From the NCBI RefSeq assembly GCF_963675165.1, contig NC_087378.1, positions 6,839,573-6,903,572 of the forward strand: a stretch of DNA of 64,000 nucleotides. Reading direction: 5' to 3'. This document shows positions 1 through 64,000 of this stretch, in pieces; within the stretch, counting starts at the first letter, position 1, and the number at the start of each line of letters is the position of its first letter. The notes under the pieces are model-generated. The model searched no databases, was not told where the DNA came from, and saw nothing but the letters and a program-made list of their open reading frames with translations. Source of the stretch: Halichondria panicea. Lineage: Eukaryota > Porifera > Demospongiae > Suberitida > Halichondriidae. The position numbers and the translations under genes are program-made.

Positions 1-77
1 CACCTTGTTCTTTAGAGTCAGTAGTAAGCAAGTCACGAAGAGTGTGTATAGCCTATCTCTATAGCTATACTGCTACG

Positions 78-1738
78 ATGCAGCTTTGCAAAAGTACACG
101 TATACTGATGTTGATGAGCCTGGTGGTGGCACCGACGCTGGGTTGCCATCCTGGTACGTTATTTAAGTAATGCATGGAGCTGATAAGACCAGACATGATT
201 AGTGCATGAGCTGTCCTCTGTAAAAATAGTGTGCATGAATTCAGTTGCATGAACTGCATGGCTATAGTTGAATTTGTGTGCTCAATTCCTCATATACAGA
301 TCAAGAAGGGGGTGTGTCTGCTAACATTGCCTGCAGCCAGAGCTCCATGCAAGTCACCTGGGACATACCAAAGCTCCTTGAATCCTCCCCCCAGCAGACA
401 ACGCAGGGGGTAGAATGTGTGAACATGTTGCAGTTCAACTGTACCTACAATGGAACAGTGGTGAGTGTTGTACAACTGTGTCTGTGAGGGAGGTGCACAT
501 TGAAAATTTATATGCGCGTACGGTAAAGATCATTAAGTAGCATTCTCAATGTTGACCACAGGTTGCTGATGGAGTGTTGACAAAGGATTGGTGCATCCAG
601 TTTAGGTCAAACCCTCCACTCAATCCGATGCAAACCTTCACTGAAAATGTCTCCCTGCCTGCTGGTGCAGTATGCAAGTTGTCAGGATGCTATTTGTGGA
701 CCACTTACCAATATGGTGATGTATTTATGGACCGAACAGATTATGCACTATCGGAGAAATCATGCACCGTTGCCAACTCAGCAGGTTTGTTAGCTGAACA
801 ACACTACTGCTTGTGTATTACATAACTTTGCAGATGTTTCAAAGACTGTGATGCCAACTGCGACCATACGTCCATTAACTACTGTCCATCCACTACTATC
901 TCCTACTCTAATGGCGCCTCTGACTAGCATCACCTCACAAACTGATCTCACAGTCACACCTACTTCCGTAAGGAGAGGACCAACTACAATGCTTGTATCA
1001 GCACCTTCACCAGCACTGCACACACCCACTGGTAAGTTGACTGGCAGTGTTTTTCACAATTTTTTTACTGATAGACACACGTGATACAGTATTAATATAC
1101 TATTCTTTTCTCTATTTAGATATTAGTGCTCCTCAGTTTGTCTCGTTGTTCTTTGTTTCTCTGTTTTCTTTGCTTCTACTGCTGTCCTCAATCTTTATTG
1201 TCGTCATGGTGAGAGTAAATTTGAGGGCCAACCGAAGGTGAGAATCATAAACTATAGATCTACCCATCATACTTATCATCCTATACTATTCATGATCAGG
1301 CTGCAACAAACTAATCGGAAATACTTTGATGGTCTGAAAGATTTTGATAGTTTCAATCCAGTCAGCTCATCCGCAATTATCAGTGCAGTATCAGTTCCAT
1401 CTCTTATCGACACTTTTGGCGATGGTGCTGGAAACAGTTGCCCAAACTATGAAGTACAAAATGGCTACTCTAATCTGGCAAAGGAAGAAGAACATGCTGG
1501 GAGTCCAGATAGTGACATTAGCTCAGTCCCTTATGAAGTGATGAATTCTGTAAGCCAACAACAACTGGCCATTCCACCCATGCACCTTCAGAGTACGATG
1601 AATGCATCAGATGACACCTCAATATCGTTTGATTTGCTGAGTCTACAGTCATTGGATCATCATACTGTGTCACTAAGCGAGGTACAAGTCATTGAAAGAA
1701 CTGAGGACTACATCTGTCATAACCTGTCTATCATGTAG
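78..1738 (+). CDS. Receptor family member A: single-pass membrane protein with Tyr-motif tail
   Basis: Six exons close in one frame: 78-153, 300-460, 562-784, 834-1031, 1120-1237, 1300-1738; 404 residues. Residues 1-22 are a signal peptide (start MQLCKSTRILMLMSLVV). Residues 26-153 form the Cys ectodomain shared with the neighbours, including the CKLSGCY and CTV elements. Residues 154-219 are a Thr/Ser/Pro stalk, and a hydrophobic helix follows at about 225-247. The 145-residue tail opens with the family motif (DSFNP ... SVPSLIDTF) and carries NYEVQ, GYSNL, PYEVM and DYICHNL tyrosine sites. PYEVM fits the YxxM consensus for the p85 SH2 domain, which is inference. There is no TSP1 or EGF module. 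AATAAA lies about 70 bases after the stop. The family is not one I can name; membership rests on intron phases 1-0-1-1-2 and tail motifs shared with genes 7185-10865, 11512-14693 and 15077-17276. Confidence 0.72.
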
Positions 1739-1999
1739 ATTATCTTTTTCCCTCTATAATTATCATAGTTGTTCACCTATTTTCTTTTTCATCCACGTAC
1801 CTATTGTCAATAAATAATGCTACTATAATTGTATCACTACGCACTATGATGTGTGGGAGTCAGGAGTGCGCTTGCATTTGTATGTTTTCACTATGCGGTC
1901 ATAATTATTGTGGTATACCTCTGACTATAATTATTATGTAAAGTGTTCATATCAGGAGCTCTACCACTTGCACTATAGCAACTAAAGCAAAAAGTAAAG

Positions 2000-4759
2000 A
2001 TGACTCAATTGCTCTTGGCCTGTAGTATCCAGATGCTACTTCTGTGTCTGCCTGCCATGCAAACTGCATCAACATGCCCTGCATGTAAGCATTAATTTTA
2101 GTTAATGTTAATCAGCTGTCTTGCAATTGAAGGTGGAGATTATGGCATAGCCATGAGTGAAGGTGTCTCTCTCTTGTGCAACAACACAACTGTGGAGATT
2201 GTGTACAGTCTCTCAAACTACTTGACTTTAGCTCTGATGTGCACCAGCCCTGACAGAAATGTAAGTAAGGATTCACTGCATCTGAACATGTATAGGCCTA
2301 TAGTAGATTCTTTTGTAGACGATAAAGGAAATAACCATCGAATGTGAGTCGGACCGTGGACACTTCAGCAAGACACTCAACCTGACAGCTGAGGGTATTC
2401 TGCCGGGAGACGAGTGTGTTGCTAGAGGTTGCTACGAGGATGATTTCTACGAATCATATAACCTGGCCAGCTACAGCTGTACAATACCCCGTAAGCCACT
2501 GCTTGTTCCACTATGACAACCCCTAGTGTTGATTTTAGAAAGTGGTAGCTACTTTGTAGGATTTCGTAGGCAGATGAGATAGTTGCTATGCCCCTGTATG
2601 AAAGTAGCTGTTAGGTTCCTAAAATGTATCATAGTTTTGATACTGCATGTGCATGTGCAGGTGACTGTGTGTGGAGTGAGTGGGGAGAGTGGAGCGAGTG
2701 TGACGGTGAGTGTGGAGAGGGGAGACAGACCAGGAGCAGGGTCGTTGTGACCACATCAAAGGGAACTGGGAGGGACTGCTCAGGACTCTCCAGCCAGAAC
2801 AGGACGTGCAACAACAACCCATGTTTAGGTGAGTCAAAGTATATATGTGTGTAACAGTGATGCAATACAAAGAGTCTCTTCATCCAGTGGTGAGATCATT
2901 ATAAAACTAAAAAAATGTATAATCTAATTAAGTCACAATTGTTGCCATATTTCGTGACCGTTGCTAATTGTCTACTTCCACAGAAATTACAGCTGTGCCA
3001 TCACCCGCAGCAACTGCTTATTTTCCAGTGACTATGGGTAAGAACATTTATTATGCCTCGAGGTGTAGCCGCACAAAGGATACGGTAAAGCTGACTGTGT
3101 GTGTGTGTCTGTCTGTGTGTCTGTTCCAGCTGTAACTGCTCAACAGTTTCAATGCAATGAAAACTAACAGCTTCTATAGGCTTCTTCTAGCCACGTTCTC
3201 TTGGATTTTGATTCGTGGATTAGCAAACTAAAGCTTCTTTCTCAAGTTATGGCTGGTTTGACTCACATTGAAGGCTGTTGCAGTCTCTTTAGAATATTTT
3301 GTAGCATTATTTCTTCGCACAAAGTTTTCTATTGAACTTATGAGTTAGACTTGCTCTAACTAAAGCGCTAGCTTTTTATTAGCTACAAGAGTCAGAAAAG
3401 AGCTGCTAAAGCAGCTACCGTAAGATCTCGATTTAAAGCGACACTTTTTAATAATTACGAAGCCAGAGGTCGCTTCTTTTGGAGGTTGAAAGTTATATTG
3501 AAGTCCTGGTGTCGCATATTTAGAGGGTCGCATCTAATTGGAGATAACTTTACCGAGTCTACTTGCCTCGATTTCAGGCCACTTAAAAACACTGATTTTC
3601 CAGTGGGCTCAGTACAATCGAGGCTAGGGAGTGGCTACATTTACCTCTATTTAGAACGCGACATTAAAAAATAATTGTCAACGCAGCTGTCGCTATTTTT
3701 AGAGGTCAGAAAATCGCTAAAGCTCCTGGGTGTCGCATATTTGGAGGGTCGCCTCAAATCTAGGTCTTATACGATAGCTATTTAGTAGCCATTAATTTTG
3801 TAAACTTGACCTCTGGCAGACACACCCCTTATTCCAGTGGATCTAATGCGCATGCGCGCTTTGGCTGAATCATTTTAATCTTTTTGAGGTCCTGGTAAGC
3901 CACAAAACACTATACAATGCAATGATAGATAACAATAGATGCATGTACACAAGTTTTTCTTCTCAGTTATAATACACTTTCTTTGTATGAATGCAAATGC
4001 AAATTTTAATGTACTCCCTACTATAAACTCTACTACTTTTTGAGCGAAAGCATAAACCTGGCGTAAGGTGTATTAGCACAGCGCAGCTTGCAACACTCAT
4101 TAAGAATTGCATGCGCAACAACACCAGTGCATGCATGCTGTAATAACCCCTGCTGGTGGTTGAGTTTGTATACCATATTTGTTATTTCGTGGGCAAGCTG
4201 ACCTCCACGAAAACCTAGGCATGCAATGCAATGAAATTTTACTCACGAAAATCACTGTTTTTGAGCTGAACGAATTTTTTATGGTAAGTAGCCATGAATT
4301 CGAGTTGGATCAGTTTTGTGTATGCCATACAAGCATAATAATACCAACCCATATAGCCTTGAGTTGGTATAACAGCCGACATTGTCCTCTCCTCCTCTAT
4401 TAGCATATATTATGCCCAGCATTTTTATAGCTGTTATAACAGTCATGTACCTTAAATGGCCGGCTTCTTCGTGCAGGAGAACATAGTCCTAGTACTAGTT
4501 CAGAGTGGACAGTTCCAGTGATGGCAGCTCTTTTCAGTGCGCTCCTTCTTGTGCTAATCATAGCCACCACACTAATCCTACTCCTGATTGTCTGCTGTAC
4601 CACTAGAACTAGAAGGTAAATTGTGCACTGCATACACTAACTGTTAAAATTGACTTTGTGTGTTATTTATTTGTGCACAGGCTCGGCAAAGTGTCGTTTT
4701 TAAGAGATGCCTCGACAGTGATCAATAACGAAGCCTATGTGGTGAAAGTCAAACACTAA
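2000..4759 (+). CDS. Receptor family member B: TSP1-containing membrane protein, very short tail
   Basis: Seven exons: 2000-2084, 2133-2260, 2319-2490, 2661-2828, 2984-3037, 4477-4615, 4681-4759; 274 residues. Signal peptide 1-24 (MTQLLLACSIQMLLLCLPAM). Residues 29-128 are the family ectodomain (LPGDECVARGCY, then SCTIP). Residues 130-185 are a thrombospondin type 1 repeat with the WSEWGEWSEC core and six Cys. A short stalk leads to a membrane helix at about 219-242 and a tail of only about 26 residues ending NNEAYVVKVKH. The tail lacks the juxtamembrane motif of its relatives, so it may be a non-signalling or partner-dependent form (inference). The membrane exon sits behind a 1.4-kb intron filled with repeat DNA. 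Exons 3 and 4 are close in sequence to those of the gene at 7185. Confidence 0.72.
3045..4150. repeat. Repeat-rich intron of gene B
   Basis: This 1.1-kb stretch of the fifth intron starts with ATTATGCCTCGAGGTG and a GT-rich run. It contains several near-copies of short words such as GTCGCATATTTGGAGGGTCGC near 3510 and 3730. It interrupts an otherwise compact gene. No open frame, transposase or clear terminal repeats were found, so the class is unknown. Confidence 0.35.
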
Positions 4760-4935
4760 AGTTGAACTGTGGACAATAAAATAATTATTGGCTTGATATA
4801 AAATGTTAAAAATCCTTATTTGACTGTCATAATGTTTTCCCTTTGTTTTCTGTGCTGCTCTGAATGATGATTGTGGTTTTAAGGTGGGTGGATGACATCA
4901 CTGAGACATAGGTGGGTGCTGCCGCAAGTTCATGT

Positions 4936-5138
4936 ACCGTATATATAGCGTGTAATTTTCGTGATTCGTGGTTTTCGTGGTTGGAGGTCTGACCACAAAT
5001 ATTTTACCCATGAATGAAGCGACCTTGCCTAGCTTACCTGCAGTGCAAGCAGCAACCACGAAAATATTACCCACGAAATGTCTCAATATTGCTGAACCAC
5101 GAATATTTTGTCCCCCGAAAATTACCCGCTATGTACGT
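4936..5138. mobile_element. MITE, ACCGTATA family (copy 1)
   Basis: A fold-back element about 200 bp long, starting ACCGTATATATAGCGTG and ending with the complement (CGAAAATTACCCGCTATGTACG). Inside are inverted copies of words such as CACGAAAATATT. The same ends occur near 11182, 31180 and 43645-43880. It lies between receptor genes and has no coding capacity. Confidence 0.6.
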
Positions 5139-5152
5139 ATGCTCCTGAAGAT

Positions 5153-5264
5153 GTAGCCTCCTTCACAAAGAATCTTCAGTGCGGCCTGGAATCGTGGCTA
5201 CTGAAGATGTAGCCTTGACCCCAGGCCGATCCGTCTCCAATTGAACGCTAGGTCGGGTCGCCTA
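5153..5264. repeat. Degenerate copy of the TAGCCTCGTTCCCAGGC fold-back family
   Basis: The segment contains CCCAGGCCGATCCGTCTCC and AACGCTAGGTCGGGTCGCC, which match parts of the compact element at 6229-6296 and the longer copy at 18203-18292. Its left part holds an internal repeat of CTTCAGTGC/CTGAAGATGTAGCC. The ends are not clean, so the limits are approximate. Confidence 0.4.
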
Positions 5265-5621
5265 CTAGAAGTATTAAAATGGTTCAGCAGCAAGATTCTC
5301 ACACTGACAGTAAGACAATCATTTGTTGAGTTTTTGACCATTTTTGTGCACTCCTGGTGTTATTGGTACAGAAACATCTTGAAACAATGTTTCTGTACCT
5401 CTAGCTACTTCCCACTAGCAATCCCCAAAAAATTTCTGTTATTTCCAAATGATACCTAGTATAAAGGGACATTAAATTGAAGTTGTGGGAGGACTTGGAA
5501 AGGTCTGAATTTTCCATAGAAGTAGTTTTCCTGGGGGTAGGGAGCACAACACGGCTGTATCTTAGCTCAGTGTATGCATTTTATATGCAGATTATGGGAG
5601 CACGTGATCCGTTTCATCTAT

Positions 5622-6880
5622 GATCTAACATGCACAAGTGCAGACAACTCCAGTGTATATGTAAGCAGTGCATTGTCAACATTTCGGGGGATGAAATTAT
5701 TATTTTTCTGCAGACATCAGGAAATATCGATTGTGAGTTAGATACGACTAAAAGTGGACATCGCACCAAGACGCTCAACCTGACAGCTGAGGGTATTCTG
5801 CCGGGAGATGATTGGGTTATTAAATTAGTGGTTGCTATACGAGTTGAAATTTTCGCCATATACACTGGATAATGTCAGGTGTACGATTCCTTGAACATTG
5901 TTTCTCCTGTGGACCAAAATAGCTTGTGAAATGTAATGGGTCAGTGGGTCACGTATAATTTCCCTGGTGTGTTAAGTATTATTACAACTTTGGTTTTCTT
6001 ATCTCAAAGCAGCCCACTAATTTATCACCACATACATGTTTCAGGTGATTGTGTGTGGAGTGAGTGGGGAGAGTGGAGCAAGTGTAACGGTGAGTGTGGA
6101 GAGGGGAGACAGACCAGGAGCAGGGTCGTTGTGACCACATCAAAGGGAACTGGGAGGTACTGCTCAGGACCCTCCAGTCAGAACATGACGCAACTCCTGT
6201 ACAACTGGTGAGTCTACCTCAAAATACTTAGCCTCGTTCCCAGCCGATCCGTCTCTAGCGTTCAATTGGAGACGGATCGGCCTGGGAACGAGGCTACAAA
6301 ATACTCAGAGCATATCGTAGTGATCTCACAGAAAAATGTGAGCAGATGAGAAAAAGCTTGGCACTGCTTAAATGTTAAGACTAAGACTGTATGATGTATA
6401 GTTGGCACTGTGGAGTGGGCTAATGGAGTTGCGTAAGGTAGAGGACTAACCAGATCTAATTACAAACCGTGTTTTGGGGCTAAGTAAAACCATTGATGCA
6501 TAGTGCACTTCGCCATGGATGTTCACGTCATGTCAAATTAGCTAGCCATGAATTCAAGTCGATCAGTTTTGCGTATGCCATACAAGCATAATAATGCCAA
6601 CCCACAGCCTTGAGTTGGTATAACAGCCGACATTGTCCTCTCCTCCTCTATTAGCATATGTTCCAGTGATGGCAGCTCTTTTCAGTGGGCTCCTTCTTGT
6701 GCTAATCATAGCCACCACACTAATCCTACTCCTGATTGTCTGCTGTACCACTAAAGCTAGAAGGTAAATTGTGCACTGCATACACTCACTGACTGTTAAA
6801 TTGACTTTGTGTGTTATTTTATTTGTGCACAGGCTCGGCAAAGTGTCGTTTATAAGAGATGCCTCGACAGATCAATAACA
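5622..6880 (+). pseudogene. Receptor family member C: broken mosaic copy
   Basis: Pieces match the two flanking genes. 5622-5660 matches the end of exon 2 of gene D, 5714-5890 matches its exon 3, and 6045-6210 is a TSP1 exon. The membrane exon at about 6660-6770 and tail exon at 6833-6880 match gene B instead. No signal-peptide exon was found. The exon-3 copy has a small insertion (GATTGGGTTATTAAATTAG) that destroys the frame. The TSP1 copy has lost a Cys and runs into the intron. The acceptor of the membrane exon is missing because about 100 bases present in gene B before GTTCCAGTGATGG are absent. The tail copy stops early at DASTDQ. A MITE sits in the intron at 6229-6296. Confidence 0.75.
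6229..6296. mobile_element. 68-bp MITE with 9-bp target duplication
   Basis: TAGCCTCGTTCCCAGCCGAT ... CTGGGAACGAGGCTA folds into a near-perfect hairpin. It is flanked by CAAAATACT at 6220-6228 and 6297-6305. The paralogous intron of gene D near 8950-8970 has a single CAAAATACT and no insert, which gives a direct empty-site comparison. A 9-bp duplication fits Mutator-like elements best (family knowledge), but no transposase is present. Confidence 0.8.
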
Positions 6881-7184
6881 AAGCCTTAGGCAGCCCTATG
6901 TGGTGAAAGTCAAAGTTGAACTGTGGACAATAATGACTTGATATAAAATGTCTTATTTGAATTTGATTGTCATAATGTTTTCCTGTGCTGCATTGATTGA
7001 TTGTTGTGGTTTTAAGGTGGGTGGATGACATCACTGACATATTTAATTTATATGGTGGGTGGATGGGTGCTGCCACATGTTCAGTTAATTATGTTATGCA
7101 TGCTCCTGTCTCATTAAATTTTATCTCTCAGTGCAACATGAAGATGCTGATAGTTAGCTAGCAGTAAAACAGTCGAATGAAGCG

Positions 7185-10100
7185 ATGGCTATTCTGTCCT
7201 GTAGTGTGCTTGTGTTGCAGATGCTCCTACTGTGTATACCTGCCATGCACGCGGCAGGTAATGCCTGCGTTATTACATGTAAGTGAACACTTTAATACTA
7301 GTACTACTCGCGCTCACAGCAGTTTCTATCTTTATATGGCTTGAAAATAGATGTCTAACTGCTCATTTCTACTCAGGTGGAGAACATAGCTCCCAAATAC
7401 ACGATGATCTAATCTCTCTCGACTGTGGCAACTCAACCATCATCATCGACTATTCTATGACTAGCACTCTAAGTCTTTATCTCCCAAGCCTTGATCTAAC
7501 ATGCACAAGTGCAGACAACTCCAGTGTATATGTAAGCAGTGCATTGTTGCAAAATTTCAGGGGATGAAATTATTATTTTTCTGCAGACATCAAGAAATAT
7601 CGTTTGTGAGTTAGATAGTACTAAAAGTGGACATCGCACCAAGACGCTCAACCTGACAGCTGAGGGTATTCTGCCGGGAGATGATTGTGTTATTAGTGGT
7701 TGCTACGAGACTAAAGAGATGTCTACACATACACTGCATAATGTCAGGTGTACGGTTCCACGTAAGTTAAACATTGTTTCTCCTGTGGACCAAAATAGCT
7801 TGTGACATTCTCTATTAATAAAACTGTGTCATTTCCTGGATGGGTCAGTGGGTCACGTATAATTTCCCTGGTGGGTCAGGTATTATGTGCTAGTGTAAAC
7901 CTCCCTCATTCATTGCATGTGAACAGCATTTTCCTACTAATTGGATGGCAGTTCCCTGTGCTGTGTGTGTTTGTTAGCCTCTACACAGGCTCTCCTTTTT
8001 CTGTTCTTTATTACAATCGTTAAAATACTGTCTTAATCGTTCAATGAGATAAAATACGGTATTAATTGGAGGATTAAAGAAAGAAATAGACATAGAGTTA
8101 GGAAAAAGGAGAGCCTGTATCGGGAAGTCGCGTGAGGGTAGAAGGGTGGTAGAAGGGTGAAAATGAGCATGGGCATGCTGAGCTAGAGATGTTGGACTGC
8201 CCACGCAGATATCTATGACCAATAAAACTTTGCCTGCAGCAAGCTGGACATGGACTTGGAACTGGAAGTTTGCAAGCACTATAGCTAGCTATATACCTTA
8301 GGCTTAGCTAGATGATCTACTAGTCTAGATTGTGTGTTCAGATTCTATCAAACTATTACCTTTTCTTGTGTCTTTCTACATGCTAGTATAGATCAAGAAT
8401 AGCTTAGTCATCATTATCATATAGCAGGTAGCTACTGCTGGCCACGCTGGTTCTCTGATCTGACTTGCAGCACAGCTTGGTGGTTGTCTCAGTACAGTCT
8501 TATTAACTTTGAATGCGTGGGAGAATACTTTACGTCACAATTGTGGGCTACATATCGCCCACGTTCATAAAAATCCTTGTGGATCACGCGATTTCCCAAA
8601 CCAGGCCTTACTTTTTCTTAACTGTACGCCCATTTTTTTCTTTGCTGCCTCACTAGCACTATGTCTTTCTTGTGATGTGTTTGTGCAGATGGCTAGTAGC
8701 AATTAAGATAATGTACAACTTTGGTTTTCTTTTTATCCTTATCTCACTCAAAGCAGCCACTAATTTATCACCACATACATGTTTCAGGTGACTGTGTGTG
8801 GGGAGAGTGGAGCGAGTGTGCCGGTGAGTGTGGAGAGGGGAGACAGACCAGGAGCAGGGTCGTTATGACCACATCAAAGGGAACTGGGAGGGGCTGCTCA
8901 GGACCCTCCAGCCAGAACATGACGTGCAACTCCTGTACAACTGGTCAGTCTACCTCAAAATACTCAGAGCTTATCGTAATGATCTCACAGAAAAATGTGA
9001 GCAGATAAGAAAAAAATTGGCACTGCTTATGTTAAGGCTAAGACTGTATGATGTATAGTTGGCACTGTGGAGTGGGCTAATGGAGTTGGCTAGGGTAGGA
9101 CTAACCAGATCTAATTACAAATCGTGTTTTGGGGCTAAGTAAAACCATTGATGCATGGTGCACTCCCCCATGGATGTTCACACCATTAAATCTGTTTGCT
9201 GTTTGTCTCTCCAGTTGCTGAGCCAATAAAGGCATCAATGAATTCAAGTACGAGTGACTGCAACACTACCACTTGTCATCAATATGCTGTGTGCACTGGC
9301 TTGCCCACTCCACAGTGCTCCTGTCTGAGTGGCTACACTGGCGATGGATATGAGTGTGTCCATGTTGGTCAGTTGATCTAAGCTGTTAAGTGTTGTAGTG
9401 GTTTAGTCAGCCTGAGGGAGTGTAAATACGTAGTGGCTGAGAGGCATATCACTAATAATTGTACCACCTCATTTGGTCCACCCAGCAGGTTACTATCTGA
9501 GTTAGTTTTTATTACTCATTTAGCATGGCTACTTGAATATCCATAGCCCATAACTCAAAACAATGGTGTACATTGTGTATACCTTATAAGGATAAGTAAC
9601 ATTGCTTTGAAGTCAATTGTAAATAAATTTCATTATTTACTACTGCCTTAACAGTGACAGAAGACTGGATGCCTCTGGTGGTTGCTGTAGTAACTGCACT
9701 AATCATCTTCGTAGCCATTGCAGTGATTTTGCTGAGTGCAATTTTCATTTACAGATTCAACAGAAGGTAATAAACACACTCCTATTGTAGTGGGTGCCAA
9801 AATTAATTCCCACTTACCACAGACATCGTTATCTGGACCACAGACGTTTAAGAAAGCTTATGGGGGTAAGGATTTCTCGTTTCTAAATGATTAACTTCAC
9901 CCAACTTTCCACAGACATTTGACCCAAATTTCACCCCCAATTTATCCACCAATCTCAAGAAATACGCCGCTGTCTCAGAAATCTCAGTATTCGATACCCT
10001 CTTCCCACCAACCCACCATCCTCAAACTGATTACATCACTCTGGATCAACTGGGCATTTATATCCATACCAACCGACGCAGACCATCGGACTCGGACAGC

Positions 10101-10865
10101 TGCATGGAACTGGATGCTGCAGGGCTCCCCGACAGCAAAGAAGAGTCTTCTCTACAAACCGTAAACTGCTCACAATCACCAAGAAACTCAATAGTCAACG
10201 GCTCTACGTTTTCCCTGGACGTTACTATGGTTCAAGCACTATTTCAAATGCCAGGGACGTTCCATAACTCGTATGCCATGTCTGACGATAGTGAGGGTAG
10301 AGACACGCCGGATTCTGAACCACAGGACTTTGTTGAGGACATGCTGAGAATAGACATTGAGAATATATCTGATGAAGAAGATGGCCAGTATATAGTCACA
10401 GAAGGTGGAGAAAGAACTGTGGAATGTTTGCTACAAGAAACAGTCGAGCAAAATGTTTCTCCGGAAGTTTCTGAACCTCAGGACTTTGTCGAGGACATGT
10501 TGAGAATAGACATTGACAATATCTCTGATGAAGAAGACAACCAGTATATAGTTACAGAAAGTGGATTGTTAAAAAAAAACGTCGAGCGAAATGTTTCTCC
10601 GGAAATTTCTCTCGAGATAGTGAGTGATGATGACTGCTCACAACCCTGTGATGTAGATGAGTGTTATATCAACGTTGGTGGTGTTTGCTTCACATACCCC
10701 TCCAGTGAACACATTGAGCACAGTCAATGGACCAATCATTCTACAGACTTTAATAAAGCGCATTCATCACAACCCTCATTAGCTTTAGAGCAGAACTGTC
10801 ACTTATTACCCTCCCCATTCAGTACCTCGACTCCCTCAATTTTTGTCAATAATAATAATTATTGA
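7185..10865 (+). CDS. Receptor family member D: TSP1 + EGF membrane protein with long Tyr-motif tail
   Basis: Eight exons: 7185-7278, 7377-7531, 7587-7761, 8788-8943, 9215-9367, 9655-9766, 9823-9865, 9915-10865; 612 residues. The start was chosen by alignment with gene B (MAILSCSVLVLQMLLLCIPAM). Residues 32-141 are the family ectodomain, 142-193 a TSP1 repeat and 195-244 one EGF-like domain (CSCLSGYTGDGYEC). The membrane helix is at about 250-272. The 43-base exon encodes a basic stretch. The tail (297-612) begins with FDPNF ... AVSEISVFDTLFP, the family juxtamembrane motif, followed by TDYITLDQLGIYI. It contains a 52-residue block duplicated in tandem with EPQDFVEDMLRIDI and QYIVTE in each copy. 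AATAAA follows the stop by about 45 bases. The third intron (1 kb) holds a fold-back element. Confidence 0.75.
7985..8118. mobile_element. Fold-back element in gene D intron 3
   Basis: ACAGGCTCTCCTTTTTC at 7985-8001 is the exact reverse complement of 8102-8118. The 134-bp unit is non-coding. A related but degraded block (CACGCGATTTCCC ... CTTTTTCTT) occurs at 8583-8612. No target duplication is obvious. Confidence 0.5.
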
Positions 10866-10999
10866 CTTGCTTATCGTATCCATTGTTGTTTGGTATATAA
10901 TACAGTGACAATAAAGCACTGTGTGTGCAGAGACTGTAGAGCACCAGCTGATACATGCACAGGACAATATGGGAATACTTTAACACTAGGGCAGAGTAG

Positions 11000-11182
11000 T
11001 TAACGCGAAAATTAAGACTGGGATAAACTCCCACGCACCGGTATTTCACATGCAAAGCTATTGGTGGGTGTGGTTTCCTGGCATTGAAACGCGAATATTA
11101 GAAATTTTCTGCTGAGGACTCTGGAGCCAAAATTAATAGCAAAACTTTATTGCACCCGTGAAAATTTCCCGCTATACGGTAT
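11000..11182. mobile_element. MITE, ACCGTATA family (copy 2, partly decayed)
   Basis: The right end, CGTGAAAATTTCCCGCTATACGGTATA, matches the right ends near 31180 and 43880. The left part has GCGAAAATTAAGAC, but its terminal bases are lost. It lies in the 645-bp spacer between the convergent genes D (+) and E (-); nothing else was seen in that spacer apart from polyadenylation-type AATAAA near 10910. Confidence 0.5.
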
Positions 11183-11511
11183 ACAATTAATGTATGTACC
11201 GTACCGTATTGTATTGCACTGTATATAATTATACATACAGCACGTTCATCACACACAGTCACTTAGACAGTGTATAGTAAGTTGATGTAATGATGCTAAG
11301 AAATGCATAAACTGTTTGGGTTAGTCTTTGATCTGTGTATATATGCAAATTATGAATACGAGCAATCGACATGTTTTCAAATTATTTGCCACGCATTATT
11401 GCAACAAGATATCGTGAGAACGTGACGTCACGCACAACGTACAATTGTCTCCTGATTGTATACATAGTAAGATTGATGAGTTTGGAGGATATGAAAATAA
11501 TTATGTGAAGT

Positions 11512-14500
11512 TCAATATACGTCATTTAGTTGTGAATGATAGAGTTCTGCTCCTGGTGTTGTGTTGACGTAGGTTGGGCTTGTTGGTTCTACTAACTCAT
11601 CGTAGTTGATGGGTTCAAAATGGGAGGGGTTCAACGATAGGCTGCACTCAGCAAAGACGCTCTCAACATACTTATCCTCGGACACACCACTGATCGCATC
11701 AAATTCCCCGCCCTCATCAAGGTTGTACCCGACCGAGTCAGCATCATCTTCCTCGCTCAACACTTCGTCTATGGTCTGTGTTGAATCAAACACCGGATAC
11801 TCAGTCTGCAGCAGGTGTGAGGGGAGGTGCTTCATTGCGCTCATTCCAGGGTCAGGGGTCATTAGGGGCTTGTAGTAATCGGAAGCTGGTGTAGTAGTCA
11901 CATCAGTTACATAGCCACTGCTGGCCGAGCTGCTTAATTGTGTTCGAAATTGGTACGGTTTTGGTTCACCCCTGTTTTGATTCCAATACAGGGTCCTTGG
12001 AGTCGTGCGAGTCATGTCCGCGTGTGGTATGTAGTCTCCATGCTCCTGCTGCTGCTGCACACCTTGTACGGGAATTGTGGAAGGCTGAAAGTTTCCAATG
12101 ACATATCCTGGATTGTTTTTCACTGGCAAATAATTATAGGACTCATAGTCGCTTTCACGAGGAGCATCTTTCTGATTTGGCTCTTTATTCAAATCATCAA
12201 CTGAAGGTCTTCGCTTCTCTTTGGTAGACTCAGGGGGTGGCTCCATCGTATTATTGTTGACTGTAGTATGGCCCATAAATTGGACAGACTGGACGGAGGA
12301 GCTGTCACTGTTGGGGTTCATTCCCTGAAGCACTTCTGATCGATCATCATCAGTTGAGTCAGGAGGAGGGGGGTTCGGGAGGAACGTATCGAACACACTC
12401 ACAACGGAGACAGCTACCTTCACTTTAGCATTGATGTCGATTGGACTGAAGTAGGGGTCAATGGGCTGCAGGGAGAGAAAGTGTGTGTTTGTGTGATTAG
12501 TGTATTTATGGATTCTGGTTTATATAGGAAGTGATGAGGTGGTTGTATAAATTATATATCCTGTGTTCTGAGAATTACCTCAGAATAGTTGTAGTATCTC
12601 ATCAGATAGTTCTTCCGCCTGTGAGCGAGAAAATGAGAGTGCAATAAAGGTGTGAGCAGGCATAGCATGTGATTGTGCTAGAGTGCATTGACATTACAAG
12701 TACACTTGTGTGTGTGTGAACATCAACAACTCTATATAGACATTAAATGCAAATACCAAAGGCTTGATACTTGGCAGAATGCTCAAACTACATAGGCAGA
12801 AGCCAGGTAACTAACAGATGACCTCATGGCTACATTTACTTGTACCTCTTCCTAATAACCTTTATGGCACCTACTCTATGCTGCTAGGGCACCTCGGGTA
12901 AACATTGGTATGAACACTGTGATCGAAGCCAACCTCAACCCTCTATCAAAAGGAAAAGTTCTTTTGTGAAAAGCATCACTTGTATACAATTACTGCTAAA
13001 TATGCAACACATTGGAAGCAAGTAATTGTGTATGCAACTCCTACACTGGGCTCAAGGATTGTCACAAACACCTAGAGTTACTTTGAGTCTAGACTATATA
13101 AAAGCTGATCTCATTCCTTTAAGCTTGAATGACTGCAGTAACTTTACACTGAGCAAACATCATCTTAGATCATGCATTAGAGTGGATATGCCATAAGTCC
13201 TTTACCTCTGCACCTGCTGGAACCTAAGGATGATACCCAGCAGCACTAAAACACACACCACAGCCAGAGCCAAGATCACCACAACAACGACCACAGCTGA
13301 AATATTGCCAGCTGCAAGGGGAGAAAGAAAATCCTTTTGAGTGCAAAGAAACCAGGTGCTATACATGTACCTGTCGCCTGTCATTATCTAAAACACGACT
13401 GTCACTCTCATTGCACAAAAGTGCATAAAACTGGTTAGCTAACACTAACTGCCTTCCATATGCTATGGAGACAGCCATTCAATCGTTAAAAAACTCACCT
13501 GAGGAGTCAGTAGGTAGGGGGGTTGTTGTTGGAGTGGGTATAGTCCCTGTGGGTGCTGGAACAGTGCCTGTTGGAGATGGAATGAGAATGGAGCTAGAAT
13601 AAGGATCAGAAACAATAAGCGGAGGATTTGTGGCATCGGGAACAGTAGGCTCTGTGGTAGGCTCTGTCACTGGTGCTGTAAGTAATAAACATATATTACC
13701 TAATCAAAGCACTTGAAAACAGAGTCTTATTACCTTTATATTCACAAGTGACATTGTTAATAAGGTAATGTTCAAAAATACTGTCTGTCGTACTGACTTC
13801 GTAACAGCCCCACACGAAACAGAGAGCCGAAACACTAGTGAACGGTGGAGAGAGGGGAACATGATAGACAAAGCCATCAAGACGAGTTCTCTCACTATTA
13901 GGCACCGTGTCATTTTTGACCTGCAAACCACATAAAATAATAATTATACAACAGACACACAATTAATTCTTACGTTTCCTGAGGGGCTGTGACACTTGTA
14001 GAATAACTGAATACGAGAATCACGAAGATCGTATTCATCAGCAGGGTAGTAGTCATGATAAAGTTGAATTCTTAATCCGTTGTCGGTGCACGTTAGATTA
14101 GGTTTGACGTAGTGGTCGGTCATAGCACTGTCTGTATACACAAAGAGAAAAAACACTGCATTATTGTATATTAGTGAATCTCTACAGCTGCCTTGGGGTG
14201 CTTGAATGGCTACTGTTATTGTCTAGAATGGTTTCTTGTCTGGGTAAATTGAAACAGGTTTCAAGAAGGTATGAGCAATGTAAGGTTACCCACTTAGCTT
14301 AATAGAGGGAGAGAGTTGACTGGTTTCTTTTGGGAGTATGTACAGAGCACTGTAGTACAGTGCAAGCACATCTAGCTATAATCATTTCCTAGATTGAACC
14401 ACCCAACCAATGGCGATACTGTGGCCATACAACCTAGGATTTTATGTAAGTACCCGGAGCAACAGCAGAATTGCATATCAATGTCATACGATGCAAAATT

Positions 14501-14693
14501 GCAGGACTAAAAGGGCTTTGCACAATGGATTTAATACATGACATTTATTTTGCTCATGTAGAGAGCTACCATACTTTACATTGACATTGTTATCTCATGC
14601 TCACTTACCACCTGGTAAGTCACATTCCTGTGCTAGTGAGGTTAGTGGTAGTATCAGCAGCAGACCACAGAGACTCAGAGGAACCATTGTCAT
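11512..14693 (-). CDS. Receptor family member E: membrane protein with long Tyr-motif tail
   Basis: Seven exons, in coding order: 14693-14609, 14131-13974, 13920-13734, 13675-13499, 13311-13206, 12618-12579, 12465-11512; 568 residues. Signal peptide about 1-22. Residues 29-143 are the family ectodomain (CFVWGCYEV then VTCEYK). A Thr/Pro stalk spans about 144-202 (PSPTGTVPAPTGTIPTP), and a Val-rich membrane helix lies at about 208-232. A 40-base exon gives a basic linker. The tail starts DPYFSPIDINAKVKVAVS and continues SVFDTFLP, the clearest version of the family motif. It also carries YNYLPV, GDYIPH, LYWNQN (fits pYxN for GRB2-type SH2, inference), SSGYVTDV and SDYYKPLM. There is no TSP1 or EGF module. 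A second in-frame Met lies two codons in. The gene is divergent from F across 383 bp. Confidence 0.75.
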
Positions 14694-15076
14694 TCCAGTT
14701 AATTGAATTCTCTTTTCATAGGAGATTATAGCTAGCTAACAACAACTCAGCGCCTTGCAGATGCTACTTGACTCGACTGTGTACATGTACTGAGCTGATC
14801 TCATTGTCTATATGGAGGCAAGTAATAATTATCAGGAAATAAGTTTATTCTTGACCGCGGCTTAGTCTCGGGTGATTGGTCAGCAATTTTTGTCAATGAT
14901 CGTTATGAGAGTTTGTCTCTATTGAGTACTTCCGGAATAGGATGCCAAGCGTCACCAAAACGTCAGAACATTTCCTTTAGAGTTCAGCATAAAACGATAA
15001 GGTGCTGCTTCCTGAGAAAGCAGACCTGTCTGCTGCAGCAATTTATACTTTATACTTTGTGCAAGCAAAAATAGCT
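14694..15076. promoter_or_regulatory. Shared divergent upstream region of receptor genes E and F
   Basis: The 383 bp between two opposite start codons must contain both promoters if the start choices are right. GTGATTGGTCAGC near 14870 contains an inverted CCAAT box. No clear TATA box was placed for either gene. This is inference from geometry plus one motif. Confidence 0.4.
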
Positions 15077-17276
15077 ATGATCCTACCACTGGAGGTCTTG
15101 TGTGTTTTAGCACTATCACCTTGGATTTTTGCAAGTGCTCAGAGTGGAAAATGTGAATGTAAGTTTGCATTTCTGTATTACACCATACACAACCATTTTA
15201 ATCATCACTGCAAATACTCTCAATAGTTAAACTAGATGCAATGTGCTCAACCAGTGGTGCTGCAGTAAAATGGACCGTCCCCACAGAACATGAGGTGTAC
15301 TCAATCAATGGCATTCACTACTCATGTACCAATTCCAATGTAAGCCGCTATTCAGAATCATGATGGATTAGTAGTATATATATAATGTTCTGCAGACTAG
15401 CACTGTGTGGACTCATAGAGATGATATCTGTTTCAACAGACGTGGAAATGATAAAATAGTACTACCACAACGAACAGATTTTTCCGCAATGACTCACATA
15501 GTTGGGAGGGAGCTTCCCACTGGAACAATCTGCATTTTTACAGCATTTTCATTCGATGAATATGAAGATGACCGGTGCGATGAAACAGCTAACTGCACAG
15601 TGGGAGGTATGTATAACATATCAACTTTTACTCATGATTATTATGTGCTCACTATTATATCACTATAATTATAGAGTCGTTTACATTGCCTGCTAGCTGT
15701 GATGTCAGCAACAGCAGCAACGATATGAAGAAGAACTGTAGTTGCTCGTGCAGTCCGGGCTTTGAAGGAAATACTGAATCATTTGATGGAAATACATGTA
15801 AGTTGTCATATACCCATGGCATTGCATTGTTTCATGCATGCCTAATTATTGTCTCATGGAATACATGCATGGTTATCATGAATATTGTACCTTTGTTTGC
15901 ATAATTATATATATATATATATATTACATGCATGTGTTCAGGTGAGGCAATAAATGTCACAATTGAAACGGACGTTACTGTGAGCTTGACAAACTCCATC
16001 ACACCTTCTACATCAATGCTAGAACTCAGCATGACATCAATACTAGTGGAAACTTATTCACAGATAGAGGTGGTGGTGACTCCTACACCTTCAGTGGAAA
16101 TGGGAGATCTAGAGACGCTTTCATCTGGTAAGATTACACCTACTAAAAGAAATGCCTTACCTATATGATAACCAAAATGGATCCCATGCTAGATCATGGA
16201 ATGACTATCAAAACTGAGCTATTTAAAGTGGAGCATACAAGATCAACAGGTTAATAATTAACTTTACATTAATCATGTATTGATTCATACTCTCATATAC
16301 AGGAACTGGAATGTTGAGTCCAACACCTACTCCTGTAATGCAAGATGACAACAGTGCCCAAAGGAGTAATCTGATAATCGCTTTCACACTATCAGCAGTT
16401 CTGATACTGGTCATACTTTTAATTCCTGGGTTGATGTGGGTGGTCATTGTCTGCCGGAATAGCAAGATAAAAAGGTCAGTAACACGATATACTTGTTTAC
16501 TTTGTTCACTAATAAGATTGACTGGATTTCCTGTCTCACACAGATCGCATGACAAACTAGCTATGCCTTTTGAAACTCTAAGGTTTGAGGTAAGCCATGC
16601 ACACAATCTTTATTTGTACCATAGTTAGAGTATTGTCTTTCTTTTACAGAGGATTGACCAAGACTTTAATCCAATTGACATTAACAAGATGATATTTGTG
16701 AGCGAATCAATGCCCAGTTTATTCCACACATTTGGTTCAGGAGACCCAAACTTAGAACTGGGAAAAGAAGAAGCTGATTTTGACTCACAGAGCACCCAAA
16801 CCGAAATAAACTCACCGGCAAAATATAGAGAGTCCATTACAATGAATGAGACAGATGAAGAAGAAACAATTTTGAAAATTGAGCAACAGATCAGCTTAGA
16901 CAGTTCTACTGATATGAGTTCGGGGTACGTTACCGACTCAATAAAGTCTGGTCACCTGTACGAGCAAACATCAGAATATATCGAAGCCTTAAACTTTGAA
17001 AATGACCAGAATAGCTTCAACGAAAGACCTGTCATTGATGCAATCAATCATTCATCATCTACGGTACCAAACATGGAAGCGAAACCTAGTGATTACTTGG
17101 TAACCAATACTAAAAGTGTACATACCACTATCGCAATGGACTCTAAAGAAGTAAGCAAGTACCTCTGGAATGCAAACATGGAATTATTACAACAGCCAGC
17201 TGACTACATACTACCCACCTTTGCCAAGCCACAAGTATTTTTTAACTTCCCTAAGGAAGTGATGCATGATAATTAA
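15077..17276 (+). CDS. Receptor family member F: EGF-like membrane protein with Tyr-motif tail
   Basis: Eight exons: 15077-15158, 15227-15339, 15396-15606, 15675-15797, 15942-16127, 16303-16474, 16544-16589, 16650-17276; 519 residues. The first ATG of the frame gives a signal peptide (MILPLEVLCVLALSPWIFAS). Residues 28-135 are the ectodomain in its second subtype (VKWTVP, SCTNSN, LPTGTICIFTA, CTVGG). Residues 136-177 are an EGF-like Cys cluster (CSCSCSPGFEG). A stalk spans about 177-255 and the membrane helix about 257-286. The 46-base exon encodes LAMPFETLRFE, conserved in H and I. The tail starts IDQDFNPIDINK ... SESMPSLFHTF and has SSGYVTDS, SEYIEAL, SDYLVT, KYLWNAN and, at the end, DYILPTFAKPQVFFNFP, which matches H and I. 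Confidence 0.8.
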
Positions 17277-18039
17277 TTGCTTATGTCACACCACTTCCAA
17301 TCAATGACCTCATTCCTCTTATTCCTTTGATTTTTATTGGTATGTGTTTGTTTGCAAATACAATCAATTTAATCTCACAATTTAATCTACATGTTGCTGT
17401 TACGTACAAGTATATATTAATTATAGGCAGTTTGTATTGTGCATGATGATGTGAGAAGTAATGAAACCAAATTATTGGTTAGAAAACAAGGTGAACTAAG
17501 AAAGGCACTGAACAATAGTTATACAGCTTCATCAATCCTATAGGTACCACACATGACCTATCAGTGAGCTCGAAATACTTTAAAAATTGGTGTGAAATGA
17601 TGCCTCGGGGTGAAATGAACACTTCTCTCGAATTTAGGATATCTAACATCATATGCACTTGATTTAAAGAAGCAAATATGATCATCCTAGTAATATCAGC
17701 AGTCATTGATATCACTTTCTAATTTCACAACACTTTTCCAATAAAAATGTGGTCATAAATGTCGTAACATTTGGTGCAATCCATTTCCCAAAAAGATTGT
17801 TTCTAAGCAACCACATGTGATGCTTTAAGAAGGTACGTGAATATTTCGCTAACAGAGATGCTATGACAACAATGGTTACGTTGAACATGCTGATGATCAT
17901 AAGGTCAACCGAGAGTTCCCCATTACGCTGACAGAATGTTTGGGGGAGGGGGGGCAACAACCCTATTCTAAAACAAAAACGAAAAACTTTGCCCATGCCC
18001 AGGCAAGTGTAACACAAGAAGAATTACTAACCAACAAGT
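17277..18039. other. Spacer between receptor genes F and broken copy G
   Basis: Apart from the probable 3' untranslated end of gene F, nothing recognisable is seen in these 760 bases: no coding frame with splice context, no inverted repeat and no RNA gene. Confidence 0.4.
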
Positions 18040-18790
18040 AAAAAATGTCTATCTGTTGTGTGGATTGCTGCTTGTTCCAATCATCCAGACACGAGTTATT
18101 TCAACAGGTGAGTGCATGTGCACGACGTATACAATCCATTATTGATGTTCGTACCCAGCCTTCATTAGTGAGCTTTTAATGTAAGCACTGTGTTCGTTAA
18201 AATAGCCTCGTTCCCAGGCTGATTTTTCTTTAATAGAACGAAGTGGCGACCTAGCGTTATATTAGAGACAACTCTGCCTGGGAACAAGGCTATAATTATG
18301 TGTTCGTCAGCCTACAATGGCTACAACTGACCTTGACTTCAGTTGCATCAGTTCTAATGTGAGGTTGTGTATACACTATTCGCTAATTAAGTATATGCAC
18401 CATGCATCATTGAACGAGCCCAATCATGCATGCAGGGTGAAGTGACTAATGAAGAATCAAGACAAGTGCTTTCACAAGCAGAGATATGGGTTTTTTTTAT
18501 CAGATACCGTTCCATGACACACGCTCTCATTACGGATCTAGAATCAGGAACAGTTTGTACATTATTGCACAGGTACATACCGGATTGATACGAATATTTA
18601 CTTTAAACTGTCGTTGCTGAATGTGCAATTGTATGCTAAATGAGTTTCAACCACTTAATGCTTGACTGCACTGCACTGTAACTAAAACAACATGACTGTA
18701 TGTACAATGCAGCCTCTAGCAGTCAGTCAGTGTTCATGCAGCCCAAGCTTTGAGGGGTTAACTGAAAACCACATTGATGCACTGTAATCA
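18040..18790 (+). pseudogene. Receptor family member G: decayed copy
   Basis: Fragments line up in order with gene I (22400-24317). 18310-18358 matches the end of exon 2 (CTTGACTTCAGTTGCATCAG then AATGTGAG). 18433-18573 matches exon 3 (GACAAGTGCTTTCACAAG ... CATGACACACGCT ... GGAACAGTTTGTACATT). 18715-18787 matches the EGF-like exon (CAGTGTTCATGCAGCCCAAG). The exon-3 copy is shortened and out of frame, and the EGF copy ends at a stop. No stalk, membrane or tail exon follows. A TAGCCTCG-family MITE sits inside at 18203-18292. A candidate signal segment begins near 18047 but is weak. Confidence 0.65.
18203..18292. mobile_element. MITE, TAGCCTCGTTCCCAGGC family
   Basis: TAGCCTCGTTCCCAGGCTG at the left end pairs with GCCTGGGAACAAGGCTA at the right end. 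The 90-bp core shares GCGACCTAGCGTTATATTAG with the 68-bp copy at 6229-6296 (TAGCGTTCAATTGGAGAC). It is non-coding. Confidence 0.65.
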
Positions 18791-19703
18791 ACCTATTATG
18801 TCAAGCCGGCAACAACAACAGAGGAACCTAGCATCTCATCGTCACATGATAAAATTATTAGACGGCACCACTGAAGCGCTGCATTGCCTCAGTTGTAACA
18901 GTAAGTCCTACAAGAACTCTTATAACGATTACACCAAACTAACTGCGGTCAATGCTCAGATAACACAAACCAGGACTGCATGTAACCATGACTATGGTCA
19001 CTGTGATATCATTAGAGCCAACTTCAATATCTATTTAGTAGGCACTCTATATAGCTATATAATAATTATTACATGCCATCTGTATTCTATAGTATCTGAT
19101 AGACGCACTTACTGCCTGAATAATTATGTGTGTACTACGTATTACAATTAACAGCAAACCACAATTATTGGCACATCTGTGCGAGGGTGTATATAGCTAA
19201 TGGAATGCATTTAAGAGGCAACGAGGTTTGTGGGATACCCCACTCCATTAGTAGTTTACAGAGCTCATTTTTCACACAGGATCATCATCAAGCAATTTAG
19301 CATCACTTATTCATGTGTAATCAGCATTACAAGCATTCTATGCGTAGATGCATGATGTACAGTAGATCTCTGTACTGTTACATAACCACCAAAATACATA
19401 GTTAAATCCAAGAAAGCAATGCCGCCAGGCTACAGGTATTGTAGCGCTAGCACATAATTATGCTTCCCTCACTGCATGGTTGGTATGGTGATTTAAAGGC
19501 ATGATAATTTAATGTGTGTGTGGGATGTTTATCATGCACTCAAATTGTGGCCACATTAGTATAAGCCATAGACTCACTGTGTAAACTAAGGACGCAATTA
19601 GGGAATAGTTGGAAGTCTTTCACACATGAACCCGATGACACAAGATGACTATATAACCACAAGTGCATGGACAGTGTATTGAAGCTAGCAAAAGACATGT
19701 GGA
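18791..19703. other. Spacer between broken copy G and receptor gene H
   Basis: About 900 AT-rich bases. A 125-codon open frame at 18774-19151 runs from the dead EGF copy but has no family resemblance, signal peptide or splice context. Nothing else is supported. Confidence 0.4.
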
Positions 19704-22016
19704 ATGGCACTCTTTACAACAATGAGCATTGAGGTTCTGTATATCTTAGGACTGCATGCAGTACTTATTGCAAGTGAAGGCAAGTTAAAAGATACTGCAT
19801 GGATACATTAGAGATTCCATGCTTATAACCATGTTCGACATAATTATGGTGTATATGTACAAACATATACAGACTTAGTTGACCTGGAAGCACTGTGCTC
19901 GTCGAACAGAGCTGGGGCAAAGTGGACAGTTATATCACCTACTTACAATGGTGCTATCGATCTCGACTTCAGTTGCACTAATGTTCGTATGTATACTAAG
20001 CATGCACATTTTAAACATCCTTCTTAATCTGTAGGAGAATATGACACTCAGCTCTGACAATTGCTTCCATAAGCGTGGTGGGCTACCTGTTCTAAGGCAA
20101 CTGCAGATACCAGAGCCTTATTCAATGACTCATGTTATCAGTACGGACCTAGCACCAGGGACAGTGTGTACATTCACCGCCAATGTGCTGAACCGATTTC
20201 AACACCAAGTAGAGACAAGTACTACAAGCTGCACAGTTGGAGGTACATGTGTGTATTGTATGAAACGACTCGAAGGACTATTTCATCTTCACGTTCCCAT
20301 ACAGCCCCAACTGCACCAGCTGTGCTACCAGCTGAATGCATATTTGCTAATGAACAATGTCAGTGCTCATGCAGTCCGGGCTTTGAGGGAATAGCTAACA
20401 ACAGCATTGACGGGAATGCCTGTGAGTTACTACTAAACTAGTTGTGTACAATAGAGACAAATCCTTTTCTATGTAGGCAAAGAAGTTGCCAATGAGGTAG
20501 CAAACATAACATTTACATCGAAGTCCATCCTCACCATAGCCCCGACCAGCACTATAGCGACCCCAACATTCACTAATAGCTCATACCTCATTACTACAAC
20601 AGACGTGACTAAACCAGCTACAGCCTCCAATTTTATTTTACCGTTTGCTGAATCAGCAACGATCATCACTACCTCACCCACACCTACATCAGTTGAAATT
20701 TTACCCCAAGGTGAGAGAACAATAAATATATAGTAAGAGTGCAAGCACGAGTAACAAGCAATCGCAAGGCTTCTAATTGCCATTGCTTGTTATGACTGCT
20801 ATTAAAATCCCTTATTGCACGAGTAACCATGCAAACTAATCGTTTCTGAAGTTTTATAGCCGCGGCTGTTTCATCGTATAATTCACAACGTGCAATTACT
20901 TGCTAACTATAATAGTATGGCTTATAACAAGCACTGGCAGGCACGGTTAATAGCACTCAGCTACGCCTCGTGCAATTAGAAGCCTTGCCGTTGCTTGTTA
21001 CTCGTGCTATTAATCCCTTGTTGCACGAGTTAACTATAATTACACTATATAACTAATGGTTTATGAAATTCTCAGCAGTTTTATACCTTTTCAGCCGCGG
21101 CCGTTATTCTAAAGCAATACGTTGTCATTTGACAGCGTGCAATCACACGACAAGTAATATCACGCTGTCAATGAGGACGTGCAATTACTGGACTGGATGT
21201 GATACGGGATTACTTGTTGTACAATTAGTCACTATAGTAGCACATCATACGATTAGCTTTTAAATGATCGTATTTCATTTCATCTCATTTTATTATATAG
21301 CGTCAATACTCACTACCGTCATCTTGCTACCAGCCATAATCATTGCTCTACTGCTAATAATTGTCTGTCTACCACTGATCTGTTTCGGGAGAAGAAAACA
21401 TCGGAGAGAAAGGTATAATTACCAAATACTTCTCTGTCGGTGTTCTAATGTATTGTTTACTTCTAACAGATTACACATGATGCAAGCTATGCCTTTTACA
21501 ATACAAAAGTCTGAAGTAAGCAAAACACTCATTATAATTATAGTGACACATGTTAATATTTTTTCTTCTACACAGAAAATAGACCCTGACTTCAATCCAA
21601 TTGAAATCGGGAAATCGACTGTTGTATCGGAATCAATGCACAGTATATTTAACTTTCTCAATCCAACCGGCTCAGACATTCAGCTTCCTGCAATTGAGGG
21701 AGCACAAGAATTCCACGGCAATAACACAGCTACAAATGATCAGGAAGACACTAAGTGTTCTTGCAATAACAACGAGAAAAACTCCGGACATGTGACAGAG
21801 TGTACACGCCAAGACAGCTTGATTAGTGAGATGACTGAATACCTTGATTCTCCTGGGTACGGGAGCGACAATAAAAAAGTGTCGACACATTATTGGAATA
21901 CTAGTGATTACGTTGATGATCCATCATCACAATTTTCACAGCCAACTGACTACACCATGCCAATTTTTAGCAGACCACACGTCTATTTTAGTTTCCCTAG
22001 TGACTTTTTGAACTAG
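19704..22016 (+). CDS. Receptor family member H: EGF-like membrane protein with Tyr-motif tail
   Basis: Eight exons: 19704-19779, 19873-19982, 20035-20242, 20305-20421, 20477-20710, 21301-21412, 21470-21515, 21576-22016; 447 residues. A downstream Met at 19722 is also possible. Residues 26-131 are the ectodomain (AKWTVISPTYNG, FSCTN, NCFHKRG, APGTVCTFTA, CTVGG). Residues 132-171 are EGF-like (CQCSCSPGFEG), then a Thr-rich stalk to about 248. The membrane helix is at about 250-274. The small exon has MMQAMPFTIQ. The tail has DPDFNPIEIGK, SESMHSIFNFL, NSGHVTECT (Tyr replaced by His in the YVTD/E motif), EYLDSPGYGS, HYWNTSDY and a C-terminal DYTMPIFSRPHVYFSFP. Intron 1 appears to use a GC donor (GAAG/GCAAGT) and intron 2 a weak GTTCGT donor, so expression is less certain. 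Intron 5 carries a repeat. Confidence 0.68.
20735..21110. repeat. Complex inverted and direct repeat in gene H intron 5
   Basis: GCACGAGTAACAAGCAATCG near 20745 is mirrored by GCCGTTGCTTGTTACTCGTGC near 20985-21006, next to a mirrored AAGGCTTCTAATTGC / GCAATTAGAAGCCTT pair. CCCTTATTGCACGAGTAAC and the AGCCGCGGC block near 20810-20865 recur in direct orientation at 21014-21105. It is probably a fold-back element with partial duplication; no coding capacity. Confidence 0.5.
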
Positions 22017-22399
22017 TGATTGTCTTTATAATACTGATAACTACATACTGAGCTTTTAACATGGATTATGGCATACGTGAGCTAGGTACAAACATTAAAT
22101 CGATTATATGCATGTTTTAATACATGTTATGTTAGGTACATGCATGTGATTAAATGTATACCACATGCATGACTGTCTGACATCAACAAACTAGAATTCT
22201 GTAAATTGTATGTGAATTGAACACATTAATGGCTATGTACATGTACACATCCGTGCATGTGTGGGCAGATTCAACAATACAACTGTTAAAATAATACGAG
22301 GGAGTTACTTGGAATGCATGACCATGCATGGCTTTTTATTATGCATTAAGCACAAACAGCACAGTTTTTACTCAGTTCAATTTCTCTATATAGCTTATA

Positions 22400-24317
22400 A
22401 TGGAGTTCTGTAATTTGAAAAGCAGTAAAATATCCAGCTTTATTATAGCGTTACTCTCAATGCTCAGTGTACTGGCCAAAGCAGAGGGTATGTGTAAAAG
22501 TAAATGTTTACCAACAATTATTCAGCATGCCTGCCGTTGTGTTGCATAGACTTAGTGAGCCTGAAAGCACTGTGTTCATCTAACAGAGCTGGAGTGAAGT
22601 GGACAGCTATCTCACCAACCTACAATGGTTACATTGACCTCGACTTCAGTTGCACCAATTCTAATGTGAGTATATAATTTATAATTTTAATAAAATTATA
22701 AGTACACACTTTTTGTGACAGCTATATAGTCATATATACATGCAGGGTAACATAACACATGTTGAAAGACAGGACAAGTGCTTTCACAAGAGAAATGTGC
22801 TACCTGCATTGGAACATATGCTGTATCGTTCAATGACTCATGCTATCAGTATGGATCTTGAAACAGGAACAGTATGTACATTCATTGCATGCATAAAGAG
22901 CCGATTTGAAGAGTACATGGATACAGTCAATGACACTTGTACAATTGGAGGTATGACTGTACCACCTCAAACTAACTTGACCTAAACAAATCCTTTACAG
23001 CTCCTACTGCTCTACCTGTACTACCAGCGATATGTAAACGTACTGGCAGCGAACAATGTCAGTGCTCATGCAGTCCAGGCTTTGAGGGAATAGCTGACAG
23101 CAGCATTGACGGGAACACATGTGAGTTGCCACGCACTGGCAACACACAAACGTAATTACGATTCTATTGCAGGCGAGGCTATCGTAGTTCCACACCCAGC
23201 ATCTACAGTGACCTCCACCTTCATCATTGCCCCAACAAGCTACATACACGTAGTAGCAACCCCAACACGTAGCAAGCACCTAGTCACAACAACACCTGTA
23301 ACCACACCATCAATCACAACCACTTCATCCATATCTGCACAAACAAGCCCTTCAATAACAATTCCACTTACTCTTCTAACTGGTTCACCTATAGCTACAG
23401 GGGCTGTGAGCCATGACTCAGGGCTTGGTCATTCCAACACACCCACTGTCATATCGGTGGTGTCAGGAGTGGCTGCAGTACTCCTCATAGTAGTCATCGG
23501 CATGGTGATATTTTGTTTGGGGACGGTCAAGTACAAAAGAATGAAGCTAAACAAGTAAAGTATGCTCTAATAATTAATCTATGATTTATGGTCGCTGTAT
23601 ACTCTAACAGGTTTCACGAGCAGCGTACCATGCCTTTTAAACAACAAAAAAGAGAAGTTAATAACTAACAATAAATAAATTGAGGTCAAACATGTGCTTT
23701 ATTCCCAATAGAAAATTGACCCGAACTTTATTCCAGACAATTGGAAAATGGATACAAGGATAGCCATGAGCAAGTCAATAGACAGTAAGCTAGACACGTT
23801 TCCACCACACCCACATTCTTCAACTGAGGAAGAAGGTGCTGCTCTAATGATGGCCATCACTGAGACTGTTCCTGGTGAAGATGGACAAATTAGCAATGCA
23901 GAGAAACGAGGCGCTTACGTTTACAGAGTGAGTGAAGGGAGCTCAGGATATGTGACTGAAGGTAGTTTGGGCTTCATATCAGAATCACTAATTTGTCAAG
24001 TGAAAAACTACACGGACTCTATCAGTCAAGACAACAATGAAGTGAGATTGCAAGGAGAAGGTCACGTTCAGAATGAAAGAGGCTATATAGTGGATAGAAA
24101 AAGCTCTCAACAGACCAACTGTTCTGAAGACTACATGGACTCTATCAGTCAAGACAACGATGGAGTGAGATTGCAAGGAAAAATTGACGTTAAAAACGAT
24201 GGCTATGTAGTGGATAGAAACAGCTCACAACAGACCAACTGTTCACCTGAAAACTATCTTGCACCTATTTTATGTACTGACGTATCCTTTACTTTTCCCT
24301 TAGACATGAATTCTTGA
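22400..24317 (+). CDS. Receptor family member I: EGF-like membrane protein with Tyr-motif tail
   Basis: Seven exons: 22400-22487, 22550-22665, 22746-22950, 23001-23120, 23173-23554, 23611-23656, 23712-24317; 520 residues. Signal peptide about 1-28. Residues 30-136 are the ectodomain (VKWTAISPTYNG, FSCTNSN, DKCFHKRN, ETGTVCTF, CTIGG), and 137-177 are EGF-like (CQCSCSPGFEG). Stalk and membrane helix (about 268-292) share one exon here, unlike F and H. The small exon has QRTMPFKQQ. The tail has KIDPNFIPDN, SKSIDSKLDTF, SSGYVTEGS and a 41-residue block repeated twice (TDSISQDN ... SSQQTNCS), each with GYIVDR or GYVVDR, then ENYLAP and FTFPLDM at the end. The donor after the small exon is GTTAAT, which is weak. 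Confidence 0.75.
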
Positions 24318-24636
24318 CTTTTACAAATTAATTTGTACCATCCATAATAACAATTCAGATTCTTACATACTTACTAGGGCTATATATATGTACTTGGGTG
24401 GATGGGCGGGGAAAGCAGTATACAGGTTTTACATTACACTACCGACACATTCCGATATGTGGGTTTATTATTGGGAAGCAATTTTGACCAATCTACCACA
24501 ATTGGATTAGTATTACATGCATCCAATAGATGCAAAGTCTTTAAAAGCATGCAGGAAACACTTTGCATGCAAACAAGTCACAAGCTAAAAGCTATATAGA
24601 CTTATAAGTGAAACACAACGTCTGCCTCCTTAAAAT

Positions 24637-26750
24637 ATGAGAGCTAGTCGTGTGACTATGATACTTCTGGCGGTGGTGGCGGTGGGCTCGAGTCTGAGCC
24701 GCTCAAGAGTCATTGAAGACAGTAACAGTAAGGCTGAGTGCAAGAGTATCGAGGAGATTCCAATGTGTGCAGGACTTGGCTATGAAGCATTTGCGCTACC
24801 AAACATCCTCAAACAAGACAGCATAAGCCAGATCAATACCGAGCTAAGCGCTCTGATTGGTGCGACTCAATGTTCCAACGCTTTGGTCTACTTCTTATGT
24901 TCTCTGTACGCTCCTTTTTGCTTTAACATGCACTTTAACGGTGAAAATGTTGCACAAACCTTATCCCCCTGCCGAAACCTGTGCTTGTATGTCAGAGAGG
25001 GGTGCATCGATGATATACAGAGGCTGGAGCTCAGCCACTTGAACTGTGCCGAATATCCAGATGGTGGCCTGTGCTTTGGTCCTTCAAATTTTTCAATTTT
25101 TGACCCAATTGAAGTTCACACCAAAGAAGGTATCTTAATTTTAGAGGCGCACGAATGTATGTCACTAGGTCGTGTGTGCATGGGTGTATAGTGGTATGCA
25201 ACAAAGTAAGGTGTGTATCCAAATTGTATTCTTTTTAACTATAGAGACAATCTGTGACTACGAAGTAACCGAGATACAGACCACCAGTGCAGCAATAATT
25301 TCCAGCAACACTACACCCCAGGATGCCATAACTTGCATCCCTGCAGTGCTCCACATAACTGTCGGGGAAACCATTCAACTGACAGGCCTAAAACCCGAGA
25401 CTAGGTACATCTGCACTATTCAGCAGGGAGAGCACACGTGCACAGTGGAGTTGACCACTCTACCACTACTAAGTAAGCTACACTAATTGATGTGTTACTA
25501 TTGAGAAAGTACTAGCCACAGGAAATGTACTTAATGGATGACAAGCTCACTAGCTCCACATGTGTATACTTAATTATGCAACACCAAAAGTACTAGCCAC
25601 AGGAAATGTACTTAATGGATGACACGCTCACTAGCTCCACATGTGTATACTTAATTATGCAACACCAAAAGTACTAGCCACAGGAAATGTACTTAATGGA
25701 TGACACGCTCACTAGCTCCACATGTGTATACTTAATTATGTAACACCAAAAGTACTAGCCACAGGAAATATACTTAATGGATGACACGTTCACTAGCTCC
25801 ACATGTGTATACTTAATTATGCAACACATGAAGATTCTTTGGGCTTCTTATATACAGGCCAATGTACACGTGTATGTATACAGGCCATTGCATACGTGTG
25901 TTTATATAATTTCGGTTATATAATTTATTGTTTGCAAACTAATAGGTATACAGCTGATCAACAGTACTCCGGATGTGTACAACAATTCTATTCACTTGGA
26001 GTTTGAGACCAACCGAGCCGTGGCCACACTACAATGCCAGCTGCTCCCCATAGACAATAAAATAAATTGTAAGCATATGTTTGTTTGCATTGCCACACCA
26101 CTTGAAAGTGCATGAAACTTATCACTGGAAGTCATGGATACCATTATGTCCCTAGGCAAACTATAGGATAGGAGTTGGGCATGCAAGAATGCAATGCAAC
26201 CACAGTAGATATCTTATCGAACCTAATTCAATTTGTCACAGGCAGTGGCGGGACAGTGGACTTTGAAGGGGTGGACCCTGGTCATCACACGATACGGATA
26301 CTTGCTGAGAACAGTGCAGATGACAGAGCCACCATTAGAGTGCGTGCGAGGGTGTTAAAACCTGGCCATTGCACTGTGACTCTCATTAACCAACAGTGGG
26401 CGTTGGAGGAGGGTGTGCTGACCGTATGGTTCAAGGGACACCCAAAACAGGATAGCTTCGATTGTAAAGTGGCAGACGAGTTTGAGTGCCATGGTAAGAG
26501 TATAATCATGCATTTTAGGCAAGGCTCTTAACATTAAAAACACTTGACATGCACGCATACAGTTATTAATTGCAGTACGTAGCGTAGATTCACTGTATTT
26601 GCTTCAGTCCACACAGATACAGCTGACCCTCCATCTTTGACTGCAACAATAGCATTAACCGAAGGGACCCACACAATACAAATTTCTCCTAAGAAGTCGG
26701 GAAACGAATGTACTAGAAGATACCCACGAAAAATAACTGTGACTGTGTAG
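24637..26750 (+). CDS. Secreted Frizzled-type cysteine-rich-domain protein
   Basis: Five exons, all phase 1: 24637-25129, 25245-25472, 25946-26068, 26242-26493, 26608-26750; 412 residues. Signal peptide about 1-22. Residues 36-145 are a Frizzled CRD with ten Cys in the expected order (opening IPMCAGLGYEAFALPN, then CSLYAPFC, SPCRNLC, LNCAEYP). The remaining four exons encode beta-rich, Cys-containing segments of about 40-85 residues with FN3-like turns (LKPETRYICTI, VDPGHHTIRI, LTEGTHTIQI). No membrane segment is present, so it should be secreted. A Frizzled CRD binds Wnt lipid in known proteins. The tail modules differ from netrin-like sFRP tails, so this is not a standard sFRP. Role here is inferred as extracellular Wnt modulation. 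Confidence 0.75.
25508..25831. repeat. 81-bp tandem repeat, four copies
   Basis: AGTACTAGCCACAGGAAATG starts units at 25508, 25589, 25670 and 25751. The copies are almost identical. It lies in the second intron of the Frizzled-CRD gene. Confidence 0.9.
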
Positions 26751-27241
26751 CTCCATAATTAAGTGTATATACGACACAAAACCAAATTTCTGAAAATATT
26801 GTTTGAATTGTGATTATAATAATTATTATGTCCATTATAAAACTGTGCTATAACAAGTTTTGTGCTCAGTGTTCATATAAATTTAGTTGAGTGAGAAGAT
26901 TGGTCTAGACAGCAAGCTCTGACACATCACCATGGCAACACACGTACCACACGCTCACTGAATGATCTGGAGTGGCAAATAGATGGATGGCTAAACACAC
27001 TAGCGACTATAGGCACCACTTGCTTGCATGCTATACACCGGTTGCTACCACTGTCGCTAGGCTATCAGTAAGAATGCATGATGTATACAGTCCCTAGGGA
27101 AGCTAAAGAAACAACTTGATCTCTAAATTCCTAGAGCCTAGCATACGTACCTGCAAAAAATACAGAATGCTCTAGATACATGTATTATTGTAACTATAGG
27201 ATCAAATGGCATTCCAAGGACACAGACCATAGCCAGTAGAC
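26751..27241. other. Convergent spacer between the Frizzled-CRD gene and HBS1
   Basis: Holds the 3' ends of both transcripts. Besides AT-rich sequence nothing further is recognised. Confidence 0.4.
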
Positions 27242-30200
27242 TCACTTAGCCCCATCACACACAATCTTTTGTTTGTGACAGGGGACACCGGGACCCACCT
27301 TAGTGACGACGCCAGCTGCTATGGTGTTGCCCCCGGCACGGATCATGAATCGACCCAACTCCTTGCAATCCTGATAGAGCTCCAAACATATCGGTCGGGA
27401 GACGTCCAATCGGATTATGGCAGAGCTGTTTTTAGTCAGGCACCTGTACGAGAGTCAAGTAACATAATTACATGTAATATGACAGTGTCATGTTTAATCA
27501 CGTCTGAAAGTGGATAATTTAATAAATGGGAGCACGATCCTAATTATTATTGTAGTATGCTAATGGCGCACAGGGCAGTAGGAATGTATAGTATCTAGTC
27601 TATAAGTAGTTATGTCTAGTCTAGCTTCATAGCGTAATTATGTATAATTATGGCTTCAATGTGTTAGCAGATTGTCAATGTGGTACAATCACAAGGGACT
27701 ATCCTGTGAGGTACTAGACAAGAGGCTGCGATACAAGACTTGAGATAAGTTTACTGACAGTTTACATAATTATGGGTTGGTAAGTAAACATGGCAACATT
27801 CTATCAAAGGTCTTGTGTAAACTGTTTATGCACTTCATTCTTTCAAGGTGGGCTGCAAAGTACACATCCTGTCTGATAATGATACATCAGCATCAGAAGC
27901 CTAGAAATCACATTTGGAACGCACAGAGTAAGTCGAACATGTACAGTGCTCCCAGCAATAGATTGTCAAATTCAAGTGAAAGGGGCACCCCAGTCAAGAT
28001 TACCGGCTATACGATCTGATCTGCTGTGAGACTGACTCCTCTTACCGAGGTTTCTTTCGAAGCAGTTCCCCTGTGTTCTTGTTGAGTAGACTCAGCAGCT
28101 TGGTCACCACAGCTGGCTCATTCAGCGACTGGTAGTGCAGCACCACCTACAAACAGGAGGAGTATACCAGCATTTTACTGAGAGAGTATCCTACATATTA
28201 TTGATACATGTGTAGGGGCGTGCACTGAGACAACACAGTACTGTGGATTCACAGTTTATTTTTATTTTCCAGTTAGACTACATTCACTAGCTATGAATCG
28301 TAATGCTACATGTATAATTATGACTGATTACTATAAGCAACTCACAGGGAAGCCAATAGTGATGGGGATGTCAATGTTGAACACAATGACTCTGGCCTCT
28401 AGTCTGGTGACCGCTCTTATTGGTTGATCCTGACTGCACAAAACACTGCCAATACTGGGTGAGGAGATATAATACACAAATGAGTGGGTGGGTGGGTGGG
28501 TACAGTGTAAACAGAGCCACAGTGTTTGTCACAGTAAGTACTTGGCTAATAATACTCAAGAGAGCCTAGACAACAGCTACATATACGTAATTATATAGTT
28601 CTGCATGACTTCATCAGAAATATCTTAGCAATGAACACAGTTTGCACGAGCGCCCCCCCCCCTCACCTGACTTTGGCACTGTCTAATCCGATGAGAGTGA
28701 GGATGACCTGGTCACCAGCCGCTGCCCACGAACTCTGACCCTCGCTAACACTCAAAGCTGCAGATATTGCGAACATGGTAACTATTTCTAAGGTTATAGT
28801 ACAGGGGGAACGCACCTTTGATAGTAGCTACCTCATTAGCAGGCTGAATGAGAACCGATTGTCCAACTTGCACATGTCCCGATTCCAGACGACCAGACAC
28901 ATTAAATCCTGACCCCTGACCTATGCACATGAGCCACTATGGAAATTTGGATCGGATCAATTATCCCGTTACCTTTAAATATGTCAGCAATACAGCACCG
29001 GAAGGGCTTGTCCACTGGACGTGGGGGAGAACGGAACTGGTCTGTACGACGTGTGTGTGGGGTGGGGTGATTACACATCTCATATTATAGTGAGCAGCTG
29101 TCTCACCAATTCTCTGCAGTAGGGTGGGGCCAGAGTACCAGGACGTCAGTTCTGGTAGAGAGGGTGTGGTCATAAGATTATCCCCTGTCAGTCCGGAGCA
29201 TGGCACATAGTTCACATCACTCTCCTATGGGTGGGGGGGGGTGTGGAGTTGTTAGAGGTGTGCCGCGGGGGGAGGGGATTATGAGTGGGAGCAGTGACTC
29301 TGATTACTAGGAACTGTGTACATGTATATTCATCGTTGGTTGCTCAAGAGTTAAGAATGTGAACCAAATAAATGAAATCATTATACTATTGCAACATTTA
29401 CAGGAAATCAGAATCATTCGTGGAAAGGTGACAAACATGTACGCACAAACAACACGGACACTTAATTCATTGACATGCATGTGCATGTACATGTACTGGG
29501 ACAGTGTAGGCATGTGTGTTACCTTGAATCCAGCCTGCTTGAGAAACAGCTTCAGTTTCTGCTCAACATCATTGAACCTTGTCTGAGACCAGTCAACCTA
29601 CAGACATGTACATAGCCAGCACCAAGACTGTCACTCTGTATTGCACAGTACATACAATCATGTACATAGCCAGCACCAAGAGTGTCACTCTGTATTGCAC
29701 AGTACATACAATCATGTACATAGCCAGCACCAAGAGTGTCACTCTGTATTGCACAGTACATACAATCATGTGCATAGCCAGCACCAAGAGTGTCACTCTG
29801 TATTGCACAGTACATACAATCATGTACATAGCCAGCATCAAGAGTGTCACTCTGTATTGCACAGTATATACAATCATGTACATAGCCAGCACCAAGAGTG
29901 TCACTCTGTATTGCACAGTACATACAATCATGTACATAGCCAGCACCAAGAGTGTCACTCTGTATTGCACAGTATATACAATCATGTACATAGCCAGCAC
30001 CAAGACTGTCACTCTGTATTGCACAGTATATACAATCATGTACATAGCCAGCACCAAGAGTGTCACTCTGTATTGCACAGTATATACAATAGGGCTATAG
30101 AATCATGAAGAATGTTGTAACTAAAATGGCACGCACATCTTATAAAGTCAGTCCATAAGCTATAATTATTATACTCTTGCAAAAATGATACCATTATTAA

Positions 30201-33200
30201 ATTGATGTCACTATGACACCATATAACTGTCTCCTTATAAGCATTCACCTCTAAAGCTGTCATTGCGTATTGCTACCAACAGAACTCACAGTGTCCATTT
30301 TATTGACAGCAACAGTCAGCTGTCTCACTCCCAGTGACCTCACTAAGAGGGCGTGTTCCCTCGTCTGACCCCCTGCTTCAAACCCCGCCTCAAACTCCCC
30401 TACAGTTGCGTTCACTACCAGCACAGCCACGTCCGCCTGTAGAGTGGGTCACCTGATACTCATAACATAGGCACCAAAAACAAACAGTCTTCTATGGATT
30501 TGATCTGCTACAGATTGGATAACACACACGTACACACAAACAGAGCCCCCTAAAAGCTACAGAATATATAGACCTCACCTGCGCTGCTCCAGTGATCATG
30601 TTGGGTATGAAGTCTTTGTGCCCGGGGGCATCCAATAGATTAACGAGCCTGGAGGGGGTTTCGAACATGTACTGTCCCACGTCCATGGTGATTCCTCTAT
30701 GCCTCTCCTCACCCGTCTCGTCCAGGACCCAGGCATAAGCAAACGAGCCCTTGCCCACTTTTTGAGACTCCTGCTCATATCTGAGAGGTGGTACATAATA
30801 ATCATGTGTACAAGCAACATACTGTGACAGTGAATAGTCTAGTCAAGGAGTATCCACCGTGTTGCTTACTTGTGCATTGCTTTCTTGGAGACATTTCCCA
30901 GTAGATAAAGCATGTGTCCCATAAGAGTGCTCTTACCAGCATCCACATGGCCTGCATGCAATGAGACAGATTAGGTGTATATTTCGAGGGTATAAATGTT
31001 TGCGGTTTTCGCTGATTAAGTATGTATTGTGAAAATTTATACCCACGAATTTAATATCGCATAATCGCATACATGCATGCATGCATGCTGCAGAAAGGCT
31101 GCTATTCCGCGAAAACCTTTCTAACAGTCATTCCGCAAAAGTTTATACCCTCAAAATATACATGTACCCGCTATACGGTATATAGGGCTTTAACTTCATT
31201 ACAATAAGTATGGACCAGTGGGCTGTGTGTGTGTTACCTATGACGACGAGGTTGATTTGTCCTTTGCTGGTCTTCTCCCTCTCCTTGTATTCAGTCAGTA
31301 CATCAACCCTCTGATGAGTATACATGTATGTATGTGTGTATGTACAAGATACAGATTGTGCTGATGACAGCACACATGTACCCAGAAATAGAGGTAGTAC
31401 AGACACACAGACACACACGGATAAGGGGACTAGTTGCTCAATTAAGGGGAAAAATTACAGTATGCAGTATGACAAACTACTACATGTACCAGTATATGCA
31501 AACAATTCTAACGAAGCCCTCCACCGCTGGCTACCAGGAAGTATGCTTAGGTAGCGATACTACAATCTGTACCAATTACACATTTCATCCAGTCCACACA
31601 TTAACAATCATCGTTGTTACTTAACATGCTAAGCATTAGAATTATTCCAAGAGTTAGTTTCAAGTCAACTAGCAACAATTTTACTCGGTAAAGGAGTATA
31701 TTACGTAAGACTAGAGTATTATGCAGCTTACATTGAACTTTGACTTGCTCCTCTGTGGAGTTAGTGCGGGTCGTTGGGTGGGAGTGGCATGAGTAGGGGA
31801 TGGGCTTCGAGCTGGACTGGCATAAGGACTTCGGCTTGGACTGGGAGTGCCACTGCAGGGAGGGGTGGTTAGGGTATGGTACAAGGAGGGCCGATTGGGT
31901 ATGGTACAAGGAGGGGTGGTTAGAATATGGTGCAGGGATGGTTAGGATTTGGGTACTATACACACTATTCACATACGTACAACATGTGACACGGCTATAA
32001 TTATTTTCTAAAATACAACCACACATAGAGGCACCACTGACAAAGAAGAAGGCACCACTGACAAAGAAGAGCTATTAGAGGAGACTAACTATTATACAGA
32101 GTAGCTAGGCCAGAACAGAAACAATTCTTGGCTAACTGATTCTCACCACATGATGTGACACACTCCCTCACCTGTGAATGAGTCCATCGTCCAGCGACCG
32201 GCCAGCTGTGACAAACCCTCTCTTAGGTTTGAGGGAGGAGGATGCTACTCTCTTAGTGATCACCTCAATGTCTCCACTCCTTTGAGAGCCTGTAGGGAAG
32301 AGACAGATAGGCACAGAAGAGGGACTGGTTTAACAGTGAAAGTTATAATCCCATTGAGTTGATTGAGAAAATTAATTCAATACGTGTATTGCGTGCACAT
32401 CTGAGACAGTAAAAAGTTGCTATATAAAAATGTTAGTCAAAAGTCATTTCTTTCTGGTAAACGCTGCTTTTTGTTTCTCTTTGACTAAGTCATCGGGTGA
32501 GGGGGTGGAGAAATCGAACTGAGTCCGTTTTCGATATTTCTTTGCTAATTTTGATACTACTCGACTATGGATGACTTCTTTGAGTTTTTCCACCTCTTCA
32601 TTCAACGTTGGCTGACACATCAAAAGAAATAGTGAAGATCGAGGTCGACCATTGCATTGGAACGTGACAACGCAAGCCGAGGGACCACTCAGTGTCTTCT
32701 TGTCGTCTTCAGGAGAGCTTTGACCCACCGACTGTTTGTAAAGACTGGAGAGGGTCATCTTACTAGGGGGGCGAGATTTTGCTACGTCAGCATGCCCTCG
32801 TGCTAGATCAGAGAGTGATAGTTGGGCTGCTCCTCCAGATGTTGGTTTGAGAGCTCTAAACACGAAGTCAGTGTGTGGTGATGGTTTCACTTTAGTTTGA
32901 GCTTGTTTGGGACGAGTGGATTCAGTGTGTGCAGCAATGAGTTCAGAGAGGCTTGAAGTCACCGCCATATTTCCACTGTCGGATGAGGTAGCTGTTTTTT
33001 TGCTATTGATGAGATCAAATAAGCTTGGTTTTTTCACTTGCCCACTGCTTGTGGTAGTACGTTCCTTAGGGGGAGCTGAGAGGCTGCTAACACCAGTAGT
33101 AGCACATTTGACGAGATTGGATAAACTGGGTGTAGTTGTGTCCTTCACTAAATCAGACAAACTTAGCTTAGTAGAGTTTTCCTTAACAAGAGTAGACAAA

Positions 33201-34229
33201 CGTGGCTGATTCGATAGAGTGTGTTGGATGGGAACAGATTGAGCAGCTAGCTGGCTGAGCGACGGTGAGTTACTTTGTCGTCCATCTTGAACCAGGTCCC
33301 TCAAAGAAGTGGTAGTTAGTGATTTTCCTACAGTATTAACACCTAAAGGACCCCCTACTGTGACCACCCCATGATGCATAGAAGCTAGGGTACTTAAACT
33401 AGGTCCACTCTTAATAGTACTCTCTGCACAAGGGACAACACAATCTTACCTTACCAGGAGAACGCATTGGATGAAGGGTGCCGGTGAAGAAAACAGTGTA
33501 TGTGGGATAGAAGGGAGAACACAGGTGGAAGGTGGAGGATAAGGGTGAAGTCATGTGGAGAGAAAGATGAATAACTATCTGTTTAGCATTGTACTGCAAG
33601 ACTACCTACCTTCAGCGGTGATCCTAATTGGGACTTGCCCCCTGGCCATGGGTGGGAATCCAGGCGGTGGGCCTGCAGAAAAAAGAAAAACACATACATC
33701 AGCAATCGTGGTGGTGAAATCGTGGTGGTGATAAATCTCCACAAAACATGTGCAAAAAAGCAAGTTGCCGTACCAACAACATCCAGCCTGGGTGTAGCAG
33801 TACTGCTGGTGGTGGCCAGGGGGCTACTCAGTGTAGTAGTGGGTGGGGCCTCAGGGTCTGCCCTCCTGTCCAAGAATGTCTTTAAGGAGGGAATTTCCCT
33901 CGAGTTCCTCTGGTAGATAAACTCGGCTGAAGGAGACAATCACAATAGTATTAACCTCCGTAGCCTACACAATAACCTTTAAACATATAACTAACCTGCA
34001 GTACTTGGTGAGACTGCTACCTCTTCTTCTAGTGACTTCCCATACACATCATCATAGCCGTACTCTGTATTAAAGGGAATTTATCTTCTTATCTTAGAAC
34101 CACACATAATAATTATAGTCAGGAATGCATTCTAATGAATAGGTGAACCTCCTCTGATTCTCGGAAGCTGTCTCATGAACAGTTACCTTCACTGTAGTCC
34201 AGATTTCGAAAGTTCCTGTGTCTTGCCAT
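27242..34229 (-). CDS. HBS1L: HBS1-like translational GTPase (ribosome rescue)
   Basis: Eighteen exons in coding order: 34229-34187, 34064-33996, 33926-33774, 33672-33610, 32289-32172, 31852-31732, 31310-31238, 30951-30870, 30780-30579, 30436-30290, 29597-29523, 29224-29107, 29041-28973, 28920-28816, 28757-28667, 28454-28346, 28146-28046, 27443-27242; 646 residues. The N-terminus ([12 protein letters not shown], then SPSTAAEFIYQR) matches metazoan HBS1L. GTPase motifs: GHVDAGKST near 213, RGITMDVG near 270, DAPGHKDF near 292, NKMD near 355, CSGLTG near 391. Domains 2 and 3 follow to [22 protein letters not shown]1 with Pelota splits stalled ribosomes. The C-terminus runs about 15 residues past the usual end. 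Introns hold a 54-bp minisatellite and a MITE. Confidence 0.93.
29605..30090. repeat. 54-bp minisatellite, nine copies
   Basis: CATGTACATAGCCAGCACCA begins each unit at 29605 and every 54 bases after it. Copies differ at a few positions (AGACTG/AGAGTG, GTACAT/GTATAT). It fills an HBS1 intron. Because 54 is a multiple of 3, long open frames appear on both strands; they are repeat artefacts. Confidence 0.95.
30975..31182. mobile_element. MITE, ACCGTATA family (copy 3)
   Basis: The right end (CATGTACCCGCTATACGGTA) matches the family. TTTCGAGGGTATAAA on the left mirrors TTTATACCCTCAAAA on the right. The left terminal bases are degraded. It lies in an HBS1 intron. Confidence 0.55.
32444..34229 (-). 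CDS. SKI7-like splice isoform of the HBS1 locus
   Basis: The first four HBS1 exons (34229-34187, 34064-33996, 33926-33774, 33672-33610) end in phase 1. An alternative terminal exon, 33423-32444, begins with an acceptor of matching phase (TTGTGCAG/AGAGTACT) and ends at its own stop, giving 435 residues. Its C-terminus, [16 protein letters not shown] followed by KAAF, is the exosome-binding signature of human HBS1L isoform 3 and yeast Ski7 (established knowledge: links exosome to the SKI complex in mRNA decay). The exon also has about ten short SLSxL-type motifs ([27 protein letters not shown]). It has no GTPase domain, as expected for SKI7. That the exon is used as described is inferred from phase and motif. 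Confidence 0.85.
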
Positions 34230-34536
34230 GTTGCCATGTGTTTGGTGTGAGCACGTACCTCTGGGTGAGCATCAGGGCCAAGGGAAAAGGTCGTCGGAAG
34301 AAGCTGCTAGTGAAAAAGGGGAAAGGTCGTCTATAAGGAAACGATTTTTCGATTATAAGGGAATTTCCAGATTTAGGGCCTTATTAGCAAATTATGACAT
34401 CATCGACCACAGTCTCGATTGGGCTACAAGGGGATTTTCCCAAGTAGATCTAGAAGCCTTTACAGATCAACATCAAAGCAAAACCATAGATACTATAAAT
34501 TATCTATGTCAAAACATTCTGTTTGGTAGAAAATGA
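34228..34536 (+). CDS. Possible upstream ORF in the AGO leader
   Basis: A 102-codon frame from ATG 34228 ends in TGA at 34534-34536, overlapping the AGO start codon at 34533 as ATGA. The peptide is charged (RKRFFDYKGISRFRALLANY) and resembles nothing I know. It starts inside the first HBS1 exon on the other strand. It could be a regulatory uORF, a 5' exon of something else, or chance. Translation is not supported by anything beyond length and the overlap. Confidence 0.25.
   Translation: MLPCVWCEHVPLGEHQGQGKRSSEEAASEKGERSSIRKRFFDYKGISRFRALLANYDIIDHSLDWATRGFSQVDLEAFTDQHQSKTIDTINYLCQNILFGRK
34230..34532. promoter_or_regulatory. Divergent upstream region of HBS1 and AGO
   Basis: Only 303 bp separate the two start codons, so both promoters must lie here or inside the first exons. 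No TATA or CCAAT box was identified with confidence. Confidence 0.35.
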
Positions 34537-37500
34537 GTTCTAAAGCTGGAGTACCGCCGAAGGGGAGAGGAAGAGGCCGTGGGAGAGGTCGTGGGAGAGG
34601 CCAAGGACAGCACAGTATCAGACCTGGAACAGAGGTAATGTAGATAGCTAGTGTAGTAATTACTGTTTACTAAATCATGTCTATGTTTTTCTTGCAGTCT
34701 TCTTCTACCAAGTCGCAATCACCCTCTCAGAGACCAGGATCACATCAACAACAGCCGTCACTGTCTAACACTGCTCCTGTACAGAGACAAACACCTACTA
34801 CAGTCCCCCCCAGCCAACTAGGACCCCCTGTGACCATACCTCCTAAGCAGCAACCCGTACCCCCCACCACTGTTCCCCCACAGAACCAAAAAACACAGGC
34901 AAAGTCCACCCTACCTCGTACTGGTCCACAGCAAGAACGGCCATCTCTTGCTACTCCACAAACACCACCAAACTTAGTATCCACGTCAACTCACCCGGAA
35001 GCTACCTCTATGCTTAAATGCACAGCCGCTCCCACTAAGACCACTCAAAGAAGTCCTCAGACTGGTGCAAGCTCCTCATTTCCCGCTGCCTCAACAGGAT
35101 TACCGCCATCGCAAGGACCAAACAACCATGGCAAGAAACAACCACCGGATCGACCCGAGTTTGGAAAGAAGGGAAGACAAATTATGGTCAGAGCAAATTT
35201 TTTTCCTGTTCAACTCCCTCGTCATCTCACGATTCATCAGTACGATGTGTCCATTGCTCCACCATCAAAGTACCCTAAATGGATGTGCAGAAAGATTTTC
35301 GAGTCTATGAAAGCACAGTATTCAGAGTCCGTATTTCAAGGCCAGAAATGTGCATTTGATGGAAACAAGAACATCTATTGCCACAAGATTCTAACATCAG
35401 TTGGCGACAAGAAATTACAATTACAAGTTGAATTATATATCGAGGGAGATTCTAACCCGAGAACATTCAGCGTCACTTTGCAGAAGGTCAACAGTATGCA
35501 CATCGATACGGGACGAATTGAGAGTATTTTGAGAGACGCTACTGAGCAAATGCCACTCATTCAAGCCCTTGATATCATCATGAGGCATCTACCGTCATTG
35601 AAAATGGAGCCAATTGGTCGCTCGTTTTTCTCCCAACCAGCCCACCCCTACAATCTCGGTCAAGGTGTGGAAGTATGGCCAGGCTACTATCAGAGCCTGA
35701 GGCCAACTATGGGATGGAAGTTCAAGCTCAACCTTGACACATCCTCTACGGCTTTCTACACTGAGCAATCTGTTGTCGACTTCATGTGCACACTGCTAAG
35801 AGTAGGGAGAGATGCCACACGAGACCTGACTGAAGAGGACAAGCAGAAGTTTACGATAAGAGAGCTGACAGACAGTGACCGCAAACGATTAGACAGAGAT
35901 ATCAAGGGGCTAAAAATCGAAGTCACTCATTTGCCATACCCTCGCAAGTACAAGGTACTGAGTGTGACTCGCAGCTCGGCAGAGAATCAAACCTTTCCTC
36001 TGGACAATGGAACGACGAGCACTGTAGCCAAATATTTCCGAGAACATAAGAGCATAATTCTCAAGTATCCACACTTACCTTGTCTTCATGTTGGTCAGAA
36101 GAGTAGAAACGTCTACATTCCTCTTGAACTTTGTAAACTTGTCGGAGGTCAACGTTGTACGAGGAAGATGAACGAAATACAGACAGCCAATATGATTAAA
36201 GCAGTCACCAAACCAGCTGATGTCCGAGAACGAGAAATCAATGAGAAATTTCGAGACTCTGGTATCGCTAAAGACCCAATACTCAAAGATTTTGGAATCA
36301 CAGTTAGCGATCGTATGGTGACAATACCAGCCCGAGTGCTTGATTCACCCTCTCTCAAGTACAACGGTAAACAGACGGTCAAGCCACCCGGTGACAAAGG
36401 AGCTTGGGAAATGAGAGGTGAAAAATTCTATCAAGGTGCCACTGTGAATGGATACGCTGTTTTGGTCTTGTCCAAATTCGTCAAGGATTTTGAAGTCGAC
36501 AAGTTCACTAGTATGCTCGAAAAAGCAGGCAGAGAGAGAGGAATGACTTTCAATGGAAGAAAAATAGTAAAATTCCACAATCCATTTGGACGAGGGGCTG
36601 CTTCTATCGAAACCATTTTTACTGAACTTAAAACTCAAGTCAACCTCATCGTTGCTATCATTGACAAGGGAGGCACTTTGTACAGCGAGGTGAAACTTAT
36701 TGGTGATACTACAGAGGCTGGAGTTGCTACTCAGTGTGTGCTGTCAAACACAGTGCAAAGAAAATGTAACCCAGCCACCTTAGGAAACATCTGCCTCAAA
36801 ATCAACCCAAAACTTGGAGGAGTCAACAACATCATTGATCCTTTCTCAAGGCCACCCATTTTTCGAACTGATCGTGTGATTGTGTTTGGAGCAGATGTCA
36901 CTCATCCCAAAGCCGGAGATACCACCACCCCATCTATTGCTGCTGTGGTAGCAAGTATGGACCTCACTGCTAGCAAATTCAAGGGAAAACACCATGTTCA
37001 AAAACATAGACAGGAAATTATTGCTGAGCTGAAAAAAATGACAAAAGAACTTTTGATTGATTTTTATCGAGCAAATGGAAAAATCAAACCTTCTTGTATC
37101 ATCTTCTATCGTGATGGAGTCAGTGAAGGCCAGTTCGATCAAGTCCGTATCAATGAGATTGCAGCCATACAGCAAGCATGCACAGAACTGGGAAGTGGCT
37201 ACGAGCCTAAAATCACCTTCATTGTGTGTCAGAAACGGCATCACACTCGACTCTTCCCAGTAGACCGCAAAGATGCTGGGAAAGGCAATAACGTCCCTCC
37301 TGGTACGATTGTCGAGAAAGAAATCACCCACTCCAACGAGTTCGATTTCTACCTCTGTTCCCATGCCGCCATCCAAGGCACCAGCCGTCCATGCCATTAT
37401 CACGTACTGTGGGACGATAACAACTTTACTTCTGACGATCTTCAGATCCTCTCCTACCAACTATGCCACACTTTCTGGCGCTGCAACAGGAGTGTTTCCT

Positions 37501-37682
37501 ATCCAGCCCCGGCTTATTACGCCCATCGTGCAGCTGCTCATGCTCGAGTGTTGTATCAAGCCAACGAGGACAGGTGGTCGAGTGACGGAGGCAGTATGGC
37601 CAGTGGGAGCGTTGATATGGATACCATGGATAAAGATATTACTATCCACATCGACAGAAGTGGGGACATGTACTTTATGTAA
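34533..37682 (+). CDS. AGO: Argonaute, AGO clade, slicer-type
   Basis: Two exons: 34533-34634 and 34698-37682; 1028 residues. The N-terminus has an Arg-Gly run (KGRGRGRGRGRGRG) and then a Pro/Gln/Ser-rich tract to about 180. An N domain and linker begin near 193 (RANFFPVQLPRHLTI), PAZ is at about 385-535 (YPHLPCLHVGQKSRNVYIP), MID at about 540-680, PIWI at about 683-1005. The catalytic tetrad is complete: D767 (FGADVTHP), E807 (HRQEIIAEL), D840 (FYRDGVSEGQ) and H977 (PAPAYYAH). Spacings (40, 33, 137) match human AGO2 (40, 32, 138), so target cleavage is expected. The sequence is AGO rather than PIWI clade. It binds small RNAs for silencing. Nearly the whole protein lies in one 3-kb exon, in contrast to its neighbours. 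Confidence 0.95.
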
Positions 37683-37946
37683 GGACACTGTGTAACTGTA
37701 GGTATGTTAGTGTAATTGTGCTCATCACTATTGTTTCATTTATCTTTCATTCAACGTGTGTGATGCTCATTGAAACTGAAGGCAAATTGTAGTGTAATTG
37801 TTTCATCAGGTGTCACATTCTTGTTTAAATATGTCATTACTTTTATTTCACAAAAAGTATGCAGCTTTGTTGATAAAAAATGTATTGAGTGAACGTGCAT
37901 GAAGGAAACGAAGGAAGGGATGGGAATTAACCCTAATAACAGTTTG

Positions 37947-40506
37947 TCATGCATGACATTCTTCTTGGTTACTTTGTATTGGGAGGTCATATGCATCTGG
38001 CAGTTCTGCAGAGTATAAAGGAAGAGAGTTAAATTGTACGTTGAGTGAGCATTGGCTGCATGCACAGCTATTTATAAAACAATAACAAAGCTTCAGAGCA
38101 ACGTGCACATGCATGTATAAATGTGTACGATTGCAGTATACCTGACTGGACTTCTGTCAGACCTCCTATGTCTGAATCAGGGGGGACATGTACAGTCGGG
38201 AAGGTTTTGTAGGTACTTCTCAAAGCAGGCCTACCACCTAAGGGGAGAAAAATGTATTGTATATGCAAGTGGAAGCTTCGATCCTTACTTGATGTGACAG
38301 TGATGGGACTGATTGCTTTACCCTCTTCTGCTCGTGCGCATAAATTGGTGATACAAATATTTACAGCCAGAGTAAAATATACTCACCTTTAAATAGTAAC
38401 TTTTCTCTCTCAGCTTCTCTTCTCTGTCTTTGTAGCCTCTTCCGAGACGGTTCATTCCGCCGTGCTCGATATTTGTAGCCCAGTACAACAATAATTATGA
38501 CGAGTAGTGCAACAATCAGTAACACCACTCCACCAGATATGTAAATATCCAGACTAAGCAGATTGGGTGGTTGTTGATTCACTACTCTGATGTGAACTGT
38601 TGTGTACGGCTCATTGAGATCATTGGGATCAGAGAAACAGAATATTTTACCACTGTCATTAAAGGAAACTGTCGTATTTTCTCGACTCTGAATTGAGAGG
38701 TTGACAATACTGGGGCATCTTTCCCATGATGCGCTCACATAGAAGTGGTCATTGTTGGTAAATTGAGCGTAACAGATTTCATTGCACATAGCGCAGTTAG
38801 AATAATTCCCAGCAATAACTTCTTTAAAGGTGGTGTTCGGGTTGTTTGTGAAGCACAGATTCTGTTTAGGACGAGTATCATATCCAAATCCAGTTCGACA
38901 GGCTCTGGTAAGTCCCTCTGGTACTGTTTCACCAACCGTTATGTTGAAATACACATCATTATTGGTTAGATCTTTTGGAAATTTAGCGCCTGAAATAACA
39001 AAACGATAAGTCAGCACTATATAATATTAGTTGCTTGCTTGGACTCACAGTTTTGAGTGAGGTTGGTGAGACTACTGTTGCTTCCAAATGCATTGCTGAC
39101 CTCAGCTCTGTATGTGCCATCCAATGACTGCTTCGCTCTAGGAAAGAGCGTGATTGTCGATTTCTGTATGAAGAGACAATTAACTCATTATCAAGCGAGA
39201 TATAATTAGACTCTATTGGATTCATTACTTACGGTTGATGTAGTGTGGATTCCAATACAATGATGATGCATTGTTTCATTATTAGTGCTCGGACAATTCA
39301 GAACGGCTTTATTCACAAACCAACGCACAGTTACTGGTCCAACACTTTTGTAAGTCACTGTTAGATTGACTATTTGGTCAACGTACAAAATGGGGGAAGT
39401 TTCACATCTGTTTCGCAAACATGGTGGAGAGCAGATGTTAGGAATGTTAGGGTAGTTTAAGATATCCGTTAGTTGTGGGGGAGCTATATAATAGTGAAAG
39501 GAAAAAAAAAACATCAATCAGATCATCTAGTTAGCACATAGAATTTTCCCCAATTGATATTGTTTAGGTGAAGTTGTAAATATTATGCTTTTAGAAAGTG
39601 AGAACACTGTAAACTGCTCAGAGGGATTTGCCTAACAAACCAAAAGATTACCACCAAAAGATTAACACAAAGATAAAACCAGAACCAGTCATAAATAACT
39701 AAATTCATGCTTTTAGAAAGTGAGATCACTGCTAACTGCTCACAAGGGATTTGTCTAACGAACCAAAGATTATCACAAAGATGACGTCACGAATCAGAAC
39801 CAAAAGTTCTCATTTTAAGGCCTCACTTTATGCCTGCCATGACATCCAAGAAACCTATTAATTATCTCTAATTATATACGGATTCTCTTGAGTACAACCA
39901 TGGATGCATACACCTGCTGGGCACATAGCAAATGCAAAGCAACTGCATATTATAAATACCAGAAGCAACTAATGGCAAGCAACTCTCTGAAGGGCCACGT
40001 CACTACACTAAATTCACATCGAATTTATGCGTTGCCATCACAGAGTAACAGCTGACCTAGAATGGTGACGTTCACTTTCTTAGTAACAGTTTCAGATTCG
40101 ATGCAGTAATAATATCCACTGTCATCGTTTGAGAGCCGTCCCTGATAACCTTGCACACTGCAATAGCGATTTGCACTACTAGGGCAAATGCTGACATTGT
40201 GGTTGCGTAGTGTGTGATTCCATTTCACTACTTGTTTGATCACTCCTGGACAGTACAGTACCAACATGGAGGAGTTGTAGGGCACCTCACAAATCTCATC
40301 AGTGATAGCTGGAGAGAAAATAAAGAATTGATGGTCCCACTACCAAAATAGCTAGCTAGCTCTAGATGTAGTATTACTAATAACAGGAGTGCTCATGCTA
40401 ATAACTTACAGCAGTTGAAAGCAGTACCCAGATCATTGCTGGCTAGTGCTGGTGATACAGCGAGGGCGATGCAGGTAATAATCAGTAGCTGGAGCTTGTT
40501 CTCCAT
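37947..40506 (-). CDS. Immunoglobulin-domain single-pass receptor
   Basis: Eight exons in coding order: 40506-40410, 40308-40057, 39483-39233, 39163-39049, 38989-38387, 38327-38289, 38237-38142, 38005-37947; 503 residues. Signal peptide about 1-23. Residues 33-116 are an Ig-like domain with the diagnostic DDSGYYYC. Residues 117-238 form a second Ig-like domain over two exons (VRWFVNK, DGTYRAEVSNAFGS). Residues 240-395 are a Cys-rich extension of unknown type with many N-glycosylation sites. The membrane helix is at about 398-422 (VVLLIVALLVIIIVVLGY). A basic tail follows with TYKTFPTV and AYDLPI; YDxP fits the Crk SH2 consensus (inference). Family not named. The ligand is unknown. Confidence 0.75.
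39585..39792. repeat. Imperfect direct duplication in an intron of the Ig receptor
   Basis: ATGCTTTTAGAAAGTGAGA at 39588 and again at 39708, each followed by CACTG..AACTGCTCA and GGGATTTG. The unit is about 120 bp, present twice. Confidence 0.7.
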
Positions 40507-40726
40507 ATCGCAAATGGACTGATCGGCCAAGGAACAAAAGCAAGAAAGCAGACTGTCTAGTATCTAACTTTTATATCAGCACTATAATGATATTCATAGA
40601 TTGTAAAAGATAATTTACTTGGGGAAATCCCTCGGATTCCACATATTACCTCATTGTTCCAGTTGGCGGCCAAGTTTGAGTCAAGATCTAGCAAGCCTCC
40701 TAGCTAGCTAGCTAGCTAATGTAGCC
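40507..40726. promoter_or_regulatory. Divergent upstream region of the Ig receptor and microcephalin
   Basis: 220 bp between opposite start codons, with a TAGCTAGC run at 40700-40718. No core promoter motif is certain. Confidence 0.35.
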
Positions 40727-43700
40727 ATGGACCAAGATATGCAAGACGAGACTCCTTTGCTAATTCGACACCCTCTCCAACATAACCAGAAAGCTGTGAC
40801 TCCAATTGTCCTAGTAAACAGTCCAGGTACAACTTTAATACTTCTATGCTCTATCCAATGAGAGAGCAGTGATCTATATAAAAGTATATGCACCCTCCCA
40901 GAGGCTGATGCTCGTAGCGATGGTAGCGACTCTGACACTGACCTGGAGGTGATGAGTGTGGGCTCCGTTGCCGAGGGCGAGGCTGTGGGGGGTGTAGACG
41001 ATGATGACAACACCCCAGACACCCAGCAGGTTGATCCAAGACCTCTCGCAGGTACGTGTATTTTAATATGAGCGTATTGTTGGAGTCGTGTACATATAGT
41101 TTTAATACAATCCCTACCCCCAGCCCCCATAGACCTAATAATATAGTACGTCTCTGCTTTAATGCTAGATCTAGTCGTTCATTAGCTCTGTGAGTTTTGC
41201 TACTACAGTTTGATTTTGATTGTCATTCCCAAGTGGTGAAACTGATTGCTGCTTTACTGCTAGTCTGGTTGCACAGGTCTGATAGTGTTTGTTGAGGTGA
41301 GGTCTGGTACTGACAGCTGTGAGAACAGACAGGCGGCCATTGCCCATCAACTTGAGCTACTGGGTGCCACTGTGACTCAGAGAATCACCAGGGATGTCAC
41401 CCATATGGTGTGTACACATGTAGCACATTTATACGGTTGATTAACACACACCTAATGAGGCAGCATAGCATGCACAGTACATGTAGCATGCACAGTACAT
41501 GTACATTGTGAGATGGGAAGCTTGATCTGAAACACAACATGTTGGGCGTGAAAACTCTTCTGCCAGCTCCTTAGGACTTTCAGCGTGTCATAAATTATAC
41601 GGTTTTTTTTCGGGCATTCAGTGTTATCGTTACAGTTGTTGTGTGTTAATCATAATGTGCTCCTTCCCCAGGTCTTCAAGGATGGCAAACAGAGCACTAA
41701 AGAAAAGGCGGAGAAGAAAGGCATTTACCTCGTCTCGCCTCTCTGGCTTGATGCGTGAGTCATCTGTGAGACACGTGCAATAGAGCTACAGATGCATGAT
41801 TTATGCAGTCCCTCCAAACTGAAGGGTTTTGAATAATTCCACTCCACCCCCCCACAGGTGCAAGCGGGCTAATGATCGAGTGTCTGAAGCCAAGTACCCT
41901 GTGTTGTGCAAGGACGGCAGTGACTCACCCATGGTACTGGGCAGGATCAAGAGGATGAAGTCCATGCAACCTAAACCACTCGTGGAGGAAATTACTAGGT
42001 CCCTCGGTAAGCTCGCAGTTATAAAGGTTCTGTTCTGAGTCCAATGTAGGCCATCAGTAGATTATGATGCTAAAGCTATGTAATTAGATCTGTAGGCCAT
42101 CTTACATCAATGAATAGCTCCTACAGTATGAATTGTACAACTAATAGACTATTTTCCCAGCCTTAATTGTGTTTTACAAGTAGCAGCGCAGATCCTTCTT
42201 GTGATTGTGCACAATGTGTCGAAAAGTTGTTTCCCACGATCTCCAATTGTTGCCACCTCTATCTTAGTTATTGAACGCTCACGTATGAACGCAGTGTACT
42301 GTATGTGCTCACAACAAATAATGATTCCTTCCCTCTACAGAACGCTCACGAAAACGTCACAGAACCAACACACCTATTAAAGCCACCCCTGTTCACCAGA
42401 GACCAACTCAACGAAACTGTAGCACCGATGAGGACAACTATGAATTACCCGAGATAAGACTTCCCGGAACACCACTCTCAAAACTGAGAAACACGGTATC
42501 AACTCCTGAGGGATCACCAAACTTATTTGAAAAAGGGTTCACACACAAAAAAACACCAAATGCACACACTCCTGCGACTGGTACAGGATCAACAGAGGCA
42601 AATACGAAAAGTACACCATCATCTGCAAGTGGTACAGGATCAACAAAGGCAAATACGAAAAGTACACTATCATCTGCAAGTGGTACAGGATCAACAGAGG
42701 CAAATATGAAAAGTACACCTTTGACTGGTACAGGATCAACAGACACAAATACGAAAAATACATCATCATCTTCCATGGTTAAAGGGTCATCAAGAAAGAA
42801 TGTAACAACTGCTGATTGTGGCAAAGTATCATCAAAGAAGAAAACTAAGAGTGATCCTCAATCCAAGAAGCAGCACCAACCAACAGCAAAAGCCACTGAT
42901 GACCCTGCTAAGAAAACTGGAAAGAGGTCTCATCCCTCCAACAGTGAGAATGATAGCACCCCCACCAGTGAGTAGTTGCATACAGCAGCTAGGCAGTTAC
43001 ATAGGGAAGGGGGATCAGGTGGCATATACGGCACCGGATGTGGAAACGCCCTAATTTTTGTTATTTTCTCTAAGCTAACCCGAACCCCTCCCCCTTCAAA
43101 ATTACATCCGGTGCCGTATATGCCACCTGACCCGGGAAGGGAGGACAACCATGTAGCTAGTATAAATGAAGTGTAATCTAATTGACAATTTATTCTGTCG
43201 TTACAGTTGTTGCCAAGACAACAAAGGATCCCCTACAGCCTATTAAAGTCAACCAGAAGGCGAGTTCTTTAAACCTCAGTCACGTCCCAATGGAGGCTCC
43301 TTCATTCCTTCTTGTTGCTATTGCTTTTAAGCACTCATGTTAATTCACTCTCATTGTCTCCGTTATAGGCTGAAGATGAGGTTGCTCCCAAACCAAAGAA
43401 GAAGAAAGTGAGGATACAGAGAAGGTCGTTTGAGAAGCAGCTACCCACTCTTGTACTCACCAGTGTGCATACAAGGTCAGTTATCATCTGACTCTGTGTG
43501 TACATGTAGCTATACATCTTCCATATCTAGGAAGACATACTTATTTTGCCTGGGGATGTTTTCTTAATTAATGAACTCATGTAGCTTACACGTTAGGTAT
43601 TGCCTAAGCAGGGCAACCCTTGTAAAGCTTCATGATAAAGATGTACCGTATAGCGCGAAATTTTCGAGGCACTTATATTTCGTGGAATGGCCTCTAAAAA

Positions 43701-45948
43701 CCATTTCGTTGCACAATGTTCGCGGAATGACTGCTTACCGGAAGCCACGCCTTTAAATATTTGCACGATAGCAGGTAATTCTAATTAAAGAATAATTTTC
43801 GTGGACTTAATTTTCGTATAGAATTCTAACCCACGAAATCCGCGAAAATTAAGCCCCTCGAACATTTCGCGCTATACGGTATACTCATTTAGTGTCCAAG
43901 GTAGTATACTCACAGATCACCCCCTCCCCTTCCCCTCGCACACAGTGACCAGGAGATGGTACACTCTATAATGGAGAGGTTGGGCCAGTTCCACTGTGTG
44001 AAGACAGTGTGTGAGAGCACGAGTCACGTGGTGTGTGGCAGCCCTAGACGAACAGTCAACGTCCTCTCAGCCATTCTACGAGGCTGCTGGATAGTCAGTC
44101 TAGACTGGGTAAGGACACATGGAATATATAAAGTTTATTATCATACCAAATACCTTTGCCAATTGGGGAACAAAGGATTTGGTATTATACTAAGGTGCCT
44201 TTGTTGAGGGTTTTGTACACATAGTGACTGTCCTTTATATTGCAGTTGACGTACACATAGTGACTGGCCTTTATATTGCAGTTAGTGACTGGCCTTTATA
44301 TTGCAGTTAGTGACTGCCCTTTATATTGCAGTTGACCTTTCTTCAGGGATGGTTAAAAGAATGTTCCACTATTTAATTACTGGTATGTACTTGTCCCCTC
44401 CCTCCAGGTGATGAAGAGTCTGGAGTGTGGTTCTTGGGTCTCAGAGGAGCCCTATGAAATGACCTCCTCATTTCCTGCAGCTAAATACTACCGTCTCCAA
44501 CGAAATGCCTCCTTTGCTATGTACCATCCAGGGCTGTTTAGGGGGTGTGGCTCTGTGTTCCTTGCCAGCGGGACTTCCCCACCCACTCAACAGCTGGAGA
44601 CCTTGCTGACACTGGGGGGTGGAAAGGTGAGGGGGGTCAACTTGAGATATGGCGACCTTTACTTAACGAGGAAATAATTGATTGTTAATAATGAACCACA
44701 ACACAGACTACAAGTATGGCATTTTGTTCACACGTAGACGGTACAGTAATGTACAGTCTGTAACTCCTTAAACTTAAATGCTAGAGTGTGCCTATACGTC
44801 TATGCACCTTCTAAGAGTACTTATTTCAAGTAGCTGGGTACTCCTTTAGTGCCTGCTCCATTTATTATCTTGGTTACTCTTTTAGTGCCTGCTCAATCTC
44901 TTATCTGTTTGGTTCTTGAGTCAGTGTATCTATTCTCCCCCCCCCCCCCCCCCCCCAGGTGACCACTTCTCACCGGAAGGCTGATGTGTGTGTGGGCTCC
45001 AAGAGCTGGAGCAACACTGTCAAGAGTGTGTCTGAACAGTGGATACTAGGTAGGTTGCTATGACCACAGAAAGACCTTATCCATGCATAGATATTTGCTG
45101 TGTGTGTTTTAGAGCTGTAAGTAGAGTGGTTGCCAGTTCTACTAACAGCACGTACCTTTACAAGCTCTTTCTATAGACTCAATTCACCTTTCCTAGACTT
45201 ACAGTCCTAGCTGTGGGTAGCTATAGAGTAGGTCAGTCTGCATGGTCATTGCATGTACTGCTCTGTTCACGTACGCATACCTAGTGTTCCCCTCTGTGTA
45301 TATAGATCTATCAGTTCGTGTATTGCCGGACATAACATTCTCTTTTTTTACACTGAGGCTAGCATTATTTTTACCTACATTTAGCCATGCTATTAAAATA
45401 CTATCACTGAGCGAGCGCATTAGGTGGTTATACTTTAGTTCTGGGTACTCTACTACAGGCCACAGGGTAACTCCATGGGGATTATACTGCACAATGAAAC
45501 AGCCAGTGGCCCTGGGATTTCCCCCTGTTGCTCGTATGATACAGCTGATGTGGTCTATCCTGTGACTAATGGACAAGCACTTGTAGGCCTTGCATTTTAC
45601 CACAGATCTTATGACTTTGCATGTACCCACACAGTACAGTCTACATGTATGTACCTTTTGGTGACGTTAATTCTAATTTTCACTATTCAGTCTATTTTTT
45701 TCATGAGTACCTAACAATGCATATAATGTGCACATCTTCTATCTATGTATTTGCAAACCTCTTTGGAAACCAACTGATTATTGTGTGCCTGCATAATTAT
45801 TTGGGTATCTATAAGGAACATTGTGTTACGTGTTACTCCACATTGCACACACCTGCACACAGACTCAATTTCCGCCCACTCACTCCTCTCGGTTGAAGAC
45901 TACCTCCTTGACGCCCCCACTACACGAGAAGCCAGTCCTGAACTTTGA
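40727..45948 (+). CDS. MCPH1: Microcephalin-like triple-BRCT protein
   Basis: Twelve exons: 40727-40826, 40902-41051, 41277-41407, 41672-41754, 41858-42006, 42341-42967, 43207-43259, 43369-43475, 43946-44108, 44408-44626, 44959-45049, 45863-45948; 652 residues. BRCT1 at about 84-165 (VTHMVFKDGKQSTKEKA, LVSPLWLDAC) matches the microcephalin N-terminal BRCT. A low-complexity middle has four to five near-repeats of TGTGSTEANTKST. BRCT2 and BRCT3 at about 467-640 match microcephalin (CESTSHVVCGSPRRTVNVL, GCWIVSLDWV, SWVSEEPYEM). Vertebrate microcephalin acts in DNA-damage response and chromosome condensation and is longer (about 835). Exon 7 ends in AAG/GCGAGT, so a GC donor is implied. Exon 11 follows a 20-base C run. 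The last intron (45050-45862) holds nothing recognisable. Confidence 0.88.
43012..43133. mobile_element. hAT-like fold-back MITE, 122 bp
   Basis: The 27-base arms at 43015-43041 and 43104-43130 (TCAGGTGGCATATACGGCAC and onward) are exact reverse complements. The unit is flanked by GGGAAGGG at 43004-43011 and 43134-43141, an apparent 8-bp target duplication as made by hAT elements. It lies in a microcephalin intron. Confidence 0.8.
43645..43880. mobile_element. MITE, ACCGTATA family (copy 4, best preserved)
   Basis: Starts ACCGTATAGCGCGAAATTTT and ends AACATTTCGCGCTATACGGT. Internal inverted words such as TTCGTGGACTTAATTTTCG and its complement give a long hairpin. It lies in a microcephalin intron. 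Confidence 0.75.
44218..44336. repeat. Short tandem repeat in a microcephalin intron
   Basis: AGTGACTGGCCTTTATATTG and close variants occur four times, with units of about 29-41 bases. Confidence 0.8.
44937..44956. repeat. Poly-C run abutting a splice acceptor
   Basis: Twenty C residues lie directly before the AG of microcephalin exon 11. The run forms the whole polypyrimidine tract and is likely unstable in length. Confidence 0.9.
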
Positions 45949-48900
45949 ACTCTTGAGGTCAGACTCACACTATACCACCAAACTCATCTTATACAATTTT
46001 TACGTGTCAATAGATTTTGTGTCAAATTATTAGTTTATTAAGAAAGCCTATTATTTAAAGAAATATTACGTCACTTTGCCTTTACCTCACCTAGAGCTTG
46101 TCATCTATAAATTATTAGCAATGATACGTACATATTAATCATAGCAATTATCAAATAATAATGTCTGTATACCTCAACTTCTGAATCAGCATGTATATAC
46201 ATGTAATGTACTTGTGCCTTGCACTGAGCCTCGGGCATGCACAGAAAGTAACTAGCTAGTTGTCAATTATGACCATTGACTAACCTCAGCATGTGTCTGT
46301 GGGTGGTTGTGTTGCACGTAAAGGAATTGTGTTCAGCTAATGCAAGCCATGAAAAACTTTTGTACACACAGTTTTTGTACACACTTGATAGTGTGTTCAG
46401 CGTATTAACCTCAGCGTGTGCCTTGTAAGTACTTGTGTTTAGCTGCCTGGCCTCTGCTACCACGGTGGCTCACCAATACTACCCCAACACTCTTGAGATA
46501 TCAACCACTCAGACAGCCTGTGTTTGTAAGCAATCATTCATTGTGCCCTCGCTACACACTGGTCGGGATTTGGTTAACCATTTGAGCCCACAGTAGTAAG
46601 CAAACTCATTCGAATCAATTCCCAGTTGGGACATTTTACAACTCAAAGGTGTCCACAATCCCTCACAGTATCAACTACAATTCTCTTCACAATGAAGTGG
46701 CTAGGCTGTGAGACCAAGAAACCATAGCTCTGTGAATCCCCCTGTTACCCCATTGTACTTGAGACGTGGTCAACGGTGGTTGACAGTCATTGTTCAAATC
46801 AAAACTAGTGAGGTTGAAGTGTGGTACCGTTATCAGCATGACTGAGCTGGCAAGATGCAGCTTGTTACGGTTTTGGTCTTATCGTGTGTTTGAGAAAGTG
46901 CATAATCATGCCAGCCACTGTTTATCTGTTGTCACACCTGCGGCATGTTTATGGCAGACAAACAGCTGCAGCAGCGGGTTGTTGTCACCATTAGCTATAC
47001 CTTGAACGGGTTAAGAATGCTTTAGTGGGTGTCTCGCTCTATAAGGAAACCCAACCTGCTAAAATGTTTTTGTAGTACTTTGTAGTACTCAGATAGATCT
47101 CTGTTTTTGAGCATTGGTGGTAGGCATATGGAACCAAGGCAACCGTTATAAGGATGGTGGTCCCATGGCCAATGAGAAAAATACGATTTTACCATACAGA
47201 TGGTTTATGCAAATATTTTTAATTGCAATATTGTGGGGTACAAATTACTACCGATTACAATCTTTCTGTAGTATGGTTTTACTATTGAAAACGGCGATAG
47301 CCTTTTAAGTATTGGTGACATCACAGACATTAAGCGGTTAGCCACCAGTGACCGCCACCCTTAATGGGGGAACCCTGACTCTGTTCAGGCCTAACCATTC
47401 AGTCATGTGTCTGCATGCAGGTCACCTTTATGGCTATCTGTATGTCCCCCAGACTTATCACGGAATCTGGTCGGCAAATATGGTGTTGTCACATCTTGGT
47501 GGTGAGAAACAGCTTTGCCTGAGGCTGATAGGGCAGTGGTCCACCTGACAGTCTACACAACAAGAGGCAGATAGGAAACCGTGGCAACGTTCCGGGTCAG
47601 GATCATTTATCACTAGATTTCAGTGATTGTCCATGCTCATTAGTGCCTTTGCCCAAGACCGCTTGTTCTAGACAGCTGATTGCTCCTAATAAAATTAGGA
47701 ATGTAAACTGAGTCAGCTGATTCACTTTGATCAAGACTGCCGGGCAAACCACTAATTGACTTACGCCCAGTGAACTACAGCTGATGTGTGTGCCCAGGCG
47801 ATCATAAGATAGTGGTTGCCACAATTTTAGGGGACATTTGGGACGTTGTAAATAGCAGATGTGTGACATGTACTAGTTCCATTTTGTTCAATATAATAAT
47901 ATAAAGACCGACAGTCTATAAAGGAAATGTGGCTTCATTCCATATACCGAGTCTTAGCTGTCTAAGTCCTATTCTGATGTGGTTTGGACGGAATTGAAAG
48001 TACTAATAAAAGGTAGTATAGTCCCTTGGAGATGTACAGCACAGTGTGTTTGTGTCAGGTGATGTTTATCAAATCCACTCAAAAGTTGTACCACAACCTC
48101 TTGAAAACCTCTTAGGTCTTGCACAGATATGATAACATCACGCACTTAAACTACAACTGTGGTTACTCTGTGTGGTGCATAGAGAAAATCACCCCTGCTT
48201 CTGAAAGCAGCTACAAGGAAATTCAAACATGCACAGACAGCCAATAACATATTTTTTTGCAGTGCAAATTATTATTATTATGGGTTACTGTTCTTACAGT
48301 TTATTGTCACCATGGCAGCATAATTGCATTGTATCCTGTTTAAGACTTTAGAATGAATACAGTTTACTCTCTAAAATGCTGACATGATAATACATTGTTT
48401 ACTGTGCTGTATGTAGCAGAGCTGATGCTTACTTTACCACTAGACCACTAAGTATGGTGTAACTTTTAATTAGGTCCTTTTTTCCCGAAAATTACTGAGA
48501 ATTCTTTATATATTCTCTCTCGTTGCATTGCTTGTAATACACATCACATGCTAAAAGAACCTCATACCAAATGTCTTGTGACAAAATAGTATTGTATAAA
48601 ACAAAGCCATCTTGAAATCCTGGAATTCCAACCAAGAGAGCTGTATAATGGGATAGCATGGGAATAATGCAATGCCTAGCGATCGTGCCTGGGGCATTTG
48701 GCTGGTGTTGCAGCTGCACATGCCCTAGAGCTATTGTTTGTGGTCCCAACACTCATTGCACGTGCTGAGTGATAACATGCCACATGAGAGTAGGCATTAG
48801 CTATCAATATAGTCCACATTAGGGAATGGTTTACCACACACATAGTAGCGAGGGACCTCTAGGCACTCGCAGTGTGTAAAATTTGAAAGGCTTCTTAGCG

Positions 48901-50281
48901 CCTGGGATAGTGTGTACTAGAGTATATGCATTCTGTAGCTGCCATAATTTTATATAATCTGGCCTATTTTTAGACCAAAAATGTTGTTCTGTTTGTTTCT
49001 TAACTTTCACTCAACCCTTGTTATTTATTAATAGTATGATAGCCATGCTTAAGTATCAGCTGCTTAATCAGCTGCGTGCATATTTCCCCTGATGTATTCA
49101 TGGATAGTTGGGTCGCTTTACATTTCCTAAAAGTGGGCGGACACCTCTGATCCGTTAGTCTGAGCTCACCTGTCTTGAATATCTTGAATAAAGCATGATT
49201 TTGATAAGGTGACCTAGTTACCCGCGTAATGCTTACCGCCAGATCTGATAAGAGTTGTTTAGGTTTGCTGTGTTTTGGACACTGAATTTCTTCCACATAT
49301 TCACACAGTACCCACAGTAATGCAGAGAGTGACCCTTTCAAAGCATATGACTTATTAAGAAGACACCCAAGTCACAATCTGTACAGTAAACAGCCCTGCA
49401 GACAGGAGTACTGCATAAGACAGATTACTATGGTTTCTGCATTATCACTGCAATATTCTCATCCCATAGGAAGTTATCCATAATATATATACACAGCTGC
49501 CCCTTCTGGGAACTAGAGGTGCAGAATTGTTGCCTAAAAAAAGTGGCAAAGTAGAGTAGCTACCTGCATTATAATTGGAGGTCTGTATTTTTTTAAACAA
49601 TTTAATTTTCTCTTCAATACGGATTTCTTTGAAATTTTGAATGCAGATCTTCGATTAGATTGTTATTTTATTGCATGCCTTTGTCTGACCACAACTAAAC
49701 TGGGTGTGTCAAGAATTTTATCAGTGGAGATCAGCCCAATCCAGACTCGTTCAAAAATCAAACAATAGACCTCATCACATGTACAGCTGGGATTTGAGCA
49801 TGAGTGACCTATCTGATTTTTTTAAGTGGATTGTAAGAGGACTGGGGTTGCATATCAAATGGTGATAATTAGCTCAATTAGGTCACCTTCTGTAAACAAA
49901 GGCTGCATACACAGCATTCTCGTGGCTGGCACCAACAACAGCTGATTCAAGGTTTCCACCTACCGAATACTGTGTAGTTTTCAACAATTATAAGTTTCTT
50001 TTGTATAAAACACAAAAAGTTACAAACGTTTAATAAGTGATTCTCATAAAAATATAATACAGCTGGTGATTGCACACACTTAACAACAGAAAATAATTAA
50101 ACAAAAATGATTCTTTGAAGGACATTAAGTGGGGAATACAAACATTTGGGGTAACAAGACTATCAACATAAAAAATACCTGTGTCATTAGACCTACTATT
50201 GTAGTGAAAACCAATAGAGTCAGTTACTACATGTGCCCATATTTGACAGAGTTGAGAGTCCCTTGAGATCTCCCGATAAAG
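45949..50281. other. 4.3-kb stretch without a gene, downstream of Sox
   Basis: No open frame with splice context, domain or repeat family was recognised on either strand. Its Sox-proximal part (about 50000-50281) is probably the Sox 3' untranslated region. The rest may hold regulatory DNA, but I see no specific element. Confidence 0.45.
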
Positions 50282-51955
50282 TTAGTAATAGTACACACCA
50301 CCAGCATTGTCCTGTTGGCCGTGTGGGGAAAGGTCAGCTGTGGGCATCGAAGCATAGCGTGTTGGAGCATACCCAACCTCGACAGGGCTGGTCGATCCCA
50401 TTCGGGCATTTGGTGGCATAGTCAACACAGTCTCTTTCTTAACTGCATCAATGTAAGAAGGGTGACCCTCTCCGGGGTGCATTATGGCCGTGCTGTAACT
50501 TTGTCTTGAGCTTGGAGAGTCATTGAAATGAGATAGAGTGGTGGCAGTAGAATTGTTACCAACTGCTGTTGACGGCGCAGCATAATAGGAATAGCCGGAA
50601 ACTTCATCTGCAGTGGGTGAGTGTTGTGCCCCAGCATATGAGTACCTGCCTCCAGCTGCATAGTGCTCGTAAGTGGGAGGAAGTGATGGTGAAATGTCAT
50701 ATCCTGGTCCATTGCTTTGGAGACCATCAGCCGGGCTCTGGGGATAGTTCTGCTGCAGAGGGTAGCTGGGCATGTGGGGAGAGTGGTTCTCTGGTGTACG
50801 TACAGACTCGACGCTGTCTGGTTGCACAAAACCATCGGCACTTGGAGAAGTTAGTGGTCTGTTAGATATATTTGAGTGTTCGGACCCGAGAGATTCTGTT
50901 CTTGTCATCGGTATAGAGCGAGTGAAAGTGTTCAATGATGGAGATGTAATGTATGGAGAGCATGGTGGAGTTTCAATGTACGTTCCAACTGCTACTGGAT
51001 ACGCTGAGCCAGGGGTGGAGTCAAAGCTGAGTTGCCTAACAGTGGCTGTTGGTTGTGGAGTGACAATACCCTCAATGGGTGTGAAACTTGATTTTTCAGA
51101 ATCGGTTGGGGTATCAATAGTGCAGTTCAGCTCAGAATCTTGTTGTGGTAGTCCAGTAGTTGGAGATGAACCATCGCTCCTGGTGTATGCTTCACCGTGG
51201 TAAGCTTGGTTAGCCGCGGCAGCACCTTGGTAACCCGGCCAGTAGTAGTAGTTGCTGTATAACGAGCCTGGGTAGCTATAAGGGTTCATGTAACCAGCCG
51301 GATATCTGTACGAATAGGGGTAGCTGCTCGTATCAGAAGCTCCTTCAGAGGTGGGATACCTGTACAAACTGGAAAAGTTTGCTTGTGCCTGAGCTTGTGT
51401 CTGATTGTAGAGCATGGACTGTGCAGACATTCGCTGTTGTTCCTTCACCATGTGAATTCCACCACCTACAATGTTCTGGCTTGGACCGGGAACAATTCTA
51501 GCTGGCACCGATTTCATACTACCGAAAAATCCACTCTTGTGTGCGAGTTCGAACTTGTTTCGTCTTCTTGGTCGATACTTATAGTCAGGGTGCTCCTCCA
51601 TCAATTTGCTTTTGAGTTTTTCGGCTTCTTTCCTGTACGGCAGCTTCTCATCTTCTGTCATTGCTTTCCAAGTGTTGCCCAGACGTTTGCTCAGCTCAGT
51701 ATTGTGCAGCCTAGGCTCTCTCTCAGCAAGTCTTTTTCTCTCTACCGAGGACCAGACCATAAATGCATTCATAGGTCTCTTGATTCTTTTGGGCTTGTTG
51801 TTTTTGCCCTGAGGCTTGCCAGTCTTGCAGTCTGCTGTAGGAGTGTTCTCAACTTCTTCTTCATGATCTATCACCTCGTTTTTTATCCCCACAGCAATTG
51901 TCAGCTCGTTGCTGGGCGAAGGAGAACTTTGCTGCATCTGCTCCATTGATTGCAT
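50282..51955 (-). CDS. Sox-family HMG-box transcription factor
   Basis: A single-exon frame of 557 residues. The HMG box spans about 57-136 ([19 protein letters not shown], then [27 protein letters not shown]), containing the Sox RPMNAFMVW signature. ERKRLA plus HNTELSK and [10 protein letters not shown] recall groups E/F more than B, but sponge Sox genes are hard to place and I leave the group open. An acidic N-terminus contains the sumoylation-type [10 protein letters not shown]. The region after the box is rich in Tyr, Ser and Pro (about 190-250 has many Tyr) and probably activates transcription. Near the C-terminus AVKKET is a second sumoylation-type site. The start is the first Met of the frame. 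The gene is isolated by 4.3 kb on its 3' side. Confidence 0.92.
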
Positions 51956-52308
51956 AATTGTTCTTGTGTCTTCTGTGCAGAGAAGCCTGCGAAGTGCTTG
52001 TAAATGGCTTGTAGATCGAAAAGTTGTAGTTGCAGATTTAGGAAGCTCAAAAGCTCAAAGCGAAGTTCGAGAATATAGCTACACAGCTTTGAGAACTTAA
52101 TGGTTTTATAGCTTGCAGGAAGCCAATAAAAAAGAATATGGCATGCAATAGCTGCAAATAGCATAATTAATTATGCATATGGCCATGCAGGCATAGCGCA
52201 TGCACTTCAATCATAACCGCGGCTTTATATAGAGAGTACAATAGACCAGTACAGTAAAGTGCCAGAAAAGATTTATACACTGGAAAATGTTGTGTGAAAT
52301 AAATAATA
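51956..52308. other. Upstream region of Sox and 3' flank of the Nudix gene
   Basis: 353 bases between two genes of the same strand. It must contain the Sox promoter. AAGCCAATAAAAAAG near 52120 includes a CCAAT word on the + strand. No other feature is seen. Confidence 0.35.
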
Positions 52309-54863
52309 TTAAATGTCACTATGGAGGTTCTCTAATGCTAGCAGCACCCATGCAGTCTTCCATGGCTTTCCCACTCGTATATTGGCAACTGCCTCCTCTC
52401 TTGAGAACCACCTCCTCTGTCTATTACCTGTACGAAGGAACAAACGATTGAGACTTCAATTTCAATCATTATCATAAAATATTGGCTATTAATTTTGGCA
52501 AGAACACTATTCTACAATTAGCCTACTAATTGTACAATCAATTAGCATGTTTTGTATTTTTATACTAATATTATTTTCTCAAGTTGATAATGTTTTGCAA
52601 GACTGAAACCAGAACTGTTACAGAATGTACCTACTGTGCTGTGATTTGCATCTCACTTGGAAGTTTGGGACAAATAGTAAATGGCAAAACAAACCATTTG
52701 AGACACAAGTGTGGCCCTTACAATAATTTTTACAAACACAGTACAGTCAGTAGAAGATTGTGCAGACACCCAGCCAGACTAACTCACATTTCTCCATGTC
52801 CTGCCATTTATCCAACTCTTTAGTCACCACCATAGTAAACAATTTCGTTCTTGTTTTTTTGACAGAATACTGTGAGACAATAAAGAGAGAAGAAAAGGAG
52901 CTTTAATAAACCAGATTGTACAATGGATGGACAGCTATAGACAACGGTCATTGTACAGGCCTACAGTGAAGGGATTGGGCCTAGTGTGTACTTCTACTAC
53001 ACACAGACAATTAGCTCCATTTTTTCATGCTTACTACAGAGCAGACAATATGGATTCATAATTATAATGCAGGTAAGCATAGATTGTATACTAACAAAAA
53101 AACAACCATTATCATGTAATAATTATAATCGGTACATGCAGCTTAATTACGGTTCGTGTTGTGTACAGTTTTGAGCAATGCCACCCACACAAGTTATCAC
53201 TACCACAACTGGCGACAATCATACAGTGCCACCTGTCTACTACGAACTGCACACAGAGAGCATTCATCGTAATATATTCGGTAAAGCTGATTCGTGAGTA
53301 GATAAAATCACCTCTGTTACTACGAGATATTTCTAGCACTGTTATATATGGTTATGCTCTACTCATGTAGTGATAAGGGATAAACAAGGGCTCCCACTGC
53401 ATGCATGCTGCATCATGCTATCTCAGTGGTGACAGATTGCATCTACTAAGCCAACTAATGGTGACCCTTGTGTAGCTATTGGTAACCAACATGGTAAAAC
53501 ATGTGCAATACAGCAACTCCCCTAAATTTGCCATTTCCCAAGCTTTATTATTGGTCCTAATTGAACCAGAAAATGTTCTTGGATTCTAAGAAACTATGTA
53601 AAAGAGCTCACCATTGGACCCCATGCACTAAAGCTATAATATATACAGCTCTACCAATTTAGGGCATCAACTACATGCATAATTATGCTGATCTGGTTCA
53701 CCTATAGGAAGGATATGGGACAAACGCACACATTAGTCACATAAACGGTTGAACCCTTGTGACTCACACATGAGTTTAAATTATGGGATGCTACGAAAAG
53801 ATACTCAAAGGTCACTAATAGTGAAATTGCATATTCAGTTGGTAGCCGGAGACGGATATTACTATAGATGGCAGCTAAGTATCCACAAGTCATTGTCCAC
53901 ATAGCTCTATATTGTACTATAATTATGTGCTTATATGGCTAGGAAATGAGTGATTCCCTATTCCCCTGGGTAGTACAGCTAGCAAGATTTTAGTGGAGTG
54001 GCTAAAGCCTATTGTTTCTACAATAGGAAATACTCACCATTATAGTACCAGTTTCAATAGGCCAAACAAGAAGTGCACTGTGCATAAGCTGTCACTAGTG
54101 TAACAGAGGGACTGTGCATAAGCTGTCACTAGTGTAACAGAGGGATAGCTATAAAAATAGTCACTCAAGATAAGGGAACTGCAAACTCACAAATAATAAT
54201 AGTGATTAGAGTGCTTACATCGAATGTTCCTAAGTACTCCAGTATCGTCCCCTCCACCCCTGCCTGTGTGAGTGGAGGTTGTATTATTGCACACACATGT
54301 CACTAGAATGTCCAAAATGGCCAAGATCGATCATCAGCTATACAAACGGAAATCAGGGAATTGTGCCACTAGTATTGATGATGGTGCTGTATATATATAC
54401 ACAGCCTATAAGGAGATTCATGTACCATACTTACTGACCACACCCACCTCTTCATTAGCCTCTCTGAGTGCAGTCTCTTCAAACGTCTCCCCAGGTTCGT
54501 ACCCTCCACCCGGGATCGTCCACACGTCCAGGCTCTTAGCAGTCACCAACAGCATCTGATAATGAGTGTAACGATGGGACAGTGAGTATACAGTATACAG
54601 TGTATGTGCATGTGGATTATTACTTATACTGCGATAATAATTATTATTTATTTATATGGGGAGCAATGTGGTGAAATCATAGGGAAATTCGATAAATGAC
54701 GAACTTCTTCTTTCCGAGTATCCCTGAAGCAAACAACGTCTGCTCTGAGTCTATACCCATCAACGGCGTCGTACACTCTCATTTGACCGTGTCGGTCAGA
54801 CTTCAGGATATGAGTGTCACCATTACACCCGGCCACTGTGGACTGAGCCTGTGATCCGTTCAT
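52309..54863 (-). CDS. DIPP-type Nudix hydrolase
   Basis: Five exons in coding order: 54863-54705, 54555-54439, 54263-54219, 52869-52788, 52427-52309; 173 residues. The Nudix box is complete at residues 70-92 (GGYEPGETFEET, ALREANEEVGV), preceded by DVWTIPGGG as in diphosphoinositol-polyphosphate phosphohydrolases (NUDT3/4 type). The later part (RTKLFTMVVTKELDKWQDME, then RRWFSREEAV) matches the DIPP C-terminal half. DIPPs hydrolyse inositol pyrophosphates and diadenosine polyphosphates; function here is inferred by family. The first donor is the weak GTTCGT. The 1.35-kb intron before exon 4 holds only a 34-bp tandem duplication. It lies head to head with RSPH10B. Confidence 0.83.
54077..54144. 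repeat. 34-bp tandem duplication
   Basis: ACTGTGCATAAGCTGTCACT and the following 14 bases are repeated once exactly, in the large intron of the Nudix gene. Confidence 0.9.
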
Positions 54864-55089
54864 TCTCCTACAAGGGTGGATATCATATCTAGCAAAACAG
54901 AATCTTATGTCTTACCAACACAGAAGTGATCTCAGCCACAAAACAGTCTTCATAGAGATTTACACGTGGAGAGAGTCACGCCCACATCATATTTTGTATT
55001 GTTGTGGTAAAGATCGTTGATATTTCCATAATTATTGTCATGGAAACTGTTTAGCTAGGCTGTGTGCATAAAATAAAAAACAGTAAAAG
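54864..55089. promoter_or_regulatory. Divergent upstream region of the Nudix gene and RSPH10B
   Basis: 226 bp between opposite start codons. It is AT-rich toward the RSPH10B side. No well-matched core element. Confidence 0.35.
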
Positions 55090-58000
55090 ATGTCGCTGTC
55101 TTTAGATAAGGGCGAACTTCTGCCGGCTGTTTCCTCGACGCTACAGTCTCTGACCGAGCAGAGAAAGTTGGATTACAGTCGGTCCTGCATTAAACTGGTG
55201 GATCGGGTTGAAAACAAGTACCCTCTGGCTGACATTATCATGAGCAGGTACGTCTGTATGTACATATCTGAATTCCTATGTTAGTAGGTATTGCATGCTC
55301 TAGTTGTACCGGGACAAAGGTGAATGGAAATCTTGTTGGCGAGGGGAGTGCCAAGTTCCACGATGGACACTCGTATCAGGTAGAGAGATGTGATTGGACG
55401 ATGCATGTCATGTGATCATCCACTGATGTAGGGATGTTTCAGCAATGGATTCATGGATGGACAGGGAAAGTATACATGGAAGGATGGCGTTGTGTATGAG
55501 GTAAATAAAAATCCATCATACAATGTATGGTGACAAAAGTGATGATCCTTTCCCCAGGGAGATTTCAGAGAGTGTAAGATCACAGGACAGGGAACATATA
55601 TCTGGCCTGATGGAAGGTACTTGTAACTTGGTGACATAGTTCATCTAATCTAATCATTCTTTTACATATGCAGTACTTATGCTGGTGAGGTTCTCAAGGG
55701 CAAGCGTCACGGTACTGGAACGTACTATTGTGCACACACGAGTGCAACATACACTGGCAGCTGGGTGGGCGGGGCCAGAGAGGGACAAGGCAAACTGGTA
55801 TACGATGAAAACGGACTCAGCTACTATGATGGAGAGTGGGCGTCCAATCGGATAGAGGGATATGGAGTGAGGAAATACAGGTGAGAGTGTGTTCTACGAA
55901 CTTTTCCATGGCTTCGTGCTTTGGAGTGTATAATTATCTATAGCCTAATTTTTTATATTGCTGTATTGCTGTTAAAGGACCTCTATCTCATTGCACTCAC
56001 AATGTCACGCTCTTACCCGACCTTGCACCCAGGTCTGGCAATGTGTACGAGGGTATGTGGCATGCCAACAAGCGTGAAGGTCAGGGGACCATGTCCTGGT
56101 TGGATCGAGGAGAGAGATACAGTGGGGAGTGGGTGAGCGGTGTGCAGACTGGATACGGGGAACATGTGTGGATTATCGGTGGGACAGACAATGCTCAGGT
56201 ACTGTACCAATAGTGGTGTTGTTGTGTTGCTATGTGATGGTTTTGCCTTACATGCAGTACCCTGTGTGCAATCGCTATGTTGGAGACTGGGAGAATGGAG
56301 TAAGAGAAGGCAAGGGAACCTTCTATTATGCAAGGTAATCATTGATCACTATTGATCACGATTGGCTAGCCACTATAATTATAGAGTATTTCTTATTGTC
56401 TTAGCTGGTTCATCCGTGTACGTATGTGTAGTGTGCTTATCATCAAATTACGGTCTCACTGTTTAATTGTAACCCTCTCCATACAGTGGTGGAGTGTACA
56501 CTGGTGAATGGGCCAACAACAAGAAGCATGGTCAGGGACGATTTGTGTTCCAGAGTGGCAAGATCTACGAGGGACTATTTGATGCTGACACGATGGCAGA
56601 CGAACAGAGCTCTTCTCTGAGAGAAAGGGTTTTCAGACCAAAGACCCCTTTAGGCAGTCTCATCGGTGAGAGCTGTTTTTACTTTATGCCTTATAGGAGT
56701 AGCTATTATGTACATTCATAGAATTACCTGTTATACTGTGTATTTGATTGTGCAGCAGTGCCTAGTCTGTACCCGTTCAAAACCGTGTACATTTCCTCTA
56801 GGTGACATTGACAGTTCAGAGCAGCTGAGTGGAGGTTCTGTGACTGAGAAATTCAATCTTCAGATCCATCGAGTCATCCCGCTCCATGATGACAAGCAGC
56901 ACGAGCTGAAGCAGGTCCACTGCGTTCTACTACGGTTCATTACACAGCTCAAAGTCATCTATCATCTGTATAGGTACAGCGGTGTGCCTTAATGTAGCTG
57001 GAAAATATCCTAGAAAAATAGTTTTGACCTAAAGGAATTCTTCAAGCCCCTGAGTGTTAGTTGTCAAGATTCTATATGCTTATAAGACACTTATAATGTA
57101 TTGTGTATAGTAATTAATACCACCACTCCTTCCCCCCACACAGCTCTCTAGGTTGCTCTGAGGCAGTGGCCTCCCCACAACGCACCATGACAAGACTACA
57201 GCTATGGAGGTTACTCAGGGACTGTAAGCTACACCATCTCGGCTTCACACTCTATGAGGCTGACATCGCAATAGGTACAGTCACTAGCAAGACTGTGATC
57301 TGTATCCGATCTTTGACTGTATTGACTGTATCAGCCATACGTGTACTGTAAATACACATTACACAGTTTGATTGTGTGCAAAACTTGGAAGCTTTCAGAA
57401 TATGATTTTCACCATTCAATAAAAAACCATTCTGCAGATCCTGACTCCCCTGCCTCCTCTGCCCACGATCCAAACACCACCTTCCTGATGAGGGAGTTCC
57501 TACAAGTACTGGTCTTCCTAGCAAATTTTATCTATAATGAGAAGGGTATCCCCACCAGCCAGCGTTCTAATGACACCCTGAATGGTCGACTGTCGAGGCA
57601 TCTTTCTGAGCTGATATCAACCCACATCCTGCCGCTAGCAGGGTCCCTCGGAGAGCTACTGTATGGACAGGGCAGGGAGAACACTGAGCTGACAATGAGT
57701 TACAGGGAGGACGTGTGGAGACTGTTTGAGAGCATCAGAAACAAAGTACTTGTATTATACAGTTTCATGTAACGTGCACTTTACTTTGTTATTGAGCATG
57801 TGTACAACAGCATGGACATTAATTTTTGTACATGTACACTTCTAATCTAGCAAATTGAAGTGGTACATATTGTACATACATTCTCAACTCTACAGAGTGC
57901 TACTGATGAGAGAGCAGTCACTGTTAGAGACACACTCTTGCTCCTCCAGGTGTGTTACTGTACATGCACTAGCTACTATGGTGTTTACACCGTGTACCCA

Positions 58001-58552
58001 CTAGGACTGCGGCATGATCAATGGAGTTCTCACAGCTGCAAAGGTCACCTCTCTCCTGGTTAAAGATGATCCCCTGGCTTACAATGAGGGCTACTACAAC
58101 ACAGACCTCAATGTATGTGAACTCATCTACTATTCCACTCGGTGTCTTTCCTCCAGTTATCACTTTTCTTTGCTAAGTGGTTTCCATAGGCTATCAATTT
58201 CCCTGTACACTATATAGTAACTCATACAAGGTAATGTCCCATGTGTAGGTTGTGTTCCTTGAGTTCTTTGAGGCCCTCCTCAAGTGTGCAGTTGAATGGT
58301 CCTCCAACCATGTCTCTGTCATAGTGGTACCGGAACAGGAGGAAGTAGGTTAACAATCTACGTAGTTGCTAGCGTGACAACGGTTCCTGTATAGCTTTAA
58401 TGTGTTAACACCCTATGATATAATGCATTCTCACATTAACCCCTCGGCCCTCACTCACACAGAACCCTGAAAGTCCCAAAAGTCCCACTGAGGGATGGAG
58501 CAACACTCTGCAAACTTTCTTCACTGACTTTCTCTCTAGAGTTAGGTATTAA
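55090..58552 (+). CDS. RSPH10B: Radial spoke head 10 homolog, MORN-repeat protein
   Basis: Fifteen exons: 55090-55247, 55304-55379, 55432-55500, 55558-55616, 55674-55880, 56033-56198, 56258-56334, 56487-56665, 56802-56973, 57144-57274, 57438-57745, 57896-57949, 58005-58112, 58249-58344, 58463-58552; 649 residues. A helical N-terminus (1-53) is followed by about nine MORN repeats at about 60-320 (GFMDGQGKYTWKDG, GEVLKGKRHGTGTYY, GEWANNKKHGQGRFVF). The C-terminal half matches RSPH10B (SLGCSEAVASP, LQLWRLLRDCKLHH, VVFLEFFEALLKCAVEW). RSPH10B is part of the radial spoke head of motile cilia and flagella, so it should be expressed in choanocytes, larval cells or sperm (inference). Confidence 0.9.
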
Positions 58553-58719
58553 CTTGTCATCATGCCTTAATTGTATGTCTTTCACAAAATTATAATTGAC
58601 ACATTACATTGGCAAAAGGGAGATATCTAATTATTGGAAAATATAAAAGACAGGTAGTAGCATCTATGGTAGCATGCAGTCAAAAAAGGACATCTAATTA
58701 CAAATAATCTATAGCTACA

Positions 58720-61700
58720 TTATACATTGTGGTCCCACTGAACCCCAACGGTGGGTGGAGCCATATTGAAACCAGGCTCTGGTACAGTATAGGTCTCCTC
58801 GATACTTGAAAAACGCCTCAGCTGTTCTTTATTGGAAGAGGCCTCGTTAAAGTTAGGTTCCGACGTATTAACTGTTTCTTCTAGCCTTGAGTCCCTTGTA
58901 GTGCTGCTTTGAGAAGCCTGTGCTTTGTGCCTCTTCTCGATATCTTTTTGCAGTATCAGTTTTTTGCCATTGTTAGGTTCAACATCATCCACGTCATAGG
59001 CACCAGAATGATAGCAACTCTTCAGACAATGCTTGTTCAGATACATATTGGGTTGTTGCTCATCAACTGGAAGGATAGAATAGTTAGGGTTATACATGTA
59101 TTGACTTCACAATTCAGTAACCACCCTAGTTCTGAATGGCATCACAATCCTTGCCTGATTGCATATTCTACTGGTCTAGTCGCAACGGTTTTTACTCAAA
59201 GTAATTACGTACGGTGCTACGGCTTACAGTATTCTTTGAGTCCCTCGTTGTAGAACCTCAGGTGATGAATGAACACTACAAAAGTTATCAGCACAAACAG
59301 TAGGACAAGGGAACCTGCAGTCAGATAAATTATAATCATGCAGCGTCCATACTAATGCACACCCGAGCACATGGTGATAAGGAGTGGTGAAGGTCAGAGA
59401 CAAACCCAATCTCAAACAAAAGGGTGTAAAAAAAGCACAGTTTTGCAGCAAGGATTCAATGGTAAAGCAAGTATGGATAATGACTAAATCAAATACCGAA
59501 GATTTCAGAACAGAACTGCTATCATTTCATAGGGCCTATAAACAACCCGTGTGCAAACAATTAATGGATCTCACCGAGCATAATGAGGTTTGCAAAGTCC
59601 TCCACTCTGTCGAGAGCGAAGAGAGCTTGCACCTCAGTGTCTGTAAAGTTGGTGCCCTGCAGACCGGTGGCATTAAGGAGTGCAGCTGTTTGGTTGGCCA
59701 CCTCCTCAACACGTATCAAGCACAGAGGGCAACTCAGGGTGGCAAACCTGAGGGGGAGGGAGGAAGTTGCATGGTTAAAGAGGGGTACTGGAAGGAGACA
59801 GTGAGGCATGGCTGACATTTTTGGGGGTTATAAAATAATTTGTGAAATTAAGAGTAACAGATGCTGTGAATTAACACACACCTAATAATGCTCTAGAGGA
59901 ATGTTGCTAGTGTGGACTCACCTGACAATCTTGAAGACACAGTAGGCAACCAACACAAAAGCAGCTACAAACATCAGGACGTAACCAAACCTCCACTCAT
60001 ACGTCACCTGAGTCAAAAATACACACAGATTCATACACGTACAATAAAAATTGCGGAAGTTAAAGACGGTCGATTTATAGAGAAGTTGAAAGGGTGAGCA
60101 CTGTATAACAAACAAGTTGTTTGTATAGACTCACCACGAGATAGATGATGGGATAAGCAAGGACCAAAATAACAAACGAGAGCACAACAGTTATTCCCCA
60201 CTCATAATTTTCCCGTGTCAATATCAGAATACACTGCCCAACGGTAAACATGAGCTGTGGTAGAGAAACCATGATAAACAGCCTAGAAGTTGGACACACA
60301 CACGTGTACTTACCAAGAACAGAATGACTATCTTGATCAGGCTCATCAGGATTTGATACACTCGATAGTAGTCTAGGGAGAGAAAGAGTACAACAGTCAT
60401 TTAGGAACTACACAAATACATAACTGGGGTTCATAATACTTGGCTAGGCCGAAAAGTCACTCTCTCCGGAGCTGCATATCACTACACATCACAAGATTAT
60501 GTATACACTATGGAAACAGTGAACTTAACATATCAAAAATGATACTACATTTTGGAGCTTTGAGCTTCTCTATTATGATGCAACGTCAGACAATTTGTAA
60601 ATAGACACTTGAACTATTTCAGCTCACACCTACTCACATCTCATGGCAGGATTGCAGTTGAGCAGACGATATGTCTTCCAGCCAAACTCCACGTAGATGG
60701 TGAGAGAGAGCAGGCCAAACAGAGCAGTGAAGATGAGCAGAATGAACACCTAGGGAGGGGGGGGGAGTGATACAACAGATGAGAGGACACAGGATATTGT
60801 ATACAAATTTGGTGTACCTACATGTGAGAGTAGGTTATAAAGTGTATCAGGAGTGAGTGCACTACTATTAATATGATTATGCGGTCTGCTGCAAAAAAAG
60901 CACTCCGAACCTCTTCAAACTACACTAATGAACTAGAGCACTAAAGTGCAAACCCTCGGCTGGTGACATGATAATAAAGAAACCAGAAGAGTGATAATGC
61001 AGTGCATGTAGCATGTATGACTAGCACAGCAACTCAAGAGCAATAAAACTAAACCAGACTTGGAGGCATGCTGAAACATTGAGTGGTACATGTCACATTA
61101 GACATGCACTGTGGACAGGGATGACAGCAAAGAAGCCTGGAGCTTAGACTTAAAGAGGTATGGCTCCTGCCAGGCTGGAGTATAGGATCCAGAGTCAGCC
61201 AACAACCAGTCACAATTTTAGCTTTCTACTATAATTATATTTGGTAAGGATCACTTCAGCTGCAACTACGTAATCAAGGCCACGTGTAGCTAGCTAGCTG
61301 CCAACGTGCAAGTTCAAGCTTCTTAGCTTTTGCTCGACAATGAAGCTTTAACATCAAAATCTGCCACTATTTAAATCAAGATATTGTTGTGTGAAGGCTA
61401 TCTATGCTGTAAACGCAGCGCTGTGGCATCCAGGTGAGTAGATATACCTGTGCATGACAAACAAACAAACAAACAAACAAACAAACAGACCAACATACTA
61501 CTATACCCGTGGCCGCCCACGCGCGCCTCGGGTAACAAGGAAACACTAGGAATCAAAAACAGTTCCTAAAGTGCATTCACGATACCTACACGTAGTAACT
61601 CTTTTAAGTCTCTTATGACTATAATTATGCTAAGCTCTGAGCACTCACATTGCTCATAGCTAGATAGCCGACAAATGTGATGGGCTCACAAGCAATTCCA

Positions 61701-63309
61701 AATCCCCTGAACTGGTACACTTGGAGACAAGCATAGCCCATAGCGAGAATGTTGAGCACCATGAATGCATACACCTCTACAATGTTCTTCTGGGTCATCT
61801 GCGCGAGTGTGTGTGGTTACAATGTGTTACTAAGGTATGTGCGTCTGTGGTAAAGACTTACGGCATATACACACAGGCCAAAGTTGTAAAGCACCAGTGC
61901 AATGAAAAAGTAGACATAGATGGCTTTATCTTCCCCAAAACGCTGAAAACATGAAAAAGTACACAAAGTTAAAAATTACACAATACTACTAATTTCTTCT
62001 CGACTTACTGGAAAAGTGGAGTTGCCTGAGATACTGAAATTTTCTGGTATTCTGCCGTCTTCACTGATCAGGGATGTTTGCAGACATTCCACATACTCTG
62101 GTAGTCTATCATCAGTGAAGCGCCCCAACACAGCAATGGTTATCTGGATTCCAGACACTGCCAGAACTGTGTGTGTGAGTGAGTGAGAGTGTGTGTGATA
62201 ACAGAGACCCCACTGTGTGTGTGCGTTGTGTGTATGTGTGCAGATTAAGTTATACTCTATGTACACAAAACCTCCTGGAGCAATATGAGATTGAAATGCC
62301 AGCTTGTATAGCTATCAGTGAATTGTCGAACCACACCCTGCCCTAGAAATGCACAACAATCGAAAGCTGACCATGCTACTACTTTCAAGGTTGCTGTTTA
62401 TCTGCTCTAGAAGGAAACCAGTCTATATATACCGTGAAAGATTTGTCACAGCGTATAAATTTGCTCGATAAGGTATGCATGAAGCCTGAGGGAAACACAC
62501 CACAGCAATTATCACCATGACTATGCGTATAATGCTATGTCAGAAATTTAACTTCCAAATATGAAAGGTTAACGATGCTAAGGACAACAAAGTAGAGGCT
62601 GTTTAATAATACACTTGGCTCAAGTATACAAATTATATTGGAGAAATGATTAAACCTTCGTAAAGGAAATGAGCTAAAGCTTGGTTTTACCCTGTCACCT
62701 AATGGCACCATGTATTACAATAAGGTGTTGTCCCTTGGCTCAGATAATTCACACGACCAGGAGCTGTTTGACAGAGGAACTGACTAGCTAGAGCTAGAGC
62801 TTCCTACAATGCAATTGGATGCTTGTTAATTTTTTTGTCTCGGTAGACTTATACAGTCATATCATGCATATCCAATCCAATTCCCAGGGTACACATAGTC
62901 TTTAGTATAACCAGGGGCACATGAGGAGCTCCTGGTATAACTAAAGCATACTGCACACCACATGTATCTACATGTACACATCAACAACTTTTCAGTAGCA
63001 CATACTACAAACACAACATGGAGCTTAAACAAACACAGCTAGCTAGTTACAGCCTCCCTTACATTGCATCAAGGAGAGGAATAGGAAGAACCAGGAGGCA
63101 CAACTGAGACCACCGCATCCCTCAGCAACCTTCGTTCTGTGCCCTTTCCTGCGGGGGAGGTGTGCTCTGTACTGCTCCAGAACGTCGTTAGCTCCAACCA
63201 GCACAAACGAATCTCCTACAGTGCTCTCCAACATTGAGGACTGTCTCTGGTGCTCTCCTCCAGAGTTGCCCCCATTAGTAGTGTGTCCGTTAATAGAGTT
63301 GTGCTCCAT
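58720..63309 (-). CDS. Multi-pass membrane protein, family uncertain
   Basis: Eleven exons in coding order: 63309-63063, 62166-62009, 61942-61862, 61798-61649, 60749-60638, 60372-60314, 60254-60135, 60007-59922, 59747-59575, 59314-59228, 59066-58720; 539 residues. After a hydrophilic N-terminus about eight hydrophobic segments follow (for example FFIALVLYNFGLCVYA, FILLIFTALFGLLSLTIYV, VLMFVAAFVLVAYCVF). Between the first two lies a soluble loop with N-glycosylation sites. Before the last segment is a loop with EEVANQTAALLNATG. The C-terminal tail of about 115 residues is charged. The motif GWKTYRLLNCNPAMR with YYRVYQILMSLIKI and the segment order recall fungal UPF0658 Golgi membrane proteins; I hold this loosely. 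Introns at 60750-61648 and 62167-63062 show only a CAAA microsatellite. Confidence 0.72.
61457..61487. repeat. CAAA microsatellite
   Basis: About seven ACAA/CAAA units in an intron of the multi-pass membrane gene. Confidence 0.9.
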
Positions 63310-63537
63310 CTTTAAAGTTTTAGCAGCAAATCGACTTTTGAGCTTTAGCTTGTACAGCCTTGTATTTTAATTTTGCTTGTACATGCTACTTCCGGTATGG
63401 TTTTATTTACACTTGCAATTAAACCACATCCGGTCACCCTAAATTGGACAAGTTAAATTTTGGTACATGAACCGTCATAAAATTGTGATAAAATAGAACT
63501 CTATGCAGTCTCTATATGTACACAACAATTGTTTCTC

Positions 63538-63976
63538 CTAAGTCGAATTGAGGCCCCAGTTGTAGGTCTGAAATTTAATCTTGATTTCTTTGCCTGGCTC
63601 TTGGGTCATTGTCCTAAGCTGCTCTTTCTTGCTGCAGTCGGGTAAATGGTCGATCACAAACTGGATCAGCTGCAATAAAAAATATCCACTGAATCACACA
63701 ATACTGTAGGTCAAGCTTGCTAATGAACATAGGCCTACTTCGATAGCAGCTAGGTTGAGGCATCTACATAGCTAGGCTATACCCCCCTCACCACCCCTAA
63801 AAGTATTGAGATTAACACAAACTAGAGAGGAGAAATTCTTCAAGCTGCTCTCAACAAACGTCTGTGTTTCCTCAACACACTGAAGGTTCAGGAAATCACA
63901 AGCGGTATAAACTCACCTCTTGGTTAGATGACCCAAAGTCAACCCTGTACCACTTCATGATCATCGTCACACTGAT
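63538..63976 (-). CDS. 3' end of a DUF547-like gene (partial)
   Basis: Two phase-0 exons, 63976-63917 and 63669-63538, give the last 63 residues: ISVTMIMKWYRVDFGSSNQE, then LIQFVIDHLPD and finally FQTYNWGLNST. The pattern of a WYxxDFG stretch, a short helix and a closing YxWxLN is typical of the C-terminus of DUF547 proteins. Upstream exons lie beyond the window. Function of DUF547 is unknown. Confidence 0.6.
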
Positions 63977-64000
63977 CTATAATAGGAAGGATTGAATACA

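Follow-up and report, generated by a model that had tools for sequence, protein, structure and literature searches.

The first 24.3 kb of the 64,000-nucleotide stretch of DNA that we analysed (the window) contain seven open genes (A, B, D, E, F, H and I) and two broken ones (C and G) of a single family. We interpret these, with a probability of about one half, as a tandem, recombining set of type I single-pass receptors that would have no enzyme of their own and would recruit cytoplasmic partners through a juxtamembrane two-box motif and the tyrosines of their tails, the product of gene B possibly acting as a decoy. The two-box motif is the clearest mark of the family in the predicted proteins, and the strongest result of the analysis. 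We found no published description of such a receptor family among the listed titles and abstract openings of open-licence articles in PMC.

Gene array and gene models

Gene models were predicted from the DNA alone and rebuilt exon by exon for A, B, D, E, F, H and I, the acceptor of the tail exon of E being set to 12465. All seven models can be spliced, in agreement with the original prediction of seven intact genes: an AG acceptor was found in 44 of 44 introns, with a GT donor in 43 and a GC donor in one (intron 1 of H). The median intron length is 68 bases, and several introns have weak donors, among them GTTTGT in A, GTTAAT in I and GTTCGT in H. Because H combines a GC donor with the weak GTTCGT donor, this gene may be partly decayed. 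The two genes that had been described as broken, C and G, proved to be so. The array consists of the following genes.

78..1738, plus strand: gene A; six exons (78-153, 300-460, 562-784, 834-1031, 1120-1237, 1300-1738), 404 residues; ectodomain, S/T/P-rich stalk, membrane span, and tail with the juxtamembrane motif; no short exon
2000..4759, plus strand: gene B; seven exons, 274 residues; ectodomain, TSP1 (above the Pfam cut-off), membrane span, and tail some 28 residues long that lacks the juxtamembrane motif
5621..7037, plus strand: gene C, broken; without a recognisable signal exon; exon 3 loses frame and reaches a stop, TSP1 frame ends in a stop
7185..10865, plus strand: gene D; eight exons, 612 residues; ectodomain, TSP1, EGF-like module, membrane span, 43-base exon, and 951-base tail exon, internally duplicated
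11512..14687, minus strand: gene E; seven exons, 565 residues; ectodomain, stalk, membrane span, 40-base exon, and tail exon 11512-12465; 22 cytoplasmic tyrosines
15077..17276, plus strand: gene F; eight exons, 519 residues; ectodomain, EGF-like module, stalk, membrane span, 46-base exon, and tail
18046..18790 (limits uncertain), plus strand: gene G, broken; remnants of ectodomain exons 2-3 and an EGF-like piece
19704..22016, plus strand: gene H; eight exons, 447 residues; layout as F; GC donor at 19780, weak donor at 19983
22400..24317, plus strand: gene I; seven exons, 520 residues; as F except that stalk and membrane span share one exon; tandem duplication in the tail at 24004-24244

The predicted genes A, B, D, E, F, H and I are one family on one gene plan. 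Exons 1 to 3 exit in phases 1, 0 and 1 in all seven genes, with the signal exon ending in phase 1 and the two ectodomain exons in phases 0 and then 1. Every exon added ahead of the membrane exon is 1-1, and the membrane exon ends in phase 2 in seven of seven, as in the phase plan first proposed (1, 0, 1, modules 1-1, membrane exon 2). Equally, the exon of 40-46 bases that had been predicted for D, E, F, H and I was recovered in these five genes with lengths of 40, 43 or 46 bases and a phase-0 exit, and is followed by a single tail exon; in A, which does not have it, the membrane exon leads directly to the tail exon. The further claim that one tail exon closes the gene holds for A, D, E, F, H and I, but not in this form for B, whose last exon measures 79 bases and encodes no long tail. 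Gene E is inverted relative to the other family genes, and in gene I a single 382-base exon encodes both stalk and membrane span. An origin of the putative receptor array by tandem duplication with decay is supported by these data. Since A begins at base 78, the cluster may extend beyond the left edge of the window.

Juxtamembrane two-box motif

Six of the seven tails (A, D, E, F, H and I; the motif is absent from B) carry the two-box motif where the last exon begins or close to that point. The first box takes the form [IF]DPxFxP, one residue shorter in A and with Q for the first P in F. A second, DTF-like box, [FIL][DHN][TF][FL], is found 21 to 25 residues downstream of the start of the first, by our count. 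The motif of H is as follows.

21576..21704, plus strand: two-box motif of gene H, KIDPDFNP ... IFNFLNP

We built leave-one-out profiles and searched them against 1547 open reading frames (ORFs). The held-out gene was the top match outside the training set in six of six trials, with E-values of 0.0093 (A), 0.13 (D), 1.4e-8 (E), 5.2e-13 (F), 2e-7 (H) and 0.046 (I), against 0.41 to 0.84 for the next ORF; support is weak for D, I and A. Profiles made from each half of the family recovered the other half from the same ORFs: the F/H/I profile ranked E, D and A next, and the A/D/E profile ranked F, I and H next. The pattern [IF]D.{1,2}F.P, which was derived from these genes, has eight matches in 74,811 amino acids of ORF, all within the six family tails. 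The motif was not found in the broken gene G, and the best match of the juxtamembrane profile to solved structures (E 0.41) was read as chance.

Ectodomain sequence and family

In each gene a predicted hydrophobic signal exon is followed by two exons that encode the common ectodomain, 100 to 128 residues long. That of H serves as an example, with equivalents in all seven genes.

19873..20242, plus strand: cysteine-bearing ectodomain of gene H; exons 2-3 and the intron between them, phases 1-0-1

The ectodomains fall into two subfamilies, A/B/D/E with a GCY motif and a late C-x4-C, and F/H/I with CxFxA or a close variant. A mark LPxG.xC, proposed as recurrent in the family, is exact in A and F, but is one residue shorter in B (LPGDEC) and D (LPGDDC), and reads LAPGTVC in H, LETGTVC in I and SVSALC in E. 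Comparison of the two subfamilies with hhalign gave an E-value of 0.0042 over 85 columns, with a probability of only 8.1, and none of 40 column shuffles was as good. A profile of exon 3 of B and D, searched against the 1547 ORFs, placed A (E 0.069) and E (E 0.13) first after B, D and C. From the same ORFs, the F/H/I profiles of exon 2 and of exon 3 retrieved only the remnant G above background, and not A, B, D or E. The ectodomain appears to be common to the two subfamilies, with only modest similarity between them. Cysteine spacing was ruled out as a proof of homology, the common spacings not being significant (1393 of 5000 shuffles as good).

No Pfam family was found above cut-off for the ectodomain in the seven proteins, and the best match of its profile to solved structures (E 0.33) was read as chance; for these collections this agrees with the original remark that no named family with this ectodomain was known. 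Structure prediction, which had been recommended for the ectodomain of A and its equivalents, was uninformative for the two equivalents modelled. AlphaFold2 returned a mean pLDDT of 41.4 for the ectodomain of D (four-row alignment) and of 58.1 for exon 3 of H (seven-row alignment), in which only the C-terminal hairpin reached 70 to 80, and both models were too poor for use. A domain of the next gene was rejected as a relative of the ectodomain, with 11 to 29 of 40 shuffles as good. Among collected contigs, none of 53 matches to exon 3 of H, I and F in genomes, and none of four pattern matches to the tail of E in viruses, were relatives. One of 46 viral-contig matches (L001) covers 22 residues on the strand opposite a 554-residue frame, helicase-like by eye, and was dismissed as chance.

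Modules, stalks and tails

Pfam matches to the seven proteins were listed at E-values up to 1. The original prediction gave no module to A and E, TSP1 to B, TSP1 and EGF to D, and EGF-like modules to F, H and I. A and E are indeed without a TSP1 or EGF module, and the TSP1 of B, alone among these matches, passes its cut-off (39.3 bits against 21.6). The TSP1 of D falls just under it (20.8 bits against 21.6), the EGF of D scores 21.5 bits against a cut-off of 28.5, and the EGF matches in F, H and I are weaker, leaving this part of the scheme below cut-off. The stalk is rich in S, T and P in six of seven proteins (these residues make up 0.37 to 0.57 of it in A, B, E, F, H and I) and almost absent from D, where it measures eight residues. 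Each receptor model has one predicted membrane span. Matches below cut-off at the membrane regions (DUF3377 in E, E 0.00039, 20.7 bits against 26.5; Protocadherin in I, E 0.016) were set aside as effects of composition. Above cut-off, Pfam assigned neither a kinase nor any other catalytic domain to the seven proteins, and when they were considered as receptor tyrosine kinases, Pfam listed no kinase family for any of them.

Six of the seven tails have 151 to 338 residues and 5 to 22 tyrosines. These had been called conserved, which is accurate for the short motifs, mainly kept, but not for the tails overall. Identical residues number 45/142 between the tails of H and I, 49/187 between F and I, and 48/140 between F and H, compared with 62/102, 43/97 and 37/102 for the respective ectodomains, tails and ectodomains being about equal in the F-H pair. 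Outside the short motifs, the predicted tails are changing fast. The pattern SG[YH]VT[DE] has four matches in 74,811 amino acids of ORF, in E, F, H and I, although in a search with the F/H/I profile around SGYVT an unrelated tandem-repeat frame (E 0.0024) outranks E (0.032). A block at the C-terminus, with a YxxP or YxxP-like site and VxFxFP, is common to F, H and I. The related pattern VxFx[FY]P also fits D, but equally two unrelated ORFs, and a profile of the block retrieved no other family member. Internal duplications are present in the tails of D and I, that of I being the tandem one listed above.

Surface proteins bearing TSP1 and EGF domains exist in animals, and the TSP1 of B and the weak TSP1 and EGF of D resemble them; unlike in those proteins, the modules are optional here, and the family is marked by its ectodomain and juxtamembrane motif. 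The products could be adhesion or matrix receptors, whose TSP1/EGF modules and S/T/P stalks would anchor cells to matrix and whose motif would link to cytoskeleton or endocytic adaptors. The TSP1 of B and, weakly, of D, and the composition of the six stalks, are consistent with such a role, as are the tyrosine motifs of the tails, which are no commoner than in shuffled tails (YxxPhi, ITIM, YxxM, YxxQ, YxN, YxxP and NPxY). Yet A and E are without modules, the stalk of D is almost lacking, and six of seven genes retain long tails with multiple tyrosines, and we consider an adhesive function unlikely. An ITIM/ITAM reading of the tails was also rejected, ITIM being no more frequent than in shuffles and no ITAM having been counted.

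Sequence exchange, decay and selection

We identified pieces of gene C with different closest relatives within the array. Those from 5621-6526 match D (83 to 93% identity), whereas those from 6543-7037 match B (84 to 93%), including a TSP1 exon 95% identical to that of B. As judged from these matches, C is a mosaic with a D-like front half and a B-like back half, indicating that the cluster recombines. Between genes B and D themselves, identity is 96% over 137 bases of the TSP1 exon and 88% over 83 bases of exon 3, with no other blastn match. Their TSP1 exons differ by nine replacement and no silent changes in 50 codons, a split that is not significant by itself (about 0.1, a rough estimate from counts). 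The near-identity of these exons, set against an ectodomain dS of 0.90, points to exchange of sequence between neighbouring genes. The broken gene G retains 69% DNA identity to I over 280 bases of ectodomain exons 2-3.

A fast-changing, polymorphic array in which each copy binds a different microbe or self tag, as in immune-type or allorecognition receptors, would account for the tandem arrangement, the two broken copies, the mosaic C, the inverted E, the variable modules and the differing tail lengths. Pairwise ectodomain dN/dS lends this no help, ranging from 0.18 to 0.64 over the four pairs compared, of which two have saturated dS; such averages over predicted coding sequence show constraint, with which positive selection at a few sites would be compatible. 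Furthermore, at E-values up to 1 Pfam listed none of the recognition domains SRCR, Ig, lectin, LRR or TIR for the seven proteins. Sponges are described, in an excerpt of PMC10855680, as having an SRCR expansion among their lineage-specific receptor arrays. The present family resembles these in consisting of surface proteins expanded in one lineage, but differs in its own ectodomain and shared cytoplasmic motif, without SRCR in Pfam. We regard receptors of this kind as a doubtful explanation of the array, and an immune or recognition role would be only a guess.

Proposed receptor mechanism and comparison with cytokine receptors

In our preferred reading, of enzyme-less receptors that recruit partners, the ectodomain would bind a ligand or a partner cell, and the two-box motif would hold cytoplasmic tyrosine kinases or adaptors. 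Clustering of the receptors would gather these motif-bound proteins, and the gathered kinases would phosphorylate the tail tyrosines, which could then dock SH2 or PTB proteins. Gene B, whose product retains the outer region but whose tail is short and lacks the motif, is a possible decoy or modulator that would compete with the other receptors. Duplication and exchange between neighbours, as suggested by the mosaic C and the near-identical TSP1 exons, would renew the outer parts. If the genes are transcribed and their products signal, an early animal lineage would possess a defined family of surface receptors without a kinase, with a cytoplasmic handle open to testing. This would bear on how signalling by receptors with docked tyrosine kinases originated, and on the means by which these animals distinguish cells or microbes.

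Among the seven proteins, PxxPxP occurs in E only (PNPPPP) and PxFxP in D, E, H and I, proline patterns that may resemble the JAK-binding Box 1. Class I and II cytokine receptors, such as gp130 and the interferon receptors, share with the family a signal exon, single span, juxtamembrane boxes, lack of an enzyme and tyrosine-bearing tail; the short boxes are termed Box 1 and Box 2 (PMC1963337, in excerpt). Unlike cytokine receptors, the present family has one ectodomain unit instead of two, another box consensus and added TSP1/EGF modules. For class II receptors, an excerpt of PMC8863823 gives intron phases 1-2-1-0-1-0 in IFN-upsilon receptor genes. The family departs from this plan, having 1-0-1, then 1s, then 2, and 0 in five genes, and has in common with it only the two-exon 1-0-1 ectodomain unit. 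The putative receptors would work like a cytokine receptor but probably fall outside the class, with other phases and no WSXWS in any of the seven proteins.

Alternatively, a cytokine-receptor-like family might have arisen independently in an early-branching animal of a CRLF3-less lineage, with its own two-box kinase-docking motif, a short-tailed decoy and a recombining array, which we consider quite unlikely. Most JAK-STAT components are present in non-bilaterians, without functional studies, according to an excerpt of PMC11193209, and an excerpt of PMC6797617 reports CRLF3 missing from Porifera.

True kinship with class I/II cytokine receptors, in which the ectodomain would represent a divergent FN3 domain, is very improbable. 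In its favour, the 1-0-1 ectodomain resembles the second half of the class II plan (PMC8863823, in excerpt), the juxtamembrane two-box plan and tail tyrosines would fit, and a profile of all seven sequences scored better against an FN3 profile than against any of its 40 column shuffles, though the match spans just 12 columns. Against it, hhalign against five FN3 domains gave E-values of 0.13 to 0.25 with probabilities under 1, three other ectodomain profiles were matched by 2, 4 and 9 of 40 shuffles, Pfam listed no FN3 at E-values up to 1 in seven of seven proteins, WSXWS is missing, the membrane exon exits in phase 2 and not 0, and JAK and cytokine receptors may have entered the pathway in Bilateria (PMC6797617, in excerpt). 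The FN3 domain was first suggested by eye, from a W strand, L.PGT and CTV in the ectodomain.

Other features of the window

The source is likely an animal of the sponge lineage, to judge from an HMG-box gene resembling SOX, SOX genes being a mark of animals, from an Argonaute gene, and from the very short introns, which would suit a demosponge. Bases 1-25000 gave no match to plasmids, and a search of Rfam gave no match at gathering scores. Elsewhere in the window we observed an HMG-box gene (SOX-like by eye), an Argonaute gene, a Frizzled-domain gene and an EF-Tu-class GTPase.

TSP1 exons and repeats within the receptor genes

TSP1 exons were located in two intact genes of the single-pass receptor cluster, B and D, and in the broken gene C:

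2661-2828, plus strand, TSP1 exon of B
6045-6212, plus strand, TSP1 exon of C
8788-8943, plus strand, TSP1 exon of D

By blastn, the exon is 95 to 96% identical between B and C and between B and D, whereas B and D reach only 88% identity across 83 bases of exon 3, which encodes part of the ectodomain, with no blastn match between these two genes elsewhere. The TSP1 exons of B and D differ by nine replacement and no silent changes, which hints at gene conversion, although the split, counted over 50 codons, is not significant by itself (approximately 0.1, by estimate).

A tyrosine-bearing block is duplicated within the tails of D (10313-10610) and of I (24004-24256). In H, a 590-base intron (20711-21300) carries two arms, at 20744-20780 and 20972-21008, that are 95% complementary; this inverted repeat resembles a small mobile element.

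Genes and repeats outside the cluster

24634-26750, same strand, next gene after the cluster, Frizzled domain
34674-37682, Argonaute gene, single open frame of 1002 residues
38361-39026, minus strand, membrane protein with one span by eye

In the first, the Frizzled domain (Pfam, E 1.2e-16) is followed by short cysteine-bearing exons, with no membrane span spotted by eye, and an 81-base repeat (four copies, 25506-25827) lies between exons. The Argonaute frame matches the Pfam N, L1, PAZ, L2, Mid and Piwi domains. The membrane protein matched no Pfam family, and the open frame immediately below it gave only background scores (E 1.2 or worse) against the two-box juxtamembrane profile of the receptor tails. 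Finally, an EF-Tu-class GTPase gene adjoins a tandem array (29605-30090) in which a 54-base unit occurs nine times, with four frames free of stops.
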